A DNA stretch of 64,000 nucleotides, taken from Dillenia suffruticosa. Taxonomy: Eukaryota; Streptophyta; Magnoliopsida; Dilleniales; Dilleniaceae. Of the stretch, positions 1-64,000 are shown in pieces (positions within the stretch are counted from its first letter, which is position 1; each line of letters begins with the position of its first letter). The notes beneath the pieces were generated by a model. The model searched no databases. It saw only the letters and a list, made by a program, of their open reading frames with translations, and was not told the origin of the DNA. Both the position numbers and the translations under genes were made by a program. The stretch lies in the NCBI GenBank assembly GCA_033439265.1, contig JAVTVX010000005.1, positions 4,660,001 to 4,724,000 of the forward strand. Reading direction: 5' to 3'.

Positions 1-1088
1 GATTCTCCTTCTTGTTGAAATGGGGCGTTTAAAGTGTAATTTCACAGTTCTTTCATTTTCTTATAAACCCATTTGAATTGGTGAATAAATTGTGATTTTA
101 GGTGTTGTTTCTCATTGATAATTCAAATTTCAAATTCTAGGTTGTTGTCCTCTTTTTATGGATTAATTGCCTATTTGGTTTCCATATATAGTATATGTTT
201 CGATGAAGATATTTGTTCGTTGAGATGTTATTTTCAAACTGAAGTTTAAATGTGGTGAATTAAATCATACAAGAGGGTTTGCTGGTGGGAGAAGGAATAT
301 TCTTATGATGTGAACGTTGAACTGGAATCACAGTGAAAAAATTGGGTTAGATTAGATAGTATGTCTTTTTACAAGAGATATTTGGATTGTTTCTTTCACT
401 TAATTAAGTGGGTCACCAAATGTTTGTTCATTAGTCTGTCAGTAGCAGTGCCGGGGTATACGACTCTTTTGAAACCAATAATTAGGTTTTATTGCTGAAA
501 TTGGTGGGAAGTTTAAAAAGGTGACGGGGAATTATTTAGTGTAGAGAAGATTATGTTATCCTTTTGCATGTTATCGAAGCTCTCCAAATGGTAGTTACTT
601 AAGAGCTATGTTGCATGGACTCTTTTATGAATGAGCCAAGTTGTGCCACGTGGGTGTTAGACACACCTTTTTTTTTATAAAAAACTTGACAAGATATGAC
701 ATCTTTTAGCTTACAATAGGTATAATATTATCCAGTTGCTTAGTCTATGTTGTGTGATGTCTTGTGCTTATGCATGTGCCCGTGCTATAGCTTAGCAGAA
801 TTGTTGTTAGACAAGTATGAGATGGTTCAAGTGTCAAAACCGAAATTATACAATATTATTTGGACTTGCTCCACCCATGTTGGATGCAGGGATTTGATTT
901 ATGGTGGATGGCTAATAAAATTTGTTATGGTTCTCAATGAAGATTCACAAGGTGTTTCACTTGTGAGATTGTTTAGCTTCTGATGAATCTGATTTTCACT
1001 TTTGTGCTTGTTTCCCTGAAGAAAATGAAATGGATCACTGTTTAGAGTCTTTGAATTCAGTGTTGTTTTGCCATGGTCTCACCTGCAG
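1..1088. other. No confident exon; probably 5' introns or flank of the following gene
   Basis: AT-rich sequence with no open stretch that clearly codes. A plus-strand ORF at 747-983 starts at an ATG but lacks recognisable protein character and flanking splice sites that would join it to the exon at 1089. The region most likely holds introns or unrecognised small exons of the gene that continues downstream. Confidence 0.3.
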
Positions 1089-4000
1089 ATTGTTGCTACT
1101 CTTGGGACTTATGATATTGCATTGGAGTTGGGAAAGAAGGTGCTCTGCCAAAGGTTTATCTCCTCTACCTCCTGACTCTTTTTCTTCATTTTAGTAGAAA
1201 TCTTTGTTACAATTTTTGTGACTTCCACATAGCTTTTAAGGGCAGGAGGAACTTTTCTTATTTACAATGCCACCATGTGTCATCATAGAAAGTCTCTAGA
1301 CCTCAAACTCCCTTGAATTCTTCTCTTCCATTTCACCATATCCTCCATCTTGAAAAACTGTACTCTATCTTGGTGATTGAAAAAGGAATGAGAATGTTTC
1401 ATTCCCTAAACATCACCATTCCATCACTTGCAACCTCCCCAAAAGAAAAGGTTCTATGATGATAACTTAAGCTTCCTTCTTCCAGGAAAGATAATAAAAG
1501 ATAGGATAAAGTGTCCTTAATGGATGGAGGCATTGGGTAAACTTCCCTTTTTGTTTTTATTGTCTTATTTTCTGGTGGACATTTACTAATACGATATTAA
1601 AAAAATTAGGAATTGCCATACCTGCAACGGATGGCAGGCATTGCGGTGTACAATGTGCATAGGACTCTTTATCCTACAATTCTCACCAATTTGATAATTT
1701 TAACAATAAGTATTTATTATCTTCTATATCCATTCGCTTCTCTTATATAGTTCAATTGTTTGTGAAAGTTCAGTTATTCATATTCATTCGTTATTGTCAT
1801 CAACAAGAAATACAATATATAATACATTCACTTCTGACGATTTATCTCGTCTGGCAAGTAGATCAAACAGTATTTTTCGGAGGATGGCGGCAGTGAGACA
1901 GATAACTATTGATAAATGGTAATCAATTTATTTTATTTTATTATTCTTTTATTTTATTAATTTATATTAACTAATCATATTTAATATTTTATAATATATT
2001 AAATAAGCATTTAATTTTATTATTTTATATTTTTATTTTTTGAAGACTAAAATTATTATTTTTTTAATATTTTATTATTTAGTGAAGGATTTAGCGACAA
2101 ATTAGAAATCCGTCGCTAAATTTAGCGACGATCCGTAGTTGATTTAGCGACAGATTTAAAAATTCGTCGCTGATTTAGCGACGAATCTAAAAATCCGTCG
2201 CTAAGTTAGTGACGGATCTTTGAATCCGTTGTTAAACTTAATTTTTTTAAAATTAACATTTAATATTTTATTTTATTTTGTTATTTTATTAATTTATATT
2301 AAATAATTGTATTTATTATTTTTTAATATTTTAAATTATCATTTTATTTTTTTAATATTTTTAATTTTTAAATAATAATATTTTTTAAATTTTTAAATAT
2401 TTTATTATTTAGCGACGGATTTAGTGATGAATTAGAATCCGTCGCTAAATTTAGCGATGCATTCCAAAATCCGTCGCTAGTTTAGTGACGGATTCAACGA
2501 TCCGTCGTTAAATTTAATTTTTTTAAAATTAATATTTAATATTTTATTTTATTTTATTTTTCTATTAATTTATATTAAATAATCGTATTTATTAATTTAT
2601 AATATTTTAAATTATCATTTTATTTTTTTAATATTTTTAATTTTTAAATAATAATATTTTTTTAATTTTTAAATATTTTATTATTTAGCGACGGATTTAG
2701 CGATGAATTAGAATCCGTCGCTAAATTTAGCGATGAATTCCAAAATCCGTTGCTAACTTAGCGACGGATTTTAAAATTCGTCGCTAAACTTAATTTTTTT
2801 TTTTAAATTTAACATTTAATATTTTATTTTATTTTGTTATGTTGTTATTTTATTATTTATATTAAATAATAATATTTATTATTTTTTAATATTTTAAATT
2901 AGCATTTTATTTTTTTATTTTTTATTTTTATTTTTTACAGAATAATATTTATTTTTATTTTTTAAATATTTTCTTAGTTTATATTTTTATAATATTTAAA
3001 AATAATATTTTCTATTTTTTAAATCTTTTTAAAGAATAATATTTTTTATTTTTAATTAATTTATTAGTTATTTTAATTAGCATTTTATTATTTGATATAA
3101 ATTTTTATTTCTTTAATTAATATGTTAGAATTAGATAATAAGTAAAAGTAAAATAGAAATATGATTAAAGGTAAGATGTGGTCCGGTGGTTGGGTGCTTT
3201 AACATTTTACTCGTGCACAGGTGTTCGAATCGGGCTGTAGGCATTTTGAGGGTATTTTCAGGGATTTTTTGCAAGGCAGCAGGTCAGGGCAGGGGCGGGC
3301 AGGCGTGTGCAGGGCAGGGGCGGGCGAGCGGTCATGCGGGTGGGTGGTCGGGCTCGTACTCGGGTGGGGCCCAGGGTGGGCCGGGCGAACTCGTGAGTTG
3401 TAGCAATGAGGCTCGTGCGCGGGATCCAGCTAGCAGGGGCGTAGGAGCCGAAGCAGGGCGTGTCACCGGTTGCAAGTTAGCGACGGATTGCATTTGTCGC
3501 TAATTAAATAAAAATAAAATATTAATATAATGATTAAATAAAATATATAAAATAAATAAAAAATATAATTGTATATAATATAATTTAGCGATAGAAATCT
3601 AAATCCGTGGCTAATTAAATAAAATAAAATATTAATATAATAATTAAATAAAATATATATAATAAATAAAAAATAATTATATATCATATAATTTAGCGAC
3701 GGATTCCTCGGATTCGTCGCTAAATTTAGCGATGGATTTTAAATTTCTGTAGTTAAAATTAGCAACGGATTTTTTGTATCCGTCGCTAAATTTAGCAATG
3801 AAAATTTTTCGTCGCTAAATTCGTCGCTATTTTAACGACGGATTTCTGTTTTTTGTCGCTAAATTTTTGTGATGCGTCATTAGCGATGAAAAATTTTTCG
3901 TCGTTAAATCCGTCGCTAATGTTTTTAGCGACTAATTTTTCTAAAATTTTCGTCGCTAAAACCATGTTTTTTTGTAGTGATTATCTTATTCCTCACAGTG

Positions 4001-7000
4001 GTTGTTGTTTGATTGCTAGCACTTCTGGATGCTGTTGGATACACTCTGCATGTATTTTACCAGACGGTGTTATGGTCATTCAGCTATTTTAACCATGTAA
4101 GCCTTTTCTAACAATTAAGTTTAGGATTTAATGGTCTCTCCTTCTAATAAATCCTTGCAGTGGAGAGAAGGCAACGGTTGAACATGTTACTGGTGCCATT
4201 GCTGATAATCCGGCAGAGTTGGTGCATCTTCCTGCCACTTTCGATCTTCATGTGCCGCTGCCTTCTAAAGAATGCTCAACTTGCAATGGATCAATGAGAT
4301 TGCTATCAAAGAAAAGTTGTCGAGTTCTGTATTTTTATCACTGCATACCATGATGTTTGCAATGTAGTGCCATAATGGAAAATTTTGAAGTTGATTGTGA
4401 AGTGATTTTTATTGGTTTTCTTCCATTAGGTCTATGCATTTGCATTCTGACCCAAACATCTTTTCTCTGTGCCCCCTGGTTTCTGTTTGTGAAGGCTCTC
4501 TTCCGGTGTGGAGGAATGTATATGTTCCCATTGGCCTACTCCTTTATTTATGTTTGGAACAAAAAATTAGAAAACATGTACCTCATTTTATGTGGGCCAA
4601 AATTTTCTTTGAGAAAGCTCTATATAAAACTTGATGTTTACTTTTGAATATCTTTATGCATTTAGAGCAATGTTTTCTTATATTTTACGTTCATCTGTTA
4701 CCATTTACTTTTCTCTATGTAGCAATATAATTTGGACAAGTCATATTTATTGCCACAATTAATTTCACATGCAAAACATGAAGTGTATCACTTACATATT
4801 AATTTCTTGTTCATGTTTCGGGGTGTAATGAAATGTTCAGAATGCAAAAACAAATTAAAAGTTAGGATCCCTGCTGATGATGTGAGTCTAAAATGAAATA
4901 ATGTCCTTTGATGCCTCTTCAGTTTGAACCTTCAGGAAAACTTTTTGATCTGACTGTACAAATATGATACACCATCGTTTTAGTGAGGGTGTAATGTAAT
5001 ACATATTAACTATTGGCTACACAGGTTCAGGCATTTTTTCTTTAGCTTAATCATTTAGATCCAAAAGGTAATGATGGGGGGAGTGGGTGCTATAGTGAAT
5101 GACTTTCACAATCTTGCTTGTGGCAGTGCTGTTAATAGGGTTTACGCACCATCAATGGAAGGATTCTCTAAGAAGGAAGAAAATAACTGAGGCTTTTAAT
5201 TGTGGGTGGACTTACTGATGTGAAGTTTCTGGAGGACTTCTACGAATCAATGCAAGAAAGTAATACTTATAAAATCATCTGGTCAGAAGTAGAAGTGAGA
5301 AGTTTGTACCAAATTAATTCTAATGAGAAACCCACTACAACCTCACCATCCTTTGAAAAAGACAGATCATTGATATCTTAATTTTCAATTTTTTTCTTCA
5401 TAAAAACAAACATGTCCAAGATCTTAAAAAGCTCAAATTATAAATCAATGCACCCTCTTGGTTCTCGTTTAAATTTCTGTTATATAAAGAAAGCTATTAG
5501 TCTGTATTGTAGAACAAAAGCGCAGGAATTTGTCTTATTGGTTTCAGTTGTACCTTAATGAGTTTTCAGATAATGTATCTTTAAAGATAAAAAGATTCAG
5601 AAAATTTTCTGGATAATGTCCCTTTTCCATTTGGGCAATCTCTAATACAAGAACCTGACACAAATATTTGATACATCAAATGCCAACTTTATTCAGAACA
5701 TCATTTTTTTTTCCTTTAAACTTTTTTATTCAATTAGTGGATGAAGCTAAGTAAAGTATATAATAGGTTCTTGACTCGAGCATGTTTTTAATCAAGTTCT
5801 GTACCTTGGTTTTTCCAAATTTTTCTTTCTGCAGATCATGGAACCTCCATGGATGGCATGTAATGCCTTAAGAAAGATGGAGTATCCATATGAGGTCAGA
5901 CTCTTTGGCTGCCTGCTTTTGCAAGTCCTATTCTTAGCACAAATATTTTAGAGTTCTCATTAGTATTAAAATAGACAATCTACCATTTCTATGTTGGGAT
6001 ATTTACCATGATTGAATGGATGGTGTATGCTTCCTCTAATACAGCATGCTCAATTTCATAGGAGCTTGTTTGAGATTTGTAATTATGCCTTTGGTGAGTC
6101 ATCTCCATATAGTATCCACACATGCTATATTCTTGCAATTGGACCCCCATTACATAGAAAGGAGGAAGGGCATTAGCTTTGCATTTGGAATGATTTTTTC
6201 TTTATTCTTTTCTGTTAATATTCATTCTTTGTATGATAACTTTAAATCGGCAAATTGTTGAAATCTGGCACCATCCTTAATCTGTGCAAAAATGTTGAAA
6301 AAGGCATGAATATAATCAGATTTAAAATTTGCAGAATCCCTCTGTTTAGACTACCATTGTCTTGTGGCTTTCTGTTAAAAGCTGCGGAGGAAAACATAGC
6401 TGCTAAAGCATTATCAAGTTGGGATTTTAGCCTGTTGGATTGTGCATTTCTAATCAATTAGTTTAAGAACCAAAACCTTTGCTATCTGTTTCACAGAAGA
6501 TTCATTCACCTTAACTAATCACATCCTCAACTGTTTGCCACTATATTCTTTCCTCTTCACTATTTCAGCACCTTGTTCACAGCATGAAAGACACCAGCAT
6601 AGCTGTGTTCCGGCTACTCACTCTGCCTCATATTGTTGGGGGATTCAATTATGATGATGAAGTGAAGCAGAAAATTTGGTGGCAGTACAAGGTATAAATC
6701 AGTTCTATTTTTTTATTCCTTTGGTTATTTTTGATGGCTTAAATTGTTCTATGTATCATGTTACTTATTTTGTGTATTAAATTGACTAAACATGTATCAA
6801 GTGCTTGTGCACGTCCATGTATTATACACTTCTGATGCAATGGGTGTGCGTATTAAAAAAAATGCAGTGTATAAAAACCTATAGCTCGCATCTGAACGGG
6901 TTTATCATAGACAAGTGAACACTCGGTGTTTCATGTTCTCGGACATCGGTGTGTATTAAGTGTGACTAGAGTGTACTTTTGGTGACTAACCAAATGATAG

Positions 7001-10000
7001 GATGTTGAAGGTTACTACATTAACCTAAATGAACTAAAGCAATTAAAAATGCAAAGAGCAGTTAAACTAGAAGTTAAATCAACATAAAGAGATCTAGGGT
7101 TCAATTACACCACTAGCAAGGACTGAGGACTACTTTATTAGATGCTCTGAACTCTAGGCTACAAGTTTCAAATTCTCAAAAACCCATTGGTGTGATTAAC
7201 AAATTATATCAATTTCATGTCAATTCATTAGTTAAATCACATAACTCATCTATTGGTAGCATAACCTTTTCAATAATGATGTAAGTTATCTATTTTCTAG
7301 CATGAGTCATTCATAACATCCTATTTTTCAATCCAATTAAAACCATTGTGAGAATATCACATGCAAAACTACTAGATTCACACATGATTTCAACATTATC
7401 ATCAAGTCTTAACAAGATTTCTATAAGACAACCAAGAAAGAACGAGATGGATAAACATCAATAATTTATAAACCAAAGAGAGGTCTTTGTCTCACAATCA
7501 CACCAGATCAAACATCAAATCTAAGTTTTCATCCAAAAGCCAAGTTAGGTTTAATTGAAACCCTAGAAACAAGTTTAGTTACTCATGCTACAACAACAAC
7601 AACAACAACAACCCTAGAAACAAGTTTAGTTACTCATGCTATTCAATAAATAACCAAAGAATTCAAAAGAGAAAGAAAAAGATACAATCATTGTTGAATG
7701 ATTACAATTTCTCCCTTTTGATTCGAAAAGTCTTAGAGTTCTTGAGTTCCAAAATCGTGTTTCTCCTGTGCTCTCCTTTGCTTCTTGTTCTAATGCCAAA
7801 TTATGCATGAATCCCTCCAAATTAAGCCTTTTTTGCCATATATTCATCCCAAGAAAGAAGGGGAAGAATCGAAGAAAGGAAAGAAAATTTCGTGTAGGAA
7901 TTTCAAAAATGCCGTGGTACTTTTTGCTCTGTAACAAGTATTTCCATCTTCTGCAAGATTCACAGTGGAGAATTCCCAAAAATGCCAGCATTTTTGTTTT
8001 CTTCATGATTTCTTTTACTTTCTGAAAGATTCACTGTGGTGATTTTTCCAAAACTCCGCAGCTCTTTTCATTTTTCCGAATTCCTTTTTTTTTTTCATGC
8101 TTTGGAACTTTTTCCTTCCAAGGTTCCATATAGTTCTTTTTAGATCCAAACACATGCATTTATGCCTATGATGACGTGAAAAAGTATGAAGAACAAACAG
8201 TGTAGATTTGTGCAAGCAATATGACAATACTATGCTCAAACGTCATCAAAATATGCTAATAATTGTGTACAAAGTATGAGTTATCAATTTCTCATTTGAA
8301 CTTTCCACTGTATGAAGTGTCTGTGATGCAGCTATAGCCCTCTGAAAGATTTGCATGCAATGTGTTGTTGAGTCAGACTTCCATAGTATAAAATTTTTTT
8401 AGCAAGGAAGTATGTGTGATGGTTGGATATAATTGTAGGTCAATCAAATATCTTTTATGGGGTTGTTAAGATGGTATCGGAATTTCTTTATAGGGCAGAT
8501 GGTTTTATTTTATCCTTCTCCTGTAATTTTTCTAGCATTTTTGATTACATACATTTCCTATATTATTAGTTACATTGTGCCTCAGATAATTGACTCAGAA
8601 TTTTGAATTTATTCCTGTTCTAAAAATAGAACCTTGACTTGGTGCCAGTTGAATCTTCAATCTTTTGTATGCCATAAATGCCTCAGCTTGTGACATGATT
8701 TTCTCTTGGTTTAGGAATCCATGTATGATCATCTTCGTGATGTAGTAGCCAGACATGAACCTGGGTGGGAGCACTTGCAGGAAGTAAGATAGTTTTCCTC
8801 TTGATGTGATTGAAAGTAACTTTCTTGAATTTGCCCAATATCGTCTTTGCACAGCCTGCTTTTTTACTGTGAGCTTTCTAAGAAAGAAGATCTGCTTTCA
8901 TAGTATAAGATTAGCTCCAGTTGATTGTATATCTTCTGGCATTATCATTATGTTACTGCCCATCAGCAAGGCATAGTTAACAAAATACATTGACCCACTG
9001 CAAAGATCAAATCTCAAAGAAAGCAAAATTTGGTTGGTGAGTGCGTGTGTAGATTGGTCGATCAAGTATTATAGTTTTTAGTCTTGGGAGCGGATACCTT
9101 TGCTACATTTGAGAACCATCACCACACATCCACCAGAGATTCTGCATTTGCAGGGTCGATGATGTAGAACAAGAAAACCTCAATCTCAAGATTCACTTGA
9201 TCAAGCTCAAGGGGCCTGAAACTTGAGAAAGACCTGTGTAGGCGCACCTTCACCTGATCTGAGGCCAGGTGGGTGCACCTGCATCCAAGGGCACGGCCAC
9301 GCCAACTGAGATCTGCCACCTTTCTTTGTTATTTTTTAAATTATTTTTTATTTCCTTTTAGTTTTGAGTGATATCTAGGGTTTTAATATTTGTTTCTTAT
9401 TTTATTTAGGACTCTTAGACTATATAAGCATCTTTATTTCATTGTAAAAACAATCTTTGAAATATTATTAAACTTGAGGTTTTCCTCTCAACCCCAGACT
9501 AGATTTTATCTCATGGGTGGATTCTGATCGCAGAGCTTTAGGGTTTGGGATTATCAAACTCATTACCATACTTCCTGCTGCCTCTGTCAATATTCTGCTG
9601 CCTCTGTCAATAAACAGTTAATTGTCTGTCGTGTAACCAGGTACCTGGCTTTCAAACATATGCTTCTTCAAAGTTTCTAGCTTTGTGTTTGCTATGACCC
9701 TGAACATTAAAGTATTCCTCATTTCTAGGCACCTGTCTCCCTAGATCCAGCCGTGCGAGGAATGATCCAGTTATTGTAAAGAATGTTCCTTTCTACAAGG
9801 CCAAAAAGGCAGTAGAGGCTAAGTGATGAAGCTTGATCCTCTACCACGACCCCAAAATTGGGGTGTAAGTAGTTTATGCCCATGTTCATTCTTCTGCTAT
9901 TTTTCTATTTTGATGTTGATTTGCTTATAGAACTTTTTTCTGATCCTTGGGTCATATAGCTTTGGCACTACATCGGTGCTTTCTTTATACATATATATTT

Positions 10001-10666
10001 ATGCTCATTTCTACCCCTGCATCCAACATTAAAAATAACGAAAAGAAAAGAAAATTTATTTTTATTCTGAAGGTTAGAAACAAGATATATGATGGAATTC
10101 AATTGAAAACCCTACTGTATTTTTTTTTTTTTGACCTCAACCTTCCACTAGATGCATCTTCCTGGAGTGAAGATGATCTCAAGGACCCTAAGAAATGGTA
10201 TGGGAAGCAAACTGGCGCCAAGAAAGGTAGTGATCGAACTTCTCTTTCTCCTCGAAGATGTTAGCGTGTTGAAGAAGGAATGCATATTGAATGTCAGTAT
10301 CTTATGAATGGCCCTTAACCTAATGTTGATTCTTTTCTTTTCTTTTCTTTTTTTTGGGGGGGGGGGTGGTTACAACCTAGTGTTGATTCTTGCAACTCAG
10401 ATACTACACGCTCTATGTTATTAATCTGGTAATGATTAAAGCAGTAGAGATGTTTTGTGATAACAAACATTTGCAGTTGAGTGAGATGTTGAAGAAGGTG
10501 CAGCCATACATCCAGAGCATCAATGATGGTGTCTTTCCACAACCAATTTTAATACCCCCGGACGATGAAAATCAGAAGGTAAAATAACATTTTTTCTTTT
10601 TATTTTATTTTATTTTATTTTATTGGGCAGAAGAAGACCAGGCGAAAAAGATGGCTGTTTTTCTGA
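1089..10666 (+). CDS. 3' part of an unrecognised multi-exon plant gene
   Basis: I do not recognise the product. Nine exons chain in one frame with AG/GT borders: 1089-1153, 4161-4328, 4430-4517, 5835-5894, 6569-6691, 8715-8783, 10152-10226, 10477-10578 and 10631-10666 (stop). Phases agree at every junction, which is the main support. The translation includes IVATLGTYDIALELGKK, AIADNPAELVHLPATFDLHV, a CSTC pair, SLCPLVSVCEGSLPVWRN, LLTLPHIVGGFNYDDEV, and a basic end KKTRRKRWLFF. No catalytic motif, signal peptide or membrane segment is evident. The 5' end is missing or lies upstream of the window. Introns are large because of transposon insertions (2.1-4.0 kb; probably also about 6.8-8.6 kb). 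The exon at 10152 is also open and protein-like in a second frame (DDLKDPKKWYG), and a possible extra exon at 9729-9775 does not fit the phases, so the 3' model could be wrong. Expression is not proven; it may be a pseudogene. Confidence 0.5.
2085..3979 (-). mobile_element. Non-autonomous CACTA (EnSpm-like) element E1 in an intron
   Basis: The right end reads ...ATGTTTTTTTGTAGTG at 3979, the inverted form of the CACTACAAAAAAACATG end seen at 60121. Inside are many copies of a subterminal repeat close to AATCCGTCGCTAAA and its complement, at 2085-2240, 2410-2510, 2690-2790 and 3475-3960. Copies usually sit head to head around TTTAGCGAC, so each pair is palindromic. The middle is AT-rich with one GC-rich block (3270-3470) preceded by a tRNA-like segment. 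No transposase reading frame is visible. The left terminal repeat was not found, so the 2085 border is only where repeats begin. It lies in the intron between exons at 1153 and 4161 and is related, in inverse orientation, to the element at 60121. Confidence 0.7.
3175..3245 (+). other. tRNA-like (pol III A/B-box) segment inside element E1
   Basis: An A-box-like TGGTCCGGTGGTTGG near 3179-3194 is followed about 40 nt later by a B-box-like GTGTTCGAATCGG near 3220-3232, the spacing of tRNA genes and tRNA-derived SINEs. No acceptor or anticodon stem can be folded by eye, so it is not a tRNA gene. The same arrangement recurs in the other CACTA elements of this window. Confidence 0.45.
6760..8560. 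other. Unclassified AT-rich insertion in an intron
   Basis: The intron 6692-8714 is unusually long. Its sequence reads as non-coding and resembles the untranslated or LTR-type sequence of plant retroelements. I found no terminal repeats or domains. ORFs here (for example minus 7626-8006) show no family features. It contains a 29-bp direct repeat around an (ACA)n run, listed separately. Confidence 0.25.
7561..7640. repeat. 29-bp perfect direct repeat flanking (ACA)n
   Basis: The sequence starting CCCTAGAAACAAGTTTAG occupies 7561-7589 and again 7612-7640, identical over 29 bp, with a CAA/ACA trinucleotide run between. This looks like a recent local duplication by slippage or repair. Confidence 0.8.
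9190..9660 (+). other. Possible solo-LTR remnant in an intron
   Basis: A TATA-like CTATATAAGC near 9420 is followed by a T- and A-rich leader and a small direct duplication of CTGCTGCCTCTGTCAATA near 9577-9612. The layout resembles the promoter/R region of a plant LTR, but no paired LTR, target duplication or TG..CA border was established. Confidence 0.2.
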
Positions 10667-11218
10667 GCAAGAATTTAAATCAAAATTCTGGATGAATATG
10701 GATTTTTCTTCTTTTTCAGCTCCTTTTTTGTTCCTTGTAATTTTGGAAATTATGTAATAATCAGTTTTATGCAAAGTAGTACTACATTCTAAGAAGTGAA
10801 AACATTCGCCTAGCAGAGGAAGAAAATAAAAAAAAAGCTACGTTAGAACAAAAAACCACACTCAAGATGCGAGAGAGAGAGAGAGAGAGATGCACAATAA
10901 AGAAGCAGTGAATTTGTGTTCTTCCTATATTATTAACCATCATCCCAAGATTGAATTTTTGTAGGTTAATGTATGTAAAATTGAAATCTCTTTCAAATAT
11001 AAAATGAAAATACGCTGTATTATGAAAATTTAAAAATTGCATATCTCAAAAGAGCATAGCGTTTTGATAAGATTTAGATCAAATAATCATTCTTTGTAAT
11101 TCAAAAAACAATTTTATCATAAAAATTTATTGGATTGCTGACGGAGGAGAAGAAAATAAAAATGAAAAATTGACCAATGAAGGATTTTATTTTTTTTAAT
11201 TGGTTGAGAACATCCAAA
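10667..11218. other. 3' flank of the first gene; no gene seen
   Basis: AT-rich sequence after the predicted stop at 10666, with AATAAT-type possible poly(A) signals near 10755 and a short (GA)n run near 10869-10890. It may hold the 3' UTR of the upstream gene. Confidence 0.3.
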
Positions 11219-12152
11219 GGTGGTGGCGTAGCAAATATGCGAGCGCTGCTGCACGTGGCGATGCACGTGCCCCTTCGGCAACGCAAACAGAACCTCGGAT
11301 GTTCCTGCATGGTCCTTGGGTAAGGAACTGTACTAAGTCATCGGGCCATTCATCTAATTCATATTAAACTTTATTTTATTACAAAATATTACATTTATAT
11401 AATGACGATTTAATTATAAAGAAGTTACATTTTGAATTAATGAACAGTTTAAGCAATTAAGCATATCAACGTGCTAACGATTATTCTGACAATTATAATA
11501 ATATAAATAAGTTATTTAATATAAATATGGAAACTTGTCAAAAATACTATACAAACAATAAATTAAGGTAACATATTTTTCTTGGTTGCTAGTTTGTAAG
11601 AAATGAAATTGCGAGGAAGATTAACCTAAGATTTAATCATGTATTAAGAAGATCGTAAATTAGGTTTCCCCACCATCCTTACACGGTAGGGCACCTTTTC
11701 TTGACTCCACACTCAATACTTGTACTTGATGAATTAGAGTTTTTTTTTTTTTTCATGATTTAAGAAACAACACGTGATAAATCTTTATAACGAAAAACTT
11801 TTATATGGAATTAAATTTTTTTTAGTTATTCAGTTTTTCTAAATTAATTAGTATTTATTTTTCGTACGACAAAGAGAAAGAAAAAATTGTTATTATTGGT
11901 CGAGGAGAAGAATTGTCACTAAAATTTGGACATTGAACCCCATTTTTAAATCAATAACCAAATAAATAATATTTGACATAATACGATGTTCTTAGTAAAA
12001 CATGAAGGGCCAAAAATGGCAGAATTTTTATAACAAAGATTTTATCAATTTATTTGTTGACTTGTTTTTCTTATTGAATTAATGGTTTATAAAAGATAAA
12101 ATGTGAATCATGTCTGATGCAACAAACAAAAGAATTCCGATGAAAGCCAACT
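11219..12152 (-). pseudogene. Decayed cysteine-rich peptide gene (copy 1)
   Basis: The 3' part of an exon 2 at about 11219-11310 reads RFCLRCRRGTCIATC, matching YCLQCQRGTCITEC of the neighbouring gene at 12322. The first cysteines and pro-region are not recognisable. About 0.8 kb upstream, 12113-12152 is an exon 1 relic reading KLAFIGILLFVAS. It lacks the initiator region (the ATGGAGAAAC seen in other copies is gone) and the splice donor is changed. It belongs to the subfamily of the 12.3 kb gene. Confidence 0.6.
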
Positions 12153-12321
12153 TATTATCAATAACTCTATTATAAAAATTTAAGATTCAAATCTTATTTC
12201 ACTCAAAAAGAGAAATATAAGTAGGAAAGGCTATTTCTTATTATTGATTGAGAAGATCTGAAGGTATGGAACCTCCAAAATGTGCGGATAACAAATTAGG
12301 ATGTGGTGGCATAGCAAATAT

Positions 12322-12801
12322 TCAAGCCTCGCCGCACTCGGTGATGCACGTGCCCCGTTGACATTGCAAACAATATCTTCCACAGTGAGGAGAAACTTCG
12401 GCTCGACCAACACAGTCCCTGACGTTCGTGCAAGGTCCGACAGATGTGGTCGACACATTCTGTGGCCTTTGAACCCGTCCTGTTTCCTCAGCACTCAAAT
12501 TTAAACCTGTACCCAAATTCACATGAGTTTTTGTCATTTCAGTTTTGGGAAGAAGTAACGTTAGAAATAAATAATAAATTAATTGGATTAAATTTTTATA
12601 TCTGTTTAGAGAAATAAAAATTTATTTTAATGAAAAAAATACAATATAGAAAGGAATTTATCATTTTATTTATTGACTTTTTTCTTTTTTCAATTTTAAT
12701 CTAAAAAAGAATTCGAAAGGAGAGAAAGAGAGAGTCTTGCCTGATGCAACGAGTAAAAGCATTACGAAAATAGCCAACCTGATGAAGGGAAGTTTCTCCA
12801 T
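12322..12801 (-). CDS. Secreted cysteine-rich peptide, seven-Cys variant (copy 2)
   Basis: Two exons, 12741-12801 and 12322-12506, give an 81-residue precursor. Exon 1 encodes the signal peptide MEKLPFIRLAIFVMLLLVAS. The phase-1 intron starts with GC (CAG|GCAAGA) and ends TACAG. Exon 2 starts LNLSAEE and has a variable pro-region, then cysteines spaced C-x5-C-x9-C-x3-C-x2-C-x4-C-x3-C. Leaving out the fourth Cys, this matches the array pattern, so one cysteine is extra and could be free or make a dimer. A TATAAATA lies about 105 bp upstream of the ATG. The mature domain is far from its neighbours while the signal exon is close, typical of fast-evolving secreted peptides. I do not recognise the family; defence or signalling is inference only. 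The start is fixed by the conserved MEKL exon. Confidence 0.7.
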
Positions 12802-12903
12802 TGTTTGAAATGACTGCGTTATGGTGTCTATATCTGGGGACTTGCCTTTTCTTTTTTTCTTTTTCCCTTGATAATTTGTGTAGAATGGCTTTGTGATTCA
12901 TAG

Positions 12904-12911
12904 TATTTATA
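12904..12911 (-). promoter_or_regulatory. TATA box of copy 2
   Basis: TATAAATA on the minus strand about 105 bp upstream of the ATG at 12801. The same box in the same context (CTATAAATAC) lies 90-110 bp upstream of the other intact GC-donor genes, which supports it as the core promoter. Confidence 0.6.
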
Positions 12912-12964
12912 GCATTACTCAACCAGAACTTTAGATTTGAATATGGAAAGTTAAATGCAATCAA

Positions 12965-13643
12965 TTAGAATACTAATTCATTATTCTTAAAATAATGGAA
13001 ATTTCCTATTTTATTCCCATTAAATATATACTTTCATTTGGAAAGTCACTATTTTTCTATGTAAAAAAAAAAAAAAAATAACCCAGACAAAAGTGCATTC
13101 TTCCTATTTTCCTGAAAAGAATTTGATAATTATTTACTACTTTCCCAATACCTAAACTTATTTTATGGAAGTATTGTAAATGCATGCTTGGTATTAGGGT
13201 ATAATTTTTATAGTAAAAAAAAATCAATAATTTAAATAACAAAATTTGACATAGTACAATTTTCATAGTAAAATCAATAAGGGCACAACAACACAAATTT
13301 TCTACTTTGTTCACAGTAGATATATAAAATTTTCCAAAGAGTTTCAATGTAAAAGAACCAAAAAAAAAAAAAAAAAAAATCCATGAAAAGAATTTATAAC
13401 TATTTTCTACTTCCCGTCTGTCATGATAACTATATATATTTTATCAAAATAATGAATAATTTTGTTGTTTAATTAATTAACTTATTTATAATTAGTATAT
13501 AAGGTGCTCGCCAATCTCGCTTCCATGGCAATCTTGCTCGTACAAAAATCATTTTACCATCATTCATGAAAAATCTGAAGAATTTTTTTTTTTTAAAGAA
13601 TTCTATATTTAACTTTGATTCGTGGACTTCTAGCTTTCCCTCT
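12965..13643. other. AT-rich spacer, no gene
   Basis: Poly-A/T runs and low-complexity sequence. Parts recur near 16.1-16.5 kb and 24.3-24.6 kb as flanks of the duplicated peptide-gene unit. ORFs here carry no protein features. Confidence 0.4.
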
Positions 13644-13936
13644 CCGGCAGCAGCGGCGTGACGTGGGGATCGAGGCCCTATGTCCTCATCATCGAATGGT
13701 GAGGCTCGCCCGCGAGCTAAATAGGCCGGTGGCGGGGGGGAGACCACCATGGCGGCGGGGTGGCCGCCACCGCCAGGAGGCTAAGGGCTGCTGGACAGCA
13801 GCCATGGCGACGCGAGGTGAAGTTGGGGCTTGAAGCCCCAACTCTTCTCTCAGATAGGGCTGAGTCAATAGACCACGTGGGCTGATGAGTCAGCACCTGA
13901 GGACTGACTTGGCAGCCCACGTGGCTGCTCAGTCAT
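13644..13936. repeat. GC-rich module M1 with CACGTG hairpin
   Basis: A GC-rich block starting CGGCAGCAGCGGCGTGACG, repeated in the window at 22909, 25136, 44690 and 54315. Near its end, CCACGTGGGCTG (13873-13884) and CAGCCCACGTGG (13913-13924) form a perfect 12-bp inverted repeat. It lies on the 3' side of a peptide gene, as do three of the other copies, so it was carried along in segmental duplications. ORFs in several frames differ between copies by frameshifts, so I do not call a protein. Origin unknown: a transposon end or captured sequence is possible. Confidence 0.65.
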
Positions 13937-14485
13937 CATGCAAATTAAAAACAATAAAAATATTTATATTTTTTAAAATTTTTTGTGGTAAATCTTAGGA
14001 ATATTAATGTTTGGAAAACATTTTCAAAAGAAAGATATTGTTTTGAGTGTATCCAAAAGTCAACATTTGAATATAAAGGGCAAAAAGAATCATGTAGGGT
14101 GTTGAGTTGGCTTTTGTTGGTCTTCCTCTGTTTTGCTGTTCTTGGCTTTTCTGTGTCAATCTATAAAAAGGAATTTTTCCTAAGCTTAAATCAATTTTTA
14201 TGGCAAAATCAAAACCCTAAAACATAGAAATTACAAGTTGCATATTCAGAAGAAATATACCATTTTGACTGGGTTTAACTTATTCCATCATTCTGGTGTG
14301 GGAGTTTAAGGTTTAGAGTTTTATGTTCTTCCCATTGCCAGCCAACAGATAAAACGAAAACGATAAATGAGAAATAAGCATAAAGAGCAAAATTTGGTCT
14401 TATTGTATGAGTACATCCAAAGGTATGTTTCCTCAAAAAATGAAGGCTTAGGGCTAACAACATGGGGCTCTGATAGGCATTGCAA

Positions 14486-14845
14486 CTACTCCTCCTTGCA
14501 CCTGTAGAGGCAGGAGCCATTGTAACATTCTACACTGATTAATTGCTTACAAGCAGGAGGGATATTGGAAGGAGGATTAACACACATCTTGATGTTCTGG
14601 TTGCATTGTCCTTTGATAAAGATCCTGACTGACTCGTTGGGCACAATCTCTGGACTCTCTACTGCTTCGTTTGCCTCACTGCTCAACTTTAAACCCCAAC
14701 CAAATCCATATTCTTTTTGTCATTTCATTTACGTCAAAAGACACTAAAAATAATTAATAATTATACTATAATTTTCTTAGTAAAATCATTAAGGCACATG
14801 GCAAAATTTTGTGAATATGCAATATGTTTTTAAACTCTGTCTAGC

Positions 14846-14909
<64 letters not shown>

Positions 14910-14972
14910 ATTTGATGCCCCTGATAAAATCAGGGCGAAAAAGTCGAACTTGATGAAGTGAAGTTTCTCCAT
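14486..14972 (-). pseudogene. Cysteine-rich peptide gene with both splice sites lost (copy 3)
   Basis: Exon 1 (about 14912-14972) reads MEKLHFIKFDFFALILSGAS and exon 2 (14486-14694) is fully open, with cysteines spaced C-x6-C-x10-C-x7-C-x4-C-x3-C and ending YRCKEE. The donor that is GTAAGT in sister copies is here ATAAAC, and the acceptor CAG is changed to GGG, so the standard intron cannot be removed. The intron beside the dead donor contains a (GA)n run grown to about 58 bp. No TATAAATA was noted at the usual distance. Most likely non-functional, though the mature-peptide exon itself has no stop. Confidence 0.7.
14847..14904. repeat. (GA)n microsatellite, about 58 bp
   Basis: An uninterrupted GA repeat at the position where sister genes have a short CU tract just after the 5' splice site (minus strand). 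It was probably expanded by slippage after the splice site decayed. Confidence 0.95.
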
Positions 14973-15039
14973 TGCTTGGAATGACTTTGTTATGGAGTAG
15001 TGTATTATATTCTTTGTTGGGATTTGCATGCATATATAT

Positions 15040-17116
15040 ATATATATATTTATATATTTGATTTAGGCTTGTGGAAAAATTTTAATAATTTTATTAAGCG
15101 GGCATAAATTGATCAATGTTATAAACCCTAAGGAATTTGAATGTTTGAAAGATATGTATGATACTGATATTATTATTAGCGGCATCTTTTTATATATGTT
15201 AAGTTATTTTACTCCAAATATTACAAAATTGAAATATCATATATATTTGAGAGAATATTTGATTAGTTTAACTTTATATCTTTTCATTTATGTACACACT
15301 CCAATTTATATAAATATTCATTTTGTTCAATGTATTGTATATACACAAAAAGCAATAAGATCATTCTCCGTAAAATTATTCTCTCAATATTTTATTACCT
15401 TCTTTGAGTTTGTTATATATTCCGAATTCCATAACAATCAGTTGATTATATTTTATATTAGCTTTATTTTGTTACAAAATATTACATTTATATAATGATG
15501 ATTTAATTATGAAGAAGTCACATTTTGAATTAATCAATGGTTTAAGCAATAATATAAATAAGTTATTTAATATAAATATGGAAACTTGTAAAAAAAATAC
15601 TATTCAAACAATAAATTAAGGTAACATATTTTTTTTGGTTGCTAGTTTATAAGAAATGGGATCACGAGGAAGGTTAACCTAAGATTTAATCATGTATTAA
15701 GAAAGTCGCGTATTAGGTTTCCGCAGCATCCTTACATAGAGTAGGGCACCACTCATGTATTAACCTAAGACTTGTATTATTGGTTGAGGAGAAGAAATGT
15801 CACTAAAATTTGGACATTGAGGTGCCACTACAAAAAAACATGATTTTAGTTACGGATTTTCGCAATTGAATTTAATCATTTATAAAAGAGAAAAAAAGTG
15901 AATCCTGTCTTATGCAACAAACAAAAGCATTTAATTATTTTAGATATGAATATGCTTTTTTCTTTATCTTTTTCCCTTAATAATCTGTATAGAATAGCTT
16001 TGTGATTCATAGTATTTATAGGCATTAGTCAACCAGAATTTTAGATATGAATATGCAAAGTTAAATGCAATTAATCAGAATAGTAATTAATTATTCTTAA
16101 AACAATGGAAATTTCCTATTTCATTCGCATTGGATATATACTTTCTTAGTAAAATCATTAAGGGCACAATGGCATCAACTAAATTTTTAATTAAAAAATG
16201 GGCATTGTTCCTATTTTTCTGAAAAGAATTTATAACTATTTTCTACTCCCCATTTGTCATGATAACTATATATATATTTTATCAGAATAGTGAATCATTT
16301 TGTTAATTAATTAAATAATTTATTTATAATTAGTATATAAGACGATCATCAATCTCGCTTACATAGCAATCTTGCTCGCACAATAATCATTTTACCATCA
16401 TGTTTGAAAAATCTGGAGATTTTTTTCTTTTTTAAAAAAGAATTCTATATTTCACTTTAATTCGTGGGCTTCACTTTAATAATTTCATTTCTAGGTAATT
16501 TTTTGTATATTTTATTATAAATTATTTATGGTGATCCTTTGTTAAATGGACATAAATTATCGGTGGGTTATATTTCATATTAAATTTATATTATTAGAAA
16601 ATATTATATTTATATAATGATAATTAAATTACAAAGAAGTTATAATTTGAATTAATGAATGGTTTAAGATATTGAACATGACTATTTTGACTATTTGTTT
16701 TAGGCACATGATGGTAATGCTATACAATATGGCAAGTTTCTTTTTATAATTACAAAATAAATTGGAGTTACAAAATCTATTTATTTATATACTGAGAGTA
16801 CATTTGATGGTTTTTATATGGTATTTTCTATACAAATTCACAAACACATGTATATATTTTATAGTGAAAAGTCAAAAATATCCTTTAAATTTTGTCTCAA
16901 GTACAAATAGCCACTTAAATTTACAAAAATATAAAAACCTCATCAATTATAAAAATATCTAAAGATGCCCATTCGTCGACAAATCACCTATTCTTAATAT
17001 TCAAATAATATAATAATATTAAAATAAATTATTTTTTTCATTAAAAATTTAGAGCAAGAAAAAGAAAAATTGTTATAAATTAAAGAGAATACTAAAAATA
17101 AAAATAGAGAGAGACA
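15040..17116. other. AT-rich spacer with relics of the peptide-gene unit
   Basis: Stretches at 15560-15760 and 15890-16400 match flanks of copies 1 and 2 (11.5-12.1 kb and 12.8-13.5 kb). A broken exon 1 remnant (ATGCAACAAACAAAAGCAT, plus strand) is near 15910-15935. A truncated CACTA end lies at 15832. The ORFs at 15109-15495 and 16762-16962 are AT-driven and not credible genes. Confidence 0.4.
15832..15871. mobile_element. Truncated CACTA terminal fragment
   Basis: About 40 bp beginning CACTACAAAAAAACATG with one TTACGGATTTTCGC-like subterminal unit, then an abrupt return to sequence that parallels the flank of copy 1. It is a leftover of a CACTA insertion removed by deletion. Confidence 0.55.
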
Positions 17117-17718
17117 AAAAGAGCAATTTCTTACTCTTTTATATGTATTCACTATCAGAAAACACGGTATCAGTGATGAAAAATTATCGACGGATTTTTT
17201 TCCTTCGGTAATAGGGACGAAATTGCGACGGATTACCGACGGATTAACGACAGATAATATTACTTATTTTTTATATTTTTTAATTTTTTAAATTTAAATT
17301 TAAATTTTATTTTGTAGATGGATAATATTAATTTATTTTTTAAAATTTTTTATTATTTTATTTTAAGCTAAAATAAAATTATTTCATTATTTTATAAAAA
17401 ATTATATTTTTATATTATTTTATTATTATTAAAAATTTTTAATTTTATATTTTTTTATTATTATCAAAAAATTATAGTTTTTTAATTTTTTAATTCTTTT
17501 AATTTTAATTTTAATTTTATTTTATTTTGTCAAAAAATAATATTATTTTATTATTTTAAGATTTTTATTATTTTATTATTTTATTTTAAGCTTAAACCTT
17601 ATTATTTTATTATTTTATTATTTTATAATAAATTATCAATTTATATTATTTTATTATTAATAAAAAATATGAAATAAAGATAATAAATAAAAAAAAGAGT
17701 ATAGATATAAAGGTAAGT

Positions 17719-17772
17719 TTGGTCTCGTGATTTTGTTTCTTATTGTTTTTCACGTGTCTCAGGTTCAATCCA
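17719..17772 (+). other. tRNA-like segment in E2 (first)
   Basis: TTTGGTCTCGTGATTTTG (A-box-like) followed by AGGTTCAATCC (B-box-like) about 42 nt later. Weaker than the other examples but in the same relative place. Confidence 0.35.
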
Positions 17773-18061
17773 AGACCCAAGTCGGAGACATATTGAAGGC
17801 ATTTTACACGGATTAGCGACGGATTTTTTTTATTTTTTATAATTTTTTTATTTTTATAATTTTATAATTTTATTTAATAATTTAATAATTTAATTTAATT
17901 TTTTAATTTTTTTAAATTTTTTATTATTTTATAATAAATTATACTTTTATATTATTTTTATATTGTTAAAAAATTATAATTTTATATTATTTTATTATTG
18001 TTAAAAATATGATATAAAGATTATAAGTAAAAAAAAAAGAATTATGATTAAATAAGAAAGA

Positions 18062-18115
18062 TGGTCTGGTGGTTGGCTTGCTCACATTGTTTTCCTTGTA
18101 CAGGGGTTTGAATCT
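18062..18115 (+). other. tRNA-like segment in E2 (second)
   Basis: TGGTCTGGTGGTTGGCTTG followed about 40 nt later by GGGTTTGAATCTC. Close in sequence to the segments in E1 and E3. Confidence 0.4.
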
Positions 18116-18651
18116 CACCGATGGCAAGTTGAGGGAATTTTCAAAAATTAAAGAAGAGCTGGTGGGCGAGTCAGGCCAGGCCAGGCAGTGAGTACAGAAA
18201 AAATCCGTCGCTCATACCCTTCAGCGATGGATTTTTCCATCGCTGAAGGCCTGTTTTTGGTAGTGATCGAAAGGGAGTATTTATATAAATCGGGATGTGT
18301 ATATAAATAGAAGGTTCTAAACTCCAGTATTCTCCCAAATATGTAATATTTCCATATTATGATGTTGACATATAAAGATACCATTAATAGCAATAGTGGT
18401 ATCATGTGTATTCTTATAAAATATTTACCTTCCATATATCGAACATCTACCCAAAATTTCAAGTGTTTATAACATTCCCCATTAGATATCCATTATATAG
18501 AGAATATATTTCATTAAAATCTTAGTAGAAAAAAACCTGGTGAGAAAAAATCCTAGTGAAAAAAAGGAGTGTATATTCAAAATGTTTGATAATGTATTTA
18601 CTCGCCCTATTGAAAATATCACTTGAGATTTTTGATTCGATACATTTCGAT

Positions 18652-18936
18652 TCATTTCACCAATCTTGTAAAAGTAGTAGTTGGTGGAGATTTTGTAAAT
18701 AAATCTGTTGAATTTTCACTTGATTGGATTTGTTGAATATTTATATCACTATTTTTCTGAAATTCATGAGAGAAAAAGAATTTTAGTGAAATGCGTTTTG
18801 TTCTAGTGCCTTTGATATATCTTTCCTTGAGTTGGGCGATGCATACTGCATTATCTTCACATAAGACTGTCAGTACCTTTTTTCTTGAAGATAAACTGCA
18901 AACTCTTCGTTTGTGATGAATCATAGATCTTAACAA
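18652..18936 (-). pseudogene. copia 1 RNase H fragment
   Basis: A minus-strand ORF containing VLCEDNAVCIAQLKERYIKG and a LFTKS-like end, typical of the C-terminal RNase H region of plant copia polyproteins, where the acidic EDN and the TKS/P end are conserved. Continues the broken polyprotein from 19 kb. Confidence 0.75.
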
Positions 18937-19011
18937 TATACATTCACGACTAATTTCATAAATTGCTAAAAGTTCAGCATGATCAGAGAATATAGCTACT
19001 AATGTTTATTT

Positions 19012-20400
19012 TCATGAAACGTCATGAGATGATGGTACCACCATATGTGAACACATATTCAGTTTGTGAACGAATATTATGAGAATCAGATAAGTATCTG
19101 CATTTACAAAATCAATCAAATTTGTTTTGAAGAGTATAGGAAAATATAGTCCTATGTTTTTCGTACATTGTAGGTAATAAAATATATATTTAACCCATTC
19201 CAATGTTTTCAGGTTGGACAAGAGTTATGTCTCCTAATAAGTTAATGGATAATGATATATCATGCCGTATGTGACTAGCGAGATATATAAATGCTCTGTT
19301 TGCACTTAAATATGACACTTCAGGATAAAAAATCTTCTCATTATTTTCTTGAGGTTTTAAAGAGTCTTTATTTATATCAAGTGACTTTACAATCATTGGG
19401 GTGCTCAATGTATGTCATTTGTTCATATGAAATCATTTTAACACTTCATCTGCATAAGTTGCTTGATACACAAGGATTCCATCTTTTAAATTTTCTATCT
19501 ATAATCAAAAACAAAATTTTATTTTATTTTTTGATATATTTCATATCAAATTCTCTATTAAAGTATTCTACTACTTTCGAGAGCTCTTCAAAAGTCTTAA
19601 TAATATTCAAATTATTAACATATACTATAATAATACCAAAATTATATTCAAATCTTTTTATAAAAATATATGGGCAAATGGGATCATTCTTATATCCCTC
19701 ATTTAACAAATATTCACTAAGTCGGTTATACCATATGCGATCAGATTATTTTAATTTATATAAAGATTTGTTCAATTTGATTGAATAATATTCTTGAGAA
19801 TCGAAATTACATACTTCTGATAGTTTAAGTCCTTCTGGGAATTTTATATAAATGTCATTGTCCAATGGGCTATACTAATAATCTATAACGATATCTATTA
19901 AACGTAAATCGAGTTCCTTTTTGTATTGACAGACTAATTAGAAATCGATAAGTAGTCACATTCACCACGTGAGAGTTTGTTGTATCATAATCAATATCGG
20001 ATCTTTACGAAAATGCTTGTGTAACTAAAGGTACTCATAAATTTACCTTTTTTATTTCGTTTTTACACATAGATCCATTCGTATCGCACTGGTTTTACAC
20101 CAATAGGTGTACGGATTATTGGTTCGAAAACATTTCTTTTGTCCAAGGATTTCAATTCTGTCTCAATTGTATTTTTCCATTTTGGCTAATCACATCTATA
20201 TTTTCATTCCTCAATAGACCTTGGTTCAAAATTTTCATTTTTATTATCAATACTCATTGCTATGTGGTATACAAAATTGTCATCAACATTGACATTATTT
20301 CGGTTCCATATTTCTACTGTCATAATATAATTTATTGAGATTTCATGATTATCAATATTTTCAAGTATTTGATGTTCTTCTGGAATATTATCCATGGTTG
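19012..20400 (-). pseudogene. copia 1 reverse transcriptase remnants
   Basis: Three overlapping minus-strand ORF pieces (19012-19408, 19524-19709, 20204-20395). The middle one reads GIIIVYVNNLNII, the RT palm motif with both catalytic aspartates of YVDD changed to asparagine. Downstream pieces match the RT connection region. Frameshifts separate them; no activity is expected. Confidence 0.75.
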
Positions 20401-20749
20401 GTATATCTTTGGGACATGCAATATTTTCGTTTAAACCATCTAATTTCTTTACTAATTTTCTATTTTGAGAATTTTATCTTTGAAATCAATCGGTGTACCA
20501 CGTTTTGTGCGCACTATAAACACATTAACAATGTTATGCTATCCTTCATGGACATCAATTTTAATATAAGCATTAGCAGTTGTAACATGTGAACAAGTCA
20601 TTTTTTTATGGTCAGTAAATACGTTTGACAACTGATTTGTTAAACTTTATAAACGAATTATCTTTTGAACTTTTAGTTCATATTGTTTTGTTCGAAAGTT
20701 AAGATAAGATAATGATGATTCATTTCAATTGATTTTATTTTTAGACTGT

Positions 20750-21990
20750 TTATTCTTTTCTTCTCCTAATATTGGGAAATAGATTTGTCAAAATAACAAT
20801 CAACAAAGTGTGCTGTAGACAAATCTTCTGCCATAGGTTCAAAATATTTAATAATCGATAAAAATTCATACCCAATGTATATCCCCGATCGCCTTTGTGA
20901 TCCCATTTTAGTTCGTTGTGGTGGAGTAATAGAGATACTGCACATCCAAAAATTCTCAAATGAGAGATATTTGGTTTCTGAAGATGAATCAAATGTAATG
21001 TGAAAAAATCATTATCACTTATTGGTCGGATATGAATAAGTGCTGCTACGTGTAAAACAACATATCCCCAAGCAGAAATTGATAATTTTGCTCTTATAAG
21101 CAATGGTCTTGTAATCAATTAAATGCATTTAATGAGTGATTCTGATATATCATTTTGAGTGTGAACATATACTACATGATATTCTACACTTATCCCAATA
21201 GACATATAATATTTATCAAAATTTTGGAATGTAAATTTATTAATATTATCAAAACGAATTTTCTTGATCGGATAATCTAGAAAATGTGCTCATAATTTAA
21301 TTAACTATATAAATAATCTCGCAAATATCGAGTTGTGAGTTGATAATAATAATACATATGATCACCTGGTTGATGCATCAATCAAAACCATAAAATATTT
21401 GAATGGTTCATATGGTGGGTGTATAGACACAAATATTTTCGTGCATTTGTTCAAAAAATTCAAAAAGCTCATAATTTATTTTAACTCGTGATGATCTCAC
21501 AATTAATTTGTTTTGAGAGCAAATAATACAAATAAATTCATTGGATTGAAAAATGTCCATATGAATCATTTATAATTTTTTGCATCATTATTGATCCGGG
21601 ATGATCCAATCAATCATATCAAATAATAAAATCATTTAACTTAGTAAACTTTTGTTTACTATTGCATATGCTTCTCTTGTATTATTATGTGTAATACAAA
21701 TCATAAGAGTATGCCGGTAATTTTTCTAATATTTTTTTATCTCCTAAAATTATATTCGTAATATGAAAGTACTCAATATTTTCTTCACTTATTGTCTCAA
21801 TATGATACCCATTTCTACGGATATTTTTAAAACTCAATAAATTTCCTTGAGATCTGGGAGAGTACAATATTTCACCAATTTCAAATTTAGTTCCTCTAGG
21901 CAAGAATATATTAATTCTTCCGGAACCTTCTATCAATTTTGTACTATCAGATATGATATTAACATTGGTCTCTTGCATTATAAATTTCAA
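20750..21990 (-). pseudogene. copia 1 pre-integrase and integrase remnants
   Basis: ORF 21685-21990 reads LYSPRSQGNLLSFKNIRRNG, the GAG-pre-integrase region of copia elements. ORF 20750-21118 contains GYVVLHVAALIHIRP and FGCAVSLLL, which resemble the integrase C-terminal part. The core between is broken by stops. Confidence 0.7.
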
Positions 21991-22256
21991 AAAAATATAT
22001 TTCTTTTTAACACTTCCATCGCCAATTAAGTCGTTAAACTTTCCTTCGGGATATATATTTGTGATCTATTGGAGTTTTTAATTAATTTCGTACTACCACT
22101 TATGATATCAACCGTTGTTTCTTTTAATTTCGAGCAGGAGAAGTAATTATTATTATATATATCGCAATATTATCAATGAGATATTCATCTTTCTTACCTT
22201 TTATTCATTTCAGAATATTCTCAAAACCTTTTGAAAACTTATATTGTTTTTTCTCA

Positions 22257-22637
22257 TCATTGTTGTCCCACTCCTGGTGATAATGAATTTGTATGATCAC
22301 TTCTAGTGATTTGATAAATTTGCATAACCATGACAATCATTACAATCACAACATCTTTCATATAACAATATTCAATCATATTCGTTTCAAGAAATAGACT
22401 AAAACCAGTAGTTCGAGTTTCATAATTTTCATCAATAATTTTTTGTTCAACCACAATGGGACATAAACTCAATTTGGAATATTTTGAATTCTCTTTTCCA
22501 ATATTGCTATTGCAGGAACAAATTTGGGACATGAAAAGTGAAGAATTTTCGAATATATCTTTTTTAATAATATTTTCTCTATAGAACTTTTTCAACATAA
22601 AAATAACCATTTTCAAGTGGTTATATTTTTCTATCAT
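22257..22637 (-). pseudogene. copia 1 Gag remnant
   Basis: Contains MLKKFYRENIIKKDIF and ETRTTGFSLFLETNMIEY, resembling the C-terminal half of plant copia Gag before the zinc knuckle. The knuckle itself is not intact. It lies directly upstream, in element orientation, of the pre-integrase remnant. Confidence 0.6.
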
Positions 22638-22908
22638 TATTATGCCTTTAAATTATTTTAATGGTATTTTCAAGACCTATTTCATCTAGATGTATTTCAG
22701 CATCTAACATCCATAATAAATAATTTTTTTTCCATAATATCAAAAGTCACAAATTTGAGTTTCGTAAAGTACAACATTATCAACTGTAACAAGTAAAGAG
22801 AAAATAAATAATACATTTATAAAATATATATATATTTTAATGAAAACTTGTTGATTAAATACGTGGTATTATTACACCAAATCTGTAACTTATAATAAAC
22901 CTTTAGAC

Positions 22909-23122
22909 CAATAGCCCGTGGAGGGAGGCCACCATGGTGGCGGGTATGGGCTGCCACCACTAGGGGACCAAGGGCTGCTGGACTGCATCGCGCGGTGCAA
23001 GGCCAATTTGGGGCTTGAAGCCCAAACTCTTCCCTCAGCTAGGGCTAAGTCAACAGACCACGCAGGCAAATGAGCCAGCACTTGAGGGCTGACTTGGCAG
23101 TCCACATAGCTGCTGAATAATC
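22909..23122. repeat. GC-rich module M2 (truncated)
   Basis: Copy of the module at 13644, lacking its first part. It joins directly to the truncated copia 1 at about 22908. The hairpin region is partly decayed (CCACATAGCTGCTG at the right end). Confidence 0.6.
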
Positions 23123-23650
23123 CTGAAAATTTTAAAAAATATAAATTATATATTTTTAATTTTTTGTGGTAAATCTGAGGAAAATTATTGTTTGAAAAAT
23201 ATTTTTAAAAGAAAAATCCAAAAGTCAAATAGTTGAGTATAAAGGGTAAAAAGAATCATGTAGTGTTGACTTGGCTTTTGTTGGTCTTCTTGTGTTTTAC
23301 TGTTCTTGGCATTTCTGTTTCAATCTATAAAGAGACGGCAGCAATTAGGTTAATTTTCAGAAGGAACTTTTTCTAAGATGAAATCAAATTTTAGGGTAAG
23401 GTCAAAACCCTAAATATACTATTTTGGCTACGTTTAACTTAATCAATCATTCTGAGTTTTATGTTCTTCTATTGCTGGCCAACAGAAAATAAAAAGAAAA
23501 AAAAATAAAAACAAAAAAGGAATACAATAATGGGAAAATAAGCATAAAGAGAAAAATCTGATATCATGGTTTGAGTACATCCAATGATAATTTTCCTCAA
23601 AAATGTGGGGTTAGGGCTAACATCTATGGGGTTATCAATAGGCGTTGCAA

Positions 23651-24156
23651 CTACTCCTCTTTGCAACTGTAGATGCATGAGCCATTGTAACATTCTACAC
23701 CGATTATTTCCTTACAATCAAGAGGAATATTGGAAGGAGGATTAACACACATATTGATGTCCTGGTTGCATAGTCCTTTGACAATGATCCTCACTGACTC
23801 ATTGGGCACAATCTTTGGACTCTGCACTGCTTCGCTTGCCTCACCGCTAAACATTAAACCTGCAACCAAATCCATATTCCTTTTATAATTTCATTTATGT
23901 CAAAATCCATATTTCTTAGTAAAATCATTACGGCACATGACAAAATATTTGAAAATGCAATGTCTTTAAAGTCTGTCAAGCATATGAGAGAGGGAGAGAG
24001 CTGATAGGGCATAAATTAGTATAATAATTGTGATTGACTTTTTTGGTTTTCTTAATCTAATTAAGCATTCAAAAAAGAGAAGAAGAGAGGATTGCCTGTT
24101 GCAACGAGCAAAAGCATTGCGGAAAAAGCCAACTTGATGAAGGGAAGTTTCTCCAT
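23651..24156 (-). CDS. Secreted six-cysteine peptide (copy 4)
   Basis: Exons 24096-24156 and 23651-23859 give an 89-residue precursor. The signal peptide MEKLPFIKLAFSAMLLLVAT is followed, across a phase-1 intron, by a pro-region (GEASEAVQSPKIVPNESVR) and a domain with cysteines C-x6-C-x10-C-x7-C-x4-C-x3-C ending SCKEE. The donor is GC (ACAG|GCAATC), a weaker match than the CAG|GCAAGT of the 30 kb gene; the acceptor is TTGCAG. TATAAATA lies at 24247-24254. Module M2 is on its 3' side, as in copies 3, 5 and 11. No stop or frameshift. Extracellular location follows from the signal peptide; function is unknown. Confidence 0.75.
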
Positions 24157-24246
24157 TGTGTGAAATGACTGCGTTGTGGTGTCTGTATCTGGGGACTTGC
24201 TTTTTCCTTCTTAATAATTTGTACAGAATGGCTTTGTGAATCATAG

Positions 24247-24254
24247 TATTTATA
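24247..24254 (-). promoter_or_regulatory. TATA box of copy 4
   Basis: TATAAATA about 95 bp upstream of the ATG, within the conserved GCTATAAATACTATGA context shared with copies 2 and 10. Confidence 0.6.
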
Positions 24255-24299
24255 GCATTATTCAACCAGAATTTTAGAGATGAATATGGAAAGTTAAAT

Positions 24300-24984
24300 G
24301 CTATTAATTCATTATTCTTAGAACAATGGAAATTTCCTATTTATAGGATTAGTCAACCAAAATTTTAATTATGGGCTTAGTTAATAAGAACAGTAATTCA
24401 TAATTCTTAACAACAATACAAATTTTCTATTTTGTTCATAGTAGATATAGAATTTTTTCTGAAGAGTTCCTATGTAAAAAGAAAAAAAATAAAAAACCAA
24501 TCCAAAAAAGGGCATTGTTCCTATTTTTTCTGAAAAGAATTTATATAATGATAATTAAATTATAAATAAGTTATGATTTGAATCCAATAAATCACTATTT
24601 GTTTCACATATTAACACAAATAAATGTTATAATTTACTTTCACATACTATAGCTCTTTGTAGGCTCATGAGGTAATGCTATACAATATGGTAAAATCTAT
24701 TTATTTATATAGAGTACATTTGATGGTTTTTATATGGTATTCTTTATAGAATTTCACAAACACATGTATACATCTTATAGTGCAAAGTCAAAAATATCCT
24801 TTAAATTTTGGGTCAAATACAATTGACCCCTTAAATTTTCAAAATTATTAAAACGTCCTCATTTATAAAATTATCTAAAATTGCCTGTTCCGTCGACAAA
24901 TCGCCTATTCTTAATATTGAAAATAATAAAATAATATTAAAAATATTAATTTTTTTGTTAAAAAATTAGAGCAAGAAAAAGAAA

Positions 24985-25020
<36 letters not shown>

Positions 25021-25135
25021 CCCTTTCTTCCCAAACCCCACCCAGAACCCCCGGCGCTCTCTCTGTCTCTCTCTAACCTTTCTCTCACCTGTACTCTCCC
25101 ACTCTCAATCTCTTCAACCTCTCTCTCTCTCTCCC
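24300..25135. other. AT-rich spacer ending in a CT-rich tract
   Basis: Sequence shared with the flanks at 42.8 and 44.3-44.6 kb. The end, 24990-25135, is strongly CT-rich and leads into module M3, as it does before M4. Confidence 0.4.
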
Positions 25136-25437
25136 CGGCAGCAGCAGCGTGATGTGGGGATCAAGGCCCTATGGCCTCACCATCGAATGGTGAGGCTCGC
25201 CCGCCAGCAAAATGGGCTGGTGGCGGAGGGTGGCCCCCATGGCCACAGGGTATGGGCTGTTATCACAAGGAGGCCAAGGGCTGCCGGACTGCGTTGCGGG
25301 TGTGGCGTCACGATGCCAAGTTGGTGCTTGAAGCCCCAACTCTTCTCTCAGCTAGGGCTGAGCCAGTAGACCACGCGGGCTGATGAGCCCGCACCTAGGG
25401 CTGACTTGGCAGCCCACGTGGCTGCTGAGTAATCCTT
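25136..25437. repeat. GC-rich module M3
   Basis: Full-length copy of the module at 13644, beginning CGGCAGCAGCAGCGTGATG and ending CAGCCCACGTGGCTGCTG. One arm of the hairpin carries CACGCGGGCTG, so the stem is imperfect here. Confidence 0.65.
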
Positions 25438-25792
25438 CAAATAAAAAAATAAAAAATATATATATTTTTTAATTTTTTGTGGGTAAATCTTAGGAAAATT
25501 AATGTTTGAAAACTATTTTTAAAAGAAAAATATTGTTTTGAGTGTATCCAAAAGTCAATACTTGAGTATAAAGGATAAAAATGATTATTTTTTGTTGGTC
25601 TTCCTGTGTTTTGCTGTTCTTGGCATTCTATAAAGAAACCACTGCAATTGGGTTAATTTTAATTTTTTGTAAGCTGAAATCCAATTTTAGGTTAAGGTCA
25701 AAACCCTAAAACATAGAAATTAGAAGTTGCACATTCCGAAGAAATATATCACTCTGACTAGGTTTAACTTAATCAAACATTCTTCTTGTTTT

Positions 25793-26392
25793 AAAAATAT
25801 ACCACACAGGAGTATAACACAGGAATATTCCGAAGAAATATTTATTTTCTCATCATTTTCCATAATTTTTCATAAAAACTAAAAAAAAAAAATTTAATAT
25901 TCATTTTCTTCTAAAACATTTTGTTTTGGGGCTTTTTCTTAAAATATTTTTGAAGTCCTGATGGGTAGAATTATAATTTTTAAAATTTTGGGGCAAAAAA
26001 TATAATTTTTAAAATTTAAATATACCACTCTGACTAGGTTAGCCATTGATAATTGTTTACTAACCTCTGAATTAACAATTGCTATTGAAAATCTAAACCT
26101 CCAAGTTAGCTATTGATTATTATTACCCAATTTCGGGTCAGTTATTATCTATTGAATACATAACCTCCATGTTAGTGATCGATTATTATAACATAATTTT
26201 CTAGTAGGCCCAAAGTTTAAAAAGAAATGTTTTATTAGTCCGTTTACTCCGATTAGAAGGCACTTTAATTGTATAGCTACTCAAAACAAAACCTCCCTAC
26301 TGTTATTCGAAAGTCTGACTAGGTTTTAAAAATATTTCTTCGGAATCATTCAACACTCTGACTAGGTTTTAAAAATATTCCTGTGTTACAAT
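25793..26392. mobile_element. About 600-bp insertion with inverted-repeat ends
   Basis: Compared with the 3' flanks of copies 4 (23.4 kb) and 11 (45.3 kb), which run without interruption from TTTAACTTAATCA to the ATTGCTAGCC region, this flank carries an extra block. Near its left side is AACACAGGAATATTCCGAAG; near its right side are the inverted forms ATTTCTTCGGAAT and AATATTCCTGTGTTA. A MITE-like or foldback element is the likeliest reading; no target duplication was fixed. Confidence 0.45.
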
Positions 26393-26546
26393 TGCTAGCC
26401 CACAGAAAAAAAAAAGGAATGCAATAATGAGAAAATAAGCATAAAGAGGAAAATTTGGTATTATTGTATGAGTACATCCAAAGGTATGCTTCCTCAAAAA
26501 TGTAGGGTTAGGGCTAATATCTATGGGGTTATGATAGGCATTGCAA

Positions 26547-26988
26547 CTACTCCTCTTTGCACCTGTAGATGCATGAGTAATTGTAGCATTCTACACTGAT
26601 TAATTGCTTACAAGCAGGAGGAATATTGGAAGCAGGATTAACACACATCTTGAGGTCCTGCTTGCAATATCCTTTGATAAAGATCCTCACTGACTCATTG
26701 GGCACAGTCTCTGGACTCCGCACTGCTTCGCTTGCCTCACCACTCAACATTAAACCTGCGACCAAATCCATATTCTTCTTGTTATTTCATTTATGTCAAA
26801 AGACACTAAAAATAATTAATAATTACTATAATTTTCTTAGTAAAATCATTAGGGAACATGGCAGAATTTTTGAAAATGCAATATGTTTTTAAATTCTGTC
26901 TAGCAGATGAGAGAGAGAGAGACTTACCGGATGTCCCTAATAAAAGCATGGCGAAAAAGGCCAACTTGATGAAGGGAAGTTTCTCCAT
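26547..26988 (-). CDS. Secreted six-cysteine peptide (copy 5)
   Basis: Exons 26928-26988 and 26547-26755 encode 89 residues. The signal peptide is MEKLPFIKLAFFAMLLLGTS. The intron is a normal GT-AG one (CCG|GTAAGT, CGCAG) followed by a short CU tract. The pro-region SGEASEAVRSPETVPNESVR leads to cysteines C-x6-C-x10-C-x7-C-x4-C-x3-C ending YRCKEE. Closest relatives are copies 11 and 3. A TATA-like CATAAATA lies at 27121-27128, about 135 bp upstream, beyond a long (TA)n run. Module M3 is on its 3' side, separated by a 600-bp insertion. The reading frame is intact and both splice sites are good, so this is the best candidate for a functional gene of the GT-donor group. Function is unknown. Confidence 0.78.
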
Positions 26989-27038
26989 TGCTTGGAATGA
27001 CTTTGTTATGGTGTGTGTATTATATGTTAGGACTTGCA

Positions 27039-27041
<3 letters not shown>

Positions 27042-27081
<40 letters not shown>
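27042..27081. repeat. (TA)n microsatellite between copy 5 start and its TATA box
   Basis: About 40 bp of pure TA. A second (TA)n run lies at 27402-27441. The sequence between the two is missing from the sister gene at 45.9 kb. Confidence 0.95.
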
Positions 27082-27085
<4 letters not shown>

Positions 27086-27401
27086 TTTACAGAATTACTT
27101 TTTCTTGTGGTGATTTATTGTATTTATGGTACTAATTAATTAATTAAATCTTCATATATAAATATAGAAATCAATGAGATTTTCCTTTGTTGCTCAGTAG
27201 ATATATAATTTTTTTTGGGAAGATGGGGTTCTTCCTTTTTTTTTTTTTTTTATAAAGAGAATTTGATAAATATTTTCTACTTCCTATTCGTTACAAATTT
27301 TTCTACAACTTTATATTCTTCATAATCCATTCCTCACATTTTTGGGAAAAAATTATTTTCTTTTATCTCCATTTTTTGATATTCAAATTTGAGTCTCTCC
27401 C

Positions 27402-27441
<40 letters not shown>
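27402..27441. repeat. (TA)n microsatellite, second copy
   Basis: About 40 bp of TA repeats upstream of copy 5, the likely partner for the deletion seen at 46.0 kb. Confidence 0.95.
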
Positions 27442-27443
<2 letters not shown>

Positions 27444-28238
27444 TTATCAAAGGCTTTCTCAAGTAACGTTTGTACTTAGTTAAACTTATTGTAGGAAAAA
27501 ATGAGAATAATATTTAGGGATAATTTTTATTCTACGGACATAAATTAGTTAATGGGTTAATTCTGCCTATATTAAATTCACCTTTGTTACCAAAGTCCTC
27601 ATTTATATATATAGAGTTACATACCAAACAGAGTAATTGTTTAATTTAATTAAATTTATTAGCAATAAGTTATAGGTATTTTGAGTATTCATTATATACA
27701 TTAATGCAAATAAAAAACTGATGGAACTATGTAGGAACAGACCATGTGCAAATTAGTCTTACCCATTTTTTAACTTTGCATGTTATATTTTTTCTAATCT
27801 AATCATGATTTTTTTTTCATATTTAATTTTATTTTTCTGACTAAAAGCAGAAGAGTATAGATTGGCTAGGTTGTAAAGAATCGGAAACAAAAAAATGAAA
27901 ATAGATACGAAACGATAGAATACAGGAAATAGAAACGTATGAGAAACCATAAATATGAAAAATATCAAAAGTTGCGCGTAAATATTAATTATTTTATAGC
28001 AATAATAGAATAGTTATATTTTATAATAATAATTTAAAATGATCAAATATATAATCATTAACCATAAAACAAATAAAATAATTCAATAAATAAATAATTC
28101 ATTAAACATGAGAAGATATATAAATATCTAAAATATAAGAATTTTTGTATAAATATTAAATAATTTAACGTGTCGAACTCTTTCGTAAACAAAAATATTA
28201 ATATTAAGAAATTTCTGTATATCAAAAAGAGAAGATAC
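27442..28238. other. AT-rich spacer; left part of duplicated block A
   Basis: No gene. Near-identical sequence restarts in copy C at about 54527 (CAGACCATGTGCAAATTAG) and a diverged form is in copy B at 46.0-46.8 kb. Together these define the left side of the duplication. Confidence 0.5.
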
Positions 28239-28241
28239 TTA

Positions 28242-28528
28242 GTGCCCGTTTGGTAGGGCATTTTTTTGGCTTTTCTGCTTCTTATAAAGAGAAGCAAAAA
28301 TTAATAGATTTTAAAATTAAATTAAAAATTGTTTGGTATTTTTACTTTTAAAAATAAACTGATTTTATAAATTTTGAAATAATGTTAAAAGTTAAAAGTT
28401 AAAAATTAAAGTTAAAAAGAAAGAGAGGACATAAGGTAAATAAATTTATGATATGGATATATTTAGAATTTCATATCTTTTAAGTGAGGATATAAATGGA
28501 ATAAAAGGAAATATATTTCCTAAAAAGC
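28242..28528. mobile_element. Possible Tourist-like insert in block A
   Basis: Starts GTGCCCGTTTGGTAGGGC, a sequence typical of plant DNA-transposon ends, and is flanked by TTA on both sides. Block B at 46800 runs straight through (GATACTTACTATGG) without it. Block C has it at 55019-55320. The right terminal inverted repeat is not convincing. Confidence 0.4.
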
Positions 28529-28739
28529 TTATGGATAGTTATTTTGATCCGTAACTAATATTTTTTTATGTGTTCACAATTATAAGTTGTTTATATAGTT
28601 TTAGACAACTACTAGTCTAAATATTAAATTTGTATTAAGAAAGTTTTGCACTATATATAAGGTTTGTCCAGCGCAGATACATATACGATGTTATTGGTGG
28701 GGCAATGTTGTAATCGTCCATCCATATAAATAATGTGAT

Positions 28740-29076
28740 AACGTCGTGACTATAGCAAAATTTTCACATTGGCTACCTTTGTTGCCTCGGCACTCAAAAT
28801 TAATCATGTAACCATATTTTTTTTACAAAAAATTAGAAAACTAGCCGTATCTGGATTCGAACCTTGGTCTGAAATCCTAGCTTTGAATTCAAACACGGCC
28901 ATTTTTCTGATTTTTTTTTTTCATTTTATTCTTTTAAAACATGCCATGAATATTAGAGTTAAGTTGAAATGAAAGAATTTAACTTAATATTGTTTACTTT
29001 GGGAGCGAGACTTTCGATATGCAACGAATAAAGGCATTACCAAAAAAGCCAACTTGATGAAGGGAAGTTCCTCCAT
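28740..29076 (-). pseudogene. Decayed cysteine-rich peptide gene (copy 6, block A)
   Basis: Exon 1 (about 29016-29076) reads MEELPFIKLAFLVMPLFVAY but its donor is lost (ATCGAAAG). The downstream relic 28740-28812 reads LILSAEAT, the first residues of an exon 2, and then ends without cysteines; its acceptor is also changed. Copies in the same state are in blocks B and C, so it died before the duplications. Confidence 0.65.
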
Positions 29077-29696
29077 TGTTTGAAATGACTTTGTCATAGG
29101 TTTTTTTTTTCTTTTTTTTTTTTTTTGACATAAGAATCTCAAAAACTGTAAAAATACACACGTTCACAAAGTTTTGAACACTAGATCTAAGGGAAGTCAC
29201 CTGAGGTGGAGTTATTTATCACTTGGATATCCCTGTAAGGACTTATCATAGTATTGTGCATTGTATACGAGGACTTGCTTTTTCTTTTTTCCCCTTTTTT
29301 GATGATTCTAGCATTTATTCCACAAAATCTTTTAATATGAATATGGAAATGGCAAGAATTTCCTATAATAGCATCCAATAAAAGTTTTACTATTTCCCTT
29401 CTATCAAGAATTTGTTAACTATTTTCTACTTTCCAGTTGTTATAAATTCTCTTCTACCAACAATATACAAAATTAAATTTTATTCTATAGTAGCATTTGG
29501 ATCAGGTTTATCTTTACTAGCGATTATGTTAGAAGAGTTTAGATTTTCGAGTTTTTACCATCTCCAAAGAAAAGGGAAAGTAATATAACCTTTTCAATTT
29601 TTGAGTTCTTTTCGTTTTGGATTCAAATCTATGAGAAAAAAAAAAGTAAAAGGAAGAATATTAAGCGTAAAAGAGCAAAATTTATTATTATTGGAA

Positions 29697-29730
<34 letters not shown>

Positions 29731-29812
29731 TATGTGATTACAAAGATTCAAAGAGATCTCAGAAAAACACATAAATAATAATTTTTTTTTTATCATTTGA
29801 GTATCCAAAATA
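29077..29812. other. Spacer with ATT microsatellite
   Basis: AT-rich. Contains poly-T runs (29101-29125) and an (ATT)n run (29698-29730), both kept in block C. No gene seen. Confidence 0.5.
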
Positions 29813-30368
29813 TTAGATCAAGCATGAATAGGCGCAATTGTGGAGATGACATTCTTTGTCGATCATCTTCTTGCAACCCGGAAGAGCGGGAGGGATACAG
29901 TCCCTGATTTGATTGCAGTGTCCTACGATAAACACCCTTACTAATTGATCGGACGCCCTTATTAATTGATCGGGCTGAGGCTCTGGACTTTGAACTCCCT
30001 CTTTTGCTTCTGCACTCAAAATTAAACCTGCAATCAAATTCAAATATATAAATATATATTGTGATTTCATTTTTGTGGAAGAGTAATGCCCAGATGTTCA
30101 AATAAATTATGATTTGACAAATTAAATTTTTCATTTTTTGTGATAAGCAATAAATTTTGACTAATTTTTAGTTAAATATTTGATTGAATCTGTAAAAACT
30201 GATTTGTTAAAAATATATTTTATTTTTTAATTTGTCGATTTTGTCATTTTATTTTAATTTGGTTAATGATTAGAGAGGGAGAGAGAGAGAGAGAGAGAGA
30301 AACTTGCCTGGTATAACAAACAAAAGCATTGCGAGAAAAGCCAACGTGATGAAGCGAAGTTTCTCCAT
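29813..30368 (-). CDS. Secreted six-cysteine peptide (copy 7, block A)
   Basis: Exons 30308-30368 and 29813-30027 encode 91 residues. The signal peptide is MEKLRFITLAFLAMLLFVIP. The intron has the ideal GC-type donor CAG|GCAAGT followed at once by a CU tract, and acceptor TTGCAG. Cysteines are spaced C-x5-C-x7-C-x7-C-x4-C-x3-C, ending YSCLI. The pro-region holds a tandem duplication, DQLIRAS then DQLVR, absent from the block B gene. Exon 2 is identical to that of the block C gene at 56600. TATAAATA is at 30465-30472. The frame is intact and likely functional; role unknown. Confidence 0.78.
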
Positions 30369-30464
30369 TGTTTGGAATGATGGTCGTTTATCTGAGGACT
30401 TTCTTTTTTCTTTTTCTTTTTGCTTTTCTTTTACAGAATTACTTTTCCTTTTGGTGTTTAATTG

Positions 30465-30472
30465 TATTTATA
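30465..30472 (-). promoter_or_regulatory. TATA box of copy 7
   Basis: TATAAATA about 97 bp upstream of the ATG, conserved in blocks B (50718-50725) and C (57252-57259). Confidence 0.6.
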
Positions 30473-30539
30473 GAATTAATCAACCAAATTTTCAGACACA
30501 AATATGGAAACCCAACAAGAACTTCCTGTCTTGTACACA

Positions 30540-30541
30540 GT

Positions 30542-30581
<40 letters not shown>

Positions 30582-30990
30582 TTATTTATTTATTTATTTA
30601 TATATATATTTATTTGGAAAGAGCACTATTTTTCTATGTAAAAAATATTTAAGTAATTATTTATTTATTTATTTATTTTAATCAGTATAATATAGCATAA
30701 ATTGAAACATGACTCAATTGAACTCAATAATGTTAGAAACGGATTAATTGAAATATGATTCCGGATATTAGTTATAAAAATAATGAACTCATATACTTCC
30801 TAAAAATATTTTAATAAAAATTAAAATGATATATAATGGTAATTTTTTATTAAATGGACATAAATTGGGTTAGTGAATTATCCTATATTCTATTTAATAT
30901 TTAATGCAAATATATATATCATAGTTTATTTTAAGAGTTGAATATAGTCGTGGTGCGCATATTACACCTTCGCACCACACCCTCTGATAG
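30540..30990. other. TA/TTTA microsatellites and AT-rich spacer
   Basis: A (TA)n run at 30542-30577 and TTTA repeats at 30578-30600 and 30659-30680, then AT-rich sequence shared by blocks A, B and C. No gene. Confidence 0.6.
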
Positions 30991-31005
30991 TGTCCTTATA
31001 TTTCA

Positions 31006-31037
31006 CTTGATCTTAGCCAAAAGGCCGAGAAAGGTAT
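31006..31037 (-). pseudogene. U2 snRNA 5'-end fragment, block A
   Basis: On the minus strand, ATACCTTTCTCGGCCTTTTG followed by GCTAAGATCAAG, the first 32 nt of U2 snRNA. The match ends abruptly at AAG. It is flanked by GTGTCCTTATATTTCA (30990-31005) and GTGTCCTTTATATTTCA (31039-31055), direct repeats of about 17 bp. The unoccupied site is at 51232-51248. It is an inserted fragment, not a working snRNA gene: nothing after nt 32 is present. Confidence 0.8.
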
Positions 31038-31329
31038 GGTGTCCTTTATATTTCATACACTAATCTCTATCCAACTTCATGTTTTGTTCTATCTTTGACA
31101 GAATTCTGTCCTCATGAATACTCCAATTGGAATGCTCTTTTTCAAAATATAAAATTATACTATTATTGTTAAATTATTCTTAAAGTGTTATTGAGCAAAT
31201 TAAAAGCATCGGTAAAAAAATTATTGTATAAGTTTCCTATGTGCCAGTACTTTTCTTTTCATTTTTCATTTTTTTTTTATATTTCATGTGTATTGGAGGT
31301 GGGTTTGTTTCACAGTTAAATTGCGCTGT

Positions 31330-32180
31330 CAACTCAAATAGAGAATCAGTACAGATGTGTCTACTGAGCCTTTGTAGATGGAGACCTACAAAATACCTGC
31401 TGAAGGTGATCCAACGGAGGAACCTCTGATGTTCAAGTCAGAAAGACATATAAGAGAGAGAGAACAGTCCATAAAGATGTTTAAATTTACCCTATGTAGT
31501 CTCTAAGTAATATGTGTATTTAATGTCTAAAGAGCATATCAGGTGGGTTATCTCTGTTCAATATATATAGCAAGTGTATACAATGGCAAGTCTCTTGCTG
31601 TAGTATAAAAATCTTAATTATCTTATGGAGAGATTGTTGGAAATTTTTTGAGAGTACACGGATTGTAGTCAAAGATTTTTAAAAGATTTAAGATCTTATG
31701 AAATTAAGATAAATTCAAATTGTCAAGAAAATTTCCTTCCTTATTGGACAAGATTACTCTTAAAATTAGGAAAAATTTAAATTTTGGATAATTATGATCT
31801 TGATTTGCTTGACAGAAATGTTATCTAGTGGGAGACCATTTGGTAGTAGCTGAGAGATTAACCCAGAATATGTGCTGAGTAGTGGTCGAGAGTGTTCAAA
31901 CGAGCACCTATTCGGTCGTCTTAGGTGTTTATTGGGAGACCCCTTGGTGATATGTGGGTTTGGTGATTATGGACTGTTAGCCCCGGTTGTTTGAGCATTG
32001 CACCATTTGTTTTCTTTTTTGGTATTATACCAACCAGTATCCAAAATCATATTCTTATTAATTTGGTCCGAAACTTGCAGTAATCCATTTAAGGTGCTTC
32101 CCTCCCAACGTAGACCGTTTCATGCCCAAGTCGCAAGTCGAATTCAGAAATTTGGTTAAAAGATCTAGTACAACATCTCA
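31330..32180 (-). mobile_element. Probable gypsy-type solo LTR, block A
   Basis: On the minus strand the block starts TGAGATGTTGTACTAG, holds a TATATATTGAACAGAG promoter-like site near 31560, and then GACTTGAACATCAGAGG with a run of C/T-rich sequence, the arrangement of the R region of plant gypsy LTRs. A GCGC...CTGTGAAAC motif follows, resembling a decayed primer-binding site. No internal region is attached. Copies are in blocks B and C. Borders are approximate. Confidence 0.5.
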
Positions 32181-32738
32181 TTAAGCCAACTAACGGTTAA
32201 TACTATTTGTTCAAAATGTAAAAGTACGGAGATATATTTTACTTAAATTATTATTAATTTTTTTCTTTTTCTTAACTCGTTCAACCAAAAAATATGAAAA
32301 TAAATAAATAAATAAATAAATCGTAGCATGGTGCTTATTTCTTTTATTTTTTTATCACAAGATTGGATAAGTGAGTTATGATCATTAGGCTGTCCTTGCA
32401 TATAGGGGTGAGCATTCGGTTAAATAATATCGAAATGATTAAAATTAGAATAACCGATTTAATTTAATTATATAATTTTCATAACCATAATTTAACTGAA
32501 TAAATTAAAAACCGATCGCTTATTTATTCGAATTAGGCGATTAATTCGATTCGATTATTCAAATTAATCAAATTATTGAATCTTTTACTATATATTTTTA
32601 TATCAATTTGTGGTTATAACATAAAATTTTAAATTTTAAAATTTACTTATAACTTTAATTCATCAAATGTAACTTTATAAATTTCAAACAAAATTAATAA
32701 AATATAAATTTTAAAATTTACTTATAGCCTTGAATCTC

Positions 32739-33199
32739 TCACTTTGCTATTTCGCAAAAAGCGTAGCAACCCCAGCGACACACATTTTCTTATAAAGATA
32801 TTCGCAAGTAGAAGGAGGCACGTATTTTTGACAATTGGCGTCGTCACCACCTTTGCAACCTCCTATGAAAGTCCAAGCCAGCCTCTTAATTGATGCATAA
32901 GGATCGTCGAACTTTGGACTTTCCACTGGTGGTTCTCTTGCCTCACCACTCTTCGTCACACCTGTAACCAATTTGTTTCTCATCATACTAATTAAATTCT
33001 ATTAGAGCTAAAAAAAGTTAAATAATGGTGTTCGATCAAATTGATTTTTTCAAAAAGAAAACACAAACCAATCACCACTTTGGATATTTCTGTTACTGAA
33101 TTTTTTTTTTAATCTTGGTTACTAAGTTTTTCAATCTAATACATATATATCACTCATGTGGAGGGAGGAGGGAGGGAGGGAGGGAGGGAGAGGGAGAGA

Positions 33200-33233
<34 letters not shown>

Positions 33234-33296
33234 GGAAAATGCCATGAAGAGAATGGCTGCTAAGAAAGCCAGATTGACGAAGGACAACTTCTCCAT
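32739..33296 (-). pseudogene. Frameshifted cysteine-rich peptide gene (copy 8, block A)
   Basis: Exon 1 (from 33296) reads MEKLSFVNLAFLAAILFMA with no clear GT or GC donor. Exon 2 starts at 32961 after TTACAG and reads VTKSGEAREPPVESP with cysteines C-x7-C-x8-C-x7-C, then a 1-nt deletion in a C-run near 32770 shifts the frame (VAGVATLF). The block C copy keeps the C-run and reads through C-x4-C-x3-C to EIAK and a stop. This represents a third subfamily of the array. The intron contains a (GGGA)n run. Confidence 0.7.
33161..33197 (+). repeat. (GGGA)n run with G-quadruplex potential
   Basis: At least five consecutive GGGA units followed by GA repeats, in the intron of copy 8. Four or more G3 tracts with one-base loops meet the usual G-quadruplex pattern. 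Confidence 0.75.
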
Positions 33297-33299
33297 TCC

Positions 33300-33950
33300 T
33301 TGAAATGACTTTGTTATCGGAGGGTGTTATGACTTGCTTTTCTTGTTTTGGGAGAGTTCGGCAATATCCAAATCTTACAGATCTTATTGGAAATATTAAA
33401 TTTTCCCATATATTGTCCACATTTTAATGGTAGGTATCTTTTTTGGAATAACACTACTTTTCTTTAAAGAGAAATTGTTCTACGTAAGATAAGACGAGAT
33501 AAAAATAGAAAAGAAATTGTAACTCACATCAACATCTTTATATGCTAGCGGCATTGTCTCTTAAATTCTCCCCAAACCTGTACTTATATATATTAGAATA
33601 GAAAGGAAAATTTTCAGTTTCCCTCTATAGTTTACTACTAATTATTTTTACCAATAAAATTTTAATGGGTAGTTTTTTGATTTTAAATGATTTTAATTTT
33701 AAACGGTTTTGATTTTAGTTGTAAAACTGAAATTATAAAAGATAAAAAATAAATATAGTTATAAATATTTTTTTCTTTGTTTTTGTAATACCATTAACAT
33801 TGAAATTTCTCTAAGTACAAAGTCGCCTGAAATGAATGTAATGCTTGGGAACATTAGTGATTAGTAATCTTTTCAAATAAATAAACTTATAATAGAATTA
33901 TAATTTTAATTTATTTGATAAAAACGAGATTAACCCGCCAGTTGAAATGG
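33300..33950. other. AT-rich spacer, no gene
   Basis: Upstream flank of copy 8. No TATAAATA at the normal distance was found. AT-rich sequence leads into retroelement sequence. Confidence 0.4.
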
Positions 33951-36125
33951 TTCGACTCTCGACCCACAAACATTCTATTGGTCAGTTCATTGATTGAACC
34001 TTATGGTACATGGCCCTAAACCTATTGCCAAAAGATCAAAACTTTACCCTGGGTCCACTAAGTCAAGCTCATCAAACCAACTCCATCCAAAGCTCCTCGG
34101 TCATCGTAGTTCTCGGTACTCAACCTTCTTGGTCACTTGTCTTATCGGTGAATACATCTAACAATTATAATTCACTCGACCAGAGGATAAGCACAACTTG
34201 AGATGATTCAAGAAAGAAGTAAGTCTTTAAGTGAATTCAAACTTTCCTTACGCGGATGGAAAATTTTCCTACTCCAATACAATCTCGTGGAACAAGTAAA
34301 CATGTCTTAACAGATAGTCCTGATAAGGTATGAAGCTCTCACGGTAGCCGGAACTTTCCCCTTTCAATGAGATAGTGTATCTCCAATAGACTTTTGACTA
34401 TAGTTCCTACAATCTTGGAAATTCACAATGATCTCTCCACATGGAAATTAGGATTTCAACATCCCCAATGCTTTATGAAACTTTTCAATAAGAACCACGG
34501 ATATATAATTACAATATCAACCACCTCCTAGGTAAGTTCTCTTGGAACTCTGCACTTAAAATATATCGGCAACATATAGTCGAGACACATTTCTTCTCAG
34601 TCTGGTTTTAATATTCTAAAATCATTTTTTTTTTTACTTGAGTGTCGAAATCTTCCTGGCAGAAACACCCTCCGACAATATTTGTAGGTTTCATCCCATA
34701 CGGAGTATTGAATTACCCCTCAATTTGGGACTCCAACTCAAACAAACAGTCTATATCTATGGAGAAAATCCGCCTCCATTAGATTGGCACTGTTCGTGGG
34801 AACAGACTAAAAAGAAACTTTTTCTCAATCTAGATCTCCAACATAGTTGCAATAATGTTGCAAAAAAGGAAAAGATCACCTATCGGCTTCAATGATGACA
34901 AATTAATTAGAGTTTTGCTAGATCACCATGTAGTTCCAGCAATCTCAGAAATTCTCAATGAGATGGAATAAGATAACATATCTTAACAGACACTCCTGAT
35001 AAGGTATGAAGCTCTCACAATAGCGGGAACTTTCCCCTTTCAACGAGATGGCGTATCTCTGATAGACTTTTGACTATTACTTCCCATAATTTTGGAAATT
35101 TTCAATGATCTCTCCGCATGAAAATTCGGATTTCAACACCTCCAAATCTTTACAAAACTTTTTAATAAGAACCGCGGATATATAATCACAATAGCAGCCA
35201 CCTCCCAGGTAAGTTCTCTTGGAACTCTACACTTAAAATATATTGGCAACATATAGTCGAGACACCTTTCTTCTCAATCTGTTTTTAATATTCTAAAATC
35301 ATTTTTTTTTACTTAAGCGTCAAAAATCTTCCCAACAGAAACACCCTCTAACAATATTTGTAGGTTTCATCCCATACGGAGTATCGAATTACCCCTAAAT
35401 TTGGGACTCCAACTCAGACAAACAGAGTCTGTATCTATGGAGAAAATCCGCCTCCATTAGATTGGTATTGTTCGTGGGAACAGACTAAAAAGAAACTTTC
35501 TCTCAATCTAGATCTCCAACACAGTTGCAATAATGTTGCAAAAAAGAAAAAGACCGCCTATCGGCTTCAATGATGACTAATTAATTAGAGTTTTGCTAGA
35601 TCACCATGTAGTTCCCGCAATCTCGGAAATTCTCAATGATCTCTCCACATGGAAATTAGGATTTCAACATCCCCAATGCTTTACAAAACTTTTCAATAGG
35701 AACCACGGATATATAATCACAACATCAGCCACCTCCCAGTTAAGTTCTCTTGGAACTCTGCACTTAAAATATATCGACAACATATAGTCGAGACACATTT
35801 CTTCTCAGTCTGTTTTTAATATTCTAAAATCATTTTTTTTACTTGAGCGTCAAAATCTTCCTAGCTGAAACACACTCCGGTAATATTTGTAGGTTTCATC
35901 CCATACGGAGTATTGAATTACCCCTCAATTTGGGACTCCAACTCAGACAAACAGAGTCTGTATCTATGGAGAAAATCTGTCTCCATTAGATTGGCACTGT
36001 TCATGGGAACAGACTAAAAAGAAACTTTCTCTCAATCTAGATCTCCAACACAGTTGCAATAATGTTGCAAAAAAGGAAAAGACCACCTATTGGCTTCAAT
36101 GATGAGAAATTAATTGGAGTTTCGC

Positions 36126-36498
36126 TAGATCACCATGATCCTCTTGTTATTACGACGGAGATCGGTTCATACACAGTTAGGAGAATTCTTGTCGACCAAG
36201 GTACGGGTCGTGACCTCCTTCACTAGGACGGTTTTCAACATATGGGTTTCGTCCCTACGAACCTACAACTTCAGATGGTTCTAATAAGGGGACTCTTTGG
36301 TGAATCGTTATGCCCAGAAGACACTAAAGCACTCCTAGGAACCTTGGGGACTCCTCCCAATCAAGTCATCTCTGTAGTCACATTTAGTGTAATCAAATCC
36401 CCTTCTCCTTACATTACCATCCTCGGTCATCCCAGTCTGAACACCCTGGAGGCGTTACCGAGCTCTAAGTACATGAAAGTCAAATTTAGAATAGCATA
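36126..36498 (+). pseudogene. gypsy protease-region fragment
   Basis: Reads RRILVDQGTG, where plant gypsy proteases have LVD-T/N-G-S, then HMGFVPTNLQLQ and ITILGHPSLNTLEALPSSKY, matching the ILGRPTLN region that follows the protease in this group. The DQG catalytic triplet and a stop near 36224 indicate decay. Confidence 0.65.
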
Positions 36499-36825
36499 GG
36501 TTATTGGAACCCTCAATTGCGACCCTACATCTCAATCACATCCATCTGGAGCAAACAAAGAAAGCTTCTCAATAGAAAGGCCAAGTTTAGAGACGATCCC
36601 ATACCAATAAATAGACCCCAATCTGTCGAAAAGGTGGAAGAGGGATACCTCGGGCCAAGTAATCATATGGAGCATCGAACTCACAAATTTGACATTGACT
36701 ATCAACCAAGACCCGTGATGAAGAGACTAGTTCTCGCCGATTTCATTCTCAAGTGCATGATCCTATACTACGATGAACAAACAACCGGCAATCCTAAAGA
36801 AGAGCATACATTAATGCCCTAGATA

Positions 36826-37108
36826 CTACATGTGGATGAATCCTCCAACTCATTAGGGAGTGGAGTTGGGCTCGTCCTCATGGGTCCTAATGACTTCAAA
36901 ACCGAATACATACTCCGCTTTGACTTCAAAGTCACCAACAACCTAGCCAAGTATGAGGTGCTTCTAACAGGATTTCGAAGCACGACATCATTGGGAGTCC
37001 AATAAATAAAAGTGTTTATAGATAGTGAACTCGTGGTCAAACATGCCGAAGGTGCCTATAAGATAAGGGAACCAATAATGGCAAAGTATCTAGCAAAACT
37101 GCAGAAAT
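36826..37108 (+). pseudogene. gypsy RNase H fragment
   Basis: Reads LHVDESSNSLGSGVGLVLMG, then TNNLAKYEVLLTG and VFIDSELVVKHAEG, the RNase H pattern of gypsy elements (D, E, D). One stop (after GVQ) interrupts it. Confidence 0.7.
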
Positions 37109-37320
37109 GATACAGGGATTCCATAAGGTCGACATACGACAACTACCTAGGTCGGAAAATGCTAAGGCCGACACACTATCCAAGCTGGCTAGCTCGAATT
37201 CAGTAGCTATAAGTTGAACTGTATATATCGAGAGTCTTTCCTACCCTAGCATTGACGAACCAAAGCAAATTCTATCAACACATACATCACTGAGCTGGAA
37301 AGACCCCATATAGACCTATC

Positions 37321-39680
37321 TGTTCTACACTTATCCCAATTGACATAAAATATTTATCAAAATTTTGGAATGTAAATTCACTAACATTATCAAGACGAAT
37401 ATTCTTCATTGGATAATCTCGAAAATGTATTTGTAATTTAATTAACTATGTAAATAATCTAGCAAATGCTAAGTAGTGAGTTGATAATAATGATATATGT
37501 AACCACCTAGTTAATGCATCAATCAAAACCATAAAATATTTGAATGATCCATGTGGTGGGTGTATAGACCTACAAATATCTATGTGTATTCATTCAAAAA
37601 ATTCAAAAGACTCATAATTTATTTTAATTAGCGATGATCTCACAATTAATTTGCATTGAGAGCAAGCAGCACAAGTAAATTTATAGGACCGAAGAATCTT
37701 TTGGTCTTTCAAAGAATGTTCACATAAATTATTTATAATCTTTCACATCATTATTGACCTGGGATGGTCTAACCGATCATGCTAAACAATAAAATCATTT
37801 AGTTTAGTAAACTTTTAGTTTAATGTTGTATATGACTCTCTTTTATTAATGTATGTGTAATACAAACCGAAAGAGTATGCCGGTAATTTTTCTAATATCC
37901 TTTTATCTCTTAGAATTATACTCGTAATGTAAAGATATTCAATATTTTTTTTATTTGTTGTCTCAATATGATATTCATTTTTGTGGATATCTTTAAAACT
38001 TAATAAAATTTCTTGAGATCTGGGAGAGTATAATGCCTCATCAATTTCAAATTTAGTTTCTCTAAGCAAGAATATGTTAACTCTTATAGAACCTTCTATC
38101 AATTTTGTACTACCAAATATGATATTAACATTGGTCTCTTGCATAATCAATTTCAAAAATATATATTTCTTTTGAACACTCCCATCGCCAATTAAGTGGT
38201 TAATCTTTTCTTCAGGGATATATATTTGTGTTCTATTGGAACTTTCAATTAATTTCACACTATTACTTATGATATCAACCGTTGTTTCTCTCAACTTGGG
38301 GCATGAGAAGTAATTATTATTATATATATCACAATATTATCAATGAGGCATTCATATTTCTTGTCTTTTATTGATTTTAGAATATTCTTCAAACCTTTTG
38401 AGAACTTATATTTTCTTTTCCTATCATTGTTGTCCCATTTTTGTTGGTCATAAATTTGTGTGATCATTTCTAGTGGTTTGATAAATTTGCAAAATCATGA
38501 AAATCACTTCAATTATGATCTCTTTAATATATCAATATTTAATCAGATTCGCTTCAGGGAATAGACTAGAACTAGTAGGTCAAGTTTCATAATTTTCATT
38601 AATAATATTTTGTTTAGTCACAATGAGATATAAAATCAATTCAGAATATTTTGAATCCCCTTTTCCAATATGACTACTACAAGAGCAAATTTGGGATATG
38701 AAAAGTAGAGAATTTTTTAGCATATCTTTTTCAGCATATCTTTTTCAATAATATTTTCTCCATAAAACTTTTTCATCATAAGAATAACTATTTTCAGGTA
38801 GTTATATTTTCTATCATTATTATTCCTTCAAATTATTTTAATAGTGTTTTCAATACCCATTTCATTTAGATGCATTTCAACATCTCACACTCATAATAAA
38901 TAATTTTTTTCCATAATATAAAGAATCACAAATTGTAGTTTCATAAAGTACAACATTATCAACTATAACAAATAAAGAGAAAATAAACAACACATTTGTA
39001 AAATACTCATTAATTAAATACGTGTTATTGTTACACCAAATTTGTAACTTATAAAGAAACCTTTAGACTAGTAGCCTACAATGTCTGGTTTCAGCTGATA
39101 TACTTAATCAATAATAAAGTTATTAAATTAAGAAAATAATAAAATAATGCCCACAAAATCTAGTTTCCAACCTATGTACTTAATCAATAATAAAATTATT
39201 AAATTAAGAAAATAAAGAACACAATGTCTGCAAGGTCTAATTTCAAACCTATATGCTTAATCAATAATAAGGTTAAACACAACAAAACTATGGTGGTTTC
39301 TTTTCTAATATGAAAGATCAGACAAACCTTCAAACCCCATAACATATTTTAGAAAAACTATAATTTTAAATAAAATCTCTATATAAAAATAATAAATAAA
39401 AGTTATAGAAAATTCATACAAAAAAAGCTTATTTTTCATTGGTGAGAATTTTGTACTCAGCTGGAAAGAGTAATTTCTTATTCTCTTATATTTATTGTCT
39501 GTATATAATGAAATTACAAAAAAGGGTATTTATATAAATTAAGATATGTAAATAAATAGAAAGTTCTAAAATCAAGTATTTTTCCAAATATTTGATATTT
39601 CCATATTATAATATTAGCATATAAAAGATATTACTAATAGCGATATTAGTACCATGTGTATATTTCTAAAATATTAATTG
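37321..39680 (-). mobile_element. Truncated Ty1/copia (copia 2)
   Basis: The 5' half of the same family as copia 1: LTR (about 39080-39680), leader, Gag remnants (38390-38830), pre-integrase (37815-38294) and the start of integrase. Reverse transcriptase and RNase H are missing, and the break lies against gypsy sequence at 37321. The LTR region 39480-39530 shows the insertion site of element E2 still empty. The LTR start is cut at about 39680 next to a CT-rich tract. Confidence 0.7.
37815..38294 (-). pseudogene. copia 2 pre-integrase ORF fragment
   Basis: Reads LYSPRSQEILLSFKDIHKNE and ILEKLPAYSFGLYYT, the same domain as at 21685-21990. Open over 159 codons but isolated from the rest of a polyprotein. 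Confidence 0.65.
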
Positions 39681-39836
39681 TCTTCTTCACTCTCTTCCTC
39701 CTTTCTCTCTCTCTAACCTTTGCCTCACCTACACCCTCCCTCTCTCAATCGCTTCAACCTCTCTCTTGATGTCCTGGTTGCATTGTCCTTTGACAAATAT
39801 CCTCACTAACTCATTGGGCACAATCTTTGGACTCTG
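39681..39836 (-). pseudogene. CT-rich tract and exon 2 fragment of a peptide gene (copy 9)
   Basis: 39681-39768 is the CT-rich leader normally found before a GC module. It joins directly to 39769-39836, which reads SPKIVPNELVRIFVKGQC and NQDIK, the middle of an exon 2 closest to copy 4. The rest of the cysteine domain is gone. Confidence 0.6.
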
Positions 39837-40617
39837 CAATATGTTTTTGAAAATTTTTGAAAGTATTAGGGATATGTTTGAGTAAATATTAGGATGTTCC
39901 AATTTTGAAAATATGAGAGAGGGTGACAAAGATATTTGTTGCCCTATTAGGCCAAAAGGGTATAAAGCATGGGAGTAGGCATGGGATATTTCTAGGGTGA
40001 CAAACATATTTTTGAAAATATGTTTCAATACCCAATTTGGCACGGTGAAACCAGGGGCGGCCAAACCTTGGGAGTAGGCATGGGAAAATTGGGGGGCCAT
40101 AACGCATCGATAGAACTGTTGGGGGCCAAAGTAAAAAATTTGAAGGGTACGAGTAGAAATATGCACAATAACATGACTGATGTATATAATTTTTCAAACC
40201 TTGCCCCTTTTAAGGTTGTTCATGTCCCAGGTTGCGGAGAAAACGAGCAACTTGAATGACTTGCTAATTTCAGATTAAATATAAATTTTCAGAATCAAAT
40301 CTTAGTTTCTAGAGTAAATCTTATTTCTTTCCTACTTTTATAAATTTAGTAATAATAATAATAATAATAAAATCTAGTCACACAGATATTATTTTTTTTA
40401 ATAGTAATATTAATATTGTGTTTGTAACTTTCTTTAATATTAGTATATAATTGAGCTCTTTAATAATAGTAAAAAAATTCACGAGAGTTTGGGATATACG
40501 TAATTTTGAAATTCTAATAATTTGAGTTATTACAACAACAATAAATTAAAATTTAATTCTAAATTTTTGGTCAACCATTTAAGAGAGCAAAAAATTTTCT
40601 AATTCTATATATTAGAA
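39837..40617. other. Unassigned spacer
   Basis: Contains two near-direct repeats around GGGAGTAGGCATGGGA (39970 and 40070) and a short G-rich stretch at 40050-40120; then AT-rich sequence with an (ATA)n run near 40351. ORFs on both strands at 39.7-40.3 kb look like chance. Possibly a decayed retroelement. Confidence 0.3.
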
Positions 40618-41356
40618 AATATATTATATATTGAAATCAACTCAATTATTGATCTGATTTTGAAAATATTTAATTTTATTTGTTTCTATATTTGTAATAA
40701 TTATTTTTATATTTGTAAGATGGATTTTCTTTATAACTTAACATATTGTAATAATTATCTCAAATAATAAAATATTGGGGCTCATATCATTTTTATTAGG
40801 TTGTTTTCATATTTAATATGGTATTAGAAGTATGCTCATATATATATCCTAACTATATTTAAATTTATTTTTATTTTGCTATCAGAGCTCCCCTTTTCCC
40901 TTATAAAAAGAGTTATCTATATGCCCACGGTGCTCCAGTCAAAGCCTTTTTCATATTTTCTTTACCATGAGCCAAGAGTCAGAACTAAAGACGGAGCAGC
41001 CGGGCCAAGGCTAGAGTCAAAGCTAGAGTTGGTCCATTAAAAGAAAAAAAAAAAAAAAAAAAAAAAGTACTTTTCAAGATCACAAAAATACCCTTAGGGT
41101 TCAGATTCTATATCTGGATTCACTGTCAAAGTCAAATGAATTTTATTATATGCATATATATTATTTATCAAAATTAAATCAAATATTGATTAATATTTGT
41201 TTTTATTTGTTTTCATATTTGTAATAATTATTTTTATATTTGAAACAATTGAATTTCTATATAAATATAATATATTGTAATAATTAACTGAACTAATGAA
41301 CTAATGAAATATTAGGATTCATATTATTCTTATTATATTGTTCCCATATCTAACAT
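40618..41356 (+). mobile_element. TRIM-like miniature LTR retroelement
   Basis: Two similar direct repeats of about 200 bp (40618-40818 and 41156-41356) share CATATTTGTAATAATTATTT and ATATTGTAATAATTA. The first is followed at once by TGGTATTAGAAG, close to the initiator-methionine tRNA primer site TGGTATCAGAGC. The 337-bp interior has no coding capacity and includes a poly-A run. The size and layout fit terminal-repeat retrotransposons in miniature. Confidence 0.5.
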
Positions 41357-41389
41357 CATATTAAAATATAAAAACATATAATACTAATT

Positions 41390-42089
41390 TGTGAAAATGC
41401 AATATGTTTTTAAATTCTGTCAAGCATATGAGAGAGGGAGAGAGTTGATAGGGCATAAATTAGTGTAATAATTGTGATTGATTTTACTTAATTTTGAGTA
41501 AATATTATACTAATAATTATGTTTTGTGATATTTGTTGCCCTAGAATTGATGGAGGAGGTTCATAAAAGAAATAGAAAAAATGAGCTAAATTGGAACATT
41601 TATACAAAGAACGGAAAAAAAATGGACAGCAATGATCTTTCATTAACACGTGGGTATGTAGATCATGGGAATTGTTGCAGAATTTTCTTGAGGCCAAGTC
41701 AACAATATCTTCTCCTTGTTTGCATGAAAATTTCTAGGAAATTTGAATCTAATTTGAAAGTATGAAAATTTTCTAGATAATCGATTTATTCCTAATATTT
41801 AAAGATAAATTTTAAAAGTTTAACCTTCAAAAATTTTTATCTTTTAACAAGTTTACTTTTTTTAAAAAAAAAACCAATTTGGATACTTTTTTTGAGCTAT
41901 CATGTTCTTTTTTTTTTTTAAGTTGTCAATTTTTAAGGAAACAACATGATATATAAGGAGGCAGCCGGCAGTGCAAGACAAAAAAAAGAGTTTTATTTTT
42001 TTATTTGCTCTCAGCACATTATTCTAAGATCAATAGGAGTAAGATAAATATTTTTATTTTTGGTTGGTTTAACACCTACCGAGAGTTTA
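41390..42089. other. Spacer with an intron relic of a peptide gene
   Basis: 41390-41485 matches the intron of copy 4 (GTCAAGCATATGAGAGAGGG at 41429). The rest is AT-rich with no gene. The ORF at 41526-41765 has no recognised features. Confidence 0.4.
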
Positions 42090-42151
42090 TGGATGCCCCT
42101 AATAAAAGCATGGCGAAAAAAGCCAAACTTTATGAAGCGAAGTTTCTCCAT
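42090..42151 (-). pseudogene. Frameshifted exon 1 of a peptide gene
   Basis: Starts MEKLRFIKF, then an extra base relative to copy 5 (AAAGTTTGGC against AAGTTGGCC) shifts the frame, and the donor is gone (ATCCATAAAC). No exon 2 is close by. Confidence 0.65.
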
Positions 42152-42551
42152 TGTGGTGTTGTGTATTATATGTTAGGACTTGCATGCATATATATAATAT
42201 TTTTACAAAATTACCTTTTCTTGTGGTGATTTATTGTATTTATGGTACTAATTAATTAACATTAGATTGAATAAATAAATAATAAATTAATTTGATTAAA
42301 TTTTTATATCTGTCTAGAGAAGTCAAAATTTATTTGAAAGAATAAAATACAACATAAAAAGGAAGTATCGGATGCGTTATGATTTTTAAAGAAAAAAGCA
42401 TTTTAAAGAATTTGAATTATATTTTGAAAACTTTTAATAGCATTTCTAAGCTCTACACTTAGAACTTTTACAATATATCATTTTATTTATCGACTATTTT
42501 GGTTTTCTTAATCAAATTATGCATTCACAAAAGAGAAGAAGAGAGTCTTGC

Positions 42552-42612
42552 CCGATGCAACGAGTAAAAGCATTGCGGAAAAAGCCAACGTGATGAAGGG
42601 AAGTTTCTCCAT
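42552..42612 (-). pseudogene. Orphan exon 1 with promoter (copy 10)
   Basis: Intact 61-nt signal exon MEKLPFITLAFSAMLLLVAS with a GC donor (CGG|GCAAGA) and TATAAATA at 42703-42710. The intron runs on with homology to copy 2 to about 42250, then switches to the flank of another copy without any exon 2. Transcription could start but no mature peptide is encoded nearby. Confidence 0.65.
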
Positions 42613-43026
42613 TGTGTGAAATGACTGCGTTGTGGTGTCTGTATCTGGGGACTTGCTTTTTCCTCCTTAATAATTTGTACAGAATGGCTTTGTGAATCAT
42701 AGTATTTATAGCATTATTCAACCAGAATTTTAGAGATGAATATGGAAAGTTAAATGCTATTAATTCATTATTCTTAGAACAATGGAAATTTCCTATTTAT
42801 AGGATTAGTCAACCAAACTTTTAATTGTCAGGCTTAGTTAGTGAGAACAGTAATTTATAATTCTTAACAACAATACATATCTTCTATTTTGTTCATAGTA
42901 GATATATAATTTTTTCTGAAGAGTTCCTATGTAAAAAGAAAAAAAAAGCTAATCCAAAAAATGGCGTTGTTCCTATTTTTCAGAAAAGAATTTATAACTA
43001 TTTTGTACTCCCCGTTGGTCAGGTTT

Positions 43027-44327
43027 GTCAAATCCCTCAAATTAATATCGATTCCCCCAATACAACAAACTTATAGCAATAGTAGTACCAACTCGAATCC
43101 CACGGGAACTATATTAACTTAATATCTTAGTTATTGTTAAAATAAAAATGGGAGATTTTTAAAACAAATTTCTAAATCAAAAATTAAAAACCTAAAATTA
43201 AAAGATAAATCCATAACGTAAAAAGACTAAAAATTATGGAAGAAATTCAATATACTAAATTCCGATTGAAAAGTTCACACATTCGATTGTTTCACTGATC
43301 ATGGGTTAAAAAAATTATTTTTACGATTCAAACATTTAATCTTAAATTTATTAGGATAGCCATAAGAAATCTTACATTTTCCTAAATTAATTGACCAAAT
43401 CCAGATTCAATAAAAACTTATCATTAATCGATTGGACACGATAGCGTTTCATATCAATATAATGACAGTATTAAGTTCTGTGAAAATAGTTAAATCAAAA
43501 TGCAAATAATCAGCATAGTCATACAATTATTTGATTTTGATCCATCGATTCCTTAGCTTAAAATGAATATTGGTAAACGACTTATAAATATAAATAACAT
43601 ATTTGCTACTCGTATCATTCATTTATGATAATTATGCATCACTAAAATCCTGGATGCAATAGAAAAATTAATATTGAATTAAATTGTCAGATTAACTAAT
43701 ATCAATCTTTTATGTAAATAAATCAAAAATCGACAAATAGTTGAATTAAAAGAGTGAGAAATTAATTAAAGCACATAACCTCATAATGAAAACAATTAAT
43801 AAAATTTCCCTTGAATCAGAAGAAAAAACTAACCATTCATGGTGGAAACAAAAGAAAGAAAAAATGTTATTGAGAGAAAAGAAAAACTAAACGTAAAACC
43901 CTAGAATAACATACAGCAGCCACCACCTTTTACAGATGGATGAATAGTGTCATGAATAGTAGACGTGAACAGTGCCGGTTAATGAGAAGAGCTCTTCTTT
44001 TAGTGCTCTAGATCTCCAAGATTCTTCCAAAATAATAGCGAAAAAATCCATCAAAATAGGAAAATTAAGAATTTTACTCCTAACAATAATTGTACTAAAA
44101 GTAAAATTACTAAAATAAAATCTTTCACTCTTTGATGTCTCTTCCTTTTCTTTGTAAACCCAAATAATATCTTGAACCATTAATCTCCAAAATTGCCTCA
44201 TTAATCCCATTTTGATCCAATTTTTAATTTTTTATCCCTAAAAATAAAAAGTCATAAAAATATTATGAGGACAATAATCAATCTAAAGTCATATCATAAT
44301 ATCAACAATAATTGCGCATTATCACCC
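43027..44327 (-). mobile_element. Unclassified 1.3-kb insertion, possibly a solo LTR
   Basis: This block interrupts flank sequence that is continuous elsewhere (compare 16240-16270). On the minus strand it begins TGATAATGCGCAATTATTG and ends near GGATTTGACA, TG..CA borders like an LTR. No clear target duplication, promoter or coding domain was found. Confidence 0.4.
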
Positions 44328-44646
44328 ATTTATTACAAAATATTGTGTTTATATAATGATAAAATCTATTTATTTATATAGAGTACATTTGATGGTTTTT
44401 ATACGGTATTCTCTATACAATTTCAGAAACACATGTATATATCTTATAGTGCAAAGTAAAAAATATCCTATAAATTTTGGGTCAAATTTGAATTTTCAAA
44501 AATGTAAAAACATACTCGATTATAAAAATATCTAAAGTTGCCCGTTCCGTCAACAAATCGCCTATTCTTAATATTGAAATAATAAAATAATATTTAAAAA
44601 ATTTGGAGCAAGAAAAAGAAAAAAAAAATCTCTCCTTCACTCTCTT

Positions 44647-44689
<43 letters not shown>

Positions 44690-44690
<1 letters not shown>

Positions 44691-44992
44691 GGCAGCAGCA
44701 GCGTGACGTGGGGATCAAGGCCCTATTGCCTCACCATCGAACGGTGAGGCTCGCCCGCCACAAAAATGGGCCGGTGGCAGAGGGAGGCCACCATGGCCAC
44801 GGGGTATGGGCCGTTACTGCCAGGAGGCCAAGGGCTGCCAGACTGCATGGCAGCTGTGGCGTCACGAGGCGAAGTTGGGGCTTGAAGCCCCAACTCTTCT
44901 CTCAGCTAGTGCTGAGTGAGCAGACCACGCGGGCTGATGAGCCAGCACCTGAGGGCTGACTTGGCAGCCCACGTGGCTGCTGAGTAATCCTG
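44690..44992. repeat. GC-rich module M4
   Basis: Full copy of the module, beginning CGGCAGCAGCAGCGTGACG, preceded by a CT tract (44650-44689) and on the 3' side of copy 11. The hairpin arm reads CACGCGGGCTG, as in M3. Confidence 0.65.
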
Positions 44993-45502
44993 CAATAAAA
45001 AAATAATATATATATTTTTTTTAATTTTTTGTGGTAAATCTGAGGAAAATTAATGTTTGAAACATATTTTTAAAAGAAAATATTGTTTTGAGTGTATCCA
45101 AAAGTCAATACTTGAGTCTAATGGATAAAAGGAATTATTTTTTGTTGGTCTTCCTGTGTTTTTTGCTGTTCTTGGGATTCTATAAGGAAACTACTGCAAT
45201 TGGGTTCATTTTCAGAGGGACCTTTTGCTAACCTGAAATCAAATTTTAGGGGAAGTTCAACCCTAAAACATAGAAATTAGAAGTTGCACATTCCGTAGAA
45301 ATATACCATTATGACTAGGTTTAACTTAATCATTCTGAGTTTTATGTTCTCCTATTGCTAGCCCCACAAAAGGAATGCAATAATGAGAAAATAAGCATAA
45401 AGAGGAAAATTTGGTATTATTGTATGAGTACATCCAAAGGTATGTTTCCTCTAAAATGTAGGGTTAGGGCTAACATCTATGGGGTTCTGATAGGCATTGC
45501 AA

Positions 45503-45944
45503 CTACTCCTCTTTGCACCTGTAGATGCATGAGTAATTGTAACATTCTACACTGATTAATTGCTTACAAGCAGGAGGAATATTGGAAGGAGGATTAACAC
45601 ACATCTTGAAGTCCTGGTTGCAATATCCTTTGATAAAGACCCTCACTGACTCATTGGGCACAGTCTCTCGACTCTGCACTGCTTCGCTTGCCTCACCACT
45701 CAACATTAAACCTGCAACCAAATCCATATTCTTCTTGTTATTTCATTTATGTCAAAAGACACTAAAAATAATTAATAATTATACTATAGTTTTCTTAGTA
45801 AAATCATTAGGGAACATGGCAGAATTTTTGAAAATGCTATATGTTTTTAAATTGTGTCTAGCAGATGAGAGAGAGAGACTTACTGGATGTCCCTAATAAA
45901 AGCATGGCGAAAAAGGCCAACTTGATGAAGGAAAGTTTCTCCAT
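45503..45944 (-). CDS. Secreted six-cysteine peptide with damaged promoter (copy 11)
   Basis: Exons 45884-45944 and 45503-45711 encode 89 residues. Signal peptide MEKLSFIKLAFFAMLLLGTS; GT donor (CCA|GTAAGT) with a short CU tract; acceptor TTGCAG. The pro-region GEASEAVQSRETVPNESVR precedes cysteines C-x6-C-x10-C-x7-C-x4-C-x3-C ending YRCKEE, so it is nearly the same peptide as copy 5. The upstream region differs: after a short TA run at 46003-46010 the sequence jumps to what lies beyond 27441 in copy 5, deleting about 0.4 kb with the TATA box. The coding frame is intact, but expression may be lost or changed. Confidence 0.72.
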
Positions 45945-46009
45945 TGCTTGGAATGACTTTGTTATGGTGTGTGTATTATATGTTAGAACTTGCGTGCATA
46001 TATATATGT

Positions 46010-46885
46010 TAGCAGAGGCTTTCTCTAGTAACGTTTGTACTTAGTGAAACTTATTGTAGGAAAAAATGAGAATAATATTTAGGGATAATTTTTAATCTAC
46101 GGACATAAATTAGTTAATGGGTTAATACTGCCTATATTAAATTCACCTTTGTTACCAAAGTCTTCATTTATATATAGAGTTACATACCAAACAGAGTAAT
46201 AGTTTAATTTAAATAAATTTATTAGCAATAACTTATAGGTATTTTGAGTATTCATTATGTACATTAATGCAAATAAAAAACTGATGGAACTTTGTGCAAA
46301 TTATTCTCACCCATTTTTTAACTTTGCATGTTATATTTTTTCTAATCTAATCTTGATTTTTTTCATATTTAATTTTATTTTTCTGACTAAAAGCATAAGA
46401 GTACAGATAGGGTATGTTGTAAAGAATCTGAAACAAAAATTAAAATAAAATAAAAATGGATACGAAACGATAGAATACAGGAAACAAAAATGTATGAGAA
46501 ATGCATAAATATAAAAATTATAAAAAATTTTAAGTAAATATTAATTATTTTATAATAATAATGGAATAGTTATATTTTATAATAATAATTTAAAATGATC
46601 AAATAAGTAATCATTAATCATAAAACAAATAAAATAATTAAAATAAATAAAATAAATAAATAATTCAATAGACATGAGAAAATATATAAATATATAAAAT
46701 ATAATAATTTTTGTATAAATATTAACTAATTTAACATATCGAACTCTTTTGTAAATGAAAAATATTAATATTGAAAATTTTCTATGTATCAAAAAGAGAA
46801 GATACTTACTATGGATAGTTATTTTGACCCGTAACTAATATTTTTAACGTATTCACAATTATAAGTTGTTTATATGGTTTTAGAC
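46010..46885. other. AT-rich spacer; start of block B
   Basis: Diverged version of 27.45-28.6 kb, lacking the possible Tourist-like insert. No gene. The ORFs at 46257 and 46577 are AT-driven. Confidence 0.4.
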
Positions 46886-46971
46886 TTGTCTTTAAGGGGA
46901 CAGTCTAGTGGTACAAATTTTTCTCTTCCAACCTGTTGATTCCATACTCAAATCCTTGTATTACAAAAAAA
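46886..46971 (+). mobile_element. Short SINE-like insertion in block B
   Basis: An 86-nt insert flanked by TATGGTTTTAGAC (46873-46885) and TATGATTTTAGAC (46972-46984). Blocks A and C have one uninterrupted copy of the site. It contains an A-box-like CAGTCTAGTGGTAC, a weaker B-box-like GTTGATTCC, and ends TTACAAAAAA. Size, flanking duplication and A-rich tail fit a truncated tRNA-derived SINE. Confidence 0.6.
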
Positions 46972-47109
46972 TATGATTTTAGACTATATATTAATCTAAG
47001 TATTAAATTTGTATTAAGAAAGTTTTGCACTATATATTAGGTTTGTACAGCATAAATACATATATGATGGTATTGGTGGGGCAGCCTTGTAATCATTGAT
47101 CCATATAAA

Positions 47110-47496
47110 TAATGCGATAATGTCATGACTATAAAAAAATTTTCACAATGGCTGCCTTTGTTGCCTCGGCACTCAAAATCAATCATGTAACCATTTTTTC
47201 CATTTTATTTATTTTTTTACAAAAAATTAGAAAACTAGTCGTTTCTAGATTCGAACCTAGGGTTTGAATGAGAGTATGAAACCCTAGGTTCGAAAACCCT
47301 AGGTTTGAATTCAAACACGGCCATTTTTCTGATTTTTTTTCCATTTTATTCTTTTCAAACATAATGTGAATATTAGAGTTAAGTTGAAATGAAAGAATTT
47401 AACTTAATATTGTTTACTTAGAGAGCGAGACTTTCCATATGCAACGAATAAAAGCATTATCAAAAAAGCCAACTTGATGAAGGGAAGTTCCTCCAT
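47110..47496 (-). pseudogene. Decayed cysteine-rich peptide gene (copy 12, block B)
   Basis: Same state as copy 6: exon 1 from 47496 reads MEELPFIKLAFL with a broken donor, and an exon 2 start relic (LILSAEA-like) lies at 47150-47190 without cysteines. The interval contains a local duplication around CCCTAGGTTCGAA (47250-47310). Confidence 0.6.
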
Positions 47497-48277
47497 TGTT
47501 TGAAATCACTTTGTCAAAGGTTGTTCTTTTTCTTTCATAGGAATCTCAAAAACCATAAAATTACACATGCTCACGAATTTTTAAACACTTGATCTAAGCG
47601 AAGACACTTAAGCTAAAATTTTTAGCCACTCAAATATCCCTATAAGAACTTTATCATAGTATTGTGCATTGTATTCGAGAAATTGCTTTTTCTTTTTTCC
47701 TCTTTTTTGGTGATTCTTGTTATTTATAGCATTTATTCTGCAAAATCTTTTAATATGAATATGGAAATGACAAGAATTTCCTATTATAGAATCCAATAAA
47801 AGTATTACTATTTCCCTTCTATCAAGAATTTGTTAATTATTTTCTACTTTCCTGTTGTTATAAATTCTCTTCTACAACAATATACAAAATTAATTATTAT
47901 TCTAGAGCAGCGTTTGATTGTATTTATTTATTTTTTTCACTACTAGAAAAATCAGTATCAACGACGGATAAATACTGACGGAAAAAAATCCGTCAATAAT
48001 AGTGACGGATTTCCGATGGATTAGTGATGGACTGAATACCGACGAAGTAACAACGGATTACCGATAAAAAATTAACGACGAAAATATTTCCATAGCTAAA
48101 CCCTTAAAAAAAATTATAAAATTATCAACGATATATTAATGACAAAATTTTTAGCGATCAGTCGGTGAATTGGTGAAGGAAAAAAAAAATTTAAATACAT
48201 GTATAGCCATTAATGACGGATTACCGACGGATTACTGACGGAAACTTAGCGACAGATTACCGACGAATTAGCAATGG

Positions 48278-48425
48278 ATTTTTTATTTTTTATTTTTTAT
48301 TTTTATTTTTTTCTTTTATTTATTTTATTTTTTATTTTTTATTTTTTATTTTTTTATTTTTTTATTTTTTTATTTTTTTATTTTTTTATTTTTTTATTTT
48401 TTTATTTTTTTATTTTTTTAAAATT
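48278..48425. repeat. T-rich minisatellite in E3
   Basis: Repeats of a unit close to TTTTTTATTTT, some 11 bp long, at least ten copies. The F/Y-rich ORF across it is an artefact. Confidence 0.8.
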
Positions 48426-48599
48426 TTTTTATTTTTTTAATTTTTAAATTTTTTTAATAATTCTTTTTATTTTTATTTTATTTTTTCAAATTTTTTATTT
48501 ATTTTATTTTATTTTATTATTATTAAAAAATGAGATAAAGATAATAAGTAAAAACAATAAAAAACAAAAAAAAGGAGAAGAATGTATAGATAACTAAGT

Positions 48600-48653
48600 T
48601 GGACTAGTGGTTGGCTTGCTCTCATCGCTTTTGCTGTTTTTGGGTTCGAAACA
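48600..48653 (+). other. tRNA-like segment in E3
   Basis: TTGGACTAGTGGTTGGCTTG followed 42 nt later by TTGGGTTCGAAAC, preceded by GATAATAAGTAAAA as in E1. The best A-box match of the set. Confidence 0.45.
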
Positions 48654-49190
48654 TATGGGATGCAATTTGGGGGGGCTTTGTGGGCAGGCGGGTCGGTTGT
48701 GTGTTGGGTCATGCTCTTGGAGCAAGTTTTTATTTTTTTCAGAATTCAAAAATCAGCGATGGAAATTTTTTTTTCTGTTTCAATGACGGATTTTTTTCGT
48801 CACTAATAATAGCAACGGATTTTTTCCGTCGCTGATATTAGCTCAGAATTCAAAAATCAGTGATGGATTTTTTTTCGTCGTTGATTTTTTTTTCTATTTC
48901 AGTGACGGATTTTTTTCGTCACTAATATCAGTGATTGATTTTTTCCATTACAGCGACGGAAAAAAATCTATCACTAATAATTAGTAGGGTCGTTATTGGC
49001 GATGGATTTAGCGATCGCTAATATTAGCGATAAAAAAAAATCTGTCGCTGATAATTAGTAGGATCACTATTATTGACGGATTTAGTGACGGAAAAAATCC
49101 GTTGTTGATACTCTTCAGTGACAGAAAATGGATTTTCAGTGACGGATTTTTCCATCACTGAAAACCCATTTTCTGGAAGAGTTTGGTGAT

Positions 49191-50086
49191 GGCCGATCTA
49201 TCATGAATGGCGGTCCTTGGATACAACTTCTCCCAAGATAGATTTAATATTTAAACTTATTGGTATAATAATTATTTTTACCAGAAAAAATTTTGTAGTT
49301 TTTAAAGAATTTTATATTTTTATGTAAATGTTTTTATTCTAATTTAATAATACAACAAGTGTGTTTAGACAGAATTTAATATTACACAATAATACAACAC
49401 CAATTTTTTTTTAAATTATCTCATCTTACATAAAAAATAACATGAAAATATTATTCATACAATTTGTCTCACTTTATATTAAAATCATTTGCTGCTTTTC
49501 CTTTGAGAAGCAATGCTAAAAACATGGAAACGAGACAGAAATGAATGCAAAAAAAAAATGACTGCTTTTATTTATATCATTAATCACCTCACGATTTGGT
49601 ATTTTCCTAGCCTAATGTATCTCAAATTAAAACTAATTCTGTATTTAAACTCGAAACCCTAAAATATAGAAATTAAAAATCACATATTGAATATAACATT
49701 TTGATCAGGTTTAACGTTACAGGTGATTATGTTAGAAAAGTTTAGATTTTCGAGTTTTTATTGCCTCCAGAGAAAAAGGGTAAGTAATATAACATCTTTA
49801 ATTTTTGAGATCTTTTCATTTTGGATTCAAATTTGTGAGAAGAAGTAAAAGGAAAAACATTAAGCGTAAAAGAGCAAAATTTATTATTATTGCTCGAGTA
49901 CATCCAAAGCTATGTTACCTCAAAAATGTGGGACTAACATATTAGATTATTATTATTATTATTATTATTAGTTTTTTTTTTAATATAGAGATTATGAAAA
50001 CTATAGAAATGTATGTATTTATGAAGGTTCAAAGAGAAATAAAAGAAGAAATTCAAGTATTCTCCTCGTACGGACATATTAGATTA
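49191..50086. other. AT-rich spacer in block B, no gene
   Basis: 49190-49400 resembles 51620-51780, and 49690-49930 resembles 29510-29700. An (ATT)n run lies at 49947-49970. No coding feature. Confidence 0.4.
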
Positions 50087-50523
50087 TTACGGTAGCATGG
50101 CATTGACCGTGCACGAATAGGCGCAATTGCGGAGCTGACATTGTACCCCGATTATCTTCTTACAACCCGGAAGAGCGGGAGGCATACAGTCCCTGATGTC
50201 ATTGCAGTGTCCTACGATAAACACCCTTATTAATTCATTGGGCTGAGGCTCTGGACTTGCTTCTGCACTCAAAATTAAACCTGCAATCAAATTCAAATAT
50301 ATAAATATATATTGTGATTTCATTTTTGTGGAAGAGTAATGCCCAGATGTTCAAATAAATTATGATTTGACAAATTAAATTTTTCATTTTTTGTGATAAG
50401 CAATAAATTTTGACTAATTTTTAGTTAAATATTTGATTGAATCTGTAAAAACTGATTTGTTAAAAATATATTTTATTTTTTAATTTGTCGATTTTGTCAT
50501 TTTATTTTAATTTGGTTAATGAT

Positions 50524-50556
<33 letters not shown>

Positions 50557-50621
50557 TTGCCTGGTATAACAAACAAAAGCATTGCGAGAAAAGCCAACGT
50601 GATGAAGCGAAGTTTCTCCAT
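50087..50621 (-). CDS. Secreted six-cysteine peptide (copy 13, block B)
   Basis: Exons 50561-50621 and 50087-50280 encode 84 residues. Exon 1 (MEKLRFITLAFLAMLLFVIP), the GC-type intron (CAG|GCAAGT) and the promoter are practically the same as in copy 7, but exon 2 is clearly different. The pro-region is shorter (SAEASPEPQPNELIRVF), the domain is C-x5-C-x7-C-x7-C-x4-C-x3-C with many replacements, and the C-terminus is longer (TVNAMLP). TATAAATA is at 50718-50725. Intact and probably functional; role unknown. Similarity to copy 7 drops right at the intron-exon 2 border. Confidence 0.77.
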
Positions 50622-51231
50622 TGTTTGGAATGATGGTCGTTTATCTGAGGACTTTCTTTTTTCTTTTTCTTTTTGCTTTTCTTTTACAGAATTACTTTTC
50701 CTTTTGGTGTTTAATTGTATTTATAGAATTAATCAACCAAATTTTCAGACACAAATATGGAAACCCAACAAGAACTTCCTGTCTTGTACACAGTAGATAT
50801 ATATATATATATATTTATTTATTTATTTATTTATTTATTTATATATATATTTATTTGGAAAGAGCACTATTTTTCTATGTAAAAAATATTTAAGTAATTA
50901 TTTATTTATTTATTTATTTTAATCAGTATAATATAGCATAAATTGAAACATGACTCAATTGAACTCAATAATGTTCGAAACGGATTAATTGAAATATGAT
51001 TCCGGATATTAGTTATAAAAATAATGAACTCATATACTTCCTAAAAATATTTTAATAAAAATTAAAATGATATATAATGGTAATTTTTTATTAAATGGGC
51101 ATAAATTGGGTTAGTGAATTATCCTATATTCTATTTAATATTTAATGCAAATATATATATCATAGTTTATTTTAAGAGTTGAATATACTCGTAGGCGCGC
51201 ATATTACACCTTCGCACCACACTCTCTAACG

Positions 51232-51248
51232 GTGTCCTTTATATTTCA
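51232..51248. other. Empty site for the U2 fragment insertion
   Basis: GTGTCCTTTATATTTCA occurs once here, between the same flanks that surround the 32-nt U2 piece at 31006, 52484 and 57772. Confidence 0.75.
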
Positions 51249-51334
51249 TATAATAATCTCTATCCAACTTCATGTTTTGTTCTCTCTTTGACAGAATTCT
51301 CTCCTCATGAATACTCTAAGTGGAATGCACTTTT

Positions 51335-51560
51335 TCAAAATGGAATGATGGTCGTATATATGAGGACCTCTTTTTTTCTTTATCTTTTTGCTTTTCTTTT
51401 ACACAATTACTTTTCCTTTTGTTGTTTCATTGTATTTATAGTATTAATCAACCAAATTTTCAGGCACAAATATGGAAACCCAACAAGAACTTCCTGTCCT
51501 GTACGCAGTAGATATATATTTGTTTATTTATTTATTTGGAAAGAGCACTATTTTTCTATG
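51335..51560 (-). repeat. Duplicated promoter of a peptide gene without coding exons
   Basis: Starts TGGAATGATGGTCGTATATA and runs through the TATAAATA region as in copies 7 and 13, but the ATG exon is absent: the join to other block sequence is just before the position of the start codon. Part of a local duplication inside block B. Confidence 0.55.
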
Positions 51561-51778
51561 TAATAAATATTTATGTAATTAATTATTTATTTATTTATTT
51601 TAATCAGTATAATATAGCATAAATGGAAATATTCAGATCCAACTTCTCCCATGATTTATGGTACAATAATTATCTAGCCATTATTTATGAAAAAAAAGAT
51701 TGACTTTTCAAAGAATTTTATCTTTTCCTATATATTTTTGTTCTCATTAAAAAATACTACAAGTGTATTTAGACAAAT

Positions 51779-51976
51779 TTGTATTGCAAAATAAAAGAGG
51801 AAGACGGGTTTCCACGCAACCCCTGGACTGATGGGGCCATGGATAAACCCTTCCTCGTTCTAATTGAATCATTTAAGTACATAAGCAGCCAGCCATTTTC
51901 TAATACGATCAGAATTCTTGTAGTTTCTTTTCTGGGCAATCTAGCAAAACATGTAAATAATAACAGATACAAGTAA
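51779..51976. other. Unexplained single-copy, coding-like segment
   Basis: About 200 bp with higher GC than its surroundings, open on both strands (plus 51779-51976, minus 51769-51996). The minus frame reads RKGLSMAPSVQGLRGNPSSS. It has no counterpart in blocks A or C. An organelle-DNA or gene fragment is possible; not identified. Confidence 0.3.
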
Positions 51977-52483
51977 GTTTGATTTGACAGATACATACCC
52001 CGGTTATTTTTTTAGAGTAAGAATTTAAATTCTAGTAATTTAAATTTATTCTATAATTATACACAAAAAGTTACCTCTTATTTTGTTATTATAAAATCAT
52101 ATACTTCACCAACGGATGCTATATTTCTTAACCAACTCTCAGATTTGAAATTTGGGAATAAAAAATATTATGTTGGAAAAGCTCTCCTCTCATTTGGACC
52201 CAATAATGTTCGAAACGAATTAATTGAAATATGATTCCAGATATTAATTATAAAAATAATGAACTCATATACTTCCTAAAAATATTTTAATAAAAATTAA
52301 AATGATATATAATGGTAATTTTTTATTAAATGGGCATAAATTGGGTTAGTGAATTATCCTATATTCTATTTAATATTTAACGCAAATATATATATCATAG
52401 TTTATTTTAAGAGTTGAATATAGTCGTGGGTGCGCATATTACACCTTCGCACCACACCCTCTGATAGTGTCCTTTATATTTAA

Positions 52484-52515
52484 CTTGATCTTAGCCAAAA
52501 GGCCGAGAAAGGTAT
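52484..52515 (-). pseudogene. U2 snRNA 5'-end fragment, block B
   Basis: Same 32 nt as at 31006, with the left flank GTGTCCTTTATATTTAA and the right flank GTGTCCTTTATATTTCA. It lies in the second half of the local duplication; the first half (51232) lacks it. Confidence 0.8.
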
Positions 52516-52809
52516 AGTGTCCTTTATATTTCATACACTAATCTCTATCCAACTTCATGTTTTGTTCTTTCTTTGACAGAATTCTGTCCTCATGAATACT
52601 CCAAGTGGAATGCTCTTTTTCAAAATATAAAATTATACTATTATTGTTAAATTATTCTTAAAGTGTTATTGAGCAAATTAAAAGCATCGGTAAAAAATTT
52701 ATTGTATAAGTTTCCTATGTGCCAGTTCTTTTCTTTTCATTTTTATTTTTATTTTTTGATATTTCATGTGTATTGGAGGTGGGTTTGTTTCACAGTCAAA
52801 TTGCGCTGC

Positions 52810-53680
52810 CAACTCAAATAGAGAATCAGTACAGATGTGTCTACTGAGCCTTTGTAGATGGAGACCTACAAATTACCTGCTGAAGGTGATCCAACGGAGG
52901 AACCTCTGATGTTCAAGTCAGAAAGAAAGATAAGAGAGAGAGAACAGTCCATAAAGATGCTTAAATTTACCCTATGTAGTCTCTAAGTAATATGTGTATT
53001 TAATGTCTAAAGAGCATACCTAGTGGGTTATCTCTGTTCAATATATATAGCATGTATATACAATGGCAAGTCTTTTGCTGTAGTGTAAAAATCCTAATTA
53101 TTTTATAGAGAAATTGTTGGAAATTTTTCAAGAATACACGGACTGTAGTCAAAGATTTTTAAGAGATTTAAGATCTTATGAAATTAAGATAAATTCAAAT
53201 TGTCAAGAAAATTTCCTTTCTTATTGGACGAGATTACTCTTAAAGTTAGGAAAATTTTAAATTTTGGATAATTATGATCTTGATTTGCTTGACGGAAATG
53301 TTATCTAGTGGGAGACCATTTAGTAGTAGCTGAGAGATTTAACCCAGAATATGTGCCGAGTAGTGGTCGAGAGTGTTCAACAGTGCACTACTCAGTCGTC
53401 TTAGGTGTTTATTGGGAGACCCCTTGGTAATATGTGGGTCTGGTGATTATGGATTGTTAGCCCTGGTTGTTTGACCACTGTACCATTTGTTTTCTTTTTT
53501 GGTATTACATAACCTGTATCTAAAATCATATTCTTATTAATTTGGTTCGAAACTTGTAGTGATCCATTTAGAGTGCTACCCTCCCAACGTAGACTACTTC
53601 ATGTCCAAGTCGCAAGTCAAATTCAGAAATTTGGTTAAAGGATCTAGTACAATATCCCAATAAGCTAGCTAACGGTTGAT
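52810..53680 (-). mobile_element. Probable gypsy-type solo LTR, block B
   Basis: Collinear with 31330-32180, with scattered substitutions and small indels. No internal region is attached. Confidence 0.5.
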
Positions 53681-54202
53681 ACTATTTGTTCAAAATGTAA
53701 AAGTACGGAGATATATTTTACTTAAATTATTATTAATTTTTTTCTTTTTCTTAACTCGTTCAACCCAAAAATATGAAAATAAATCGTAGCATGGTACTTA
53801 TTTCTTTTTTTTTTTTAATCACCAGATTGGATGTGTGAGTTATGATCACTAGGCTGTCCTTGCATATAGGGGTGAGCATTCGGTTAAATAATATCAAAAT
53901 GATTAAAATTAGAATAACCGATTTAATTTAATTATACAATTTTTATAACCATAATTTAACTGAATAAATTAAAAACCGATCGCTTATTTATTCGAATTAG
54001 GCGATTAATTCAATTCGATTATCCAAATTAATCAAATTATTGAATCTTTTACTATATATTTTTATATCAATTTGTGGTTATAAAATAAAATTTTAAATTT
54101 TAAAATTTACTTATAACTTTAATTCATCAAATGTAACTTTATAAATTTCAAACAAAATTAATAAAATATAAATTTTAAAATTTACTTATAGCCTTGAATC
54201 TC
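53681..54202. other. AT-rich spacer, block B
   Basis: Matches 32190-32740 and 58940-59490. No gene. Contains GGTTAAATAATATC-type AT-rich sequence with many AATT stretches. Confidence 0.4.
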
Positions 54203-54295
54203 TCACTTTGCTATTTCGCAAAAAGCGCAGCAACCGCCAGCGACACACATTTTCTTATAAAGATATTCGCAAGTAAAAGGAGGCACGTATTTTTG
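54203..54295 (-). pseudogene. Truncated exon 2 of the third subfamily (copy 14, block B)
   Basis: The end of the exon seen at 32739: CEYLYKKMCVAGGC-like codons and CAFCEIAK followed by a stop, with CC in place of CY. The 5' part is replaced by a CT tract and module M5 at about 54295. Confidence 0.6.
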
Positions 54296-54527
54296 AATCT
54301 CTCTCTCTCTCTCTGGCAGCAGCGGCATAACGTGGAGATTGACGTCCTATGGCCTCACCATCAAACAGTGAGGCTTGCCCACAAAGGGAGGCCACCATGG
54401 CGGTGGGTATGGGCTACCATCGCCAGGAGACCAAGGGCTGCCAGACTGCATTGCGCTGCGTGTGGCCAATTTGGTGCTTGAAGCCCCAACTCTTCTCTCA
54501 GCTAGGACCGGCTCACCAGACCATGTG
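54296..54527. repeat. CT tract and GC-rich module M5 (truncated)
   Basis: A short CT run and then the module start GGCAGCAGCGGCATAACG. It breaks off inside the hairpin region at CAGACCATGTG, where block C begins; both partners share CAGACCA, so the join has microhomology. Confidence 0.6.
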
Positions 54528-55018
54528 CAAATTAGTCTTACCCATTTTTTAACTTTGCATGTTATATTTTTTCTAATCTAATCATGATTTTTTTTCATAT
54601 TTAATTTATTTTTTTGACTAAAAGCAGAAGAGTATAGATTGGCTAGGCTGTAAAGAATCGGAAACAAAAAAATGAAAATAGATACGAAATGATAGAATAC
54701 AGGAAATAGAAACGTATGAGAAACCATAAATATGAAAAATATGAAAAGTTGCACGTAAATATTAATTATTTTATAGCAATAATAGAATAGTTAGATTTTA
54801 TAATAATAATTTAAAATGATCAAATATATAATCATTAACCATAAAACAAATAAAATAATTAAATAAATAAATAATTCATTAAACATGAGAAGATATATAA
54901 ATATCTAAAATATAAGAATTTTTGTATAAATATTAAATAATTTAACATGTCGAACTCTTTAGTAAACAAAAATATTAATATTAAGAAATTTCTGTATATC
55001 AAAAAGAGAAGATACTTA
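54528..55018. other. AT-rich spacer; left part of block C
   Basis: Near-identical to 27746-28241. No gene. Confidence 0.5.
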
Positions 55019-55320
55019 GTGCCGGTTTGGTAGGGCCTTTTTTTGGCTTTTCTTCTTCTTATAAGGAGAAGCAAAAATTAATAGATTTTAAAATTAAATT
55101 AAAAATTGTTTGGTATTTTTACTTTTAAAAATAAACTGATTTCATAAATTTTGAAATAATGTTAAAAGTTAAAAATTAAAAGTTAAAAGTTAAAAATTAA
55201 AGTTAAAAAGAAATAGAGGACATAAAGGTAAATAAATTTTTGATATGGATATATTTAGAATGTCATATCTTTCAAGTGAGGATATAAATGGAATAAAAGA
55301 AAATTTATTTCTTAAAAAGC
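55019..55320. mobile_element. Possible Tourist-like insert, block C
   Basis: Counterpart of 28242-28528, with small tandem changes (AAAAGTTAAAAATT units). Same TTA flanks. Confidence 0.4.
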
Positions 55321-55539
55321 TTATGGATAGTTATTTTGACCCGTAACTAATATTTTTTATGTGTTCACAATTATAAGTTGTTTATATAGTTTTAGACAAC
55401 TACTAATCTAAATATTAAATTTGTATTAAGAAAGTTTTGCACTATATATATGGTTTGTCCAGCGCAGATACATATACGATGTTGTTGGTGGGGCAACGTT
55501 GTAATCGTCCATCCACATAAATAATGTGATAACGTCGTG

Positions 55540-55865
55540 ACTATAGCAAAATTTTCACATTGGCTGACTTTGTTGCCTCAGCACTCAAAATCAATCATGT
55601 AACCATTTTTTTTTTACAAAAAATTAGAAAACTAGCCGTATCTGGATTCGAACCTTGGTCTGAAATCCTAGGTTCGAATTCAAACACGGCCATTTTTCTA
55701 ATTTTTTTTCCATTTTATTCTTTTAAAACATGCCATGAATATTAGAGTTAAGTTGAAATGAAAGAATTTAACTTAATATTGTTTACTTTGGGAGCGAGAC
55801 TTTCTATATGCAACGAATAAAAGCATTACCAAAAAAGCCAACTTGATGAAGGGAAGTTCCTCCAT
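55540..55865 (-). pseudogene. Decayed cysteine-rich peptide gene (copy 15, block C)
   Basis: Counterpart of copy 6: exon 1 from 55865 (MEELPFIKLAFLVM), donor lost, and an exon 2 start relic at 55560-55605 without cysteines. Confidence 0.65.
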
Positions 55866-56484
55866 TGTTTGAAATGACTTTGTCATAGGTTTTTTTTTTC
55901 TTTTTTTTTTTTTTTGACATAAGAATCTCAAAAACTGTAAAAATACACACGTTCACAAAGTTTTGAACACTAGATCTAAGGGAAGTCACCTGAGGTGGAG
56001 TTATTTATCACTTGGATATCCCTGTAAGGACTTATCATAGTATTGTGCATTGTATACGAGGACTTGCTTTTTCTTTTTTCCCCTTTTTTGATGATTCTAG
56101 CATTTATTCCACAAAATCTTTTAATATGAATATGGAAATGGCAAGAATTTCCTATAATAGCATCCAATAAAAGTTTTACTATTTCCCTTCTATCAAGAAT
56201 TTGTTAACTATTTTCTACTTTCCTGTTGTTATAAATTCTCTTCTACCAACAATATACAAAATTAAATTTTATTCTATAGTAGCATTTGGATCAGGTTTAT
56301 CTTTACTAGCGATTATGTTAGAAGAGTTTAGATTTTCGAGTTTTTACCATCTCCAAAGAAAAGGGAAAGTAATATAACCTTTTCAATTTTTGAGTTCTTT
56401 TCGTTTTGGATTCAAATCTATGAGAAAAAAAAAGTAAAAGGAAGAATATTAAGCGTAAAAGAGCAAAATTTATTATTATTGGAA

Positions 56485-56515
<31 letters not shown>

Positions 56516-56599
56516 TATGTGATTACAAAGATTCAAAGAGATCTCAGAAAAACACATAAATAATAATATTTTTTTTTTATCATTTGAGTATCCAAAATA

Positions 56600-57057
56600 T
56601 TAGATCAAGCATGAATAGGCGCAATTGTGGAGATGACATTCTTTGTCGATCATCTTCTTGCAACCCGGAAGAGCGGGAGGGATACAGTCCCTGATTTGAT
56701 TGCAGTGTCCTACGATAAACACCCTTACTAATTGATCGGACGCCCTTATTAATTGATCGGGCTGAGGCTCTGGACTTTGAACTCCCTCTTTTGCTTCTGC
56801 ACTCAAAATTAAACCTGCAATCAAATTCAAATATATAAATATATATTGTGATTTCATTTTTGTGGGAGAGTAATGCCCAGATGTTCAAATAAATTATGAT
56901 TTGACAAATTAAATTTTTCATTTTTTGTGATAAGCAATAAATTTTGACTAATTTTTAGTTAAATATTTGATTGAATCTGTAAAAACTGATTTGTTAAAAA
57001 TATATTTTATTTTTTAATTTGTCGATTTTGTCATTTTATTTTAATTTGGTTAATGAT

Positions 57058-57090
<33 letters not shown>

Positions 57091-57155
57091 TTGCCTGGTA
57101 TAACAAACAAAAGCATTGCGAGAAAAGCCAACGTGATGAAGCGAAGTTTCTCCAT
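56600..57155 (-). CDS. Secreted six-cysteine peptide (copy 16, block C)
   Basis: Exons 57095-57155 and 56600-56814 encode a 91-residue precursor with the same protein sequence as copy 7: the same signal peptide, the same DQLIRAS/DQLVR duplication and the same C-x5-C-x7-C-x7-C-x4-C-x3-C domain. Donor CAG|GCAAGT, acceptor TTGCAG, and TATAAATA at 57252-57259. The flanks are also nearly identical, so the duplication is recent, or the pair is being homogenised, or the assembly contains an artefactual repeat. Intact and probably functional; role unknown. Confidence 0.77.
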
Positions 57156-57771
57156 TGTTTGGAATGATGGTCGTTTATCTGAGGACTTTCTTTTTTCTTT
57201 TTCTTTTTGCTTTTCTTTTACAGAATTACTTTTCCTTTTGGTGTTTAATTGTATTTATAGAATTAATCAACCAAATTTTCAGACACAAATATGGAAACCC
57301 AACAAGAACTTCCTGTCTTGTACACAGTAGATATATATATATATATATATTTATTTATTTATTTATTTATTTATTTGGAAAGTGCAATATTTTTCTATGT
57401 AAAAAATATTTAAGTAATTAATTAATTAATTATTTATTTTAATTATTATAATATGGCATAAATTGAAACATGACTCAATTGAACTCAATAATGTTCGAAA
57501 CGAATTAATTGAAATATAATTCCGGATATTAGTTATAAAAATAATGAACTCATATACTTCCTAAAAATATTTTAATAAAAATTAAAATGATATATAATGG
57601 TAATTTTTTTATTAAATGGGCATAAATTGGGTTAGTGAATTATCCTATATTCTATTTAATATTTAATGCAAATATATATATATATCATAGTTTATTTTAA
57701 GAGTTGAATATAGTCGTGGTGCGCATATTACACCTTCGCACCACACCCTCTGATAGTGTCCTTATATTTCA

Positions 57772-57803
57772 CTTGATCTTAGCCAAAAGGCCGAGAAAGG
57801 TAT
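57772..57803 (-). pseudogene. U2 snRNA 5'-end fragment, block C
   Basis: Same 32 nt and same flanking direct repeats as at 31006. Confidence 0.8.
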
Positions 57804-58084
57804 GGTGTCCTTTATATTTCATACACTAATCTCTATCCAACTTCATGTTTTGTTCTATCTTTGACAGAATTCTGTCCTCATGAATACTCCAATTGGAATG
57901 CTCTTTTTCAAAATATAAAATTATACTATTATTGTTAAATTATTCTTAAAGTGTTATTGAGCAAATTAAAAGCATCGGTAAAAAAATTATTGTATAAGTT
58001 TCCTATGTGCCAGTACTTTTCTTTTCATTTTTCATTTTTTTTTATATTTCATGTGTATTGGAGGTGGGTTTGTTTCACAGTTAA

Positions 58085-58937
58085 ATTGCGCTGTCAACTC
58101 AAATAGAGAATCAGTACAGATGTGTCTACTGAGCCATTGTAGATAGAGACTTACAAAATACCTGCCGAAGGTGATCCAATGGAGGAACCTCTGATGTTCA
58201 AGTCAGAAAGAAAGATAAGAGAGAGAGAACAGTCCATAAAGATGCTTAAATTTACCCTATGTAGTCTCTAAGTAATATGTGTATTTAATGTCTAAAGAGC
58301 ATACCTGGTGGGTTATCTTTGTTCAATATTTATAGCAAGTGTATACAATGGCAAGTCTCTTGCTGTAGTATAAAAATCCTAATTATCTTATGGAGAGATT
58401 GCTGAAAATTTTTTGAGAGTATAGTTAAAGATTTTTAAGAGATTTAAGATCTTATGAAATTAAGATAAATTCAAATTGTCAAGAAAATTTCCTTCCTTAT
58501 TGGACAAGATTACTCTTAAAATTAGGGAAAATTTAAATTTTGGATAATTATGATCTTGATTTGCTTGACGGAAATGTTATCTAGTGGGAGACCATTTGGT
58601 AGTAGCTGAGAGATTTAACCCAGAATATGTGCTGAGTAGTGGTCGAGAGTGTTCAACCGAGCACCTACTCGGTCGTCTTAGGTGTTTATTGGGAGACCCC
58701 TTGGTGATATGTGGGTTTGGTGATTATGGACTATTAGCCCCGGTTGTTTGAGCATTGTACCATTTGTTTTCTTTTTTGGTATTATACCAACCAGTATCCA
58801 AAATCATATTCTTATTAATTTGGTCCGAAACTTGCAGTAATCCATTTAGGGTGCTACCCTCCCAACATAGACTGTTTCATGCCCGAGTCGCAAGTCGAAT
58901 TCAGAAATTTGGTTAAAGGATTTAGTACAACATCCCA
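58085..58937 (-). mobile_element. Probable gypsy-type solo LTR, block C
   Basis: Collinear with 31330-32180. Starts TGGGATGTTGTACTA on the minus strand. Confidence 0.5.
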
Positions 58938-59490
58938 TTAAGCCAACTAACGGTTGATACTATTTGTTCAAAATGTAAAAGTACGGAGTTATATTTTACT
59001 TAAATTATTATTAATTTTTTTCTTTTTCTTAACCGTTCATCCCAAAAATATGAAAATAAATAAATAAATAAATAAATCGTAGCATGGTACTTATTTCTTT
59101 TTTTTAATCACAAGATTGGATGAGTGAGTTATGATCACTAGGCTGTCCCTGCATATAGGGGTGAGCATTCGGTTAAATAATATCAAAATGATTAAAATTA
59201 AAATAACCGATTTAATTCAATTATACAATTTTCATAACCATAATCTAATCGAATAAATTAAAAACCGATCGCTTATTTAATCGAATTAGGCGATTAATTC
59301 GATTCGATTATCCAAATTAATCAAATTATTGAATCTTTTACTGTATATTTTTATATCAACTTGTGGTTATAAAATAAAATTTTAAAATTTAAAATTTACT
59401 TATAGCTTTAATTCATCAAATGTAACTTTATAAATTTCAAACAAAATTAATAAAATATAAATTTAAAATTTACTTATAGCCTTGAATCTC
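58938..59490. other. AT-rich spacer, block C
   Basis: Matches 32181-32738. No gene. Confidence 0.4.
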
Positions 59491-59604
59491 TCACTTTGCT
59501 ATTTCACAAAAGGCGTAGCAACCCCCAGCGACACACATTTTCTTATAAGGATATTCGCAAGTAGGAGGCACGTATTTTTGACAATTGGCATCGTCACCGC
59601 CTTT
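59491..59604 (-). pseudogene. Truncated exon 2 of the third subfamily (copy 17, block C)
   Basis: Reads through KMCVAGGCYAFCEIAK to a stop, showing the undamaged C-terminus that copy 8 has lost by a 1-nt deletion. The 5' part is cut at about 59604, where gypsy LTR sequence starts; CTTTA(C) is shared at the join. Confidence 0.65.
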
Positions 59605-60120
59605 ACGAAACTTTTCAATAAGAACCGCGGATATATAAACACAACATCAGCCACCTCCCAGGTAAGTTCTCTTGGAACTCTACACTTAAAATACATCGGC
59701 AACATATAGTCGAGACACCTTTCTTCTCGGTCTGTTTTTCATATTCTAAAATCGTTCTTTTTGACTTGAGCGTCAAAATCTTCTCGGCTGAAATACCCTT
59801 AGCAGTATTTTTAGGTTTCTTCCCATACGGAGTATCAAATTACCCCTCAATTTGGGACTCGAACTTAGACAAACAGAGTTGCATCTGTTGAGAAAATCCG
59901 CCTCCATTAGATTCGTACTGTTCATGGGAACATACTAAATAGAAACTTGCTCTCAATCTAGATCTCCAATACAGTTGCAATAATGTTGCAAAAAAGGAAA
60001 AGATCACCTATCGGCTTCGACGATGACAAATTAATCGGAGTTTCGCTAGATCACCATGATCCTCTTGTCATTACGGCGGAGATCGATTCATTCACGGTTA
60101 GGAGAATTCTTGTCAACCAA
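59605..60120 (+). mobile_element. gypsy fragment (LTR, PBS, protease start)
   Basis: Collinear with 35620-36200: LTR end, a PBS-like TACTGTTCATGGGAAC near 59917, ATGTTGCAAAAAAGG at 59983, then RRILVNQ. It stops at the CACTA end at 60121 and resumes, after a missing stretch, at 62511-62745. Confidence 0.65.
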
Positions 60121-62510
60121 CACTACAAAAAAACATGGTTTTAGTGACGGATTTAGTGACGAAAATTTTAAAAAAATTCGTCGCTAAAAACATTAACGAC
60201 GGATTTAGCGACGAACAATTTTTCGTCACTAATGACACGTCGCAAATATTTAGCGACGAAAAACAGAAATCCGTCGCTAAAATAGCGACAAATTTAGCGA
60301 CGAAAAATTTTTATCGCTAAATTTAGCGACGGATACAAAAAATCCATCGCTAATTTTAGCTACGGAAATTCAAAATCCGTCGCTAAATTTAACGACGGAT
60401 CCAAGAAATCCGTCGCTAAATTATATGATATATAATTATTTTTTTATTTATTATATATATTTTATTTAATTATTATATTAATATTTTATTTTATTTAATT
60501 AGCGACGGATCCATGAATCCATCGCTAAATTATATTATATACAATTATATTTTTTATTTATTTTATACATTTTATTTAATTATTATATTAATATTTTATT
60601 TTTATTTAATTAGCGACGAATGCTTGATCCGTCGCTAAGCCCCTGGATCCCGCGCACGAGCGTCATTGCTCCAACTCACGAGGCTACCCGGCCCACCTTG
60701 GGCCCCACCCGCGTACGAGCCCAACCGCCCGCATCACCAGTCTCTGCCCCTACCTTGCACACGCCTGCTCGCCCCTGTCCTGCCCCAGCTCCAGCTCCAG
60801 CTCCCCCAACTCGCCCGTGGCCCCAGCCCAGCTCCAGCTCCTTGCCAGCTCGCTCGCCCTTGCACCCTGCCTGCTCGCCCCTGCACCTTGCACACGCCTC
60901 GCCCCAGCCGGGCCCCAGCCTGCTCGCCCCTGCTGCCTTGCAAAAAATCCTTGAAAAAACCCTCAAAATGCCTACAGCCCGGTTCGAACACCTGCACAAG
61001 AGTAAAATGTTAGTATACCCAACCACCAGACCACATCTTACCTTTAATCATACTTCTATTTTCTTTTTACTTATTATCTAATTCTAAATATTAATTAAAA
61101 AAATAAAAGTTTATATCAAATAATAAAATGCTAATTAAAATAAACTAATAAATTAATTAAAAAATAAAAAATATTATTCTTTAAAAATATTTAAAAAATA
61201 AAAAAAATATTATTATGTAAAAAATAAAAATAAAACAGAAAAAAAAATAAAATGCTAATTTAAAATATTAAAAAATAAAAAATATGATTATTTAATATAA
61301 ATTAATAACATAACAAAATAAAATAAAATATTAAAAGTTAAATTTAAAAAATTAAGTTTAGCGACAAATTTTAAAATCCCTTGATTATTTAATATACTTC
61401 TATTTTATTTTTACTTATTATCTAATTCTAAATATTAATTAAAGAAATAAAAGTTTATATCGAATAATAAAATGCTAATTAAAATAAACTAATAAATTAA
61501 TTAAAAAATAAAAAATATTATTCTTTAAAAAGATTTAAAAAATAAAATAAGAAAATATTTAAAAAATATATTATTCTGTAAAAAATAAAAAGAAAAAAGA
61601 AAAAAATAAAATGCTAATTTAAAATATTAAAAAATAATAAATACGATTATTTAATATAAATTAATAAAATAACAAAAAAAATAAATTATTAAATGTTAAT
61701 TTTAAAAAAATTAAGTTTAGCGACGGATCGTTGAATCCGTCGCTAAATCAGCAACGGATCGTAGAATCTGTCGCTAAATCAGCGACAGATTCCTTTTTTT
61801 GTCGCTAAACTTAGCGACGGATTTCGAATTTGTCGCTAAATCTGTCGCTAAATAATAAAATATTAAAAAATATTATTATTTAAAAATTAAAAATATTAAA
61901 AAATAAAATGATAGTTTAAAATATTTTAAAATAATAAATACGATTATTTAATATAAATTAATAAAATAACAAAAAAAAATAAATTATTAAATATTAATTT
62001 TAAAAAAATTAAGTTTAGCGACGGATCGTTGAATCCGTTGCTAAATCAGCGACGGATTCCTTTTTTCGTCGCTAAATTTAGCAACGGATTTCGAATTTGT
62101 CGCCAAATCCGTCGCTAAATAATAAAATATTAAAAAATATTATTATTTAAAAATTAAAAATATTAAAAAATAAAATGATAATTTAAAATATTTTAAAATA
62201 ATAAATATGATTATTTAATATAAATTAATAAAATAACAAAAAAAAATAAATTATTAAATGTTAATTTTAAAAAAATTAAGTTTAGCGACGGATCGTTGAA
62301 TCCGTCGCTAAATCAGCGACGGATCGTTGAATCCGTCGCTAAATCAGCGACGGATTCCTTAATTCTTCGCTAAACTTAGCGACGGATTCAACGATCCGTC
62401 GCTAAACTTAATTTTTTTAAAATTAACATTTAATAATTTATTTTTTTTGTTATTTTATTAATTTATATTAAATAATCATATTTATTATTTTAAACAAATA
62501 AATTATTAAA
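60121..62510 (+). mobile_element. CACTA-type element E4, right end missing
   Basis: Left end CACTACAAAAAAACATGG, then dense AGCGACGGATT / AATCCGTCGCT palindromes (60145-60640), a GC-rich proline-codon-like block (60640-60960), a tRNA-like segment on the minus strand, AT-rich sequence with an internal duplication (61040-61130 repeated at 61385-61510), and three more palindrome clusters (61715-61850, 62010-62120, 62280-62420). No right terminal repeat is present before gypsy sequence returns at 62511. Inverse-orientation relative of E1. Confidence 0.65.
60980..61035 (-). other. tRNA-like segment in E4
   Basis: On the minus strand, TGTGGTCTGGTGGTTGG is followed by GGTGTTCGAACCGG about 40 nt later; same family as in E1. 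Confidence 0.45.
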
Positions 62511-62745
62511 TGTGACTCTACATCTCAATCACCTCCATCTGGAGCAAATAAAGATAGCTTCTCAATAGAAACGGCCGAGTTCAAAGACGATCCCACACCT
62601 ATAAATAGACCCCAATCTGTCGAAAAGTGGAAGAGGGATACCTCGGGCTAACTAATCAAACGGAGCATCGAACTCAACGAATTTGACATTGACTATTAAC
62701 CAAGACCCGCGATCAAGGGATAGGTTCTCGCCGATTTCATTCTCA
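62511..62745 (+). mobile_element. gypsy fragment, continued
   Basis: Collinear with about 36520-36750 (CTACATCTCAATCAC, then CAATCTGTCGAAAAG), ending at the next CACTA end. About 340 bp of the element between 60120 and here, relative to 36180-36520, are missing. Confidence 0.6.
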
Positions 62746-63254
62746 TACTACAAAAAAACAGCATTTTAGCCACAAATTTAGCGACGAAAATTTTTAAAAA
62801 ATTCGTCGCTAAAAACATTAGCGACTAAAAATTTTTCGTCTCTAATAACGCGTCGCAAAAATTTAGCGATGAAAATTAAAAATCCGTCGCTAAATTTAGC
62901 GACAAAAATTAGAAATCCGTCGCTAAATTTAGCGACGAAAATCTGAAATCCGTCGCTAAATTTAGTGACAAATATTTTTTTGTCGCTAAAATTTGTCACA
63001 AAATATAGCGATGAAAAATTATCCGTCGTTAAATTAGCAACATAAAAAAATTCGTTGCTAAATTTAACGACGAAAATCTAAAATTCGTCGCTAAATTTAG
63101 CGACAGATAATTTTTGTAGCTAAAATCCGTCGTTAATTTAGAAAAAAAAAAAGTCCATCGAAAACATTATCCGTCTCTAATTTAGCAATGAATAAAAAAA
63201 ATACATCGCTGAATTAGCGATGGATTTGGAATCTGTCACTGATTCCAAATTCGT

Positions 63255-63410
63255 CGAAATGTCCAGGAAGCGCACATGCTTGGACGGGCCCTTGCCTACC
63301 CGAGCCGGCACATGCCTGGATGGCCCCGCCCACCTGAGCCAGCACTAGCATGGAAGCCACGTGCCTGAACGGGTCCCACCCACCCGAGCCAGCACCCCCG
63401 CTCCAACGTC
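63255..63410. repeat. GC-rich imperfect minisatellite in E5
   Basis: Three or so units close to CATGCCTGGACGGGCCC followed by ACCCGAGCCAGCA, about 50 bp each. Confidence 0.6.
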
Positions 63411-63454
63411 AACCCTCCTTGCTGGAAAATGGGTTTAGGGTCTTGCCTCCACCA

Positions 63455-63520
63455 TGGTTCGAACTCCTGCACACCTGCATGCACACGCATAAGCATAAAC
63501 CTGTAAATCACCAAGCCAAA
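63455..63520 (-). other. tRNA-like segment in E5
   Basis: On the minus strand, TTTGGCTTGGTGATTT is followed by GGAGTTCGAACCATG about 40 nt later. Confidence 0.4.
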
Positions 63521-64000
63521 TGATATTATGTAATATAAATTTTTTTTTTTACTTATTATCTTTCCTTCACATTTTTCTAATAATAATAAAATAATATATA
63601 ATAACAATTTAAAATAATAAATATAATAACTTTTTTTATTTAAACCACCAATCTAAAATAATATTAATTAAAAAATAGATATGATAATTTTTAATAAAAT
63701 AAAAAATAATAAAATACTAATTTAAAATAAAATAATAAATTAATTAAAAATATATTAATATTATATTTTGTTTTCTTCTTTTTCTTTTATTTTATTATTT
63801 TATTATTCTTTTTCATTTTTATTTTATTTTTTTACTCCATAGTTTAAAAATGGATTACGGCATCTCAATAATATAAAATTATAATTATCAATAAATTATA
63901 ATATATTAATAATTTATAAAATCTATATATTTAATCACAAAATATTTTTATTCATTTGAATATATAAGAAATTTCAATATAATTATTATATATAAGAAAT

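Follow-up and report, generated by a model that had tools for sequence, protein, structure and literature searches.

A tandem array of predicted secreted six-cysteine peptide genes in Dillenia suffruticosa without a match among the families searched

Small cysteine-rich peptides of plants include several families that bear comparison with the array described here. NCR genes have a two-exon layout and their peptides end in C-x4-C-x-C, while the canonical loop of Bowman-Birk inhibitors is C-T-K-S-I-P-P-x-C. Secreted proteins in general often have a phase-1 intron within the signal peptide, and such a layout is not unique to defensins. NCR genes form a greatly expanded family (PMC7230169). AtLURE1 peptides have six Cys (PMC13033167), and their defensin-like genes form a species-specific cluster (PMC3525529). 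Genes for Cys-rich peptides of this sort tend to escape the usual search tools (PMC3924332).

The window analysed is a stretch of 64,000 nt of D. suffruticosa (assembly GCA_033439265.1, contig JAVTVX010000005.1, positions 4,660,001-4,724,000, forward strand), in whose coordinates all features are given. The large minus-strand array of six-Cys peptide genes reported by the initial annotation is confirmed: the window carries 17 minus-strand family loci when each piece is counted separately (18 including a frameshifted exon 1), and the motif C-x5-7-C-x7-10-C-x6-7-C-x4-C-x3-C matches 8 times on the minus strand, never on the plus strand, and never on either strand of 100 first-order Markov control sequences. 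Seven loci are open two-exon genes, 2 are decayed two-exon copies, and the remainder are single-exon remnants. The original gene number may be below 17, because some exon-1-only and exon-2-only pieces could derive from one broken gene. Exon 1 with an ATG is present in 13 minus-strand copies, the thirteenth being 33231-33296 (a weak match at 12109-12174, which has no ATG, was excluded from the copy count), and exon-2-only remnants lie at approximately 11.2, 39.8, 54.3, and 59.5 kb. The features are as follows.

11199..11363, minus strand, remnant of a type C exon 2, its Cys-rich halves lying in different frames
12322..12801, minus strand, open type C gene with seven Cys; exon 1 12741-12801, exon 2 12322-12506, intron 12507-12740 with GC donor CAG|GCAAGA
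14486..14972, minus strand, decaying type B copy; exon 2 open with six Cys, ATAAAC at the donor position, no AG acceptor in its usual position
23651..24156, minus strand, type B gene with open frame, weak GC donor CAG|GCAATC
26547..26988, minus strand, open type B gene, donor GTAAGT, 172-nt intron
27738..32854, duplicated block sharing 96.3% identity with 54517-59604; within it, one type A gene and an exon 1 of MEEL type
29016..29076, minus strand, exon 1 only, MEEL type, GAAAGT at the donor position, no exon 2 within ~1.2 kb
29813..30368, minus strand, open type A gene, donor CAG|GCAAGT, 280-nt intron, TATAAATA at -104 from the ATG
32750..33296, minus strand, decayed type E copy, CCAACT at the donor position; exon 2 ends in an altered frame, last two Cys missing
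39765..39869, minus strand, exon 2 remnant of type B, similarity stopping shortly past the first Cys
42091..42153 (approximate), minus strand, frameshifted exon 1, one-base length difference in the alignment
42552..42612, minus strand, exon 1 only, open, no family exon 2 within ~1.2 kb
45503..45944, minus strand, open type B gene, donor GTAAGT, 172-nt intron
47436..47496, minus strand, exon 1 only, MEEL type
50087..50621, minus strand, open type D (A-like) gene, donor CAG|GCAAGT, 280-nt intron
54206..54346, minus strand, exon 2 remnant of type E
55805..55865, minus strand, exon 1 only, MEEL type
56600..57155, minus strand, open type A gene, encoding the same predicted protein as 29813-30368
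59494..59646, minus strand, exon 2 remnant of type E

The array extends past 59.6 kb, where it had initially been delimited, and continues for approximately 85 kb beyond the window, to window coordinate ~149 kb, giving a total tandem length of ~138 kb. It is composed of large duplicates with mutual identity of 98.2-98.7%, which include repeats besides genes, and open, decaying, and fragmentary copies stand side by side, in support of the birth-and-death pattern proposed earlier. Across the whole array region, 17 of the 30 exon 1 copies examined yield two-exon models that have no internal stop; 7 of the 17 lie in the window, and the 17 encode 9 distinct proteins, each retaining the full set of six Cys. 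Elsewhere in the 596-Mb genome no relatives were found except one decayed copy. These results establish the gene layout, the array, and the limits of the family within the D. suffruticosa genome.

All 7 open window models have the 61-nt exon 1 and phase-1 intron that had been claimed for the family. A GC donor replaces GT in 5 of the 7, the one at 24.1 kb being weak. Of 14 upstream regions, 8 (C12, B24, F42, A30, D50, A57, E142, and Q149) carry the sequence TATAAATA 87-110 nt ahead of the ATG; in the other 6, including those of the open type B genes B27 and B46, it is missing from that place. Exon 1 would code for most of a signal peptide, followed in exon 2 by the signal remainder, a short stretch rich in Pro and acidic residues, and a compact domain that three disulfides presumably stabilise, with cleavage probably after S-A/G-E-A; the signal-like exon suggests that the peptides are secreted. 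Net charge of the mature peptides ranges from −3 to +3. As for subfamilies, of which three or more were expected, five sequence types were found: A with the close D, B, C, E, and F, the last located beyond the window; a seventh Cys is present in type C. The C-x4-C-x3-C tail, described as invariant, is retained in 12 of 12 aligned mature peptides, a hand-chosen set that leaves out fragments, repeat copies, and the decayed type E copy at 33 kb, from which the last two Cys are absent.

Searches against known families agree with the original description of the family as unrecognised. No credible match is reported by Pfam for the 12 mature members or for further translations, by PDB sequence searches, or by NCBIfam for four proteins, the last being a weak test since that library covers bacteria and archaea. 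The plant defensin model PF00304 is absent at E up to 10 from the 12 mature members and six further translations (HMMER filters drop most matches above ~0.1), and neither Late nodulin/NCR (PF07127) nor, at E up to 10, the Bowman-Birk inhibitor (PF00228) is among the Pfam matches of array translations. The array genes share the two-exon layout of NCR genes. Large family expansion is a further likeness (PMC7230169), but the array peptides end in C-x4-C-x3-C and have no Pfam match. By description, the array resembles AtLURE1 in having six-Cys peptides (PMC13033167) encoded in a species-specific cluster (PMC3525529).

Defensins and defensin-like peptides provide the closest comparison, being likewise small and Cys-rich with a signal-like exon. 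PF00304 has 4 matches elsewhere in the same genome and none in the array. Three of these 4 defensins have clear models, in which the first exon measures 61, 64, and 55 nt and a phase-1 intron interrupts the signal peptide, whereas the first exon of the fourth is ambiguous (models of 76, 84, 66, and 63 nt tie); the gene models used for the first two were not the top-scoring ones. The array matches this layout of two exons, signal-peptide exon, and phase-1 intron (3 clear cases, 1 ambiguous), and one own-genome defensin also begins with MEK and has a 61-nt first exon, a phase-1 intron, and cleavage after an EA/EAR-like motif. However, the CS-alpha-beta signature of eight Cys with C-x3-C and C-x-C is absent from the array peptides, which have six Cys, have no Pfam or profile match, and are not clearly cationic. 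According to hhalign, the array family matches the four own-genome defensins at a probability of 0.2-0.3%, in contrast to 85% (E 6e-6) for two halves of the array family against each other.

Predicted folds extend this comparison. The AlphaFold2 model of type A has strands at residues 22-29, 46-53, and 56-62, with helix limited to two three-residue stretches and pLDDT of 90-96 for ten-residue blocks from residue 21 onward, while that of type E shows strand 18-25, helix 31-36, and strands 43-52 and 55-62. The domain is predicted as a strand, a loop or short helix, and then a beta hairpin, and the beta-alpha-beta-beta order looked for in the broad defensin-like class appears in 1 of the 2 models (type E; type A has no clear helix). 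Foldseek against PDB gives no credible fold (best E 1.9 and 0.7). The early claim that the family is unlike defensins by its spacing stands for the cysteine signature and is not clear for the broad defensin-like class, because the layout is that of own-genome defensins and one of two models has beta-alpha-beta-beta order. Gene layout and predicted fold order together suggest an origin within the defensin-like class.

The most serious alternative, although an unlikely one, is a secreted Cys-rich family unrelated to defensins, i.e., a separate six-Cys scaffold of this lineage that has only the widespread signal-exon layout in common with them. The missing defensin signature, the blank hhalign comparison beside a working within-family control, and the lack of a fold match, with a clear helix in the type E model only, all favour it, but the 61-nt exon 1, phase 1, EA/EAR-like signal end, and the strand order of that one model do not. 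A further and rather unlikely scenario is that a new lineage-confined three-disulfide scaffold recruited a defensin-type signal exon and diversified into subfamilies A-F with different Cys 2-Cys 3 loops, type E perhaps acting as a protease inhibitor.

Codon models give omega values of 0.99-1.30 in the mature part and 0.56-0.65 in the signal, neither significantly different from 1 (log-likelihood gain <0.03 and 0.6-1.1, respectively). Exon 2 shows no clear extra conservation over introns, its identity being higher in 3 of 10 pairs, equal in 1, and lower in 6. These values would fit a mostly decaying array, whose copies spread with repeat-rich segment duplication and retain little or no function, as would the 10 of 17 broken window loci and the repeats carried by duplicated segments. 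Such a state is improbable given that nine distinct spliced proteins have kept all six Cys as well as frame and splice sites, an argument weakened because most of those copies are recent. Peptides for reproductive signalling (in the pollen coat or stigma, or as pollen-tube attractants), similar to LURE or PCP clusters, are equally doubtful: the higher omega of the mature part points in their direction, as does the species-specific defensin-like AtLURE1 cluster (PMC3525529), but no receptor-kinase gene was noticed by eye among ORFs of at least 110 codons in a 264-kb stretch. Least probable are inhibitors that would plug microbial or insect serine proteases with a Pro-rich Cys 2-Cys 3 loop, since, despite near-neutral charge, a Pro 2-3 residues ahead of Cys 3 in types A-F, PP within the loop in types A, B, D, and E, loop differences of at most 3 residues among the four aligned window type B members, and a short Pro-Pro loop in type E (C-Q-K-Y-I-P-P-S-T-C, Lys at P1) resembling the Bowman-Birk one, the Bowman-Birk model has no match at E up to 10, P1' is Tyr rather than the Ser of the Bowman-Birk consensus, the type A loop IPPALPG is out of register, and loop length varies from 7 to 10.

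The reading that we tentatively prefer, at somewhat under even chances, is a lineage-specific secreted Cys-rich family evolving by birth and death, a defensin-like offshoot whose peptides may bind an extracellular protein target, with defence as the likeliest function. The array would expand by segmental duplication and decay by loss of exons and splice sites. Their target outside the cell might be a protease, a receptor, or some protein of a microbe, and the low net charge (−3 to +3) suggests protein binding over membrane lysis. Defence or signalling is the most likely candidate role. Although it has no name, the family is best read as one of a known sort. Plants evolve new peptides for defence and recognition in lineage-specific Cys-rich arrays. 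This one is compact and nearly confined to one place in its genome, its open and dying members occur together, and its cysteine pattern is unmatched in the libraries searched, which makes its fold and target directly testable.

The 61-nt exon beginning MEKL or MEEL occurs with an ATG at 13 places on the window's minus strand, and exon 2 remnants lacking exon 1 lie at four further places. With each piece counted separately this gives 17 loci, the number proposed by the initial annotation; some of the single-exon pieces could, however, be halves of one broken gene. Seven loci give open two-exon models whose phase-1 introns measure 172-280 nt, two are decayed two-exon copies and the remaining ones are fragments, which bears out both the proposed signal exon with its phase-1 intron and the description of intact, dying and fragmentary members. 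The six-cysteine motif given with that description is also real, having 8 matches on the minus strand, none on the window's plus strand and none in a set of 100 first-order Markov controls derived from it.

Selected loci of the array in the window (minus strand; names give type and kb position)
12741-12801: exon 1, type C gene (C12), GC donor
24096-24156: exon 1, type B gene (B24), weak GC donor; open model 24156-23651, one of the seven
30308-30368: exon 1, type A gene (A30), GC donor
50561-50621: exon 1, type D gene (D50), GC donor
57095-57155: exon 1, type A gene (A57), GC donor
26.9 and 45.9 kb: type B genes (B27, B46), GTAAGT at the same donor place
14.9 kb: decayed two-exon locus, ATAAAC at the donor position
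33.2 kb: decayed two-exon locus, CCAACT at the donor position, tail frame-changed
33231-33296: exon 1 of the 33.2-kb locus, 13th copy with ATG
~42.1 kb: frameshifted exon 1, additional to the 17 loci

GC splice donors (GCAAGT, GCAAGA or GCAATC) are present in 5 of the 7 open window genes. They characterize types A, D, C, and E and, weakly, one type B gene, while the remaining open type B genes have a GT donor. As read from the sequence, types A and D would need the GC donor, since the GT four bases on shifts the frame and that of exon 2 is fixed. Among 14 aligned upstream regions, 8 carry a TATAAATA box 87-110 nt upstream of the ATG (C12, B24, A30, D50, A57, E142, and the exon-1-only loci F42 and Q149); it is absent upstream of two open type B genes, B27 and B46. 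The A and D regions with the box are nearly identical to each other.

The host genome comprises 596 Mb in 37 contigs (26 longer than 10 Mb by our count), and the window corresponds to C5:4660001-4724000. Flanks of 60 kb (left) and 140 kb (right) were added, giving a 264-kb stretch. The array, initially placed at 11219..59604, is present there but does not end at 59604: exon 1 copies run on, on the same strand, as far as window coordinate 149 kb. The stretch contains 29 exon 2 matches at E <0.01 (iterated profile; 48 when the cutoff is relaxed to E 10), and 17 of 30 exon 1 copies examined yield models translating without internal stops, which encode 9 distinct proteins. The array is composed of large duplicates of 27.4, 18.3, 14.2, and 11.9 kb (98.5%, 98.5%, 98.2%, and 98.7% identity, respectively), spaced by ~43 kb in three pairs and ~86 kb in one, with smaller pairs ranging from ~81 to 98%. 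No N run lies inside it.

Several other elements lie in or near the array. A ~2-kb repeat family flanks the window's array in inverted orientation (1929-3979 and 60121-62406; pieces 74-83% identical). Units of ~0.5-0.7 kb, 88-93% alike, form three in a row and a solo copy (34288-36199 and 59601-60120), the latter adjoining a type E remnant. Related segments at 21182-22916 and 37323-39076 (82%) contain decayed ORFs that resemble pieces of copia-type retrotransposons. To the right of the array there is an unrelated 2.6-kb pair at 99%. On the minus strand, 171966-172301 just past the array holds a different Cys-rich ORF (C-x3-C-x3-C, later C-x3-C-x3-C), and at 151276-151834, also in the right flank, a signal-like exon beginning MEKR precedes a Cys-rich stretch interrupted by an in-frame stop; this may be a decayed relative of greater age.

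Outside the array, the genome was searched with four protein types (A, C, E, F) as queries and, at the DNA level, with exon 1 and type A exon 2; the counts are lower bounds. The sole relative counted is a decayed exon 2 on C2 (C2:1399374-1399538; open frame of 79 codons) keeping three of the six cysteines. A marginal match on C19 (E 0.24), which contains a stop, was not counted.

Mature sequences fall into types A (with D close to it), B, C, E, and F. The six cysteines are invariant across 12 aligned mature peptides, with mean column identity of 49%. This alignment is our own choice: fragments were left out, as was the 33-kb type E copy, which has lost two cysteines, whereas three of the sequences come from copies lacking a functional exon 1 or splice site (B at 14.5 kb, E at 76 kb, and F at 146 kb). 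Type C has one additional cysteine, and every type has a proline between Cys 2 and Cys 3. The signal peptide spans the intron, and in most types its last residues are S-A/G-E-A or a close variant. Eight mature peptides have a net charge (Lys+Arg minus Asp+Glu) of −3 to +3.

Between A30 and D50, identity is 99.6-100% across exon 1, the intron, and 300 bases of upstream sequence, but drops to 89% in exon 2 and to 75% over 300 bases of downstream sequence: the 5' half was homogenised or exchanged, and change extends beyond the mature part. When ten pairs are compared, identity in exon 2 exceeds that in the intron in 3, equals it in 1, and falls below it in 6. Mature B24 and B46 differ by 18.2 nonsynonymous and 0.8 synonymous changes, their signal parts by 8 and 7. 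Codon models for three sets (six type B members; these plus A30 and D50; a set with type C and without B14) give omega of 0.99-1.30 for the mature part and 0.56-0.65 for the signal, not significantly different from 1 (log-likelihood differences ≤0.03 and ≤1.1, respectively). The mature part thus evolves at roughly the rate of non-coding sequence, around cysteines kept by open copies. These data are compatible with diversifying selection as well as with relaxed constraint.

As for the fold, the AlphaFold2 model of type A, built from the 12-sequence alignment, has a mean pLDDT of 78.5 (90-96 in ten-residue blocks from residue 21 on) and strands at 22-29, 46-53, and 56-62. The type E model (mean 76.9) has the order strand, helix, strand, strand, which is that of defensins. 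Foldseek found nothing in PDB better than E 0.7, a weak negative because it performs poorly on small disulfide-rich chains. The same genome holds four true defensins; three have clear first exons (61, 64, and 55 nt) and, like the array genes, a phase-1 intron inside the signal peptide, while that of the fourth is ambiguous (76 nt versus other models). These models were picked by eye, and for the first two the best-scoring one was not taken. The array peptides, however, lack the CS-alpha-beta cysteine signature of defensins, and profile comparison with the own-genome defensins reveals no similarity, although the A/B/D and E/F halves of the family match each other (85%, E 6e-6). These results place the family outside the defensin family proper, in agreement with the mismatch to defensins first noted from cysteine spacing. 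Gene layout and, weakly, fold order suggest that it belongs to the broad defensin-like class.

Regarding function, defence is judged likeliest, with predicted apoplastic peptides binding a protein target; the argument for it is of a general nature, drawing on array dynamics, quick change, and near-neutral charge. Protease inhibition is a rival, for which the type E Cys 2-Cys 3 loop, resembling the Bowman-Birk loop, offers a lead only; reproductive signalling is another. Defence remains the preferred reading. Plants are known to carry tandem clusters of genes for Cys-rich peptides, as in pear (PMC5557327; see also PMC3525529, PMC7230169). The array is a real, unnamed, lineage-specific family of a familiar kind.
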